Of a DNA stretch of 64,000 bases, positions 1 through 64,000 are shown in pieces (within the stretch, counting starts at the first letter, position 1; each line of letters begins with the position of its first letter). Position numbers and translations under genes: made by a program. The notes under the pieces are model-generated. The model saw nothing but the letters and a program-made list of their open reading frames with translations, was not told where the DNA came from and made no database searches. This DNA comes from Pomacea canaliculata (taxonomy: Eukaryota > Mollusca > Gastropoda > Architaenioglossa > Ampullariidae), in assembly GCF_003073045.1 (NCBI RefSeq), contig NC_037592.1, positions 9,080,007-9,144,006 of the forward strand. The letters run 5' to 3'.

Positions 1-3000
1 AGCATCTTGACTGCAACTGAAAAATAAAATAGAATGACATTAGTTGTTAATGACTACACTGGTTTCTATACACTTTCCACCAAAATTCAGTTTATGGGTA
101 CCTTGATTTGTCTTTAAATGATTTTATTTTTTGTTCATAAAAAACCCTAGCAATACCCATTTTGTTTACGATATCTAAGTTTATAAATTAATAGTTTGAC
201 ATGTATGCAAACAAGCCTGAGCTGTAGAATTACATAAACCCTTATATTCATATCACTATCCATGCATTGCCATTTTCTGTATCCTCATAGAAAATCACGT
301 GTTTTAATGAATTTGAAGGTTCGACATTTTTCGGGTGAGTGTTTAAAGTTTAACATATCCTACCACTTGGGAAGACAAGCAGGTTATTGTTTTGTGAGTT
401 TAGAATGAGTGTGTTATAAGGACAGCATGAATATCAAAATTACGAGATATTACTCTGATTATAAACTGTTAGATGATGATGATGATGATGCTCGTGATGA
501 TGAGTCTGATGATGATGATGATGCTGATGATGATGATGTTGAGATGATCGATTGAATGATGATAGATATGGCGACAAATTCATGTTTACATTGATTTTTG
601 GTGACAATAAATGATCAGTTAAGACCAACTGTACTAAGAACAATGTTTTTTCGTTTTACTGACTACAAAAGAAACTTGATTTTGTTCATTCCTCTCACAA
701 AAGGCATTAATTGTAAAATGTTTCCTTTGTAATTATCAGTTTCTACACATGTTAAGTAGTCTCAGTCTTTAAAGTTTAATCAGAGTATCGAGATCACGTT
801 CAATCGCAAGGAGAATCCTTGTTTACCTGAACAAAACGCTTCAGTACTTCTGTCAACCTGCTGCCACTTATTAGAAAGACTGGAACTGCATGCTTTGGTG
901 TTCTCTGACAGACACTGGAAAAACTGCTGGGATATGACCCTAAGAGAAAATAGTCAACGTGTTTCATTATTACATATTCTATCGCTCAGAGAAGAAGTTA
1001 ATAATGTATAGTAAAACTTGAAATTAATGCATTTTGTACATGCCTGGCTTAGTCATATAATAGTAGAAACAGATTCTTGGGTTCTGCCGATGTTTCTTCT
1101 TTGGCTTTTATACTAAAAGAAGACAAAAATCAGCTTAAGCATACATACAACTTAAGAAAATAGCCAAAATTATAAATACAAATTTTACCAATCTTTCATG
1201 GACAATAATTACAAGATGATTATGTAGATAATGTATGTTTGAATATAATATGGATAAATTAGAAATAACATCTGATCTCTTTCAATTGTAAATTAGAGTT
1301 ATACTTACAGTAAGAAAAATCCAAACCCAAATTACCCGTAAGATATCTAACACAAAAAAAGTTCATTAATGAGCTTTGATAGTTAACTAAATATTGAAAA
1401 TGATACTTAAGCCAAAATTAACCCGAGATTTGGAAAATAAATTCACATTTGTACCATTTGAGTTACGTGAAAGAAATTCAAAGCAATCAGATTTTAAATG
1501 GTTTAGAAAGTGTAATTGTATGTAAACAATAACAAACAAATTCTTTATAATATATATTTTTTTCAAAAACAAGCGAAGATAAAAAGAAATATAATTTAGT
1601 GAGGATTATTGTTGATCAGTAGGCAAGATTTGCTATTTATAGAATTACATGAAAGTTACAAACTTTGAAGAGGAGGGTTCAAAACATTTGTATGCTGCCA
1701 GAATTCTTCATAAATCAGTTGAAAAGTCGGAACTACCAGACGAAGAATTAAGGAATTTGCTTGCTTCATTAAAACATACGGTAATGCCGGGACATTCTGA
1801 AAAGTAGGAATTAAGATATTCCAAAAACTTTGCAGACAATACAACAAACCTTGGCAATAAGTTGTTAAAGCCCTATTTTATTTTCATTGTCTGTGAAGTG
1901 TCTGTCTTCTAACTCTTGTTTCTTTCTGTTCCCTTACAGCTTGGTATGTAAAGCTCCCTCGGACACTGAAACAATTACGTGCGATACTCTGATCTTTAAC
2001 TCCGTGATATCACTGAATTATTTATCGTTTTTCTCGTACTAGGATACAGAGATCCTTCAACTGTTCATGATATCTGCGACTTTTGAGATCCGCGGGAGAG
2101 AAAATGTTGTCAGAAGAAAGAGTTACTTGGCGTTGTGAGACAAGGCACCGTGTCAGTACTATAGTCAGTACAGTAGTTCACTGATGTCAATAAAACAAAA
2201 CATCAGGGTTTGTGCACGCAGAGCCAGACTAGTATTACATTGAAAGACTGTGATAAACGGACTAGTAATCACATCAGTAGCCTGGTAACTTGTACTAATA
2301 ACCTGCCTGCAGGCAAATTCCTTTCTCAATTTCTGTGAACAACGAACTGATGACTGGTTACCTTAATGTGTATATGCTTGTATTATATTGCAAGATAACT
2401 GTATTTTCTATTTCAGTGTATTGTTGAGACAAAATAAATGTTTAAAAAAAACAACAAAACAAACATATTTTTTAAATAACGTGTAAAAAATAATAGTTTA
2501 TTGTATAGAAATCAAATGACTTAAAATTTACAAAATTAAAGTATTAATGTACCGAATTTGCACACTTGTGTATAAAAGTAAACGAATACAATGGCCTCTT
2601 GCAATTCGGTGGAATGATCACATTGCTTGATAAGGCTGACGCAGTCTCGAAGACTGCTATGTGTTCTTGCTCATTGGAAGAAGAAATAGAGGAACATGGT
2701 TTGACACAAAAAAAGCGAGTTATCCGGAGTAAGAAGGATATGAAACAAACTCAGGAATTTGGAAGGTAAAACTTTAAAATCGGAAACTGAATATTTACTT
2801 GATGGACAAGATATGTTATCTGTCCAGATCTGGTGAATAGGATCGTCGGTAAAAATATTTTACTTTCAGGTGATTAAAACAATGACAATAAACCACACAT
2901 ACATAGTGCTAGAAAAGCAATGACCAGATTTGGTAACATGTCTGAAGAATTCTTACCATATCTTGGTGATGTACTGTAAAGTAGGAGGGTTTACTTTTTC

Positions 3001-4287
3001 CGTATCAGTGATGCAAAAACATTGCTTGACCTTAGTGTCTCAACGTCTTCCTGAAAATTGAGTTTAAGCTGTCTGAGAAAGAATAAAAAATTAACAGAAG
3101 AGCTGATGGCTGTAAATGGCTGTATTATGTGTTGTGTTGTCCCTTTCACTCGTCAGTATACACACAATAACCTCCTTTCATCCATTGACTTTGTCAGTCT
3201 CATATCCTCACTTCCAGCCATGATAAGAGGACGATGAGGGGCGAAACGTAATATAAATAAATTTAACTAGAAGTTGGTGGGCTCTTCACAGATGGACAAC
3301 TAGATTTTAGTTGTAAACGATATTTGTATGTAACGTTACAATATATCTATTCCATTAAAACGAATATAGAACAGAAGGAAACTAAAAAATCTTCAATAGT
3401 AGAATTTTTAAAAAGTAAGTTTTCATATTAATTAGCTCTCCTATTTTTTCTATGAAACAGGATACCTTGCAACACTTCTTGTATCCTCTTTATCGCGTTT
3501 TAATTCGCGCTGCTGATTTCCACATAATTGTAACATGAATACGCGGTCAAACAGTCCTGAAAGTTCTGGCGCAAGGGTTGACACAATTCTTTTATAATCT
3601 CCAAATGTAACAAAACACAAAAATTGTAAGCTTTTAAATCAGAGGGACAGCAAAATGTGACCTTCAAGATGAATTAGGCGAAGAATAGACAGAAAGTAAA
3701 AGTATAATTAAAAATATGAAGTATTTGATGTTCCCCATCAACACGGGATTTTGTCTTTTGTTCTTTATTTAATAACTGCGCAATGTGCATCCCCCCCCAT
3801 AACCACAACAGTGAGGGGTGAAGAGTAAGAGGCAGAGAAGAAAATAGAAGAAGAAAGGGGTGTAGACAATGGTAGCAGAGGGTGGATAAATGTCCATAGA
3901 CTTTTAGCGTAAAGAACGATTGGTTCCACCATGTTCTTCATTTGTATTTTCGCTTGTTATATTCCATTCCTGAAAAAATCGCCGATTCGCTGCTCGATGG
4001 AAGATTTTGGTGCTATCTAGAAACATTAAGACATTAAAAAACAGAATAAAACAGAAATTGTTGGACGGAAAGCAGTAAACGAAATAGACACGAATGGGGA
4101 GAAAGAAAATGGTACGACCAGAAATATCGGGAGCCAGAAATACTATAATACACCATAGATACATAAAATCGCGCCGAAGCTATCCTTACTGTGTCACTTG
4201 CATTCGTTCTTTTTTCGTTATGGGTCGGGAGGTTTGATGTGGATGTTGCTTGCATTTCGCGCTTGGCTATTATCTGAGATGAGCAGA
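1..4287 (-). other. Gene 0, partial: 5'-half exons of an array gene, on a contig end
   Basis: This segment aligns through introns and exons with 53830-58750, the 5' half of gene 3. Exons visible on the minus strand are a fragment of D4 (about 1-16), a clean D3 second exon (827-939), D3 first exon (about 1693-1795), D2 exons (2553-2669 and 2957-3050), D1 second exon (about 3466-3575) and a broken D1 first exon (about 4193-4287). The 827-939 exon is open, with good splice sites. Further right, defects accumulate: single-base indels in the 1.7 kb exon, one extra base in the 2.6 kb exon, a Cys codon changed to TGA in the 3.0 kb exon, a lost acceptor at 3.58 kb, and near-unreadable sequence at 4.2 kb. 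The trend towards the N gap suggests base-calling error rather than old pseudogene decay, but a real pseudogene is not excluded. The rest of the gene lies left of the window. Confidence 0.6.
827..939 (-). CDS. Intact exon of gene 0 (second exon of module D3)
   Basis: Acceptor AG at 941-940 and donor GT at 826-825 enclose 113 bases, open in the expected frame (phase 2 in, phase 1 out). The product contains FFQCLSENTKACSSSLSNKW, then a Q-Q-V-D-R stretch and a final F-C-S before the donor, matching the gene 3 exon 55062-55168 almost residue for residue. It carries three cysteines of the six-cysteine module. It is the best-preserved exon of gene 0 and argues that gene 0 is, or recently was, a functional paralogue. 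The rest of its gene is damaged by the contig end to the right and cut by the window edge to the left. Confidence 0.7.
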
Positions 4288-4387
4288 NNNNNNNNNNNNN
4301 NNNNNNNNNNNNNNNNNNNNNNNNNNNNNNNNNNNNNNNNNNNNNNNNNNNNNNNNNNNNNNNNNNNNNNNNNNNNNNNNNNNNNNN
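4288..4387. other. Assembly gap of exactly 100 N
   Basis: One hundred consecutive N, the conventional placeholder for a scaffold gap of unknown size. The sequence on both sides aligns to the same paralogous region (55.2-58.8 kb), so the gap probably joins overlapping contig ends and may not represent missing sequence. Confidence 0.98.
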
Positions 4388-7300
4388 TTAAAAATAATTG
4401 TATAGTCAGGATTGGAAATTAATGCATATGTGATAGATGACACTTCGGCGTGGGCGATTAGATATGTAGGAAATCAGGATGTATTTTGGGGTTGGACCTC
4501 GAATGTTTCTTGCTTTCTTCACTTTATCTAAAAGATAGACACAAATTCGTTGTGTTTATTTGAAGAGTTACAGACTGTTAATAGAATGATGCTAAAAGTG
4601 ATATAGATGTAACCTATCTTTATGGCCAATCGCTTTTCATGGGACATATATTACAGGAATGATAAGCGATATGTAGGCAATTGGGTGTTTAAGGTAGAGA
4701 AGGTAAATGATTTTGGGCTGGATTATTTACATCTGGATTTGCAATTATGTAGGAAGCATACTTTACGTAGAATAGAGTCTCAAACTCTCGAAAAGGCGTA
4801 AAGGAGTGTATCTAGATAACAAAGAAGAAAAGTTCATTATGAGCTTGATATTTACGTAGATATTGGAAAATGTACTTAAGCCGGACTTCAACTCGTCCGA
4901 GGATTGGAAATAATAGTACATTAACTAGGTAGAGCATTTTGATGTAGTTCGTGGAATTGATGGGAAGATCTAATATTGCTTAGTAGAGCATCTAAATAAA
5001 ATGAGGGTTAGGGGAAATGGTAATTTGGTATGTAAATCATAACAAACAATCTTTATTAATATATTATTTTCTTTTAAACAAGCGATAGAGTAGAAAATAT
5101 ATAGAGGTTATATCTGTGGTCAGTTGGCTAGAAGCTTTAGATATTGGATTAGAATACACTTAAAGTGTGGAATACTTCGAGGTTAAGGGTTTAACTACGC
5201 TAATTGTATACCGGGAGAAATTCTTAGTAATACAAGTTGAAGAGTGCGGCATATAGCTAATCGTGTCGAAATAGAATTAAAGAGATTTTGGTTTGCTGTT
5301 AATATCGTCGAGTTAATTGGTCAGTACATCTTGCACCAAGTAGGTAAGGTTATTTCAAAACCTACACTTATTAAAGAATTAACTAAAGAGAAATGTTTGG
5401 CTCCATTTTGGGGAGACAATACCACGAAACGTTGGCAATAAGTTGTTAAAGCCCGTTTTATTTTCATTGTCTGTGAATGTCTGGTTATACTAAGACTCTG
5501 TGTTCTTTCTGCCTTTTTACATAAGCTTGGTGGTTAAAGTCGCTCGGACTCATGAGATAACATAGTAGAATTCGCGGCAGAGTGCTGGCATCTTTACTCT
5601 GATCTTGACTCAGCTGAGGAATCACTATGTTTGGTAGAATACAATGAAGTTAATTTTAGTTTCCCTACACGGTCTGGTCTAAGGCACACTGAATCCTGTA
5701 TAGTGCATCGTGATTATACTAATTAGTACTTATGTTTGTGCATAGTATGAGAGGGATAGAGCGGAGTATCGTTCAGCTGTAATAGGTCATATCCAATGCG
5801 AGGAACTTCTTGTAAGGACATAGCGGCAGGATGGCTAGGCAGCAGTTAGAAATGTTGTAAGGTAGAGTTACAGTTGGCGTGTTGTGAGACACAGCATCCG
5901 TGTCTACAAGATTAGTGATTATGACACCAGGCGTCAGTAAGGTAAGTTCACTGATGTCAATAACACAAACCTTGGTGCTGTTATTGAGTAGTGCAAACAG
6001 CAGTCGGCACTAGGTAATTAAGCCTCATGTTTGGAAAAGGCTGTTCATACGAACTAGTAATCATACGATCAGCTATAATGATTGTTGTAAACAATTAGAA
6101 CGCTGCATAGCGCAAGGTCGTTTTATCGATTTCTGGAAGGCATACGAGATAGATCTGTTCCGTTCGATTATAGAGCATATTGGGTCTTTGTGTATTAATA
6201 CTTGCAATGATAGCGTGCAAGTCATGTGCTAGTAGGTTGTGAGCTGAAAGTAGACAATGTTTTTTTATACACCACATAGACAACACTAAAACGATACGAT
6301 AATTTTTTTAAGATACGGAAAACTAATAAGGTTTTTATGTTAGTATTGATGTTAGATATAAAGTCAAGTGTAAGTGACAATTGTCAATAATTATAGGTAT
6401 ATAATTGTACCGTGTGTAATTAGGCACTCAGATAAAAGTAGATACAATCGGCCTTTGTCTGTTGATTGTAGAGTCCACAATAATAGGCTATGATAAGGTT
6501 TAGCATGTGTCGTTGAGTAGGTCTGAGAAGACTGTTCACTGTTACTAGCTATATGAGGTAGACAGGAAGAAATAGAGGAGCTCGTTGCTAACACAAAGGG
6601 TAAATCTCCGAGTGTAAAAAGGATGAAACAAACCAGAATTTATGTGAGATAAGTTTAAGATAGACTTTAAAATTCGTGATAACGTGAATTGATTTGGATC
6701 TAGAAGCAGAGTATCTGTCAGATCTGGTGACTGTCAGTCGGTTAGCACTATTGACTTTCAGGTGAATTCAAAGGCATTCCTAGAGTTGATGTTGTCCAAT
6801 AATTACATGTATGAGTATACATCAGGTGATACTCCTAATTGGTATTTCACGCTCTGAGAATTCCTAAACGATATCTAAGAGATGATTGTACTGGTAAGGT
6901 AGGAGTTTCCTCTTTTATTCCGTAGCAGTTGATCGTGTATATATATCATTGCTTGGACCTTGAGTCACATTGTACTGTCATATTCTGCTAAATGTGATGT
7001 TTAGAGGTTCTGAGAAGGAATAAAAAATTACAGAATAGAGCGCATTGTATGGTCTGTAATGGCTGGATAATATGTGTTGGTGCTCCGGTTAGCAACTTCG
7101 GTCTAGTAGATCAAACATATATCGTCCTGATCATCAGAATGGTATTTGTCGGTCATAGACGCTCATACTCAGCAATGAACAGAGAGAAGTTGAGAAGAAA
7201 CGTATGTAAAAGAATAAATCTAGTGAGTGGTGCTCAGTCATACAGATGACAATAGAAATTTTAGCGTGCTAAACGATATGCCGAGTAATGTATATCGTTT

Positions 7301-8650
7301 CCTGTTCCACTAGTTCTCTGATAAAACTAAATGTGCATAGGACGGGCAGAGAACTAAAAATCTTAATATGGGATGACTTTTTAAAAGTAAAGTTTTTTCC
7401 TATTTCTTATGATTCACTCACTGTTTCTATACTGACCAGTCCTTGCCAACATTCTCTGTTATCCTGCTATTTCGCAGTTAATTATCGTATGCTTTTGTAG
7501 TTCCTTCAACAGGCATGAAAATTGCGGCCAGGTACACAGTCCTGAAGTATCATGGTCGCAGTCCTATACAATCTAATTCTCAATAATATTGAATCGAGAA
7601 CTAGCTAAGAGTAAGCTTAGAATAGAGGATACAGGAAAATGTGACTTGCAACTGCATATGAAGAGCTCTGGAGGATTTTGATATGACAGTGAGACGTACA
7701 TAGAGTTGAACTATTGAATGAAAATGAGGAGTGAGAATTTGATGTTCCCCTCAACACGGATTCTTTGTTCTGTTGGGGGTGCTGTGAGTGGGTGAGTGCT
7801 GGCTGGCAAAGGTGCATTGGTGACCCCCATAACATAACCACCAGTGGAGGGGTGAAGAGTAAAGAGGCGAGAGGAAGAAAGATGAGAAGAAGAAGGGGTG
7901 TAGACAGTATTCAGAATATTACGGGGGGTGGAGTAAATGAGAGATTTAGAACCGTAAAGAACTGCTTGGTTCACATGTTCATTTCGTAGATGGCGCTTGT
8001 ATGATTCATTTCTGCAGACTGGCCATTCTCTGCTCGATGGAAGATTTTGGTGGCTATCTAGGAACATTAAGACATTAAAGACAGAAATAAACAAGAAATG
8101 TTGGACGAGAAGCAGTGGATATAGAAATAGAGCAGAAGGGAGGAAAGAAAATGTAGAGGACCAGACTAAATGAAATTACTCACATTAGCATTCGATCATG
8201 TTCTTCATGGTTTGATCGAGATTGTGCAATTCGTTATGAATCTGAGCGCGGATCATGGAGTGTTGTAGGGAGCGGACTCTTACAGACAGGTATAGAGTAA
8301 GATAGCTGTGCATGGTGGTTGTTCTGAAACTGGATGGAGTTGAGATTTTTTCTTTCATTGCAACTTATAGAAATTCGACACAAATTGGTTGTAAAAATTC
8401 GCGCATCCGCGTTGTCAGTGTATCTTCATTAATGTATAAGTTCATGTGACACAAGCAGAATCAGCGAACAACTTTTGCGATGACCATAAATGACATCTTG
8501 TAAAACCCTAGAGGTTGTTTTTTTAAGCATTATAAAAAGAGTTAAATCTATAGCTTACATGTTGACATGTTTGTGTAAATTAAAAAGGCGATACCTTTTT
8601 GAGTAAGCAAAAGTCCCGCTAGACAAACTGTTCTTACTCGACCACAAGGA
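4388..8650 (-). other. Second, very noisy copy of gene 0 exons D3-D1 and signal peptide
   Basis: Anchors in order align this stretch with both 1010-4287 and 55220-59160. Examples are the 'gttgttaaagccc' block at 5441, the 'taaaaaatta' block at 7020, the 'aagattttggtggctatcta' block near 8041 and the signal-peptide exon at about 8594-8646. Substitutions and indels are dense from 4388 to about 8.3 kb and fade to the right. No exon here can be read open, although relics of D2 (about 6.42-6.55 and 6.88-6.99 kb), D1 (about 7.42-7.56 and 8.19-8.32 kb) and the signal exon (its ATG is lost) can be placed. ORFs of 60-130 codons in this region are chance. Most likely this is raw long-read sequence at the end of the right-hand contig. 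Confidence 0.65.
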
Positions 8651-8709
8651 GAAGATAACTCGACAGCTCCTTGACAGCAGAATGTCGTGTGGAAAAGCAA
8701 CGAAGAGTG

Positions 8710-8715
8710 TTTATA
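8710..8715 (-). promoter_or_regulatory. TATA box upstream of gene 0
   Basis: On the minus strand the sequence reads CTGTATAAACACTCTTC. It lies about 65-75 bases upstream of where the gene 0 start codon should be, in the same place and context as the gene 2 box (GGTATAAACATTTCTCC). Gene 3 has lost this stretch by deletion. Confidence 0.5.
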
Positions 8716-8719
8716 CAGA

Positions 8720-10200
8720 TGAGGATGTGCTATTGACTGTAACTTCCATGCTGCATATTAAGAATCACGACCATTCCTTGTAACAATGTCGGGGAGAGCG
8801 TGAAATCTGCCAAGTGCCTAACAGTTATCAGCGCCTTCGGTTTTGGTACTCACCGGTATAAAGTCGTAATATTTGCTGTGGGTAAGATCCTTGGTAGTTG
8901 ACGGGGGGTGCAACAAATGTTAGTTCTTATTTATTAGGGGCGTCGCTTCTCTGTTGCTGGTACTCGCTCAGGGCTTCTGACATTAATTTTGGCAAAGTTG
9001 AGCTCAGATACTGTTAGAAAGAAAGTTGACGGAGGACCCCTTCAATTTTTCGTCAATGGGGTCCTCCAATTTGGGCGAAGAACAGGACCCTTAAGAGGGA
9101 ATATGAAGATCTAAAAGGGGTCCCTGGGACCCCAAAGAATTTAGCCTTAGCCTTACTTTAAATTTGCTTTCGTTTCAAAAGCATTCAAAGGGCGATGGCA
9201 AGCACTGCCATTGTTAAGTTAATGGGGATGACGGGAGAAAGATTTTGGACATTAACATTTTTCTTCAGTGAGAGCTTTTAGATTTATTCCAAGCAGCCTA
9301 CAAAACTAAATAAACAAAAAGTCGTCCTTGATTCACAAATAAGGACGACTGAAGAAATATGCTAAACAAACACTTAGCCAAGCATGAACATATGATTAAA
9401 ATCGTGTATATATTTGTCCGGTTATTAAGAGTCTATAAGCATTTCATGTGCAGACAACTCACGTTTACCAAATATGGATTCACCGGAAACAGTCCAATGC
9501 TCTTAAACTAAGCAGACTTTTGAAAATGTAATCCTGTCCCTTTCTCAAGTTGTATGTCAGTACGACTCAGTAGAATGTGTAATGTGTAAGTGATCTAATC
9601 CGCTGATGATAATGCTTCAATTCGTAAAAGTATTACAATATCAGAACAGAATAGGAAGCAGGTGCTCATGTTGATATCGTGTTAAGTGGTGCAACAAAGT
9701 ATCCATCTTGATCATTCCTAATCAGATTAGCCAACGTGCTGACACGAAATTTAGTTCTCGCCAAGGAAACATTTCAGCTGTGAGGAGCGGGTTGAACACA
9801 CGTACTGATGCTTCAGCGTTTTATGATAACGTGAAAACATAACTAAATTTGTGTAAGTCCGATTTTAAATGTTGTTGCACTGATGCTGACCTGCTCCATT
9901 GGCTGTCAACACATAGGGCTATTTGTCCAACTGGCTTTAACCGTCACTTTAACAGTAACAACGACATCGATTCCATTAAATTTCTTATGTCAGTGTTGTT
10001 GACCTGTTTGTGTGCAGGATGGAGGGGAAGAGATGGTATTTTGTAAACTACTTCCTATTACAGAGCTCAGCGAAGTAACTTGAACAATAAAATCCTCTCT
10101 AGACATCAAAGTTCGTTTCGCAGAAATATGCACCTAATTATATCTATAATGTAGCATTGTCGCAAACTTAACAATGTTTGGTATGCAAACATCTCGTTTC
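8720..10200. other. Upstream spacer of gene 0; no gene seen
   Basis: No supported gene. Two pieces, about 8667-9255 and 9525-10015, have no counterpart in the copy at 59.18-59.44 kb, while the sequence between and after them aligns well. They are therefore deletions in the 59 kb copy or insertions here. The first piece holds the gene 0 TATA box plus two perfect inverted repeats, at 9031-9067 and 9117-9133. The ORF at 9849-10046 has no recognisable features. Confidence 0.5.
9031..9067. repeat. Perfect 10-bp inverted repeat (hairpin)
   Basis: GGAGGACCCC at 9031-9040 is the exact reverse complement of GGGGTCCTCC at 9058-9067, separated by 17 bases. Fifty bases on, 9117-9133 is a second perfect GC-rich palindrome (GGGGTCCC, one base, GGGACCCC). 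Both stand out in AT-rich DNA. They could be the ends of a small foldback element. Confidence 0.6.
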
Positions 10201-10227
10201 TTTGTTTGTTTGTTTGTTTGTTTGTTT
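10201..10227. repeat. (TTTG)n microsatellite
   Basis: Tandem TTTG units. The paralogous copy at 59630-59690 is longer and partly TGTG, so the tract has changed length since the duplication. Confidence 0.85.
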
Positions 10228-10619
10228 TGCAACCTTAATACGCTGCACACGAAAAAAAAATCCGAGAGTCAATCACACAATAAACTTAACTTTATAATTG
10301 TAATTATACAGTACATTTCACTTTTCAAATAATTTATGTATTTTCGTTTTAGATGAAGAGAGAAGGTTTTATATTATTACGTCACCGCTGACAACGGTCT
10401 GATCATTAATTAATAAAATCACAAATTTTATTGGCTGGTACTAGAAAGCTCTGTGTGGCCTGGGTAGACAATAATTTGCCTTAGTATTGTGACGGCTCTG
10501 TAATTTTTGTCCTGTCTAGGATTTGCTCTCTGACAAAACAGAATTTTCAGATATTAGCACTATTAGATGACTCACAGCAAGTTAAAGCTAAATGACGATG
10601 AAAAGAAGCTTTTACGTTT

Positions 10620-11000
10620 TTCAAGAGGAGAGCCAGAAGTTACACTGTAGTGCTTGTCTCCGTTCCCTTTGTTAACTTCAGCGTTAACTCTAGGTTGCAA
10701 AATGTTTTCTATTTCTTCTCTAAGCGATGTTTCTACATCTGTTTGTCCTGCGTGCTGCGAACTCGCGGAAGTTCAGCTGCATTTCGCCGCACTCTGTCCA
10801 TCTCGAAAACACCAAAATTTTCATCTGCTCATTTGTTCTGTGTAAACTAGACTATTGCAACTCTTTTTGTTTTTACTAGCTGTCCACAATACCTCATTCC
10901 TAAGATTGAGAAAGTAAGACTACTTTTTTACTCTCTTCACTGGCTACCAGTTATACCAGCCAAAATATACTATAAGCTCTCAACTCTATGATATGGATAG
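10620..11000 (+). mobile_element. LINE relic, C-terminal part of the ORF2 region
   Basis: Broken frames read LCKLDYCNS near 10838 and HWLPVIPAKIYYKLSTL near 10940, the usual tail of CR1/Jockey-type non-LTR retrotransposon ORF2 (the 'LDYCN' and 'HWLPV' blocks). Stops and frameshifts make it dead. The same relic is at 60060-60390, so it was inserted before this segment was duplicated. The overlapping open frames at 10650-10850 are fragments of it. Confidence 0.7.
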
Positions 11001-11129
11001 TTTGGAGCAAAAAGAGGTGGCTCATTAGACTTAGGGACTAGAAGGGATTTACTGTTACCTACAACTATTGTTTCCTCTTTCTACCTTTCTATCAGAGAAA
11101 AAAAATGAACTAATGATGACCTGAGAGAA

Positions 11130-12420
11130 AGAGAGAGAGAGACAAAGAAAGAAAAGTACAAACACGTAGAAAAAGAGAGAAAAACGTTTGACAGATTAAC
11201 TCGAAGTAACTTGTCATTTTTTCGATGCAAATACGAGGAGACAAAGCAGCAATAATCTCCATTTAAAGTCGATCGCGCCTGCGATAGGATACTCAGAGCA
11301 TTACTGAGTGCAACTACAGGAACGTTTAATGTGTTTTAAATTTTGTCACTTTATTGTTTTAGTTGCTTTTGCAAAATAGATTGCAGCGATGAACCAGACA
11401 CTTTCAGGTTCTGATACAATCTGCATCCATTTTCCTCTACTTCAATCACTCTAAAAGGACAACGACAGATTAGAATATAGGCCACTCCTTTCGTCTTCCT
11501 TAAAAGGACATAACAAGAGCGCAGGAAGTAGGGTGATGACGTGTGCAACAAGTAACAGCGAGTTACAAGTGACGACTGACGAAGGTGAGTGGACGCGAAG
11601 ACACAAACTTGCAGCTGCACTGACTCTCACATCTGAACTTTGGCCATGCTATTGGAACTATTGTCAAATTAAATATGAAGAAAACTATAGAGAGAGAAAA
11701 GTTATCGTTAGAATCTTCTAATTTTAATTAAACTTTTTATTTAAACCGGAGTCATACAGTCATTTGCTTGCTGTTACTTTACTAATACTTTCCGCTTCGA
11801 AATCACAGCCTGAAATTTTAGAATTTTAAGAAATGTCAACGGGTCCACACACAACTCAGACCACAAAGCTCAAAGGACTGAACGAGACTAAAACACTTTG
11901 TACTTTAAGAAAACAAGAAAGCAGCGAGTAAATTGAAAACAACATTGGTGTTTATTGAAGTTTCCTTATCTGTTGTCTGTGTACTGAAAAAAAAACCCAA
12001 CAAAACAAATGTTTTGTAAATACTTTTGGCACTTTTACACTCATTCGCTAAAATATTAATGTCACTAGAAGCATCGAGATAGTCTTGCCTCCATAATGGT
12101 CAAGTTAGGGTAGAATCAGTAGCAGTTCCTATTGTGGTGTCAGCTGAATAATACTTCAATTAAAGGCATGTCAAAGTACTTTTACAACACATTAGTATGT
12201 TGGGAACAAAATCAAGGTTCTTTTTTTGCCTCGAGGTTCATATGCTTTGCATTAACATTGCTGGGTAATAGGCGACAATTACGTACCTTCTTAAATAAGG
12301 GAAATAATTCTTTTAATTATTATACAAGGACAACTTCACAACTTCTAAAATTACTGAACAAGAATTTGTTTTTTAAAATGTCACATGTTTTCTACCAAGA
12401 TGATATTAAAAGTAAGGACT
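11130..12420 (-). repeat. 3' flank of gene 1, co-duplicated behind gene 2
   Basis: This stretch aligns with 23760-25310, the 3' flank of gene 2, with landmarks such as 'actttcaggttctgatacaa', 'ggagtcatacag' and the 'aaaacaagaaagcagcgag' run. A shorter part (11200-11425) recurs at 60410-60608. The flanks were therefore copied together with the genes. A minus-strand AATAAA at 11951-11956 could serve as a poly(A) signal, about 465 bases past the stop. The ORFs at 11351-11620 and 11533-11721 are not conserved in the 24 kb copy, so I do not treat them as coding. Confidence 0.55.
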
Positions 12421-15400
12421 TACGGGTTTGCAGAAATCGTCGCAGTTTCCACGGTTGTGAAATCAAAACCTAAATTAATTAAACGCTGAGAATTACTGCC
12501 CTTTGTTGGTAGGTAGATGAGACATAATGAAGTTTGTTTTGGAAGGGACGCAAGACGGGTTCGAACCGGCTAATGGTGTGTGCAAAAGTGCTTTGATAAT
12601 AAAAAGAAAACCGAGGTACTATAGTCGACGGAATCATCACATCATCTAGTGATGATGATACAAGTACCTTTGCATAAGCGTCTCACTGTGGCATTGGCAG
12701 CGGCAAAGTTGTTATCTATTATCGCTGTTGTCAATGAACAGGCGTCAACCTCTTGTTCTATACACTCCGTGGCATGGATTAAAATCCTGTGAATGGAAAT
12801 ATTTATGATTTAAAAGTTTGAAGAAAATTCACAACTTAGACGCAAATAAGGATTGGGAAAACACTACGCTAAGTTAAAATATCTTGGATTTGAACTCGAA
12901 CTGCATGGGAATATCATTTGTAGCTAACAAAATCTGACATTTTAAACTAGATGTTAGAATGGTTAGTTTTCAAGATTGCAAGATTCTTTATTCTTTCACC
13001 CTCTCAAAGGTGTTCCGATATTTATTATATACATATATATTCACACACATTCCGATTTAGTAGTTTATTTTTTATGTGATATTATTTTCCACAAAATCGA
13101 GTGATACTTTAATAATTGACATTACAAATTGTTCTTAGAGGCAGTTTAAATAGAAAAGGAAAATCAAGATAGAACACTTATTAAGACTCTTCGATATTTT
13201 AATGTGTTTCTAGTTTTTAATAGACAAGTATTTACGATATTTTAGGAAGAGTCTTGATTTTGACCTTTGATAAGTCAACGTCGATTTTGTTTCTTTCATT
13301 CGATTTGATTTGGGGGATTCCTAATAGAATAGTTTAGTAACTCTGGTCATTTTAAAATATTCTGCACCAGATCGAGTCTAAATAAAAGTTCCATTCCCAG
13401 TTCTATTGCAAAATTGAAGTGTTACCGTCTCACTGGTTTAAATAAAATAAGAGATGGAAGGGAGGAACACACAGGCAAAGAATGGAGGTGATAGATGACG
13501 GTAAGAGCAGATCAGTTTACAACATTATGTTCTGCTTACTTACCTGCACCATGTACTGGGAGTAAGTATGGCCGCTCCGATGTCTGCAGCGGAAAGCGAG
13601 ACAGAGACCAGTGTCTTCAAGTCACCAAGACTGACCCCCGGCACCAGCTGTGCTTCGTCAACACACGTCCTGACACTTGGACAGGACCAAGTCTTGGTCG
13701 TGTTTTGCTCAAAGACTTCAAAATGACAATGAAACCTGGTCATTTTCAGTGGCTTCACGGCAATCATTTTATTTATTTATTTAGTCAATATAGTTCTATT
13801 CAAAATGAAATCATATTGTGAGTGTTGTACTATTAGGTATGCCAGTTAATTCATTGCTTAGTAAAAAGTATAAAAAAACTACAAAATCGGCATCTGGAAG
13901 CCAACAACATAAAGAATAAAATACTGTGGAGTCTTGTTGTTACTGTAAATACAGTGAACAGCGATAAGAAAGCTAGTCCTTACAAGAAAGCCAATGTGAG
14001 TCTCAAGATGATGCTGTGTGTTTGTTTACCTGTACAAACCGCCTCAAAGCTTTTTTCAACTCGCTGCCACTTGCTGCTGAGGCTGTCACTACATGAACTG
14101 GTGTTTCTAGAGAGACACTGGAACCGTGGCCTTAGAATCCTAGAATAAATACTTTCATGAACTAGCATGTGCAACAGGCCATTTTAACGAGTATAATTAA
14201 GCACAAACTCTTAATGACGCAAAGAGAATAAAATTTTTATAGTTAATTTTATTAAAAATGATTAAACAGAATAAAAATGATTTAACTAATGATTAACCAC
14301 AGGTGGTTTGTTTTTAGAAAAATTCCTAAAATAAGTGCTAGTTACCCGCAAGTGGGGCTTGTCAACGTGTGTACAGAAGAGTACAGTCTGGCAAACAGGT
14401 AGTCTACCTGATCTTGAGCATCCATCCAACAAGCAAAAGCACCGGGGCACTCTGGTTACAAATATTTTTGAAACAGCCACTCGTGCTACAAAAGGTTACA
14501 ATAGTATTTAGTAGTGGACTGAATCACCTATCGAGACTACATCTGAAGATTGTAGGTAATTAAAGATATGTAAATTAATCTTAAATGGCAGGGAAGATCA
14601 CAGGGCGTATGCTACTACAAACAACACATACAGTTAATATCCACAATAACTAAACAGTACTACTACATCATACTACAGACAATAGCTACGTTTTATCAAC
14701 TTTAATAAAAACAGTGATTATAATGGTGACTAAAAGAACAAAAACCGGAAAAAAGTTTCTTGTATTTATTCACTCACAATAACTAGAATGAAATAACCTC
14801 AATAATGTTGTGATCTGAGAAAAAAAAACCTGTTTTGCACGCTCCATCCATCATTTTAAATGTAACGGAAAGTGATTGCCACACAGTTGTATCTTTATTG
14901 CAGCCTCCTATTTGTCCTGTGCAGTCCTTGTATGAGTTCATGCTCTGGCTGGGGGCAAAAAAGGGGGATACAAATATTTAACGGATGTGAAAGACAAACA
15001 TCTTAAAATATCTACTACAGGGGATTTTTTTTCAATAATTAATATACGTTCTGCACATAGTACTTTCTAAAATGTGAGTTTAAAACCATCCTCTCTTTTA
15101 AGACAGGTTCACAGACATCAAGTAAAGAGATCAAGACCAGAGACACACTTACATTCAAGAACTACCAAAGATAATGTAGAGGTGAATATCGCAAAGTACC
15201 CAGTTTTTTAACATACAATTTCCACTGCCACTTTGTATAACGTGTGCAGTAAGTAAAGTCAAATAAAGTTGAATATTGTATGTGTGCTTCTGAATTAATT
15301 ATAAGACCATTACTTTACCCACCACATGCTCCCGGCGTTCAACATCTCGGAGGAGCACGCGCACTTCACGAGCTCCAGGGCGCACAAGGTGTCTAGAAGG

Positions 15401-18400
15401 GGAAGGGAAAAAAATTCTTTAAAAAATAGAACTCAGTGCAGCATTTAATGTTATATTTTTGTAGTTTTTTTCCTTCTTTCTATGTCTTACATTTTCATGT
15501 CTTCTTTTGTCCTTATCAGCATCGCTCTAAAGTAGTCCATTATCTATTCAGCAAAGTATAAACCTATTGCCGCTCTATACATATGCCTGATGGTATTTAG
15601 TACATAACACTCCATTTTAACCACATTTAGAATTGCTTACTGTATTCGTTGGTTCGTAAGAAGATTTTGATAAGCCCTGTAGACCAATACTTTTTTTGCT
15701 TTTTAAGTTTTTACATTAATCGTTGAGCCACAAATTTTTGATGACTTTGTAATTTTATTGTTTTAATATCGGCTTTATGAACCACGAACAGTTAAGCTGT
15801 TTAAAAAAGTTAAATAAAAAAGAGAGAATAATACAAATCAAATGTTCTGTTGGGTAAAAGGAAACTGGCAGGAGGAGTTTTAATTGTTAGATAAGTGCTA
15901 GGAAAAATGTTTACACATACACGGTTAAATCGACCTTTCCCTTCCATCTTAAAACGATGGTAGATATTTCGGTTTTGTAATGTTTGGTCAATAGAAGGAT
16001 GTTTTTAAGAGTAGTTTTCAGTTCTAAATAAACTGCTGAGAAGCACCACTTACACATTTATCCACTAACATAAAGCATGAGTACTCGAACATCAAGCTGT
16101 TTGTGACATTACCTTGTGAACAAATGTCAGCGGAAGACTGTTGAAGTTTACTTAACTCACTGCTGATCACAGGATCTTCCTCACAGGATTTTGTGAGCAA
16201 AGTGTTGTTAGCACAAGTCTTCAGATTTTCAAAGGAACTGTTAGTAAATATATATATCTAAACTTGAAATTTCTTTATGTAAAGGTAATAGTCAGGGTTT
16301 AATTTTCTTTTGGGATATTTAGAGAAAAAGAAACAAACACAGAGAGAACAAGCACAAAAACGAGAAAAGGATTAAAAGATGAATTATGAAATCAGCAAGG
16401 ATGTGTGTGGATATATATAAATAGATAGAGAGCATGTATTCAGCGAATCTACGAGTACAAACTAACGAGGATGAAAAAAAAAAAAATGAAGGTGTGAAAG
16501 ATAAAAGATAACAAAAACGATCAAGTTAAATTACCATATAAATGAGAAAAAAAATCAGGAAACCTAACGCAAAGGAAGGAAAATTCAGGTAACCCACGAG
16601 CATGTAGTTTCCACAGATTCGATGACGTGGCACTGGACTAACTGGATTGACTGGTGTATTCTGACACCAAAATGTGCATAGGACTTTAGAGAGAGATTGC
16701 AGACACGAAGAAGTATTGAACAGTTTTGCCCGGGATCGGTTTCTGGAAAAAAAAAAACCCAATATTTTTTTAAATAATATTTCCCCCTTTTTTTTAAAAA
16801 ACAGAACAGCCAAAGACCCAAATAAACAAGAGATTTTTTCTTCAGCAGTTGAGCCTTTTTGCCCCGAAACCTTTCCCTTTTGTTAAGCTAATCTGAATTA
16901 AAAGTATACTGATCACACGGGATAACAAACAGACAAGTGTGCTTACTTCCGACGGTCTAACTACTCGCCTGTCCGCTAATAGAATACACATTAAATAAGA
17001 AGTAACTTTTCTGTACTGTACTGTCTCCCAGTAATGTAAGTTGAGATTAGTAATGTTTTAAAAGATAATGTATGACTGATAACCTGTCAAAAACAATAAA
17101 TTTATCCTAGAAGATTTACGGGTTACTTTCTCTCGAGTCTGCTTGCTTTGCGATACTTCAAAATTAATAAAAGATAAGAATAAAACTGACCTGTTTGGCA
17201 AATTGATTTTAAAAAGATGATTTCTCCAACAGCATTTTTCATAATATCAAAATAATTACAGCCTTCAATCTTATCGATGCAATCTTGGAAAAGTTTTCGA
17301 TTTTTACTGACGACGAAAAGAAAAAAATGAAAATGAAAATATGGCATTATTTTCGACACATGCCGAAATCATGTGATAAGAACCGAGTTGTACGAGCTAC
17401 ATTCAGTATGTACAGAAAAAAATCGCTTGGTAGCAGCATTGATGTGTAAAAGAGAATCATATTTCTAACGATTTCATGACATAATCGGGAAAAATTACAT
17501 TTAAATGAGAAAAAATAATATAATAATATTCTAGAGAAAATTGTCGGACAGCTCACTGCTAGAACTTTATTTTGATGAGCGAAAGAAAACATGCTGCTGC
17601 TTATTGTTTGTGTAAAGTGTGTTGCAGAATAGATCACTGTATGATAATATTTACTAACCTATATGTCTGTAGACTTACGTACCATGCATTGGCGAAATAA
17701 CTTGAACTATTAACTCTTGGGATTGAGATATTAGTCAAACAGTTGCAATTCCAGACCTCAAGGTAGCAAAGCCTTTCTGAAAATTGAGTCAAAAATTGTT
17801 TGAGAAACATACTTCAGCACTTTAAATTTAAGCAATTATCGAAATATACTTTAGCAATTTTACTGTTTCATATCAGATAAAACATTATCGTCCTACCTGT
17901 TGTATAGTTTCCTAATTGTGTAGAATTCGTCGCTATCTGATTTTGCTCTTTTTTCACAAAGCTTTGTTATTAAGAACATTATAATATTAACCTGCTTAGG
18001 AATAACGTGTTAGTTTGAATTAATCTTAAAGTTTTACTGTAAAGAGCAAATTTCAACTCTTTAAATATATATATATCATAGCATGTCTTCTTCTTTGAAC
18101 AAAAAATAAACACCATAAGAAAAGATAAACACAAATTCAAACTGTGTTAGTGTCTTTTGGCATGAATTTTTTTAATGACTCTATAAAATGTTTGTCCTCT
18201 TTAAATTAGTGTGTTCCTAGGATTTTTTATTTTAGTGATTTGTTACATTAACTCGCAAAGATGTACCATTCGCAAACTAACAGTTTACACATTTAGGAAG
18301 GATTGTACTCAATATATTGTACTAAAAGCAGAGACATTGAAACACTTCTCTAAAGTTTAATCCTAATTTAATGGGAACAGTTTTTTCACATCAATTGGAG

Positions 18401-18631
18401 GAGTAACTTTAGTAGAGTGGCCATAAACCCACTTTTACCTTCTCTAGAAACCTCAAAGAAATCATATTTCCTTCTAACAGACATAACCCTGACATTTGTG
18501 GATTCGCTAGAGTTAAACTATTTAAGCATTTTCATATTTATTTAATAATAACACACGCTTGCGTTTGTGTAGAAATGTGTGTGCATACCCACATGTATTT
18601 TACAAATTCTGTAATAATTATACTAACGGAA

Positions 18632-18700
<69 letters not shown>

Positions 18701-20137
18701 GACCAAGTGGCGACAATGAAATGCAACCTTCATAATCTGGATAGATGCCCACAACATTTTAAAAAAATAAGAGGGAAAAATATCTACAGAAGAAGTTTTC
18801 TTGTTTAGATAAAATAACAAAATTAGTGTGTTATGTTTATTATATATGCCCTTAATTAAGTCCTCTTGTTTCCTTTATACTTTTTACAATAACAATGATT
18901 ACCTTGTGAACACTCCAAATCGTAGTTGCCTCGAACACGTTGTAGTTCGCTGGCAGTTTCGTTATCTCCGACACATGAAGGCGCGGTTTGTGTCACACAA
19001 TTAAAAAAGCTATTGTATGAACTGTTGAAAACAATTTCCTTTACATTCACAATTGTATAAAAACGTGAACCTTATAATAAATCTTGTCTGACTTTTGAGA
19101 TTACACATACAAATTTATTTACGCGTTCAATCTGCGGAGAGAGAGAGAGAGAGAAATAAACATCAAAAATAGGAAATGTGTAGTAGGCTTCTCTAATGCA
19201 GTTAACATTTGTGCAAAATGTACTCCCTAAGAACAGTTTAAAGAGTGTAAAAAAAAGCAAAGGACAGTGAGAAGAAAGAGAATATTCAAGAAGTGATGTA
19301 GACAATGGGAGAAATAGTGGGGAATGGTCCAGTGACCGTGGAGACGAGGGGTTCAGCAGGGATGAGATGCAGAAACAGTTTTTCTTTAATTAAATGAATA
19401 AATCAGACAATCGCCGATGAATGAGATTTTTCGCGGCTCACTGGAGTGAGCTTCCCAACCGTTGTCCCCTGTTTTACTTTTCTAAAAACACGGATACCTA
19501 TAAATAGAGAGTATAGACAGAAAGAAAGGAAGTGGGAACATGAAGAAAATGAAAGCAGTAGGACAGGTAATGGCGACGGAAAGACAGAAAGTGGGACAGA
19601 AAGAAGTGAGGGAAAGAAGTGAAGACAGAAGGCGGACAGAAACAAGTGATTAAAGGATTAAAGATGACTCGTCAAACAAAAGGACTCACTTGCATTCGTT
19701 ATTATGATCTTCAACGGTTTTGCAGTGGTCTGTATAAGATAATCGTTCATTTGTGACGTTAACAGTTGGGGATGACCTTAGAGACTTCTTGCAAGCATCT
19801 AGAATATCTCTGCAGGTCCTTTCTGAAACTGACAATGAAAAGCCGTTTGGGTTGTGATAATAGTTTAATGCCTTGTGGAAAGTCCAAACAAATCAGCATC
19901 AACATCAGCCTAAGATCTCTCACAACTTCAGGGACTTTGAAAAGGCCTTTGACATAGTGTGGCAAGAGAGACTATGGCAAGTGATGCAAAACTTCAGTAT
20001 CGAGGAAATCGAGAAAGTTCGCTTTAAGTGCTCAATCCCTAAGTATAAAATGTGCAAAAATTCGTGGAATAACATCATCTACCTGTTGGTACGATGAAGA
20101 GTAGAAATCCTGTTAGCACAAGGCAGCTCTTAGGCAT
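12420..20137 (-). CDS. Gene 1: secreted six-module cysteine-rich protein (512 aa)
   Basis: Exons, 5' to 3': 20083-20137, 19690-19828, 18903-19021, 17683-17776, 17191-17306, 16598-16742, 16113-16237, 15323-15392, 14830-14948, 14346-14451, 14030-14139, 13544-13715, 12668-12786, 12420-12469. They total 1539 bases, an exact reading frame of 512 codons plus TAA, with GT-AG borders. Exon 1 encodes the signal peptide MPKSCLVLTGFLLFIVPT. Then come modules D1, D2, D5, D6, D7 and D8, each two exons with six core cysteines. D2 and D6 also have a C-x-C (NCNC, KCACS); D7 has CPGAFACWMDAQDQVDYLF; D8 ends in STWC. The tail after the last Cys is short and ends TATISANP. Compared with genes 2 and 3 it lacks D3-D4; the junction is the intron between 17191 and 16742. 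The donor after 14830 (GTTTTT) is weak. It is probably an extracellular disulfide-rich protein with several N-x-S/T sites. Function unknown. Confidence 0.85.
18634..18698. repeat. (TTA)n microsatellite in gene 1 intron 3
   Basis: About 21 uninterrupted TTA units. The minus-strand ORF that reads through it as poly-isoleucine is spurious. Confidence 0.95.
19880..20050 (+). mobile_element. LINE reverse-transcriptase fragment in gene 1 intron 1
   Basis: The plus-strand frame reads HNFRDFEKAFDIVWQERLW followed by QVMQNFSIEE. This is the first catalytic-aspartate block of non-LTR retrotransposon reverse transcriptase (F-x-D-x-x-K-A-F-D). Only about 50 codons remain. The same fragment sits at the same place in the gene 4 copy (63140-63310), so insertion preceded that duplication. 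Confidence 0.75.
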
Positions 20138-20198
20138 GGTAGCTGCTAAGGGCAGATAACCAAGACAGCCCACTGACGGGACGAGAAAGAGCTGAACG

Positions 20199-20208
20199 TT
20201 TCTACAGA
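20199..20208 (-). promoter_or_regulatory. Degenerate TATA position upstream of gene 1
   Basis: Alignment with the gene 2 and gene 0 upstream regions puts the TATA box here, but the sequence reads TGTAGAAACG instead of TATAAACA. The surrounding CT-rich bases (TTTCTCGTCC against TTTCTCTTCC) are conserved. Either the box is weakened or gene 1 uses another core promoter. Confidence 0.35.
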
Positions 20209-20679
20209 TAATGTTGTCGTTAGAGACGGAAAACAAGGGAAGTCTATTGTAGAGCCAATCAACACTCGTTCTCAGATTTGCGGGACTTAACCTTTTAAGG
20301 GTTTTTATCTCCTACTGTGCATTTGCAAGTCTTAATTTAACAAATTAAAATCAACAAAAGCACAAAAAGGCCATTGGTAACTGACAAATATTGTCCATTC
20401 TCTAAATTTGGCAAATATATAACAACAGTTAGATAAAAACCTCGCCAAACATGATCAAACCATATTTGTGCGGTTACAATGCTCAGTATTTCTTGTAAAG
20501 ACATCTCGTGCTGACGGAACTGGATTTACTCTGCTCGCTGCCCGATGTGAGATATAAGCCGTTAGATAATTCAATCTTTTCCTGATTGTCACTAATTATT
20601 TCAATGTCATCTGTTATCTAAAGTCTAGTGAGAAGGTTGGCCAAACGAAGTTGTACTGTCAGCAATGAATTTTAATTTA

Positions 20680-21010
20680 GAGAAGACTGCTGTGTGGATG
20701 TCTGTGCGTTTGTTGTATCTCGGCTTGATTATTTTAACTAATTACTTTCTTCATACACTCCAGAAAGCTCCTCTACTTCATTGTCTGCCTGCTACTCATC
20801 CATTATTACATTCAGTACAAAGTGTCTGTGCTGTGTTTTCATTTTTTACTAGGCTCCTGCCCTGACTATTTCTCTGAACTTTTACAGTGGAACTCTCTTT
20901 CCTTTCATATTCGGTATCTACCCAGCATCGAATCTTTTAAACATGCACTAAAACACATCTGTTCCATGAGCATTACTCCTTACAACATTTAACATAGTTG
21001 TCAGTATAGT
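20680..21010 (+). mobile_element. LINE relic, 3' end of ORF2
   Basis: A broken frame at about 20850-20990 reads CPDYFSELLQWNSLSFHIRY and then SFKHALKTHLF, the characteristic end of CR1-like LINE ORF2 (W-N-S-L followed by S-F-K-x-x-L-K-T-x-L-F). There is no intact ORF. It lies in the spacer upstream of gene 1 and is missing from the 63 kb copy, which jumps from about 20140 to 21330. Confidence 0.7.
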
Positions 21011-21329
21011 CAACTGACTAGTCCGCCTTCCTCTGGAGATTTATGGCTTTCTCCATCCTTACTGTTTGTTCCCTGATTCCTCTTTCAATCTTATATGCTT
21101 AACTTTTGTTCTTTGCCTGCATTGTTATTTCTTGGTCTATCCTTCCTTCTTCAGTACTCTCCCATTGTCTATGTGTGTGATAATATGAGGTACCGTTGCG
21201 CAATTTTCAAGTGAGTGCTGTTGACATCTCCGTGTGCAGGGTGGCGTGGACGGGTCTATACCTCGAGAACTTTGGGAGTTTGGGTGAAATGAGGTTTGCT
21301 TAGTAACATTTTAGGAAGTGCTTCACAGT

Positions 21330-23750
21330 ATTCAGTCCATTAGTTAAGAAAATAATTTACTTTTCCCTGAGAGAAATGTCTTTATGTCTTCGGTATGTAA
21401 AACATTTTTAACATCTTCGTAAGGATGCTCATTATCCAGTCAGCGAAACTTTCCCCAACAACCAGCACCCACCCACCCCCACCCCACACACGCACACACA
21501 CGCACGGACGCACACGCGCAGAGACATTGTGAGAGAGAGAGAGAAGGAGATGGGGAGTGTGGCAAATGGACTTAGTGTCAGTGGTCGATATTTTAATGCA
21601 GTCAAGAGTAAACTAGAAAAGGCTTTTTTTAATAGGGTGTGATTGCAATAAATGTTAGGTGCCCTTCAGGCCTGTTTGTTACAGTGTTATGTCATTTCAC
21701 TAGTAGGTTTCTTTCAAAAACAGGATTTTCTAATGAATAAATCAATATCCACTTTCACAACATCAGGCTTTGACTCCATCCTCTTCCATTTTTTCCCATT
21801 CATACTACGTCTCTATTCACTAAGACAATGATCGATTAGAATATAATTTTGCTATAAAATGTAAATTTAAATACTTGAGCATGAAGTAACACAACTAAAA
21901 TAATGGGTATGTGTGTGTTAACAGTGTGTGTGCGTGCATGCTTGTATGACGTGTCCTCAACAACGTATACTTTATGCAGACCACATTTCTTTCCACTAGC
22001 ATTCAGTTTTAAACTTGTTGGTGGTGAACACTTGGCATCATTTTACCATAATGTAGCAACATGTACATCGTACCAGGGACACTTCGAAGACACAGTGCGA
22101 TAACAACGAAACTGTCAGTCAAGTGAACAATTCCGGCAATTAAACACTGAACATCCGGACAGAGGAATTGCTGAGTAGTTACAGGGCGTGGTGACAGTTG
22201 ACTGTTGACTCACCAGCGTGTCTCCTCCTTCTTCCCCAAACTGTTTACAAGGTCGTGTTCTCTGTTGTCATATGGTCTTAGTTACTGGTTCGGTGTAAAA
22301 TATCAATCCTCTTTCCTCCATGTCACAAGTATAGATGTGTGTGTGTGTTGTTAATGATGACAATAACTAGCTGACTTCAACGACGATAGCAATGTACGTG
22401 ATATCACTGATGACAACCTACCTGACACTTACCACGTCCAAATATACGTAATCACCTGTAAGGTTCAGTCTTGTTTCATCACGTGTCTCTTGCTCCAAAG
22501 AATTTTTGTTTTTGAGAGTCGAGGCACTGACAGACAGGGGACACCCACTATTTTGTCAGATATTTATTTCAGTTGCTTCCTCTAAAGTCCTTTTCACAAA
22601 GTGAGGCGACAGCCACCTGGACACTTTCAGGTTTTGATTTACTTTGCTTGGACTTACCAGGGATTTAGATATTCTCTGCACTCATTTGCACCCACATTGT
22701 CTCAGTCCTGAACACAGCAAACAACACACGAGTTGATCAGAGCAAGTTTTATTCATCGAGATACAAAGGGAAATAACCTGAAGTACGAGAGATGAATCTA
22801 GTCAGAGTGATTCCCCTTAGCATTGGTCAATTACAAAGGTTGACTGAGAGAGGGCAGCTGACTGGAAATGACACGGAAAAACTGAAGAGAGACAAAAGAA
22901 AGTTAGTATTAGGTAGAATTTCGCCCTACTAATTATATTTTCCTTTTTACTTGTTTCCTTTCACCGGAAGCTCCTTACAATGTCTCTACTGTTTACTGCA
23001 CTGTGTTGCCCTAAAAGTTTCCAAAGGTCCATTTTCTCGCTGGGCATATTTTTCGGAAGAAAAAGTGACATGAGCTGTAATAATACCACCTCATTCCCCT
23101 GCCTTTTTTAATCACCCTCATAAGCACTCCAAAACAAGGGCGAACATTTGAAAAAATTCAAAGTTTGCAGTCTTTTCTGTCAAAACAAAAAAAAAAACAA
23201 ACAACCAGAAAAACAAAAAAAAAAAAAAAAAAAAAAAAAAAAGGAAGAAAAGAAAAAAAGGAGGCGTGAAGTGGTCAAGTTACCCGGAGAAGTGACCTCT
23301 AGTGCTCACAGATGTAACAGTGCTACACGGCCTTGACATTTGTATTGGAACTTGTGGTCTCCTGTTCACTGTAGTAACCTGACAACCCGGGAACTCAGCT
23401 CCACGTCTCTTCGAGCAAGGATATAATCGCTTTGTTGGAGCAGGAAAATATTCTTATCAGACATGATACCCTTGACCCATCTGTGTCAATACACGAAAGA
23501 AAATTAGATTTGGTGTGAAAGATAGTGGTGTGTATTTTGTACTGTTGTCGTGGTTTTCAACAAGTGTCATTCATACTTTATAGAGAAGTATTCTGGGTTA
23601 ATACCAGCACGTGTTGAATTATCGAATTCAAATTTATTATTTGACTCCTAAAATGTTGAAATTTAATTAGTGTGTCTACAATTTATTCTTTTTGTGAATT
23701 TTTAAATAGAGTCAATGTACCATTTTTTTTCATCTTTCTGCCTTTTTATC
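21330..23750. other. Spacer between genes 1 and 2; no gene seen
   Basis: No supported gene. 21331-21800 is a direct copy of 63523-64000 (the right window edge). It includes a CA-rich microsatellite (21470-21520) and a short GA tract. 22.74 kb contains TTTATTCATC followed by GAGATACAAAGGG, which on the minus strand looks like the AATAAA end of a retroelement. 23188-23262 is an A-rich simple tract, so the lysine-rich ORF over it is spurious. Confidence 0.5.
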
Positions 23751-23759
23751 TATCATAAA

Positions 23760-25310
23760 ACGAAAGAAAGACAGAAAAGAAAAAGAGAGAAAGAGGTATA
23801 GACATAAAAAAGAACAAGAAAGATGTGGAGCAGATAGACTGGAGGCAACTGGTTATTTTAAATGTAAATAATAGCAAATTCAACAGAAGTAATCTCCCTT
23901 TAAAATACTCACATCATTCCTTACGTGCGACTACAGGACAGTTTATTGGATTTAAAATTTTATAGTAGTTTATTCTGACTATTTTAGAATAATTAGAGTG
24001 CATGGACTGTAGTAAACACTTCCGGGTTCTGACACAATCTACTTCCATTTTCCTCCATTTACATCGTCACTCTTCATAAAAAACACAACGACAGATTAGA
24101 GTTTATGTCATTCATTCATCTTTAAACAAATAAAGGGACATAACCAGGAGCACATGAGGAAGGGAGATAACGTAGGATGACGTGTGCAAAAAATAACAGT
24201 GAGTCACATCACGAATCTGTATCCCCTGGATGGCTCAAAGACAAAGGATGCCACTGTGCAAGTGTCAAAGCAAGACATGTGGTGAGCGGCTCAGACAAAA
24301 GCTTCACTCCATTGAGAGCCAAGACTTGTTTGAAGCGGAAGTCTGTCAACTGCTCGCCGAGACTAGCAGCGGAGAACATCGCAAGAGGCCGAGCGTTGGT
24401 CTGGGCACACAGCCATCCACCTGTACAGGTCCGTGACAGACACAGGTGAATGGACATGAGGACAAGAACTTGCACCTGCACTGACTCTCACATCTGCACA
24501 TCGGGCCGAGCTATTAGAAGCGTTGTAAATGAAATCTGAAAAAAAAACTATAGAGAGAAGAAAGTTGTTAATTATATTTCTATACTTTAATTATATTTTT
24601 TTAAAACTTTGTTCCAGTAACACTGGAGTCATACAACCATCTGCTTACTGTTGCTTATTGTTTATTTACTAATTCAATCCGTTCGAAACTCACAAATTGG
24701 ATTCCTAGAAGTTTTCAAGCAGTTTAATATATAAATGATCGGAAATGAATACTTGTGTTTCTGGAAATGTTAAAAATATACATAAATGTTTAGCAACAAG
24801 GATAACATATAAATGTAAGACTTCACCATACCAAACCTGCTTGACATTGAGGGGATCCTTGTCGGCTGGTGATTATGTCCTCCCCCACACACCTCACAGC
24901 GAATTCAAATGAACGAGACTGAAACAGGTTTCACTGTTGTTCTTTAAGAAAACAAGACATCAGTGAGCAAATTAAAAAAAAAAAAACAAACACTGATATT
25001 TACTGAACTTTCCTTACGTCTGTGTGCTGAAAACAAAACAACGGTTGTTTTGTAAATACGTTTAACACTCTTACACTCACTCTAGACTATTAGTGTTACT
25101 AGTGTCGATAACGCCTTGCCTCAAAGCAATTGTCAACTAATGGTAGAATTAATACCAGTTTCTTGTGTGGTTCAATTACAAGCATAATAAATATTAAAGT
25201 ATTTTAACAGCACAAAGGTCTGGTGGGAAGAAAAAAATCAAGGCTTTATTGCCCCGGGGTGCACAATCTCGACGGCACATTGTTAATTAAAATACAATCG
25301 CTGCGTGTCG
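23760..25310 (-). repeat. 3' flank of gene 2, paralogous to 11.13-12.29 kb
   Basis: It aligns with the gene 1 3' flank. It differs by an insertion of about 220 bases at 24217-24437 that is more GC-rich than its surroundings and open on both strands. I cannot identify the insert; the open frames are not supported by any homology I recognise. Confidence 0.5.
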
Positions 25311-25349
25311 GTGTATGCAGGCTGATCCACTTACCTAACTTCTGTAATG

Positions 25350-25765
25350 AGTGAAGCGTCTTAATTTGTAACCCTGTGAGTAAATGAACGAAAACATAAG
25401 GGAGAAAACCCGGGAACCTTTACATACGTTCCTCTTTCGATTGCTTCCCTTTAAAGGCTTTAAAACTCTACCAATCAAATATTTTCTTGTCTTTTGTTTA
25501 CTTGGGCGCCATTTTGACATTCGTTGATCGCTATTAGATTTGACGTGGATTTATACTCAAACAACAGAAAATAAAAAGAAAACAGTAAGTAATATTTAAA
25601 TTCTAATGTATATTCTAATAAATTATGATCTTGTTTGGTAATTTATGTTTGTATATATTACGTAAAAATATTTTTCTTTATTTCTGACTTTTGACCTTGG
25701 GCCCGATATCTGAATTCTATGCCGCATAATTTTACTATCTTTGATGTGAGCTTTCTACAAGAAAT
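25350..25765 (+). repeat. Dispersed repeat, copy 1 (about 410 bp)
   Basis: It aligns with 54262-54705. Shared blocks include 'aatttgtaaccctgtg', 'aacataaggga', 'cttccctttaaagg', 'gcgccat' followed by 'ttgacatt', 'tttgacgtggatttgtactc' and 'aaaacagtaagtaatattta'. The paralogous flank of gene 1 (near 12.29 kb) lacks it, so it is an insertion. No coding ORF, no clear terminal repeats. It may be a non-autonomous transposon. Confidence 0.6.
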
Positions 25766-26351
25766 CAGTACCTATAATTCTTAAATTAACACCACGTAAA
25801 TGTTTTTAAAATGCTCTTTTAAACGGTGTATCTCATATAGTTGCCTTTTTTGTAGGTTAACAGATATAATTTTTTTAAACTACCATTTAAGATTTTCTTC
25901 GTTTTCCGTTAAGTAATGGGCGACAGTGACGACATGGCTGCCAACTTTTCTGAAATAAAGGAAATAATTTTTTTATTTATGATAAAAGCACAATGCCAAC
26001 ATTAAATAAATATCGAAGAATTGTTTTTCTTTTCTTTCTTTTTTTTTTAAACAAAATATCAGTCATAACCTTTCGGTAACAAGATGATATTGTAAGAAAC
26101 GACTTACGGGTATGCAGAAATCGTTGTTTCAGGTCGCACAGTTGTGAAATAAAAACAAGAAGTGATTAAACATAATTACTGCCTTTAAGAAGTCGGCAGT
26201 CAGACCTAACGGCGTTTGTTTTCAAGGGAGACAATGCGTGTTCAGACCTGTAAGCGATGTCGGCAAAAGAGGTTCGATAATAAAAAGTGAGGTGCGGTAG
26301 GAACTGGTCGACGACATCATCGCATCATCTAGCGATGATAATTAGAAGTAC

Positions 26352-29300
26352 CTTTGCATAAGTTTCTCACTGTGGCATTGGCAGCGGCAAGGTTTTCCTG
26401 TATTGTTGTTAATAAACAGACTTCGGCCTCTTGTGCCAAACACTCGGTGGCATGGATTAGAACCCTGTTGATGGAAATTTTTATGATTTAGAAGTTTGTA
26501 AAAAAAATTCGCAACTAAGATACAGATAAGGACAGGGAAACATCACACCGAGTTAGAATACTTTGTATACAAACTCGAAGTGCATGGAAATCACATTACT
26601 TGCTAACGCAATGTGACATTGTAAACAAGAGGCTAGAATATTTCATTTTAAAAATTAAAGGATTTTGTATTCTTTCACACTATCAGGGGTATTGAGATAT
26701 TCATCTCATATATATTGTCACACATTTATATCTACTAGTTTGGCTTTCTTGTGGTGGTGGTGGTGGTGGTGGTGATGATGATGATGATGATTTAATGATA
26801 AAGATGAGTTATATAGCATTTTTCCTTCACCATCAAAGGCAGGATCAAACTCTACAAAAAGAAAACACACACATCTGATATCAAAAGATCTCATAATGGG
26901 TATTGCTGATAAGAACCGTTACTTTAGCAAATCCAGTTGCTTTTAAATTTTCAGCACTAGGTCAAGTCTTTTAAAGAGCATGTATCTTAGTCAGTAAAAG
27001 TTCCATTGTCAGTTTTATTGAAAAATTGCATAGTGCACTATTTAGCGTTACCGTCTCATTGGTTTTAGTAAAATGAGAGACGGAAAGAAACTGGGACAGA
27101 GAGACAGGCAGGAAAGGAGGGAAGACGATGGATTACGGTAAAAGCACAACACTCCACAACATTCTGTTCTGTTTATTTACCTGCACCATGTACTGGGAGT
27201 AAGTATGGCCGCTCCGACGTCATCAGCGGAAAGCGAGACAGAGACCAGTGTCTCCAAGTCACCAAGACTGACCCCCGGCACCAGCTGTGCTTTGTCAACA
27301 CACGTCCTGACACTTGGACAGGACCAAGTCTTTGTTGTGTTTTGCTCAAAAACTTCAAAATAACAATCATACCTGGTCATTTCACCTGACTTCACTGCAG
27401 CCATTAAATTTAAAGATAATTGATATGTTTCTGGTTTTTTTTACAAAATTGATTATTATTCATGTTATTGCTAAACTGATAAGTAAGTAAATAAATTCAT
27501 CGTTTAGGTAAAAAAAAGGAGTAACAAATTATTAATCTGACAAATAAAAGTCAGCAACATTTAATATAAAATGCTATAAAATCTTGTCGATTGTTTATGA
27601 AAGTAAGACAAGAGAAACACATATTTGAAGGCGAAATATAAAGACAATGTAAGTGTCAAGACGATGCTGTGTGTTTACCTTTACAAACCGCCTCGTAGCT
27701 TTTTACAACTTGCTGCCATTTGTGACTGAGGCTGTCCCTACATGAACTGGTGCTTTGAGAGAGACACTGGAACCGCGGCACAAGACTCCTAGAAAATGTA
27801 ATGTATGAAAAAACATTTGCGTAACATTTAATTTTGTTTGTTTATGCAGAATCGAAAAGTCTTAACGATGCATACAGCATCAAAACGCTTAAGTTATTTT
27901 AAACAACTTAGGATAACGTATAGCTTTTTTTAAAAAAATGTTTAGATTATTAATTGCATCTTGCCTGCAAGTGTCGTTTGTCATTGTCTCCACAGCAGAA
28001 TACAGTCTGGCAAACAGGTAGTCTACCTGATCCTGAGCATCCATCCAGCAAGTAAAAGCACTGGGACACTCTGATTTAAATAAAACTTTTGTGTCACGGA
28101 CGATGATACTAGAAAAGTGCAGATTAGTATTCTAGTAGTCGACTGATTATCCGTTTCTGAATATAATCAGGTAATTGAACAGATATCAATAAGGAACGTT
28201 TCAGTAGAAGCAGTCAGAGTGACTACTCCTACACAACAGTTAAACCTACTACAACAATAACTACAACTACTACAGCACTACAATAAAAAATAATTACTGC
28301 ATGAACATCTACTATAATAACAACAAAAGCCACAAAAATGACTAAAATAAACTTGACTGTAAAATAATATATTTCAATTTCACATGTAAAATTCTTTATA
28401 TTTATATTAAACAGTTTAAAGTACACAATGTGAATGTCTTGTAATGTCTTGTAGAAACACGACCTGTTGTACAAGCTCCTGCTGCCATTTTAAATGTAAC
28501 GGAGAGCGACTGCCACACTGTTGTAGCCTTATCACAGCCTTTGATCTTCCCTGCACAGTTCTTGTAACTGTCCATAGTCTTGCTGGAGGACAGGAAAGGG
28601 GAGACAGATATTTTAACAAATGTGAAGGACGAGGCAAGCCACCTACAGAGACAGCAGACAAACAAACACTCTAAAAGGTCTGCTTCAATGACTTTTTATC
28701 AATTGGACTGAGATCTGCATAGGATATTATTTTACTAAATGTGAGTGTAACATCATCCTTCATTTTGTGACTCAGCCCTCGAATATCACCATTGTAATCT
28801 ATGGACTCTTTCATAGCGATATGTGTGGCCATTGGCAGAATTCAAACTGAATACTGATGAGACATTTCTTTGGACAATCCTGACGAGAAGAATTTGGATT
28901 TTGAGCTTAATGGTCCCTAAAATTCTGTCCCTCCTTAGACTTCTTGTTTTACAACGACCTCAACTCAGTTCTTTGGCATAAAACGTAAAGAAAATGTTTT
29001 TTTTCTGCAGCGGACCTTTAAAAAACGCGAAAAAACAGAGAGGAATGTCGTGAAAAATATTAACCTTGTGAAAGTCGTGTTTTCATTAGTACTCTTAAGC
29101 AAAGACAAATACAATAAAGTAGTGTCTATATGTCTGAATGAAGAAACCCTCTCCTATACAAACCACATGTTGTCGGCGTCCAGGAGGTCGGCAGTACACG
29201 CGCACTTCACGAACTCCACTGCACACAGGTTGTCTACACAGAGACGTGGAGGCGAACAGCGAGAAATTCTTTAAAAAATCTCAATACAACTTTAGTTCTC

Positions 29301-32300
29301 TCGCTCTTTGTCTACCTTCAATCATGTTACTTCTTATTGTGTCATCATCACCATCACCACTGAAGTAGTTTATTATGTAGTCATCAAGACACAAGCCCAT
29401 TGCCTCTCTCTCTATTTATATATATATATGTTTGTATTTACTACACAATCATTCCACTTTAATTGCATTTAGAATGGCAAAATCTATTCCTTGGTTACTA
29501 AACTAAATGTGCGTTACAGACCGGTCAGGTGAGTAGTTTGTTCACTACACAGTCACTGGACCGCAAATCGTTGATAAGTTTTTTTATTCTTATAATGTCA
29601 ATGTCAAGATAATGAAATATAAACAATTACAATAAGCTGTTCAAAAATAAATTATTTATTGTGATGTTCCCGGATATCTCTAAGGAAGAGAGAACAGGAT
29701 TAGAAGAGGTTAGTTGACTACCAAGAGGAGAATAGTATCACACAATCTGACTCTGACACCTCACTCCTCTCACAAGAAGATCACGAGATTACCTTTATCT
29801 TCAAAGAAAGTAAATTTCCGTATTTATTATCTTCTTCTTGTGTAGTTCTCTTCTGATGTATATCAGAAACCGTATTTTGTCTTTCTGATGCTTGGTTATT
29901 CAATATATATATATATAAAATTATTTTGTAATTACCTTTGGAACAAGGGTCAGTGTAAGACTCTTGAAGGTTTCTTAACTCACTGATGAACTCAGGGTCG
30001 TCGTCACACACATATGTCAGCAAAATATTATTAGCACAAGTTTCCATTTCCTCAAAGGAACTGTTGGCGAAAATAAAAAAAAAATACTTTTCCTTATGTT
30101 ATGATTATATTTATGGTTTAAATATTAGAGTTAGAGATACACGGAGAGTGAAAGAAAGAGAGACAAAACAATAGAGTGAGCCTGTGCATGAGAGACCGCA
30201 ACATATCTAAGAATAGTATGATAAAGTTTAAAAGGTAAATTAGTAATACACATAAGCATTGAGTCAACGAGGGAGAAGAGACAGAAAACTGAATGCAAAG
30301 ACATGCAAAGCTCAGGTAACTCACGTGCAGGTAGTTTCCACAGATTGGATGACGTGGCACTGGACTAACTGGATTGACTGGCGGGTTCTGACACCAAACT
30401 GTGCATCTGACTTGAGAGATGGATTGCAGGCATGAAGAAACCCTGAACAGCTGTGTCTGTTATCAGTTCCTGTACAACAGACAATAACCACAAAAGAAGT
30501 ATAAGAAATTGCTTCCCACTTTACCTCCAAACATGTTTTCTCCTTACATAAGGAGCAATGTGATGATCTCTTCTTCATTTCCCCTATAATATTGCTACTG
30601 ATGTGTGCTACCCTTTACGGATTTGACATGGCGGGTACGAAACACGCTTCTGCGCTAGATATTTAAAAGTCGATATAAAATACTTGGATGTGGTTTTGCT
30701 GGTCTTAGGTCTTTGTCACATACCCCAGAGTTTCAGTACAAACTATGTGTTTCTCATCACATCTGCTTTTCTGCGTGGTGACAGTTTGGACAGCAGACCA
30801 AGACGAAGTTTTCCATGTACCAATGATTTCAAATTGCAGGCACATACTGAGAGCTCTTATTACCAAGAACCTGCTCTCATCTTTTTAAGACATATTTACA
30901 ATCAGCAGGTTTGCTGCAGTACTAACCTTTTTCAACATATTTCACTTTAATGAATTTTTATTTTATGCAAGATTTGCCTTGGCTTATTAGACGAAATTTT
31001 ATTTGGAGGCATATATACCAAAAAAAAAAAAAAAAAGAAAAGCAAGAAAGAAAGGAATAATAAGTAAATAAACAAAACGGTTATTTTTCAGTAGCCATCA
31101 TGATATTATTTACAAAGTTAAGCAGTAAGCAGGTCTACACAGTGTACAATTTATGTCTATAAAATAGACAAAAGGCATTTCATTTTCTCACATAATTCAC
31201 TGACACTTTACATCTACCTTCACATAGTTCAAGTGTGACATTGAAGGCCGATGCTTGTTGTCCGTCTGATGCATTTAGGTGACAGTCGTCAGCCTTCAGG
31301 CATGTTTGTACATGTATCAGTAGTCTGTTGATTGAGAAATTTAGAACTCATTTAGAGATTTAGTTACGGATAGCTAACAAATGTCTGAGTTTTTTTTTCA
31401 GATTTCTAGTATTTAATAGACTTTAATAAAAAGTTTTGCCGTCGTGTGAGCATCCTCTCCCACCACACATTGCATTTACCAATACCTGTAAACTAAACTT
31501 GTGCTGAGTAATGTGATATACTATCATGGAATAAAGATGTACAGTGTCTTCCGATGTATATACACACACACATATCGTGTACTAAAATGTTGCTGCGATA
31601 AATGTCAAACCCTAAAATCATTCTATATAGTGCGATGCATTCAAATGCTGTATAGTTGTACCGTATTATGCGATATAAATCATACACTAAACCTGTGTTG
31701 TGTAGTGTCATACATATCAAAGACTTGCTGTGTGCAAAATAGTATAGTTTGAGTATATATTACTTTGTACATGACAGCATACTCACGTGCACCACCAGCC
31801 TGGATTGTTGATGTTGACAACAATGTTTACATATTTCTCATTGTCAAACGTTTCCTCTCTTGTAACGTCGTCTTGGAAAAGGACCCCCGCTGTGAAGTCT
31901 TTTTTCCCTACACAGGTCTTGAAGGATGAACAGTTGGAAGACTTTGGCCACAGTATAAAAGCTAAAATGCAACAGATTGTAGTAATCGTGTTTAGTACTG
32001 CATTTGATCTGATCACAGTGTAAAATATTTGTTTTCCTTTTCAGATATCTGAATGTGTCTGTCCATGGTTTTATTTTGATTTTCTTTTTCGTAGTTAGCC
32101 AACTAACTTATTTCTGTTATTTTCACTTGTACAACCCAGCCCCCAACCCGATAAAAAGGGTCTGCAATGACGCAGTTGAAAGAAAAGAGTGGAAACAAAG
32201 GTTAAGAAAAATCCTTATTATTAATGAAGTAGACAACATAATTTACCTATTAGATATTGGAGTATCAATAGTTTTGCTTACTGAAAAATAACCTTGACAA

Positions 32301-35300
32301 GGTCTAAACAAAGTGTATCTAGGTATGTGTCAAAATGTTATCCTTTGTATTCCTGACAACTTAAAGAATCCTATTTTCTGGATTCCTTAGGACAGTAACA
32401 CAAAGGTTAGTGCTTATGAACAAACAACACTTGGCGGGAAATAAACGGTGGTAATAAGACTGGTGGCGATGAATTACTTGCTGAGGACGCTTACAGTAAA
32501 CAAAGTGTTGGGTAAGAGGCAGCTAAGTGTCTACGGGAACTATCCAGATTGATGTTTTTAAGAACGACTTAACCGTTTATTCACTATTTGAAAAGAGTAT
32601 CACACACTCCCACGGGGAACTCTGCACTATTGTTTGTGATGTCTAAGAGCCAAATGCCGTTAAATAAATAAACAACATAATCGCGTCAACAAGATAAGTC
32701 ACGTAAAACAAGAAACGTTCATCCATTTTCAGGTTTGATGATATTTTTATTTGTATATTTAGTATTTTGTACCTGTATCTTAGATTGACCTCTGTCTGCT
32801 TAATTATTCCATGTTGTCGATATTTGATTTCACTCGTACTGTTCTTTTTGTGCCAAATTCAAAAATAAATAATTAACGATTTCTTTTATTTTTTAAAATG
32901 TTTTTTTTTAACATTTAAAGCAAACAAAAATTCAACTACGAAATAAGAAGGACAAATGCATTTCCTGTCCTGTAACAAAATGAGCGCCACCTGTGAAAAT
33001 TGTCCTTCTTTACCCTCAAATATCTCTTAATGTTCTCATCTAATCTGACTTGACACACATTCTTAGTGTCCAATATATTATTATCATATAACCCTGACAT
33101 ATAAGATTTTCAGTCAGAATCTCGATCCCTCAATAAACTGTAGCAGGAGTTTGTCTTTACCTGAACAAACTGCCTGAAAGCTTCTTTCAATCCTCAGCCA
33201 GTTCTCAGAGTGGTTGGTACTGCAGGCTTTGGTGTTGGCTGACAAACACTGGAAGAGTGTTCTATAATACCTAGAAAAAATAGTAAGCTGTTGATTGTTA
33301 CCATGTGGATGTTAGGCAGTTAAAATAATAACTGGTAATTACATACTGCAATCAATAAACTTAATCGATATATCCAATCAGATCTAGGACTCCCAGGTGC
33401 ATTGTCTTTCTCCAAGCAATGTAATAATAGGTATGCATGACTGGAAACTAGTCAAGCCAAGCTGTCACCTGCTAGTAACCGTTTATATACGTGTTTATAA
33501 AATCAAAACATTATTTATAGCTACCGCTGCTTTTAAAATTCAGATTTATTACTGTAGCAATAGCCCATAGTTCATACATGAAATACTGTACACCTCGCAA
33601 TGTAGTGGGTAATTTTGAAGGGATAAGGGCTGTGGAAGCAAATCCCTGCGGCAAGGGATCTCAAAGGCTAAAGCACCGACCTTAGGTAGCTCATCTCCAT
33701 CCCCAAAAGGAACTGAGGAAAGAAGCCTAGCAACCTCCACATGGTGTGATTCACAATCAAATCAGCTGCTACTAACAGGGCCGTTCAAACTTAGCATCGG
33801 GAAGTTCAAAACAAGGGTTACGAGGTGCCGACATAGTAAGCTACCATGACCCTGTCTAAATGAGCCTGAAATGGAAGCTCCAAGTTTCCTGTGACTGGGA
33901 GAAGTTTGGAGACCCGACCTTTGCAGAGAGATTTAATTCCAAAGCCGGTCAAACGTTGTCCGCGATGAACGAAATACAATGTATTCAACCTTGCTTGAAA
34001 TATCAAAGGTGTTATTTTAAGTAACTGGGAAAAAAAACTAAGGAGGCAGAGGAAGAACCATGTCTGGGTGTTGAAGGGTAGGTTTGACCAACAGAGAACA
34101 TTTAAAAGACGAAGCAAACCCCAATCAGCAACAACGTCCAGCATAGCAAATCGGGAGATCAGATAAAGATGACAGAAAAAAGGAGGGGGAATTCAAGAAG
34201 GGAAGGGATTGGTATTTTACGCCGAGCCAGCAGCTAAGGCTATATTACGGCAAGGCAGCCAGCCCTGTAAACAGATGCCACACGCAGAGAAAGAACAGCG
34301 TGCCCGAGACGAGAAATGAACTCTGGGCAGCCAACCTTCATTGTATTGGTGACAGGCGCTAACCGTTGCGCCACCGGACCTCAGTGAATTCAAGAGCAGT
34401 GACTAAAAGGAGAATATGGCACAAGGTGACCTATTTAAAGAAGCAAAATACTAAACAGAACAAAAACTAAAGAACCATTATCGAAATCAGTTACACAAGG
34501 AAAGTGGTGCCCAGAGTTATCCAAAATCATCTGAAGATTATTACTCAGAAACTGGCAGATAGAAACACAGGTAAACAGATCTTCAACTGTTGCATCCTTT
34601 AACATCAGAGCAGTGTCATTCAAAAACTCATCGACTTTAAAAACGGCGTTTGACAGAGAGAAGTTGCACAAAAAGTTACATCACGGAAAGTCAACGAAGC
34701 GGTATACAAGGAAGTCACGTGCTACCGAAAAAAAGCAATGTTCAGATAACAGTATGTGTCCCTCAGGGTTTTCATGCTGTATGTACTTTGAAAACTTTAT
34801 GCGAGAAATATTTATAATCATCAAACCTTTTCCATCTGTAAAAGTCCCGGATAAAACCCATAACATGGACTGTAGTTGTTGATTCAGAGAAAAGAATCGA
34901 AACCAGGCACAAGAACATTGCTTAGGACTCAGTACATGGAACGTCAGACTGTCCAGTCTGTGAAGACCAAGGTCTTCAGCCTGGCGGGCTGCCAAGAAAC
35001 CATCCAGGCAACACAGAAACAGAGCAAGTTTGAATACTGTCTCCGCAAGACATCTTATAAATGATAGTTGCTGGGCCGTAATTAACCGGAGATCCCACAC
35101 ACGATGGTATGGAAAAACTTGTTATGATTTTTTCACAGCATTTGCATTGTCTGGCGAAGACCCTGCCTTTAAGACACATATGTAACAGTCCCATTATTAA
35201 AAGATGAAAATGTCAGAATATCATTCCTCTCGTCGCAGGATCTTCGGTTTTTTGACTGTCTCACTATCATTCAATTGTCTACGCTGCATTAGGTTGTAGT

Positions 35301-36060
35301 CCAACTCATAATATTTGTTGGGTTAGGCCTTTAAAGACATTCACAAAGTGCAGCAGATATGGGATCTTTTTATAATTGCTAGCGCGTTATTAGTTCAACA
35401 AAAAAATCAATTTAAGCATACTTTACGAGAGAACAAGAATAGTTTATGTACATTTTAATGTAGATATAACACAAAAAGAGAGACCCATAAATATTTTTCA
35501 ACATATAATTAAACACTATATAACATTTGAGCCTAAAACGGGATATTTTATAGGATTGTGTACCTAGATTTGTGTTCCAACTAAGCCACAATTCAAAAGT
35601 GAAAGCTCTGAGGTACTAACAGGCTTTTAGAACAGTAGACAAACTTTATCTGACATGTGATCATCACATTAACAAGTGAGTCAGTTATAAAGTGCACTTT
35701 TTTAAAAAAGAAAACACTTTGAGGATTAGAATAACAGCTTACAAATTTATTATTAAAGAAGATTTTACAATTTGACAATTTTAAAGAGATAACGAAAGGT
35801 TCTTACCTGCAGACGTATCCGTCAACAGCATAGGGATTAGAATCACGGGCATTTAGCACATCAGAAAAACATATAAACGAGGCAGGACACTCTAAGAAGT
35901 AAAAAAGAAAAGAACATGACTTAATGAAACTGAAAACTTCTAAAACCTTGGTAATGGTTTCTATATTGTTGATATATTTTAACAAGTAAAAAGAAATCAT
36001 CATCGTCGTCGTCGTCAACATCATAGTCTTCGTCATCATCGTCGTCATCCTCCTCCTCAT

Positions 36061-36123
<63 letters not shown>

Positions 36124-39100
36124 CAGCACCACTCGCTGTTTAGCTAGCTTATACTACATCAAATACTGCAGGCTACATGAATATCAAAATAGCGTTGCTG
36201 TAAACACATAGTATACTAAATGCTAATATTTCGTACCTTTGCCATAAATAAGCATCACTTCCTTAAAAAACAACTTTTTTTCTGTAGGTATCGGCAGACA
36301 TATTTAGAGCTAATCTGTAAATTTCAGTTTCCAAAACCCCTCCTTTAAATAATTATCCGCTAGCAAAGTACGTGATGCGCACCTGCGATCAACGAGAGCT
36401 GCTAACAGTGTACTACGTCACGATGTACACCACTCACAACTATGGCGGCAGTCAACTGGTAAGAGAATATTTGGAGTAACGGTGATATATATATATATGT
36501 TTTGTGTATTATATTACAGTAGAATATACATGTGCTTCTCATGCCCCATCGGGTACCGGAAGGGGTGCTCACGTGAGAGGTGCCGGAAGAGGTGCGTCAC
36601 GTGGGGAACCGCCCCATACAAGTGAAGTGGAACAGCTCCATCTGGCGGAAGTGCATCGTGGCAAGAGTAGTGCTTCCCTGCTATGAGTAGTCTCCACCTT
36701 GACGAGAGTAGCGCGCCCCCCTTGCACGAGTTGTCTCCACCTTGACGCCTATTCTCACGCTGCAGTGTTAGGGTTTGTGCGCACAAGATTTTTCATACAA
36801 GGCAGCTTTGCACCACCGTTCTGTTCTCACATAGAAACGCCACGAGCAAGTATCTTGCAGGGTGACATCATCCGCACAGTGCATTATGGGTAGTCAACGA
36901 TACAGCAGACGACATCAACGACCGATATTTTCGGAAGCAACTGCGGTTAGATTCACGAGAATGTAGACGCTTTTTGAAAATGTCATCTTCTACATTTAAT
37001 GAACTGCTTAATTTAATTAAGCCAGCGATTCGCAGACAACACACGGTCATGAGACTGTATATAAAAGCAGATGAAAGACTGGCAGTGACCCTGCGTTACC
37101 TTGGTTCAGATATGCATATTTTTGCTGCTTGGGTTGATGAGAAGTAAAATATTTGGTTATAAGACATGTAGAGAAGGGTGGTAGTGTGTGTGGTAAACTA
37201 GAGGCTGGCACTGCGACATTTTCTACTGGGTGACTGTGACTGAATAAAACTAAAATACGACCGCCGGTTTAAAAAAAACTGACTGAGCGGACGGAAGACG
37301 TGTGAGGTAGAGATGGCCAAAAAGAAAATCAACTGGGGTATCCCCTTGCAAATTGGCTATTTCGTCTACCAGTACGCCCAACTGAGAATGTTTCAGTTTT
37401 ATTACGACTGCGTGGACAAGTACGTGAACCGCAGCAACTGTCAGCTGTGCGAGATGGACAAGGATTCGCTCTACATGGCTTTGGCTGCACCTCTCTTCGA
37501 AAACGCCGTTCGTCCTGACTTAAAATGCGACTTTTTTAAAAAAAAATACACTCTGTGGTTCCCAGGGCAAGCATGCGACAAGCACCAACAACACTTTGTT
37601 TGCAACAAAACACGTGACCAAACTTGGGACCCTTCTCCCTGTCCCGAGTGTCTCCAACACATTAACGAGGACAAGCGCAACTCGGGCTTGTTGAAAACAG
37701 AGAACACAGGCAACGGCATCGTGGCTCTCTGCAGTAAGAGCTAGGTGCATCTGTTTGGGCAACACAAATTTTCCACCAAAGGTCTAAACAAATATCAAAA
37801 CCAACTCGATCAACACCATTTTAAAAACGTTATTGTGCACGCAACAATCCAGCGGTGGCTACAATACCGGTTTAAAACAGATGGAAAATCAATGTTTCTT
37901 ACTTCAGTCGTTGAAACAAATCTGTTTGAACTTGGTACTTGTTAGCCACCAAGCACCATGGTCTAACTACTATGTTGCCCACTTCACCTACTAAAATACA
38001 TTTATAAAATAAAACAATTTCTGTTTTGTATGGACTTTTCAGTTTCCAACAGCGATATTAACTGAGGTTAGTGATATTTCGAAAGATATGCCAAGAAGAA
38101 AAACCCGTATAAAAGTATCGATGGGTTCTGAAATATACCAGGCTTACATTTTTAAAAGTATACAAACTTTACAGCACAACCAAGATCATCAACAAAGCGA
38201 ATAAAACTGACCTGTTTTGCAAAGTTCTTTTATAACTTTATAACGTGTAATGGCCCGCATCATGTCTGTAGAATGATTACAGTCCTCAATCTTCTTCAGG
38301 CAGTCTTGTACAAGTTTCACTTCTTTGCTGTTAACATAATAAAGAAGCATGTTTGAAACAAAGTGAGAGTTACAGAATGTCAAAATCACCTCAGGCCATT
38401 CAAACTCTACACAAAACTGTGTTAAGTACACTTCTTTAAAAGGGACCTATAGCCACTGGTGTAAACAAAGCAAACAATAGAAAACCAGAGAAATTCACAG
38501 TTTTAGGTTTGAGATGAGCACAAGCTTTTCAAGAAACCTCTGGCAGACTTTTTGTTGAGCAAAAGAAGACAGGCAAATGAACGTTTTCTGTGTGAAACGT
38601 AGTGTGCTAGAGACTGTTTGCTGACATTCACCACATTCAATGTGTGAAGAGCTACGTACCAGGCATGTCTCATCGCCAGCATAGCATTTGACTCATTTCT
38701 TTCGTTTAAGGGATTAATCAAACAGGAGCATTTTCTGATCTTCATTTGGCACATACCTATAAAATTTGAGTATTAATAACAAATAAATATAGCGATGGGA
38801 CAAAAGTCAGACCTAAATTTTCAAGTACAGTTTCCAAAATTAACCTCTCTTACATCTTCTTGTTATTAAGGACGAATTTCCATTCATTTTTGTGCCTCAA
38901 AGCTTAGTTTGTATCAAGAATATGACAATTTTATCAGTTATCTTTTGTCAGCATTTATCTACTTTATGATTTTTTAAAATAGAAACACTTACCTCGTGAG
39001 CATCTATTCTCGTAATCAGTTCGAAAAAGTTCTAGTTCTCTGAAGACTTTCGTATTGCTACATATAGACATTTTGCTTTTCAGACAAGCCCAAAAGTTAC

Positions 39101-39134
39101 GGTACAAGATGCTGAAACAATTTTCATAAAATGT

Positions 39135-39168
<34 letters not shown>

Positions 39169-39169
39169 A

Positions 39170-39228
<59 letters not shown>

Positions 39229-40698
39229 AAACACACACACAAACACACACACACGCAAATCAGAACAGAAACTTTATTGAGGGTGAGCTCTGGTCACTAA
39301 CGAGGACGGACGTCTGTGCATGTGTTCTGTTGTTTTCTGTGATAACTATGACAGCTATGCTATGGCTTTGAAATTTGGCGGTTGATGGCAGATAATAGCA
39401 TTTTCGAAAAAAACTCGCTATGAAAAAAAGTTCTTAATGTAACGAGTAGAACTCTGAACACATTGGTCTATAGTGAATGTGGACGCTATGCCTTGTACAT
39501 TAATTCATATTAGATGTATTGCTTACTGGCTTAAGATACTGATGCCACGTGAGCACTTCCCTAAAAAGCCTATAAAATGTTACTCCGTTTGCACTATGAC
39601 AGCAAGGTTACTTAGGTTTATCACATAATAACCACATTGTATAAATACGGTTATGGTTTTGTATAGGAAAATCAGTGTTGCCAATGTCAACTTTTTAAGT
39701 GAATTCAAGTTACGTTTGATGGATTGTTTTTAACAAGAATGGCATATCAAAGTGAATTCTATCTTAGGTTCTTTCTCTTTACACAAATCTTCCATAATAC
39801 AGAGCAGTATTCTCTGTGACATTAAGCATATTGGTATGAGAGATGCCCTGGTAAGAGTTAGGCCAGGTGTTCCAGATTTGTGCTATCATAAGCTTTGTTA
39901 TCGTAATGCTGAAAATCAGAATAGGAAGTGCCCTTTCTGTCAGGATGAAGAAAAAGCAATACATATATCATGTACACATATTATACATATACATCATATT
40001 TGTCTGTCCTATGTATGCTGATTTACTAGAAAGCTATATCCGCCAAAATATTATAAAAGACCTTCTCTCTTCAGATTCTAACTCATAATGCTAGACACTA
40101 GAATTAATATTTGTAACCCCTAGCCACATTTCTCTACAAAGCATTAGATCGGAGAGATAGGTCCCTAACATAGCGTATTTGTTCTGTGTTTTCTTAGTAT
40201 TTCAGGTTTTGTAATTTACAGACAGGAATCAGAAATAATAAACAATGAGACAGTCAAACAAAAGTTAAAGACTACCAGACTTACTTGCAATCATTGTCCC
40301 AGTGTCTTATAGATTGGCAATGATCTCCATAAATCCATGGCTCATTGGCGACTACTGCATTGAGGATCGACCCTAGAAGAGCCTTGCAAGTATCTACAAT
40401 TTCTGTGCAGTTCTCTTCTGAAACTGTCGATGAAAAGCAAAAGTGACAAAAGCTTTCTACACAGAAGACCTCAATAAACCAGATTGTAAAATAAAACCAG
40501 TATTTTATGCCAAATATAAGGAGAGGCAAAATCAACCAAATCTTTGCGAACATATATATTTGTCAAAATTGTGAAAATTCTCTCTAACTCCTTAGGCATC
40601 AATACTACTGAACAATCAATGTGACATAAAATCCTGTTTGTACCTGTTTGTACGATGAAGAGTAGAAGTCCCGTCAGCACCAAGCTGGTCTTAGTCAT
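26352..40698 (-). CDS. Gene 2: secreted eight-module cysteine-rich protein (at least 654 aa)
   Basis: Exons, 5' to 3': 40644-40698, 40285-40423, 38993-39111, 38660-38756, 38212-38327, 35807-35891, 33161-33270, 31787-31961, 31218-31324, 30325-30469, 29936-30060, 29164-29233, 28464-28582, 27965-28070, 27679-27788, 27181-27352, 26352-26464. They sum to 654 codons plus one base, keeping the phase 1 / phase 2 alternation throughout. The signal peptide is MTKTSLVLTGLLLFIVQT. D1 starts SEENCTEIVDTC, D3 has ECPASFICF, D4 ends NPGWWC, D5 has QSIQLVQCHVIQSVETTC, D7 has CPSAFTCWMDAQDQVDYLFA and D8 ends with ANATVRNLCK. The exon ending at 27965 has a GC donor (GCAAGA). The last exon is unresolved: the site equivalent to gene 1's last exon (about 26101-26150) has no AG acceptor. 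Probably secreted and N-glycosylated; function unknown. Confidence 0.83.
26754..26791. repeat. (GGT)n(GAT)n microsatellite in gene 2 intron
   Basis: A compound triplet repeat in the D8 intron. It is absent from the matching introns of genes 1 and 3. Confidence 0.9.
33600..34190. mobile_element. Unclassified interspersed repeat in gene 2 intron 6
   Basis: This stretch is more GC-rich than the intron around it and has long open frames on the minus strand (33549-33740 and 33818-34144), yet no cysteine module or splice signal in phase. It abuts a SINE-like sequence and degraded LINE pieces. I infer retroelement debris but cannot name the family. Confidence 0.35.
34190..34385 (-). mobile_element. 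tRNA-derived SINE-like element
   Basis: Read on the minus strand from 34383, the sequence begins GGTCCGGTGGCGCAACGG, then TTAGCGCCTGTCACC. This is the head of tRNA-derived SINEs, with an A-box-like TGGCGCAACGG and a decayed B-box (GAGTTCATTTCTCG) about 50 bases on. It is inserted in intron 6 of gene 2. No clear A-tail or target-site duplication could be fixed by eye. Confidence 0.55.
34590..35060 (+). mobile_element. Degraded LINE fragments
   Basis: Broken plus-strand frames read STLKTAFDREKLHKKL near 34.62 kb (like the K-x-A-F-D block of reverse transcriptase), ENFMREIF near 34.79 kb, and LSTWNVRTVQ near 34.93 kb (like the N-terminal endonuclease block). The endonuclease-like piece lies downstream of the RT-like piece, so these are probably two nested or rearranged insertions. 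All are dead. Confidence 0.45.
35998..36128. repeat. Compound triplet repeat with a (CAG)n run in gene 2 intron 5
   Basis: CGT, CAT and CCT units lead into about 17 pure AGC units at 36071-36121. CAG/CTG tracts of this length are usually unstable. The minus-strand ORF through it (poly-Leu/poly-Met) is spurious, although the true D3 first exon (35807-35891) lies in the same frame at its 3' end. Confidence 0.9.
36878..37147 (+). pseudogene. PIF/Harbinger transposase fragment
   Basis: An open frame of about 88 codons ending at TAA 37145-37147 reads FRKQLRLDSRECRRFLKMSS, FNELLNLIKPAIRRQ, and DERLAVTLRYLGS. This resembles the N-terminal helical region of HARBI1/ALP1-like transposases, where an F-x-x-L-L block precedes the E-R-L-A-x-T-L-R-x-L block. 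The DDE catalytic domain is missing. It sits in intron 5 of gene 2 on the opposite strand. There is no start codon in a good context, so it is a relic. Confidence 0.6.
37313..37945 (+). pseudogene. B-family DNA polymerase fragment of a mobile element or endogenous virus
   Basis: A 143-codon ORF ends in TAG (37742-37744). The same frame continues open to 37945, so one in-frame stop splits a longer coding remnant. The order of blocks (GYFVYQYAQLRMFQFYYD, then MDKDSLYMAL, then GIVALCSKS) resembles the palm of protein-primed type B DNA polymerases carried by Polinton/adintovirus-like and other large mobile elements of invertebrates. The MDKDS block stands where these enzymes have a D-x-D motif C, so a catalytic Asp appears replaced by Lys. 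AATAAA follows at 38008-38013. It lies inside gene 2 intron 4, antisense to the gene. A broken fragment, not functional. Confidence 0.6.
39134..39257. repeat. (CA)n microsatellite in gene 2 intron 2
   Basis: About 120 bases of CACACA with scattered AAA interruptions. The cysteine/valine-rich minus-strand ORF through it is an artefact, apart from the true exon at its end (38993-39111). Confidence 0.95.
39760..40080 (+). mobile_element. LINE ORF2 C-terminal relic in gene 2 intron 2
   Basis: The plus-strand frame reads KHIGMRDALVRVRPG, then NRKCPFCQDEEKAIHI. After a frameshift it reads CPMYADLLESYIRQNI. The C-P-F-C-x(n)-H-x(n)-C-P-x-Y pattern is the zinc-knuckle tail seen at the end of many LINE ORF2 proteins. 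The frame is broken, so the element is dead. Confidence 0.65.
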
Positions 40699-40773
40699 GT
40701 TGGTTGATTAGAGGAGATAATCAAGACAATAGCCCTCTAACGTGCAGAGTGTCGGAAGAGAAAGGGAGAAATG

Positions 40774-40779
40774 TTTATA
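40774..40779 (-). promoter_or_regulatory. TATA box of gene 2
   Basis: Minus strand GGTATAAACATTTCTCC, with TATAAA about 76 bases upstream of the ATG at 40698. This would put transcription start near 40748 with a 5' leader of about 50 bases. The position and flanking CT-rich sequence match the gene 0 upstream region. Confidence 0.6.
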
Positions 40780-40784
40780 CCATC

Positions 40785-41690
40785 AGCGACGTATCGAATG
40801 ACGGAGAAACACAGGAACACACTGTAGATATACTTGGATCAGAAAATGAGGATTGGACAGAAACTAAACAGCTCTAGTCCTTTGACCACTTACACTATCA
40901 GCCCTACACACATTTCCAGTTTCAATTGGCGAAGTTTGATGCATGTCTTGATAACGACGGTGAAGAAAAACATTTAGATTCTATTACTGATCCCAGGCCT
41001 CAATGATAAAAACAAAATTCCGGTTTCGCTTGACAGAACTTGCTGACTTGCTCTGGAACAGACCAATGAAATGTGGTCACGTTGAACGACACTTGACATT
41101 CGAAGTCAGAAAATAACGGATGTATCTCTTGATTTAAATTAATTACTTAAAGTACAGTTTTCCCCACTTAGAAAATAATGGGTCGATTAATTTGTTTTAC
41201 AAAAGTCAGGTTACTGAAATACAAATAGTCATTTTTTTTTGCAATCTGCATTAACTATTATGTACATCACGGAATGTATTTTAACGGTAATTGATAGTTA
41301 TACCTAAATACTTGTAATTTTCAAGCAACTTGGTTTGAAAAGTCTTCTAGTCTAAGGACCCACAAAACTCCCTCTTTAACCTTTGCCTGAGTCAGGATTT
41401 TTCATGCAGGTGTCGGAAAGCTGGTCCATGGATTTCATAACTGTTTTCTTCAAACCTATTTTGATGCCAAGGTGTGTTATTCCAGGCTTTTGTGAGCCTT
41501 GACCAGAGCTGGGTGCTGGATATTCTTATCTCTAACTGGTACTTTTGGTCTTGAGTCCATTCCTTTTACAAGAAGTGCAATTCCCTTGCTCGGTGTAGTG
41601 AGCTGTGGTGGGTCTCGTATTTTTTCGTGTTTTCGTGTGCCTGAAGTCTTCTGTTACACGCCACTTGAAGCAGAAAATATGGAAGACAGT
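40785..41690. other. Upstream spacer of gene 2; no gene seen
   Basis: No supported gene or repeat. The ORF at 41499-41816 overlaps the 3' end of the mobile-element ORF on the other strand and has no recognisable features. Confidence 0.4.
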
Positions 41691-41692
41691 TT

Positions 41693-42546
41693 TCACAAAC
41701 AAAAGTCATTTTCGAATTCTACAAATAAGGCATTCATGAGGCCCTCAATATCGGAACAGAATACTAGATTACCTTCCTTTCTGAAGAAAGGCTCCAACTG
41801 CTGGTGGTGCTTTTGATATGAAGTCATTGTGACATCTTCTTCTAGAAGATTCCATTGTTGGAGTCTTGAACCCATCAATCCTTGGATGTCCAAATCACGA
41901 ACCAGGTCGTTTAGCTCTTCCTGTGTGTGGGTTGATGATGCACCACAGTAAAAATCTGGTTCATTGCATGCTGACTGACCAGGAGAAGAATAGGTGAGGT
42001 CACCGTCGTCATCAGCTGAATCAAGAGAATACTCTGCTGGAGGTTCTGCAATAGGAAGTCCCTCACCATGTGACACTGATCTCAATACAAGCGGAATGTT
42101 GGGGTAGACTATTCTCGACTTCGTTTCCTTCGTTATCCCGCCGGAAAGAGGAGGAACCAAAGAAAAGTAACAGTCATTTGGGTGGCTGCTGGGCTCTCTC
42201 CACACCATTGAGACTGTAAAGGCATTGATGGTCTTTTGCCGCTGAGTTACTGTGACAGCTGTGTGTCACATGTAGCACAAGATATATGCAGGACCCAAGG
42301 CTTGTCTTGGTCGCCAATCTTGCATCCGAAGTAGAGATGATATGTGTACTTCACTTGAGAATTGATAGTTTCTTCTGGTCGGCAAATGTCCCTTCCCCAC
42401 AAATGCAGCAAATATTTTTCCACGGTGTTAGCGCACTTTCGAAGCAATCTTTTCTGTATTGTAACTGAATAGATAAAATAATAACAGTTTATGTAACAGT
42501 AGTTTAAACTGTCTCCCACGAAGTCTGAAATATTTTCAATGCTCAA
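41693..42546 (-). pseudogene. Frameshifted mobile-element ORF ('SRLQQWNLL' family)
   Basis: Two minus-strand frames join across one base near 42225. The upstream part (42247-42464, after an AG acceptor at 42466-42465) has YFGCKIGDQDKPWVLHISC and a C-x2-C pair. The downstream part (41693-42208) has MVWREPSSHPNDCYF, an acidic linker, ELNDLVRDLDIQGLMGSRLQ, QWNLLEE and PFFRKEGNLVFCSDIEGLMN. This order of blocks is familiar from uncharacterised, highly repeated transposon-like proteins of many invertebrate genomes. The family name is unclear to me. The frame breaks just after GLMN. It is a dead or mis-assembled 5' part of such an element, not an array gene. Confidence 0.55.
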
Positions 42547-42819
42547 CTTTTGTGACTGGGCTATATATAGAACACTGTGACGTCAGCTTACTTCAGCAGC
42601 CGCCTGGCAGTAGTTCTACATTACATCAGAAAATGATGCAATAAGAGTTTGATGACGTGTGCATGACGATATTATGCACTGTGATGTAATATTACGTCAT
42701 TCTAGGCTTATTTATGATGTTCTTACAGCCCTAGTGGCAACACGTACACAGTAAACACAGAAAATGAACTCTGTCAACTACATCAAATATCTTTAAAACA
42801 TATTAGTTTTTAAAATCTG

Positions 42820-43170
42820 TCACATACATTCGCTAAGAATATTGTATTGTAGGAAAGGACTTACGGGTGTTTCGTTATTTTACGCTACACAGTTGAGAAA
42901 TTTAAACCGGAATTTATTACACGCTGACAGTTACTGCCATTGAGTAGTCGGTAAAAGCTACATTGCCGGTTTTATTGTATATTTATTTTCTTGTGCATTA
43001 TTTACTGTTACGATCTTACTCTGCTTGATGAAATGAGAGAGGGAAGGTCACTGAAACAGATAGGCAGATAGACATACATAGAGGGAAAGAAGGGAGGTGA
43101 TAATGAAAACAAAACAACACTGTGTTCTGGTACTAACAATCTACAACATTGTGTTTACTGTAACAACTTG
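42820..43170 (-). pseudogene. Relic 3' end of a further array gene
   Basis: 42840-42930 aligns with the last-exon region of genes 1-3 (12.42, 26.10 and 47.30 kb), including the 'gacttacgggt' block. 42950-43150 aligns with the intron next to the D8 first exon (13.40-13.53 and 27.00-27.16 kb). The D8 second exon between them is missing, and homology stops where the D8 first exon should start. An extra gene copy once stood between genes 2 and 3 and was deleted. Confidence 0.55.
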
Positions 43171-43179
43171 TATTGAAGG

Positions 43180-46120
43180 TCTTCGTAAGCTGGGTAAATG
43201 TCGTCGAAGGTTTGACCAAGTCTGACAAAGTACTACTGAATAGCAAAATGAAAACTTTTTTCACACAAGGGTGGGCGTCCCATCAGAGGAACCGCCTATC
43301 GCCTATAGCTGAGCTTCATCTTCATGGCGAACGTCATGCGAGGGACCTTTCACGATCACTGCACCTCGGAGGTCAATATGTGACATGGGCAGACAACACA
43401 GACCTGATGGCAGGAAACAACAGCGACAATACCAACAGACTGACAGTGCAAATATATATGTAATGAGGGTTAGTACTGAGGAAAACAAAGTCTGGTGAAC
43501 ACTAGCGGCAACAGCAACACAGCTATACCTGAAAGGAATACATCTTGAAGAGATGAACCATCTCATGGCTTGGACGACAGCTCCACAGCAGATATTTTCA
43601 TCCTGATTACAATCTTCTCCAGCTGTGATGATTTTATTGTCAATATTTGCTCTATCACATTATTTGTCATTGCAGGTCATAAGAGTTGACAACGGGGTAC
43701 CAAAATATAATATATAATTTCTGTTTGAGCAACTACGGAATGTAACTGTCTTCTATTTAGTGTGTGTGTGTATACGATTGATGCAAACTACATAAGTTTT
43801 GTTTTGATACTCAATGGTTGTTAAAATGTTTTCTGTTTTGAGATGTAATGATTCTCCATATTTATGGTGTTGAGATTTAGGATAATGGTGTATAATAATG
43901 ATAAATGCAAAATTTGTAAAGCGGATACTCACACTCCTAAGGAGCATGCTCTTAGCAAGAACAAGAACGAAACATGGACAGAGTACGAGGGACAGGAAAA
44001 CAAACAAATAACATATGAACTATAAAAGAACAGTACTATACGAAGAATAAACTCAAATACAGAAAACACAAAGAGGAACTAAAGGACAAGAACAAGAGCT
44101 GAGAATAACACGATATTGCAAAAGGAAGGGTATGACAAAGGACTAGAATTCTGGGAAAGGTTGTTAGGAGAAATGTTTACAGAAGAGGTGTCTAGCTGGA
44201 AAGTAAGGGAAAAGCAATTCAGAGAAATATGTATGAGGAGGCTGTGTGTGTGTGTGAGAGAGAGATAGAGCAGTTATATCACAAATGCAGTGTTCTGAAG
44301 GGCATGTATATGCAGAGCTTCTTAATACATTTGTGGATAGAAGTTATAAAAGAATGGTCTTGACATTGTTTATTAATGGATTGTCTGCATAACAGTTTTA
44401 AGACGTGTAGTTATTTTGAAAGATGCTCACACCCTTGCTGGAGCTGTGCTTTTAAATAAATAAAAATCAACCTCAGATGCATACTGAAATGGTTACTTTC
44501 CTAATCAGAAATCTTATATGTTCTGAGGCAAGATAATAATATTTGTTGCTGTATGTCTTACATATCTGTACTATCTTAAGTTATTTTTATTTGTTTATTC
44601 CACACTCTAGTTTAGAATGTCGATAATAATAATAATGATAATACTTGTTCACGCTCCCCTTGAAAATGACTCATCTTTACTCAATAAAAAGTTTGAATTC
44701 GAGTTCGAGTTTTCTCTCCCTTGTTTAGTTTTTATCTCTCACACACACTAACATCCTCTTTCTCCCTGATGCTTACAGGAAACTTTCTCGATCTAGTTTG
44801 ATTTGTGTAAAAGATTAATGGTGTAGTTTCTTCTGTGTAGTATTATTTATCTGAAGTGACTCTGAGGTGTCATCTTAAAACTCAGGAAACAAACAGGAAG
44901 AGTGTGTTCCGGCAATCACTTTTACCAAATATAGCTTTCCAAAAATCTAAAGAAATATTCTTGCCAAATTTGGTAGTGTTCGGGAAAACAACTCGGGATT
45001 TGATCAGGCCTTAAAATAACACACAAGCTTCAATACCTCTTGTTCACCGAGCCTCTTAGCGCCGCCACACCTACAGACTATCATCATAGAACATCTCTGG
45101 CAAACTTCCGATTTGCAGTCTGTACCGACAGCAGCAACGCCCATGATTTTAGAAAAAATGGGAAGTGAGAGTGTAAAAGCTCCATGTTGCGGGATTTAAG
45201 TTTTTACAATAGTTAATTGTTTCATTAGTCCAATCATTGTATATCTGCATCTACAAAATTAATAAATACACAAAACTTTTACTGTTTACTTTTTTCTAAT
45301 ATTATTAGATATTATCTCTAACACCCACGACATAATGATGGTGTAGCTAAAGTGTTATCAATTCCCTTGATGTCCCTTTTGCTTGCAAATTTCTTTTACG
45401 CTCTTAAAAGAGCTTATTATACACTGTTAAAAGCAAAAGCGGCTCATCGAGCGAAAGCGGATGCTCTTATAGAAAAAATGATTAATCTCTTAAGTATCCG
45501 TTAAAATGAATTCGGTTTTACCCCTTCACATGGTAATATCAACGCCAGCATCTGTGTCCTATTCCGGTCTGGCATGTTGATCCTCTTTCTGGAATTTACA
45601 AACTGCAGCATGATCGTCAGAAGGTCTGACCAGTTACACATTGTATATTCCAACTCACATACCACTTACTAACTACTAGCTAAAAAAGCATCAAAAATGA
45701 ACGTCAAAACAACTCATCATCATCATCATCGTCGTCGTCGTCGTTGTCATCGTTGTCGTCGTCGTCATGTAATTTGTGTAGCGCATAATCACATTCATGA
45801 AGGAACAGGGTCTCAGCGATTAAGAGAAGTAGGAGACATGGACAGAATACTAAAGATGAAAGGGCAAACAACTATGTATACAAGGAATAAAAGACAAACA
45901 TAAAAGATTCAAAATGAGGTGTCATGGAACAAACAGTAAGGATGGAGAGAGTGTCATAAGTCTATTAAGGAAGACGAGAAGGCGAGCAGATCCACTGCTT
46001 CGCATCCCAGTAACAAAACTCCGGTGACCACATGTGGGTCTTCTGGTGACAGGGTTAGGGAGCGGCCATCAAACGAAGAGGGGAGGAGTCAGACTGGGAT
46101 GTAGGAGAAGAGAGGGACAG
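43180..46120. other. Spacer between genes 2 and 3; little recognisable
   Basis: No supported gene. 44.62-44.72 kb has ATA repeats and 'tactcaataaaaagtttgaattcgag', which resembles the AATAAA end of a LINE with a short pentamer-like tail. 45697-45770 is a CAT/CGT triplet repeat. 45004-45144 (minus) is a 46-codon ORF with six cysteines, discussed under findings. The ORFs at 43173-43463, 43303-43566 and 43753-44007 show nothing recognisable. Confidence 0.4.
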
Positions 46121-46129
46121 AGCTCAGGA

Positions 46130-46293
46130 AGCCAAAGAAACAAAAACAAAGAGGAGCATTGTGCTGAATTCTGTACCTTCTGGAGTTTATTAAGAAGGTA
46201 TGTGGCAAGCAATGAGTTACAATAATCAAGCAAAGAGAACAAACGCACAGACTTTTCTAATTTCAAATTTATTATTGACAATACATCCGTCAC
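46130..46293 (-). mobile_element. LINE fragment
   Basis: The minus-strand frame reads LLDYCNSLLATYLLNKLQKV followed by QNSAQ, the typical L-D-Y-C-N-x-L-L ... L-Q-x-V-Q-N-x-A block near the end of CR1/Jockey-type ORF2. About 50 codons remain, ending in unrelated sequence. Confidence 0.7.
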
Positions 46294-46299
46294 TGTATC

Positions 46300-47310
46300 T
46301 GATACTTCAACTCAATCCGTTCTGGCCATTCGTCTCACTAGACTTTAGGTAACAGATGACAGAGGATTAATTAATGACAGGCAGGAAAAGATTAAATTAT
46401 CCAAAGTCTTGTAGCTGACAGCGAGCAGCGAGTTAAATGTAGATATTCTCAGTCATGATGCACCTAGACACCGGACCACAGGTCTCTTTATCCTCAGCAT
46501 GTGATGAGAGTAGGTATGATGGCGTCAGTCATTCTTCAAGTCCCTCAGGCACAACAGACAGATTCCTATTCTGCAGGTAAAGCAGGCAGAAAATATTCCT
46601 GAAATTCCTAAATGGTCTTCATAATCAGTGTTTTGATGAAATTCAATAGTATGTGATAGAAATAACAAAAAATCTCCCAACCTCTAAAACTCGATGAAAA
46701 TGTTCCTAATATCTATAAACAAATATATGAATGTTCATGATATATTTTAAGTGTTTATGTGAAGTGTTGAGATGGTGACTAAATAAAACGTTTTTTACCT
46801 TGCTTAGTTGATAAGTGGGATGTTTATCTACAAGACTGGAAATAAATAATGTTGTCTTTCACGACAACTTACATCCACAGCGTGTGAAGTAAGGACATTA
46901 AGTTGTACCTTCTTGCCTTTAGTGTGCTCCTGAAAGAAACTTAGGAAAACTAAAAAAAATGTTCTGATGGCCATTCTAATTTGAGAAGGCGCATTTTTTT
47001 AGCAGAACAAAATAAAAGTTTTAAAAATCGGAAGAACATGGATTACCCCGATTGTCCACCATAATCGACAGTACCCAGTGAGTGGCTTGAATACTTAATT
47101 ATCCACTTCTACCTGATCAATCCGTACCCACTAACTGCAAACGATGACAGACGCTCCTTCGCCTTTGCTGAAACAATTGTGATTATAATTTTAATTATGA
47201 AAAAAAGAAAATTCACACTTTTTTAAATTACTAGACAGGAATGCAGGTTTTAAAAATATTAATCACAGACATTCGTTCACAAAGATTATATTGTGAGAAA
47301 ATACTTACGG
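46300..47310. other. 3' flank of gene 3; no gene seen
   Basis: No supported gene. Unlike the flanks of genes 1 and 2, I could not align it convincingly with 11.1-12.3 kb beyond the last-exon region, so gene 3 has a diverged or different 3' flank. Confidence 0.4.
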
Positions 47311-47312
47311 AC

Positions 47313-50300
47313 TTACGAAGTTTGTTCTGAAAGCGAAATTTGGATAAATTAAACGCCGACAGTAAAGTTAGGCCCGTCACCGTTTGTTTCGCAAGGGAGA
47401 TAAGGCGCGCTCAAAGCGGAAGACGGTTTTTGCAAGAGTGATCCCATAATATAAAGCGAGGTGCGGAGGAATCTGTCTCACTGCATCATTGAATCATCAA
47501 GTGTAAATGTAGACAAGATGAAAGATACCTTTGCATAAACCTCTCACTGTGGCATTGGCAGCTGCAACCTTTGCCTTCATTGCTGTTGTCAGCAAACAGT
47601 TGTCAGCTTCTTGTTCCATACATTCCATAGTGTGTATTAGAACCCTGTTGATTAGAAATATTGATGACATGAAATTTGCATAAATCGTACGAAATTAATG
47701 CATTAAAAGTTGGTAAACGATACACTAGACAAGGTTAGTACACTTTGCATAAAAACTCGTAGCTGCATGAAAATAAGATTTTATACTAACATTATCTGAA
47801 ATGGTAATTACGTAATTGTTCGAATATTTAGCTTTTTATTTGTTTAGTTAGTTGTTATTTGATAGTGCATTCCCAGAGGTGCAGTTAATAATCCCCATCG
47901 TCATGTAATGACGAATCCTTTATGATTTTCATTAGCATCTGAATTGATAAACCTTTGAGTACAAAAAAGCCAAATCTCCGATGTCATGCTACATTGATGT
48001 TGCTTGTCATGTGACTATAGACTTCAAGATGTAAGCATCTTTAGTATTTAATGTTACAAAACTTACCTTTAGTATATCCATGTCATTTTTGTTTTATGCT
48101 CAGCTCTTGGACTTTTACAAATAGAATCGTTAGTTTAGTTAATCCAATCACTTTCAAATATTCTGCATTAGGTTGTGTATTCAAAATTACTTGCCATTCA
48201 ACCAGAAACGATCCATCGCCAGTTTTTTTACAGTATTGCCTCTTACAACATTTAGAAGAAATGTCTAATTTATTTTATTCAGTCTAGAAGGAAACGCTGT
48301 TTGAGGAAAGAGAGAAGGTTACATGGAGGACAGATTGATAAACACAGAAATAGAGAAGATGAGAGAATAGGAATAGTACATGACAGGAAGTAGATAACAA
48401 TCTAGTATATCGTCCTAAATTGACTCACCTGCACCATGTTCTTGGATCAAGTATGGCCTCTCCGACATCTGCAGCGTGAATCAAAACAACGCCCATCGAC
48501 TTGAGGTCATCAAGGCTGACCTCCGATACCAGTTGAGCTTTGTAAACACAAGTCCTGAGACTTGCACAGGAAGAAGTGTTTGTTGTGTTTGGCTGAAAGA
48601 CTTAAAATAACAGCCATAGGATGGTCACATCAAATAAATGTAATGGAACCATTTGAGTTAAAGAGAAGTGGTTCAGATCTTTATAAAGAAATGATTGATT
48701 TATTTGTTATTGATGAGCCTATAAATAACTTGACAATTAATAAATTAAGATAAAAATACATTTTGCAATTTCCTGGAAGGTAAAGGGAGTCAGAATCAAG
48801 AATAAAATCCTGTAAATGTCTTGTTGACCTTTAACTTTAAAGACTATGTGACATTTTCGAATAAAATTTAGTTTGTGACAGAGATAGGTTTCAAAGTGAG
48901 GCTTAGATACAGTGTGACTTTCACAACGAGGCTGTTTACTTGAGCATACTGCTTCGTAGCTTTTTTCAACCCGCTGCCACTGAAGACTGAGGCTGGAACT
49001 GCATGAACTGGTGTTTTTTACGAGACACTGGAACTGAGTCGCAAGACTCCTAGGAAAAAAATATTTTATGAAATAACATGTAATCTGATACTTTTACAAT
49101 AAACTAGAAACTCCGAATGATGAGCAGAACACTTGATTTTCTATATATTTTAATGAAAAACATAATCATCTTCAAAAATCACACTAGCTTGAGTAGCAAT
49201 AGTTAACGATTTCAGATAGTTGTTTTCTGTTTAGTAAACCAATATATATTGCATCTTACCTGCAAGTCTGGCTTTTAAATATCTCAACAGCTGAATGTAG
49301 TCTGCCGAACAGGAAGTCGACTTGATCTTCAGCATACATCCAACAAGTGAAAGCACTAGGACACTCTAATTTAAAAAAAAGTTTTCAAAATGCATGTTGG
49401 TATTATGGCATTGGATTGAATTGACGTTCAAGAATGAAACAAAATGAAAAAAGATATAAAGATGCAAATAAAACTAAAGATAAACTATTATTATAACCAC
49501 TACAACAAATACAAATACTAACACAACACTACCTACAAAGCACAGGAACTAAACATTAAATATTATTACTACAACAGAAGCAGCAACAACCACAGATATT
49601 AAAACAATCTATTACTTCTACAACAACAATGAAAAGCACAACCATAAGAACTGCAAGATTATTGCTAAGACGTCAGCTGTCAGGTAACAAAAACACAACA
49701 GGAACAACAAACAACAAACAGTGTGGATGTCTTTGTGGTCTGACCTGTTTTGCACGCTCCTTCTGACATTTTAAATGTGATTGACAGCGACTGCCACACT
49801 TGTGTACTTTTATCGCAGTCTTTTATCTTCCCTGCACAGTTCTTGTAAATGTCTATACTCTTGCTGGTGACAGAAAAAAAGACAGTTTAGCAAATGTCAA
49901 AGACGAAGTGATAACGCGTCACGAAACTTACAGCAACAACAGAAAAAAACACAAACAGTTTAACAGTTGGAACATGTTCTTATCAAATAGTTAGGCTAAA
50001 AAGATCAAGAACAAAGACACGGTTATGTCGTTAAATATGTGGCCAATGGGAGTAATACGACTCTCTGGACAACCATGACGTCAAGGATTTGACTTCTTTC
50101 CATTGTACGAGGGGCTTATATATATATCTGTCTCGCAAGACGAGGGTGGAAGAAGGTTCCTTATTGGATTTGATGCATTGCACAGACCTCAGCCCAATTA
50201 GTGAGAAGAAAAAAATTAAAAAATTTTGCACTGCAGTAGATCGTTAAATAGTTCATAAGATAATGGAGATAATGCCGCAATGAAGCGTGTTTCGGCAGCT

Positions 50301-53300
50301 CTACCTTACACACTCTCACCCTATGTAGAGTAATGTCTTTAGTGGAACCTTCATTAAGTAAGCATAAATAAAACTGACTAGTGTGTATTTCTAAGTGAAG
50401 AAGAGCTCTCACCACATGCTGGCGGAGTGTAAGATGTCAGCAGTGCACGCGCACTTCACGAGCTCGATGGCGCACATGGTGTCTGCACAAAAACATTGAG
50501 GTCAACCCTGTTTGAGAAATTCTTAAAACTAGAACCACTATGTTATCGCTAAATTCTCAGTCATGCGTTTTCTCTTTATCTCTCTTCCTCTTTTTTTTTT
50601 AAATATGTGTTTATGTCCTTGTATTTGTCTTACCTCCCTTGTGTCATAGTCAACATCACCACTAAAGCAGTCCTACATAGCAAAGGCACACACTCACTGT
50701 CCTTCTTTACATAACATGCATAACACTCCAAATGCAAAAAATATCTACTTTCATCGCATTTATTATTGCAAAATCTGTTGGTTGCTTTTAAAATAAATGT
50801 TAATAAACTAATGATCTGTAATGTAAGCAGTTGGATTGCTTATCAAGTCCCCCAAATCGTTGATGACTTGACTTTTAATTTTGTCGACATTTAGTTTAAA
50901 AGCCATGAGCTGCTGAAGTAAGCAACTCGAGGGAAGATGAAAAAAGATTAAAAAAATGAAAAACAAGATGTTGGAGGATGAGTTTAAGTGTTAGTGTTGT
51001 GAAATAAAATGTGCTTACATTTTTAAAAACGATCTGAATTCTACAAACAAGGCACTTTCCCTTCTAGTTGAAAAAGGATAGTAAATAAAGATAATTAGGG
51101 ATCTAACACCATATAATCGAAAAGCATTATTAACAAATACTTATGTAGATCTTGTGGCATATCTTATAAATGTATCTTATTTGCTCTTTCTTACACTCGG
51201 TTCTTGAATACACGTACAATTACTTATGACATTACCTTTTGAACAAGGGTCACTGTAAGACTGTCGAAGATTACTTATTTGACTGCTGATCACAGGATCG
51301 TCTTCACAGTAATTTGGCAACAAAGTATTGTTAACACAAGACTGCAGTTTCTCAAAAGAACTGTTGGCAAAAACGACAATAAATTTATATCATGTTATTC
51401 TTTATATTTTAATCTTGTTATAAAGAGTACAAGCATTAGTGTTTTAAATGTATATATAAATTTATATGAAACAAAGGAAATGGACGAAAGAGACAAAGAA
51501 GTGTGTGAGTGTAAAAGACAGTTAAAAGACGATAGATGCAATACATCAATCCTCTCTGATGATAGAGACAATACAACTATAAACGAGTAATCGGACAAAG
51601 AATCAGTCAAAGAAAGAGAAGGAGAAAACTCTGAGCCTAAAGATACGAAAGCTCACGAGCAGGTAGTTTCCACAGACTGGATGACGTGGCACTGGACTAA
51701 CTGGATTGACTGGCGGGTTTGGACACCAAACTGTGCATCTGATTTGAGAGATGAATTGCAGGCGTGAAGAAGCAAAGTACAGTTTTGTCTGGCATCAGTA
51801 TCTGAAAATCAAACAACCATTTGTGATAATAGTTATTTATCATAATATTAACTAATACACGCATCTGAGATCTTTTCTTCTTGTTCCACAGGCTTTAGAA
51901 TGTTCAACTAAAACATTAAAACTTGAAATGTTTGGGAAAGAATTATGCTAACCTTAGTATTTTCTATTATACTCCCTATTTTTTTACGCTAGATTGTTTG
52001 AGAAAGGAATTTTACAAATTAGTGTTGAATTTCACAGAGAACCTGCTTTTCTTTAATATCCTGAAGTACTTTCAAGTATAACATGACCCTTTCATAATAA
52101 GAACATATTGCAGAGGAATGTGATATAGGATTTTACAAACGTCTAGCATAAAACTGAACTACTCACAAAAACAGAAACCTGTCTAAAGCCTTTGGAAACT
52201 TTTCTAAATACTGCAAAACTATGTTTACATGTCACTCATATAACAATATTGAAAAACAATAAAACAGACACAACATTTGACAATTCCAATATTCTTTATA
52301 CGGTTAATAATAAACCATTGCAATATCATATCAATTAGTGTCATAAAATAAGATGTAGGCATTCCATTTTTCAGTAGGTATATAGGAATTCACGCACGTG
52401 AACATGTTAATTATATGTGAAGCATGAACTCTGCAAAAGTATGGCAAGTTGAAAGGCAAGCGACATTATCTTCTTGGAATGAAATCACATGTAAACAGCC
52501 AATAAAAAGTCAAAAGTAGAGATTTAAGACCCCAGAACAGACATTCAATTCAATTCAATTCAATTCAATTCAATTCAATTCAATTCAATTCAATTCAATT
52601 CAATACAACTTTATTCATCCACAAGGGCAATTAGAGGTATGATGACACGCCAGCACACTAGAGGGAAGAATGATGTGAGAGATGAAAGGGAATAGATTCT
52701 GGCGACATACACACACACATGTGCACACACACACACACTCATACAGTAACACAGCAACAGGAGGTTCAGTGGGCACCCCGCACAAGGTCACCTCAGACGG
52801 ACACATCATCACAGCTAGTGGAATTTAAAGAAGCTGAATAGATTGTGAGTACTTCTGTCAATGTTTTTTTAAATAAAGCGGAACACAATCACGAAAGCAA
52901 TCACATGATGGTGGGATAACTACAAAGAGACATGCGGAAGGCAAGTAGAGAGGTAGACAAGAAGACAAAACTGAACGACAGACAAACTACAGACACAAAC
53001 AGAGATATAAATCACACGTACGTTACTTCACAGACAATTCACAGCTACCTTCACATAGTCCATCTAGTGTAGCCTTTAAAGTCACTGCTTGCTCTTTTTC
53101 TGTTGCATTGAGGGAGCATTTATCAGCCTCCAGTATCACGCATCCTGCTGCATGTGTCAAATATCTGTTGATTGACAAATTTATAACTCATTTAGGAATT
53201 TGTTTCAGGAAATGGATGTACTGTCTACATATTTTCTGTCTTCAAACTTTCAAATTTTTGTAAAATTGATTAAAAGTAGATATTAGTTAAACGATTTTCT

Positions 53301-56300
53301 CACGCTTAGTCAGCATCTTAGTTTCCCCCCGCAAAGTGTACACAAAGTATGCTGCCATAGTAATGCCTGTGGTAGACATCTTGAGTCACCTTTCTTAATT
53401 TTCTGTTGTCTATTTCATTTATTACTTGGTAATCCTCCTCCTCCTCCTCCTCCTCCTCATCATCATCATCAAGCATACTTTATAATAAATTGCATTCACG
53501 TGAAATCAAATAAAACTAGGGATCGAAGCTTTATAAACTTTGCTGGTTCGGTCAGAACAAGTAAATATCATGGTAACATTATTATTAAGTCAAGCGGCTG
53601 TCAAAAACAAAGCAAAGAAGTGCTAGTAGCATACACGCAGACAAATGCACAGACAAATTCATACTAACGAACACCACCAGCCAGGATTGACGAAAGCGTC
53701 CATAACCGCCGCAGGGTTTGCCAGGATAACTGATTCATCATTTATGTCTTCAGCTATGATGTTCTTCGTCACGACTGCATCATAGGAACATCTCTGTAGG
53801 CTCGAACAGTTTGAGAAATCGTCCCACATCTTGACTGGAGCTTAAAAATAACATAGAATGACAATTGTGATTACTGACTACACTGGGTCTATTACACTTT
53901 ACCACATGAAAAATTAGTGTATGGGTACCTCTATTTCCATGATTCTCTTTTTGTTTCATTAAAAAATAACTTAGCGAATACCCCATTTCTGTTTACGATA
54001 TCTAAGTTAATAAATTCTAAATTTTGACATGTATGCAAACAAGCCTAAACTGTAATGAATTACATATTCACATCGCTATTCATGCATTACCATTGTCTGC
54101 ATCCCTAATGAAAATCACGTGCTTTGATGATGTGAAGGTTTCGACATTTTTCTGAGGTATTTAACACAACTGAGGCGAGGCCATAGCCGGCGTCTTCAAA
54201 TCGATGCCCGTAGACTTTCCCACGGCCATCGCATAGGATGGATGCTATGGTGTCATAGTACAATTTGTAACCCTGTGCTGTAAATGAACGAATACATAAG
54301 GGAGAGAACGCGTGAACCTTTAGGACTTGTTCCTCCAACGATTACTTCCCTTTAAAGGGTGAAAAAGTCAACCAATCGGGTGTTACCGCGTGTAAATTCC
54401 ACTCTTATGTTTTGTTTACTTAAGCGCCATATTGACATTTGTTGGGGGTCACTCCTTTTGACGTGGATTTGTACTCAAATAACGGAAAATGAGAAGAAAA
54501 CAGTAAGTAATATTTAAATTCTATTGTACATAGAATTTTATTTTTATTTTATTTTTATTTATTAGAATAAAATATTATCTTGTTTTAGTACTTTAGGCAT
54601 GTATATATTATGTAAATTTTTTTTTCTTAATTTCTGACTTGTATGACCTTCCACCCGGTTGTGAAATTTCTGCCCCATACAATTATTATCTTTGATATTT
54701 ACATACCTACAACTTGGGAAGACAAGCAGATTATTTTTTGTGAGTTTAGGAATTAGTGTGTTTATAAGGACAGCATGAATATTCAAAATACAGATATTAC
54801 TCTGTTATAAAATTAGAATGATGATGATGACAAATTCATGTCTTACATTATTTTTGTAACATAAATGATCAGTTAAGACAAACTGTACTAAGAACATTGT
54901 TTTTTCGTTTTACTGGCTGACAAAGAAACTTGATTTTGCTCAATCCTCGCACACAGGGTATTAAAAGTAAAATGTTTCCTTTGTAATTATCAGTTTATAC
55001 ACATGTTATGTTATGTTTAACTAAAGTATCGAGACAGCGCTCAGGCAGAATCCTTTTTTACCTGAACACAACGTTTGAAGACTTCTGTCAACCTGCTGCC
55101 ACTTATTAGAAAGACTGGAACTGCATGCTTTGGTGTTCTCTGACAGACACTGGAAAAATGTTGTATCCCTAGAGAAAATATCAACGTGTTCATTATTACC
55201 ATATGCTCAGAAAGGAAGTTAAAATAATGCCTATTAAAACTTAAAATTAATGTATTTTTGTACACTGGCCTTAGTCAATATAATAGTACAAACAGATATT
55301 GGGTTCCCCGATGTTTCTTCATGCTTTTACCAAAAGAAGACAAAAATCGAGTTCTAAGCATGCACAACATAAGAAATAGCCAAAATTACAAATCCAATTT
55401 TAGAAATCTTTCATGGACAATAATTATAGATGATTATTTACATAATGTAGAACGGTTTAAGATATAATATGGGTAAATTAGAAATGACATCCGATCTCTT
55501 TCAATTGTAAATTAGAGTTAAACGTACAGTAAGAAAAATTCAAACCCAAATTATCCGTAAGATATGTAAAACAAAAAAGTTCATTAATGAGCTTTGACAG
55601 TTAACTAAATATTGAACATGACAGTTAAGCCAAAATTAACCCGAGATTTGACAAAATAAATTCTCATTTGTACCATTTGACTTACATGAAAGAAATTCAA
55701 AGCAATCAGATTTTAAAGGGTTTAAACAGGTTTCTGTAAACAATCACAAACACATTTTTTATAATATAATTTTTTCTAAAACAAGCGAAGATAAAAAGAA
55801 ATAGTAATATTATGAGGATTATTGTATCAGTTAGCAAGTTTGATATTTAATAGAATTACATAAAGTTAAAACTTTGAAGAGAAGGTGCAAGATTTGTACC
55901 TGCAGATTTTTTCATAATTAGCTGAAAAGTCGGAAATATCAGACGAAGAACTAAGGAGTTCGGCGTAATCAGTAAAACATTGGAACGTGCCGGGACATTC
56001 TGAAAAGCAGCAAATGGCATATTTCAAAAACTTTGAAGACAATACAACAAACCTTGACATTAAGTTGTTAAAGCCCTATTTTATTTCATTGTCTGTGAAG
56101 TGTCTGTTTTCTAACTCTTGTTTCGTTCTATTCACTAACACGATATGTCAGATTGTTATGTAAAGCTCCCTCGGACACTGAAACAATTATTTGCGATACT
56201 CTAATCTTAAACTCCGTGATATAACTTGTTATTTATCTTTTTCTCGTACTAGGATACAGAGATCCTTCCACTTTTCATATCGGGACTTTTCAGAATCCGC

Positions 56301-59157
56301 GGGAGAAATGTTGTCAGGTAGAGTTACTTGGCGTGTTGTGAGACAAGCATCGTGTCTAGTACTATAGTCAGTACAGTGAGTTCACTGATGTCAACAAAAC
56401 AATCATCGGGTTTGTGCAACGCCGATCCAACTAGTGGGTACATTGAAAGACTTGAAAATGAACTAGTGAAGTTCATACCATTTCCAAGACGGAAAAATGT
56501 CTCCGATAAAACATTGCAATCGACCACATGGGCAGTTTGGCATGGAGCGTCTGGTTAACAACTACACCTTTCACGTTTGCACTAAACTAAGTCGAATAAT
56601 TTAACACCAGTGTGTAAAAAAAGTGTCGTGACAGAAAAAAGCCCCCCCCAAAAAAAAAAAAAAAAAAAAAAAAAACCAACAAAAAACAACAACAAAACAA
56701 AACAAAAATCAAATCCAGCAGAAAAAATGACACCTCTATAGTAGACTTAGTTCCTGTCGCTTTGGAATGACGAACGGTCAGCATACACAAAAGTTCTCTG
56801 AGCAACAGAGGTTAAAATAAAAGATGTCATAGTCAAATGAACTGTGTCCATCGTGAAGTATCCACGGCAAACGGGAATAGAAACCCACACGAATCGAAGG
56901 GGCATTACAAACCAAACGTACGTAGGCAGAAAAATCACATGTCAACAAGGTCCAACACAAAGACGCCAGATAAGACATAGGAGAGAACGCATCCGCCCCA
57001 AGTAAGGCGAAAGGACATCCCTCTATTATAAATTTAAATAAACACTTTATTTAAATAACGTGTAAAAAATAATAGTTTATTGTATACAAACCAAATGACT
57101 TAAAATTTACAAAATTAAAGTATAAATGTACCTAATTTGCACACTGTTGTAAACAAGTAAATGAATCCAATGGCCTCTTGCATTTCTGTGGAATGACCAC
57201 ATTGCTTGATAAGGTTGAAGCAGTCTCGAAGACTGTCTATGTTCTTGCTATTGACAGAAGAAATAGAGGAACGTGGTTGACACAAAAAGCGAGTTATCCA
57301 GCGTATGAAGGATATGAAACAAACCAGAATTTGAAGGTAAAACTTTAAAATCGGAAACTGAATTTACTTTGATGGACAAGATATGTATCTGTAAAAATCT
57401 GGTGAATAGTCGGTAAATATTACTTTCAGGTGATTAAAAACAATAACAATAAACCACACATACATAGTGCTAGGAAAGCAATGAACAGATTGGTAACATG
57501 TCTGAAGAATTCCTTACCATGTCTTGGTGATGGACTGTGAAGTAAGAGGTTTTACCCTTTCCGTATCAGTGATGCAAAAGCATTGCTTGATCTTAGTGTC
57601 ACAACGTCCTCCTGAAAATTGAGTTTAAGCTGTCTGAGAAAGAATAAAAAAGTAACAGAAAAACTGATGGCTGTAAATGGCTGTTTTATGTGTTGTGTTG
57701 TCCCTTGCACTCGTCAGCATCACAACAATGACACTCCTTTCATCCATTACTTTGTCTGTAGGTCCATATACGCTCACTTCCAGCCATGATAAGAGGACGA
57801 TGACGAAACGTATATAAAATAATAACAAGAAGTTTGGTGGGCCTACAGATGACAACTAGATTTTAGGTTGTAAACGATATGTAAGCATAGTTACATATAT
57901 CTATTCCATTAAAACAAATATAGAACAGAAGGAACCTAAAAATCTTCAATCGGATGTATTTTTAAAAAGTAAGTTTTTAATTTTAATTAGTTCTCCTATG
58001 CTTTCTATGACAACAATTACCTTGCCAACACTTCATGTTATCCTCTTCAATACGTTTTAATTCGCTTCTAATTTCCACATCATTGTAACATGAAAACTCG
58101 GTGTTCTTCAAACAGTCCTGAAAGTTCTTGTACAAGCTGTTGACACAATTATTCTATAATCTCCAAAATTGTAAGCTTTAAATCAAAGGACAGCAAAAGG
58201 TGACCTTCAACATGAATTAGGCGAGCGGAAGAATAGACAGAATGTAAAAGTATAATTATAAGTATGAAGTATTTGATGGTCCCCATCCTCGCAGGCTTTA
58301 GTCTTTTGTTCTTTATTCAATAACTGCGCAATGTGCATCCCCCATAACCACAACAGTGAGGGGTGAAGAGTGAGAGGCAGAGGTCTAGAAACAGAACAAA
58401 ATAGAAGAAGAAAGTGGTGTAGACAATGGTACAGAGTGTGGATAAATGTCCCATAGACTTTTAGCCGTAAAGACCATTGGTTCACCATGTCTCTTCATTT
58501 GTATTTTCGCTTGTATTTTCCATTTCCTGAAAAATCGGCCATTCGCTGCTCGATGGAAGATTTTTGGTGGCTATCTAGGAAACATTAAGACATTAAAAAG
58601 ACAGAAATAAAACAAAAAATGTCGGACGGAAAGCAATAAAAGGAACTAGACAGAAGGGAGAAAAGAAAAATGGTACCAACCAGAAACTAAAACAATTACT
58701 CACTTGCATTCGTTTTCTTCATGGTTGATGATTTCGCATTCGGTTCTATTATCTGATGACGACCCAGCTATCAACGAATCTGAGACTGGCCTTAAAGTAG
58801 TCTTGCAAGTATTTAAAATAGCTGTGCAGTTTGTTCCTGAAACTGGCAATAGGAGTTGAGCTTTTTGCTTTGTATTACAACTTACAAATTCGAAACAAAT
58901 CTGGTTGTAACAAAATTCTCCATCCGTGTATGTCCAGTGTATTTTCATTATGTAAAGTTTCATGTGACAAAGCAGAATCACGAACACTTTGCCAATAAAT
59001 CGACATCTTGTCAAAACCATAGAGGTTGTTTTTTTAAAGCATTGATAATAAAGAGTTAAATACTATAACATGTTACAGTTTGTGTAAAATTAAAAAGCAT
59101 ACCACTTTTTAGGAAGACAAGCAAAAGTCCCGCTAGCACAAAGCTGTTCTTCGCCAT
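47313..59157 (-). CDS. Gene 3: secreted eight-module cysteine-rich protein (663 aa)
   Basis: Exons, 5' to 3': 59103-59157, 58704-58842, 58021-58136, 57518-57611, 57132-57247, 55900-55999, 55062-55168, 53669-53840, 53049-53164, 51657-51801, 51236-51360, 50413-50482, 49745-49863, 49260-49365, 48940-49049, 48429-48600, 47529-47644, 47313-47326. They total 1992 bases, an exact frame of 663 codons plus TAA. The signal peptide is MAKNSFVLAGLLLVFLKS. Modules D1-D8 follow, two exons each: D1 NCTAILNTC, D2 QCFC, D3 ECPGTFQCF, D4 NPGWWC, D5 QSIQLVQCHVIQSVETTC, D6 KCACTAD, D7 CPSAFTCWMYAEDQVDFLF, D8 ending ANATVRGLCK. In D2 and D6 the middle Cys codon is split by the intron (TG/C). The 14-base last exon (EQTS, stop) is the least certain part. 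Intron 1 and the leader are normal, but the upstream TATA region is deleted relative to gene 0. Confidence 0.85.
52543..52805 (-). mobile_element. 3' end of a retroelement with a pentamer tail in gene 3 intron
   Basis: On the minus strand, CCCTTGTGGATGAATAAAGT is followed by TGTATTGAATTG and then about 12 TTGAA units (52543-52603). LINEs of several clades end in AATAAA plus a short tandem tail like this. The upstream part contains a CA-rich stretch. It lies between the exons at 51801 and 53049. Confidence 0.55.
53436..53470. repeat. (CTC)n(CAT)n microsatellite in gene 3 intron
   Basis: About eight CTC units followed by CAT units in the intron between the two D4 exons. Confidence 0.9.
54262..54705 (+). 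repeat. Dispersed repeat, copy 2 (about 440 bp)
   Basis: It aligns with 25350-25765. The paralogous intron of gene 0 lacks it: at about 320-350 the gene 0 sequence runs straight from the 'cgacattttt' block to the 'acttgggaagacaagcag' block. The absence in one paralogue and presence in the other make it a post-duplication insertion or a precise loss. Sequence at 54160-54261, also absent from gene 0, is not part of copy 1. Confidence 0.6.
56540..57040 (-). repeat. Gene 3-specific intronic insertion with A-rich end
   Basis: Relative to gene 0 (2290-2450), this stretch is replaced or inserted. It has a G/A-rich homopolymer at 56641-56676 and moderate-GC sequence at 56750-57000, followed by a return to alignment at 'ataacgtgtaaaaaataatag'. 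The homopolymer next to unique sequence looks like a retroelement tail. The open frames in it have no cysteine modules. Confidence 0.4.
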
Positions 59158-59179
59158 CCTGACCACGAAGAGAAGATAA

Positions 59180-60608
59180 CTCGACAGCCGTATGTTTCTT
59201 CAGTGAGAGCTTTTAGATTAATTTCCAGCAGCCTACAAAACTAAATAAACAAAAAGTCGTCCTTAATTCCCAAATAGGGACGACTGAAGAAGTAGGTTAA
59301 ACAAACACTTGCCAAGCATGAACATATGTCCGGTTATTAAGAGTCTGTACGTATTTCATGTGCAGACAACTCACTTTTACCAAATATGGATTCACCGGAA
59401 ACAGTACAATGCTCTTAAACTAAGCAGACTGGAGGTTGGAGGGGAAGAGGTGGTATTTTGTAAACTACATCCTTGTACAGAGTTCAGCGAAGTAACTTGA
59501 ACAATGAAATCCTCTCTAGACATCAAAGTTCGTTTAGCAGAAATATGCGCCTAATTATATCTATAATGTAGCATTGTCGCAAACTTAACAATGGTATGCA
59601 AACATCTCGTTTCTTTCTTGTGTGTGTGTTTGTGTGTTTGTTTGTATGTTTGTTTGTTTGTTTGTTTGTTTGTTTGTTTGTTTGTTTTGCATCCTTAATA
59701 CGCTGCACACGAAAAAAAAAATCCGAGAGTCAATCACACAATAAACTTAACTGTATAATTGTAATTATACAGTACACTTTTCAAATAATTTATGTTTTTT
59801 CGTTTTAGATGAAGAGAGCAGGTTTTATATTATTGCGTCACTGCTGACAACGGTCTGATCATTGATTAATAAAATCACAAATTTTATTGGCTGGTACTAT
59901 AAAGCTCTGTATGGCCTGGGTAGACAATAACTTGCCTTAGTATAGTGGCTTTACTGGTTGGCGGCTCTCTGACAAAACAGATTTTCAGATATTACACTAT
60001 AGATGACTCACAGCAAGTTAAAGCTAAATGACGATGAAAAGAAGCTTTTGCGTTTTCAAAGAGGAGAGCCAGAGTTTACACTGTAGTGCTTGTCTCCGTT
60101 CCCTTGGTAACTTCAGCGTGTAACCTAGGTTGCAAAATGTTTTCTGTCTCTTAAGCATGTTTCTAACATCTGTTGTCCTGCGTGCTGCAAACTCCGGAAG
60201 TTCAGCTCCATTCGCCGCACTCTGTCCATCTCAAACACCAAAACTTTCATCTGCTCATTTGTTCTGTGTAAACTAGACTATTGCAACTTTTTGTTTTTAC
60301 TAGCTGTCCACAATACCTCATTCCTAAGATTGAGAAAGTCACACTAATTTCTTACTCTCATCACTGGCTACCAGTTAGAGCCAGAGTATACTATAACTTG
60401 TCGTTTTTTCGATGCAAATATTAGGAAACAAAGCAGCAATAATCTCCATTTAAAGTCTATCGCGCCTGCGATACAATACTCAGAGCATTACTGAGTGCAA
60501 CTACAGGGAAGTTTAATGTGTTTTAAATTTTGTCACTTTATTGTTTTAGTTGCTTTTGCAAAATAGATTGCAGCGATGAACCAGACACTTTCAGGTTCTG
60601 ATACAATC
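59180..60608 (+). repeat. Copy of the gene 0 upstream flank (9255-11425)
   Basis: It aligns colinearly with 9255-11425 except for missing pieces matching 8667-9255, about 9525-10015 and part of 10990-11200. It includes the TTTG tract (59630-59690) and a LINE relic with the LDYCN and HWLP blocks (60060-60390). Alignment stops at 60608, where the inverted segment begins. Confidence 0.75.
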
Positions 60609-60610
60609 TG

Positions 60611-62422
60611 CAAAATGTTATTTCATTCTAGTTATTGTGAATGAATAATTACAAGAAACTTTTTTCCGGTTTTTGTTCTTATAGTCACCCTTATATTCAC
60701 CGTTTTTATTAAAGTTGATAAAACGTAGCTATTGTCTGTAGTATGATGTAGTAGTTACTGTTTTAGTTATTGTGGTATTAACTGTATGTGTTGTTGTAGT
60801 AGCATACGCCCTTGTGATCTTCCCTGACATTTAAGATTAATTTACATATCTTTAATTATCTACAATCTTCAGACGTTGTCTCGATAGGTGATTCAGTCCA
60901 CCACTAAATACTATTGTAACCTTTTGTAACACCATTGGCTGTTACGAAAATATTTGTAACCAAAGTGCCCTGGTGCTTTTGCTTGTTGGATGGATGCTCA
61001 AGATCAGGTAGACTACCTGTTTGCCAGACTGTACTCTTCTGTACAGACGTTGACAAGCCACACTTGCGGGTAACTAGCACTTACTTTAGGAATTTTTCTA
61101 AAAACAAAACACCTGTGGTTAATCCTTAGTTAAATCATTTTTATGCTGGTTAATCCTTTTTTCAGTAAAATTAACTAAAATAATTTAATGCTCTTTGCGT
61201 CATTAAGAGTTTGTGCTTAATTATACTCATTAAAATGGCCTGTTGCACATGCTAATTCATGAAAGTATTTGTTCTAGAATTCTAAGGCCACGGTTCCAGT
61301 GCCTGTCTAGAAACACCAGTTCATGTAGTGACAGCCTCAGCAGCAAGTGGCAGCGAGTTGAAAAAAGCTTTGAGGCGGTTTGTACAGGTAAACAAACACA
61401 CAGCATCTTGAGACTCACATTGGCTCTCTTTGAAGCACTAGCTTTGTTATCGCTGTTCACTGGAAAACGGCTTCTATATGTTGAATTTGTAAATTATTTT
61501 ATACTTTTTACTAAGCGATGAATTAACTGTCTTACCTAGTAGTACAACACTCAAATATGATTTCATTTTGAATAGAACTATATTGACTATCTTTAAATAA
61601 AATGATTGCCGTGAAGTCAGGTGAAATGACCAGGTATGACTGTTATTTTGAAGTCTTTGAGCAAAACACGACAAAGACTTGGTCCTGTCCAAGTGTAAGG
61701 ACGTGTGTTGACGAAGCACAGCTGGTGCCGGGGGTCAGTCTTGGTGACTTGGAGACACTGGTCTCTGTCTCGCTTTCCGCTGCAGACATCGGAGCGGCCA
61801 TACTTACTCCCAGCACATGGTGCAGGTAAGTAAACAGAACATAATATTGTAAACTGATCTGCTCTTACCGCCATCTATCACCTCCATTCTTTCCCTGTCG
61901 GTTCCTCCCTTCCATCTCTTATTTTATTCAAACACTAAATAGTGCACTTTTCAATTTTGCAATGGAACTTTTACTGAGACTTGATCTGGTGCAGAATATT
62001 TTTAAATGTCCGGAGATACTAAACTATTCTATTAGGACTCCCCCACATCAACATGTTAAAATATCGATGAGTCTTAATAAAGGTTCTATCTTGATTCTCT
62101 TTTTTATTTAAATTGCCTCTAAGAACAATTTATAATGTCAATTATTAAAGTATCACTCCATTTTGTGGAAAATAATATCACATTAAAAAAAAACTAAATC
62201 GGAATGTGTGTGAATATATATGTATATAATAAATATCGGAACACCTTTGAGAGGGTGAAAGAATAAAGAATCTTGCAGGCTTGAAAAGTAACCATTCTAA
62301 CATCTAGTTTAAAATGTCAGATTTTGTTAGCTACAAATGATATTCTCATGCAGTTCGAGTTCAAATCCAAGATATTTTAACTTGGCGTAGTATTTCCCAA
62401 TCCTTATTTGCATCTAAGGTGT
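60611..62422 (+). pseudogene. Inverted fragment of a gene 1 copy (modules D7 and part of D8)
   Basis: This is the reverse complement of 12828-14797, so array exons now lie on the plus strand: 60964-61069 (D7 first exon), 61278-61387 (D7 second exon) and 61654-61825 (D8 first exon). The last two are open with intact splice sites and nearly identical to gene 1. The first has its acceptor AG changed to AA (60962-60963). Upstream signal-peptide exons and the D8 second exon are absent, so no full gene can be made from it. Borders coincide with jumps in paralogy on both sides. Confidence 0.8.
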
Positions 62423-62435
62423 GATTACACCTTAG
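62414..62435. repeat. 9-bp perfect inverted repeat at the rearrangement junction
   Basis: CTAAGGTGT (62414-62422), four bases, then ACACCTTAG (62427-62435), followed by a direct repeat of GTGTGATT. It lies exactly where homology to the inverted gene 1 segment ends and homology to 19160 begins. Small foldbacks at junctions are typical of replication-based template switching. Confidence 0.7.
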
Positions 62436-62947
62436 GTGTGATTCGTGTGATACAAAATAGGAAATGTGTAGTAGGCTTCTGTAATTCAGTTAGAAATTTG
62501 TCCTCTGTGGAACATTTGTGCAAAATGTACTCCCTAAATACAGTTTAAAGAGTGTAAGAAAAGCAAAGGACAGTGAGAAGAAAGAGAATATTCAAGAAGT
62601 AATGTAGACAATGGGAGAAAGAGTGGGGAATGGTCCAGTGACCATGGAGACGAGGGGTTCAGCAGGGATGAGATGCAATCAAATGAATAAATCAGACAAT
62701 CGCCGATGAATGAGATTTTTCGCGGCTCACTGGAGTGAGCTTGCCAACCGTTGTCCTATAAATAGAGAGTATAGAGAGAAAGAAAGGAAGTGGGAACATG
62801 AAGAAAATGAAAGGAGTAGGACAGGTAATGGCGACGGAAAGACAGAAAGTGGGACAAAAATAAGTGAGGGAAAGAAGTGAAGACAGAAGGCGGACAGAGA
62901 CAAGTGATTAAAGGATTAAAGATGACTCGTCGAACAAAAGGACTCAC

Positions 62948-63395
62948 TTGCATTCGTTATTATGATCTTCAACGGTTTTGCAGTGGTCTCTATAAGATAA
63001 TCGCTCATTTGTGACGTTAACAGTTGGGGATGACCTTAGAGACTTCTTGCAAGCATCTAGAATATCTCTGCAGGTCCTTTCTGAAACTGACAATGAAAAA
63101 CCGTTTGAGTTGTGATAATAGTTTAATGCCTTGTGGAAAGTCCAAACAAATCAGCATCAACATCAGCCTAAGATCTCTCACAACTTCAGGGACTTTGAAA
63201 AGGCCTTTGACATAGTGTGGCAAGAGAGACTATGGCAAGTGATGCAAAACTTCAGTATAGAGGAAATCGAGAAAGTTTGCTTTAAGTGCTCAATCCCTAA
63301 GTATAAAATGTACGAAAATTCGTGGAATAACATCATCTACCTGTTGGTACGATGAAGAGTAGAAATCCTGTTATCACAAGGCAGCTCCTAGGCAT
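62948..63395 (-). pseudogene. Gene 4: truncated copy of the gene 1 5' end
   Basis: Signal exon 63341-63395 (MPRSCLVITGFLLFIVPT) and D1 first exon 62948-63086 are both open and differ from gene 1 exons by only a few bases. Introns are equally similar, including the LINE fragment. No D1 second exon follows: the copy ends at about 62450, matching 19160, just before the exon at 19021. Upstream, sequence matching 20140-21330 is deleted, so the promoter is also gone. Probably non-functional unless it is spliced to unknown exons. Confidence 0.7.
63140..63310 (+). mobile_element. LINE reverse-transcriptase fragment (second copy)
   Basis: Same HNFRDFEKAFDIVWQERLW block as at 19880-20050, in the equivalent intron of gene 4. 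It was copied along with the gene, not inserted independently. Confidence 0.75.
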
Positions 63396-63459
63396 GACAA
63401 CTATATAAACCTCTTCTCTGAGGACTGAAAGTCTACAAGCTCACCTTACGGACTTTCAT

Positions 63460-64000
63460 CTGGTAGCCTTGGAGAACTGTTATGTTTGTTTTCAGCGGGA
63501 AAATTTTCAGGTCTTTGCAGTATTCAGTCCATTGGTTAAGAAAATAATTTTCTTTTCCCTGAGAGAAATGTCTGTATGTCTTCGGTATGTAAAACATTTT
63601 TAACATCTTCGTAAGGATGCTCATTATCCAGTCGGCGAAACTTACCCCAACAACCAGCACACACCCACACACACACACGCACGCACGGACGTACACGCGC
63701 AGAGACATTGTGTGAGAGAGAGAAGGAGATGGGGAGTGTGGCAAATGGACTTAGTGTCAGTGGTCTTTATTTTAATGCATTCAAGAGTAAAACTAGAAAA
63801 TGTTTTTTTTTTAATAGGGTGTGATTGCAATAAATGTTAGGTGCCCTTCAGGCCTGTTTGTTACATTATTAAGTCATTTCACTCGTAGTTTTCTTTCAAA
63901 AACGTGATTTTCTAATGAATAAATCAATATCCACCTTCACAACATCAGGCTTTGACTCCATCCTTTTCCCTTTTTTCCCATTCATACTACGTCTCTATTC
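63460..64000. other. Copy of the spacer upstream of gene 1; no gene seen
   Basis: 63523-64000 aligns with 21331-21820, including the CA-rich tract. 63405-63520 has no counterpart near gene 1 and fills the deletion junction. No gene is seen, and the duplication continues past the window edge. Confidence 0.65.

What the first reader, a model, noticed from the sequence alone, without database searches (positions are those of the whole stretch)
1..63395. Tandem array of secreted proteins built from a possibly undescribed two-exon, six-cysteine module
Seen: five signal-exon or module-bearing loci lie in one orientation, and three have complete or near-complete models with exact reading frames. Every module has the core C-x5/6-C-x(18-45)-C-x(7-8)-C-x(6-7)-C-x(17-22)-C. 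Known: signal peptide plus dense conserved cysteines implies an extracellular disulfide-stabilised fold. Inference: this is a lineage-specific expanded family. The spacing recalls the nematode T20D4.11-like (DUF19) domain, but I cannot show homology. Possible roles include egg, mucus, immune or shell-matrix proteins; none is supported directly.
Basis: partly seen in the sequence, partly recalled or inferred. Interest (0 to 1): 0.88.

Follow-up and report, generated by a model that had tools for sequence, protein, structure and literature searches.

The report
Snail-only array of cysteine-module proteins
A golden apple snail chromosome carries a row of duplicated genes for exported proteins built from a small repeated cysteine-stapled helical unit that matches no catalogued family; the unit distantly resembles the growth-factor-binding end of an animal guidance protein, but what it does is unknown.

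Summary
Confirmed and extended. The window is part of contig C3 of Pomacea canaliculata (golden apple snail). Three spliced minus-strand genes (6, 8 and 8 modules) give the 22 modules reported; RefSeq proteins match the joins over 496/496, 517/654 and 555/659 residues. Each module is a phase-1-to-2 exon plus a phase-2-to-1 exon with six invariant cysteines. The larger repeat is a four-module block (alpha-beta-gamma-delta): single in divergent genes right of the window, doubled in the 8-module genes. A genome search scored 66 matches, all within ~130 kb. Single-block relatives have a GPI-signal-like tail; the window's genes do not. The N-terminal block evolves faster than the C-terminal one.

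No Pfam family matches above cut-off. Three searches of 5.8 billion proteins returned only P. canaliculata proteins, all 'uncharacterized'. DUF19 got no support. The module profile's only PDB matches are RGM N-terminal (BMP-binding) domains: not significant (E 0.66-1.4, hhalign probability 11%) though above 200/200 cysteine-fixed shuffles; another profile lost them, and fold searches did not confirm. Best reading: an undescribed, fast-changing family of secreted and probably GPI-anchored multi-module binding proteins; ligand and tissue unknown.

The parts
20083..20137 (-). g2 signal exon MPKSCLVLTGFLLFIVPT
   Evidence: RefSeq P0001
18903..19828 (-). g2 module alpha1: exon A 19690-19828, exon B 18903-19021
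17191..17776 (-). g2 module beta1: A 17683-17776, B 17191-17306
16113..16742 (-). g2 module alpha2: A 16598-16742, B 16113-16237
14830..15392 (-). g2 module beta2: A 15323-15392, B 14830-14948
14030..14451 (-). g2 module gamma2: A 14346-14451, B 14030-14139
12668..13715 (-). g2 module delta2: A 13544-13715, B 12668-12786
12420..12469 (-). g2 terminal exon GFDFTTVETATISANP-stop as in RefSeq P0001 (ends to a base or two)
40644..40698 (-). g3 signal exon MTKTSLVLTGLLLFIVQT
38993..40423 (-). g3 alpha1: A 40285-40423, B 38993-39111
38212..38756 (-). g3 beta1: A 38660-38756, B 38212-38327
33161..35891 (-). g3 gamma1: A 35807-35891, B 33161-33270
31218..31961 (-). g3 delta1: A 31787-31961, B 31218-31324
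29936..30469 (-). g3 alpha2: A 30325-30469, B 29936-30060
28464..29233 (-). g3 beta2: A 29164-29233, B 28464-28582
27679..28070 (-). g3 gamma2: A 27965-28070 (GC donor), B 27679-27788
26352..27352 (-). g3 delta2: A 27181-27352, B 26352-26464
25909..25949 (-). g3 terminal exon EKLAAMSSLSPIT as in RefSeq P0003
59103..59157 (-). g4 signal exon MAKNSFVLAGLLLVFLKS
58021..58842 (-). g4 alpha1: A 58704-58842, B 58021-58136
57132..57611 (-). g4 beta1: A 57518-57611, B 57132-57247
55062..55999 (-). g4 gamma1: A 55900-55999, B 55062-55168
53049..53840 (-). g4 delta1: A 53669-53840, B 53049-53164
51236..51801 (-). g4 alpha2: A 51657-51801, B 51236-51360
49745..50482 (-). g4 beta2: A 50413-50482, B 49745-49863
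48940..49365 (-). g4 gamma2: A 49260-49365, B 48940-49049
47529..48600 (-). g4 delta2: A 48429-48600, B 47529-47644
47109..47167 (-). g4 terminal exon AKAKERLSSFAVSGYGLIR as in RefSeq P0004 (ends to a base or two)
827..4124 (-). g1, broken left-edge copy: gamma B exon 827-939, beta B exon 2553-2665, gamma A exon near 1702-1794 with a stop inside, decayed alpha/beta pieces; its second block lies left of the window
59192..64000 (.). g5, rearranged right-edge copy of the g2 region: signal exon 63341-63395 (-), alpha A exon 62948-63086 (-), inverted segment 60617-62424 with gamma A 60966-61067 (+), gamma B 61282-61386 (+), delta A 61654-61825 (+)

Best explanation
A tandem family of exported proteins in Pomacea canaliculata made of a small, predicted three-helix, cysteine-stapled module carried on two exons. 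A module starts and ends in phase 1, so it can be added or lost without breaking the frame. The unit that duplicated as a whole is a four-module block (alpha-beta-gamma-delta): one block plus a GPI-signal-like tail in divergent genes to the right of the window, two blocks and no such tail in the window's genes, and a 6-module form that lacks gamma1-delta1. Shown: gene structure, block structure, array, cysteine conservation, RefSeq agreement. Inferred: the block is an extracellular rod of binding domains, first displayed on the cell surface by a lipid anchor and later released as doubled soluble forms; the outer, N-terminal block changes fast and is probably where partners are recognised, while the C-terminal block is more constrained. 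The likeliest fold relative is the N-terminal, BMP-binding domain of RGM proteins, so binding of a TGF-beta/BMP-type or other extracellular ligand is the first thing to test.
For: Exon phases and six invariant cysteines. RefSeq joins. First and second blocks 29-31% identical with 26 invariant cysteines in 8 half-proteins; matching module types beat the cysteine-fixed shuffles, 0/300 to 0/500, except the a2 model on a1 (7/400). One array: 66 of 66 scored matches (76 candidates) at C3:9072761-9202736. Single-block genes, one intact with signal exon and hydrophobic C-terminus. dN/dS without cysteine codons, first vs second block: 1.06 vs 0.60, 1.35 vs 0.45, 0.77 vs 0.49. Predicted model of P0007: pLDDT 68.8, pTM 0.61, each module mainly three helices. 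RGM N domains are the only PDB matches of the module profile; one column-shuffled control gives none; hhalign score above 200 of 200 shuffles.
Against: No expression, protein or binding data. RGM match not significant by E-value (0.11, 0.66-1.4), hhalign probability only 11%, absent with profile A3, whose best hit is an unrelated chain named FD15 at E 0.0061, better than any RGM hit. By module type it is carried by gamma (1/200 shuffles) and alpha (6/200), not beta (194/200) or delta (141/200). Foldseek found nothing at E <= 0.001 and Pfam no RGM_N match. The dN/dS intervals of the first block all include 1, so positive selection is not shown; bootstrap probabilities of the reverse order are 0.025, 0.000 and 0.052. 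Lower dS in the second block (0.30-0.54 vs 0.58-0.84) may reflect gene conversion. RefSeq tails of g2, g3 and g4 differ, so the C-termini are unsure. GPI signal judged by eye only.
Confidence: 0.5

Rival explanations
1. Abundant structural or nutritive secretion (egg perivitelline fluid, albumen gland, mucus or shell matrix): the modules serve as protease-resistant bulk protein, and fast change in the first block is relaxed constraint.
For: Exported, cysteine-rich, 10-11 N-glycosylation motifs per protein, expanded in a snail with elaborate aerial eggs; dN/dS near 1 in first blocks fits relaxation as well as selection.
Against: Every block cysteine is kept; single-block relatives look lipid-anchored, unexpected for bulk secretions; the 12 passages of the Ampullariidae egg paper that I saw name no such family. 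The PV1/PV2 sequences were not compared here.
Confidence: 0.25
2. The modules are true descendants of the RGM N-terminal domain (or of neuritin, recalled as another small GPI-anchored protein), and the proteins are multivalent BMP/GDF traps.
For: Only PDB matches of the 30-module profile and all four matches of the block profile A2; spacing C-x8-C-x7-C shared with RGMA, RGMB, hemojuvelin and the snail's own RGM at C13:21243678; hhalign above 200/200 shuffles; RGMB N domain is a three-helix bundle with three disulfides (PMC7354924, passages).
Against: E-values not significant; hhalign probability 11%; lost in profile A3, where FD15 scores E 0.0061; RGM's first spacing is x4, not x5/6; no RGM C-terminal domain match in Pfam; no Foldseek support. 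RGM was chosen because it topped a search, so the shuffle test is post hoc. Odds lowered from 0.25 to 0.2 on checking, because of the FD15 hit.
Confidence: 0.2
3. Nematode T20D4.11-like (DUF19) kinship.
For: General resemblance of a cysteine-rich extracellular domain (recalled only). One module matched the nematode CPG4 model at E 0.0096 (1 of 30).
Against: No PF01579 match.
Confidence: 0.07
4. Mostly decaying duplicates: a non-functional array kept open by chance.
For: g1 and g5 are broken or rearranged.
Against: g2, g3 and g4 are open over 13, 17 and 17 exons; second-block dN/dS is 0.45-0.60 without cysteine codons.
Confidence: 0.05

Closest known systems
RGM N-terminal domain (Pfam PF06535, RGM_N; human RGMA, RGMB, hemojuvelin)
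   Same: Six cysteines with the C-x8-C-x7-C core (module spacings x8 in 20 of 22 and x7 in 12 of 22) and a last spacing near 21; three-helix bundle with three disulfides (reported for RGMB; three helices predicted here); GPI anchorage of RGMs (recalled) and probably of single-block relatives (by eye).
   Different: First spacing x4 in RGM, x5/6 here. RGM has one such domain joined to a C-terminal domain; here 4, 6 or 8 modules and nothing else recognised; no significant sequence match.
T20D4.11-like / DUF19 domain (PF01579)
   Same: Secreted, cysteine-rich, nematode-expanded family (recalled).
   Different: No profile match in any test here.
GDNF/GAS1 receptor domain (GFR-alpha, PF02351)
   Same: All-helical, disulfide-rich, repeated, GPI-anchored ectodomains (recalled); beta2 modules have a C-x-C-x10-C run, which recalls GFR-alpha.
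   Different: No Pfam match listed; no GFR-alpha chain among the 3 PDB matches of the module profile.
P. canaliculata LOC112559916, LOC112559726-729, LOC112558826, LOC112560281, LOC112560282
   Same: These are the array's own RefSeq proteins, named uncharacterized.
   Different: No paper in the library holds any of these eight LOC numbers (0 papers).

Membership tests
DUF19 / T20D4.11-like (PF01579) | Match to the Pfam model | tested here: not met
   Not listed at E <= 10 for 2 full proteins, 8 half-proteins, 30 modules (HMMER filters drop most matches above about 0.1). Genome search 0 matches with silent controls.
DUF19 / T20D4.11-like (PF01579) | DUF19 cysteine pattern and fold | not tested
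   No DUF19 sequence or structure was held.
RGM_N (PF06535) | Match to the Pfam model | tested here: not met
   Not listed; genome search with PF06535 gave 7 places (2 over cut-off, C13 and C2), none in the array.
RGM_N (PF06535) | Six cysteines with C-x8-C-x7-C core | tested here: met
   x8 in 20 of 22 and x7 in 12 of 22 modules of the window, the rest within 2 residues.
RGM_N (PF06535) | Sequence similarity beyond cysteines | tested here: inconclusive
   0 of 200 shuffled profiles reach the hhalign score, but probability 11%, E-values 0.11-1.5 and no RGM hit with A3. RGM model above all 300 own shuffles for 4 of 38 modules.
RGM_N (PF06535) | Three-helix bundle fold | tested here: inconclusive
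   Mainly three helices per module predicted; no RGM in the Foldseek and VIA rows shown.
RGM proteins | RGM C-terminal domain | tested here: not met
   No such Pfam match in 2 full proteins.
RGM proteins | BMP/GDF binding | not testable with these tools
   Needs protein.
GDNF/GAS1 (PF02351) | Match to the Pfam model | tested here: not met
   Not listed.
GPI-anchored proteins (single-block relatives P0007, P0008) | N-terminal signal and C-terminal hydrophobic tail after small residues | tested here: inconclusive
   P0007: signal exon plus SGFERLSSSGVLSFLVSAAALLKV ending the protein; P0008 runs on past its hydrophobic stretch (SEAKFLHETLI) and its RefSeq model lacks the N-terminus; a third tail exon at C3:9184549-9184620. 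No predictor was run.

The most novel reading that the evidence does not exclude
Apple snails turned an RGM-N-like, BMP-binding domain into a building brick: they strung it into four-module GPI-anchored receptors and eight-module soluble traps, and the outer block is diversifying against a moving partner (a morphogen, a gamete protein or a parasite mimic).
Probability: 0.17. Interest if true: 0.75.

Novelty: new variant of a known kind. Interest (0 to 1): 0.5.

Why it matters
It is a concrete, annotated but unnamed gene family in an invasive crop pest, with the steps of its growth still visible at one locus: single-block GPI-tailed genes, doubled genes without that tail, a 6-module form and broken copies. 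If the RGM link holds, it would be a case of a growth-factor-binding domain multiplied into arrays, and it gives a simple binding test. If not, it is an unclassified cysteine-stapled module with a clean exon definition that a domain database could adopt.
Full report
What it is in. The window is C3:9080007-9144006 of a 440,159,624-base genome in 24 contigs. Proteins encoded in it are returned as Pomacea canaliculata proteins on a contig of 43,189,359 bases, the length of C3. Pomacea canaliculata is an ampullariid snail, the golden apple snail.

The observation. A search for cysteine modules in single open frames finds none of them, because each module is split by an intron. A splice-aware scan on the minus strand finds two exon types: A (enters in phase 1, leaves in phase 2) and B (enters in phase 2, leaves in phase 1), in alternation. 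Assembled with signal exons they give g2 (6 modules, 496 residues), g3 (8 modules, 654) and g4 (8 modules, 659), 22 modules. A version of the same exon rule finds 34 loci on the minus strand, 5 on the plus strand and 3-10 in ten simulated windows. RefSeq proteins agree letter for letter: P0001 over 496 of 496 residues of g2, P0003 over 517 of 654 of g3, P0004 over 555 of 659 of g4, P0007 over 333 of 333 of the outside gene R2. P0003 and P0004 lack the N-terminal exons that I add; the full 8-module layout with a signal is seen in RefSeq P0002, a neighbouring copy. The tails in RefSeq differ between genes and are unsure.

The module. In 30 aligned modules, of 38 held, six cysteines are invariant: C-x5/6-C-x12-40-C-x7-9-C-x5-9-C-x18-21-C. 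Alpha and beta modules have a seventh cysteine. In the six beta modules of the window the third invariant cysteine is encoded across the intron.

The block. Modules fall into four types in fixed order. By median score, profiles of a1, b1, g1, d1 recognise a2, b2, g2, d2 and the reverse, beating the cysteine-fixed shuffles (0/300 to 0/500) except the a2 model on a1 (7/400). Between types the signals are weak: the best are a1 on g1 (0/300), d2 on g2 (2/500), g2 on d2 (3/500) and g1 on b2 (6/500); most others are at background. Three first halves align with the second half of P0005 at 29-31% identity, with 26 cysteines invariant over 8 half-proteins. So the 8-module protein is a doubled four-module block, and g2 lacks gamma1-delta1.

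The array. A protein search of the whole genome with P0002 scored 66 matches of 76 candidates, all in C3:9072761-9202736. A profile scan of 184 kb places, from right to left on the minus strand: R1 and R2 (single blocks), R3 (alpha and beta seen), two further 8-module genes (those of P0005 and P0002), the rearranged g5, g4, g3, g2 and the broken g1. I found no beta A exon for R1, and its RefSeq protein P0008 starts behind it. A signal exon like that of R2 lies inside an open frame at C3:9209813-9210292, so R1 probably starts there. R2 encodes RefSeq P0007: signal, one block, and a tail ending SGVLSFLVSAAALLKV that looks like a GPI signal. Tail exons of this kind were found near R1, R2 and R3; in the window the same queries gave only matches at chance level (E 2.8 and above for the P0007 tail, 1.2 and above for that of P0008), though the RefSeq tail of g4 shares a run like RLSSF with them (E 6.8) and could be a relic.

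Evolution. Without cysteine codons, dN/dS in the first block is 1.06 (g2-g3), 1.35 (g2-g4) and 0.77 (g3-g4), and in the second 0.60, 0.45 and 0.49; the 95% intervals of the first block all include 1, and the bootstrap probability that the order is reversed is 0.025, 0.000 and 0.052. With all codons: 0.90, 1.08, 0.65 against 0.49, 0.39, 0.40. For pairs with g2 the first block holds two modules only. dS is also lower in the second block, so gene conversion may contribute.

Relatives. Three searches of 5,772,631,384 proteins at E <= 10 returned 5, 4 and 3 proteins, eight distinct, all P. canaliculata and all named uncharacterized. Pfam gives nothing above its cut-offs for 2 full proteins, 8 halves or 30 modules; the best single-module matches include nematode CPG4 (E 0.0096, 1 of 30) and neuritin (E 0.059, 1 of 30). 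No paper in the library holds any of the eight LOC numbers.

The RGM lead. The block profile A2 has four PDB matches at E <= 10, all RGM N-terminal domains (RGMB sequence), E 0.11-1.5. The module profile A5 has three, all RGM N-terminal domains, E 0.66-1.4. One version of A5 with columns shuffled between fixed cysteines has one match, unrelated, at E 1, which also shows that E near 1 is noise level. Profile A3, with the single-block gene added, has no RGM match; its hits are FD15 (8ugc_A, E 0.0061, no stretch passing alone) and LEM3 (E 1.9). In local tests an RGM model scores 4 of 38 modules above all 300 of their own shuffles (alpha1 of g2 and g4, alpha of R2, beta2 of g2) and most others weakly; in reverse, the alpha model is beaten by 1 to 142 and the gamma model by 1 to 79 of 1000 RGM shuffles, beta and delta by 37 to 401. 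hhalign of A5 to four RGM sequences gives probability 11% (shuffled control 0.1%) and scores above 200 of 200 shuffles, with gamma 1/200, alpha 6/200, delta 141/200, beta 194/200. RGMB's N domain is a bundle of three helices with three disulfides and binds GDF5 (PMC7354924, passages). The P0007 model (pLDDT 68.8, pTM 0.61) has mainly three helices per module. Foldseek and VIA found no convincing match. I take RGM as a lead, not a membership.

Mechanism. Shown: multi-module genes with signal exons, tandem growth, cysteine constraint. Inferred: cysteine-stapled helical modules act as binding domains; an anchored single block became doubled and soluble; the outer block varies because it meets the partner. 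Which partner, and where in the snail, is not known.

Noticed in passing
60617-62424: Inverted segment inside the right-edge duplicate: the copy of 12829-14797 lies in opposite orientation between forward copies of 9257-11425 and 19166-21818, with 14.8-19.2 kb missing. Real rearrangement or assembly error.
   Followed up: partly
4288-4387 and 4388-9200: A 100-base N gap followed by about 5 kb that matches its paralogues only in patches and has unusually high GC skew (0.24 in 4001-8000); it could be low-quality sequence at an assembly join.
   Followed up: no
37283-37744 (+): Open frame of 153 codons with a motif reading CEMDKDSLYMAL, which recalls family-B DNA polymerase motif C of mobile elements (recalled); no Pfam match. 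It lies in an intron of g3.
   Followed up: partly
41693-42265 (-) and C3:9160477-9160974: Very similar open frames about 1 kb upstream of the signal exon of g3 and about 1.3 kb upstream of the first alpha exon of the P0002 gene; the window frame has no Pfam match. Possibly a transposon piece carried along by the duplication; the tail of RefSeq P0005 maps near it (C3:9159733-9159780).
   Followed up: partly
L013 (C3:9050007-9060006): Two rhodopsin-type 7TM receptor frames (PF00001, E 5e-20 and 6.9e-12) lie left of the array, plus strand.
   Followed up: no
C2:17728991-17729161 (L010): A second place over the RGM_N cut-off (24.6 bits) in this genome, but with three stops inside the match; FCHILNGFLHCVQRKC there resembles the RGM core.
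   Followed up: no
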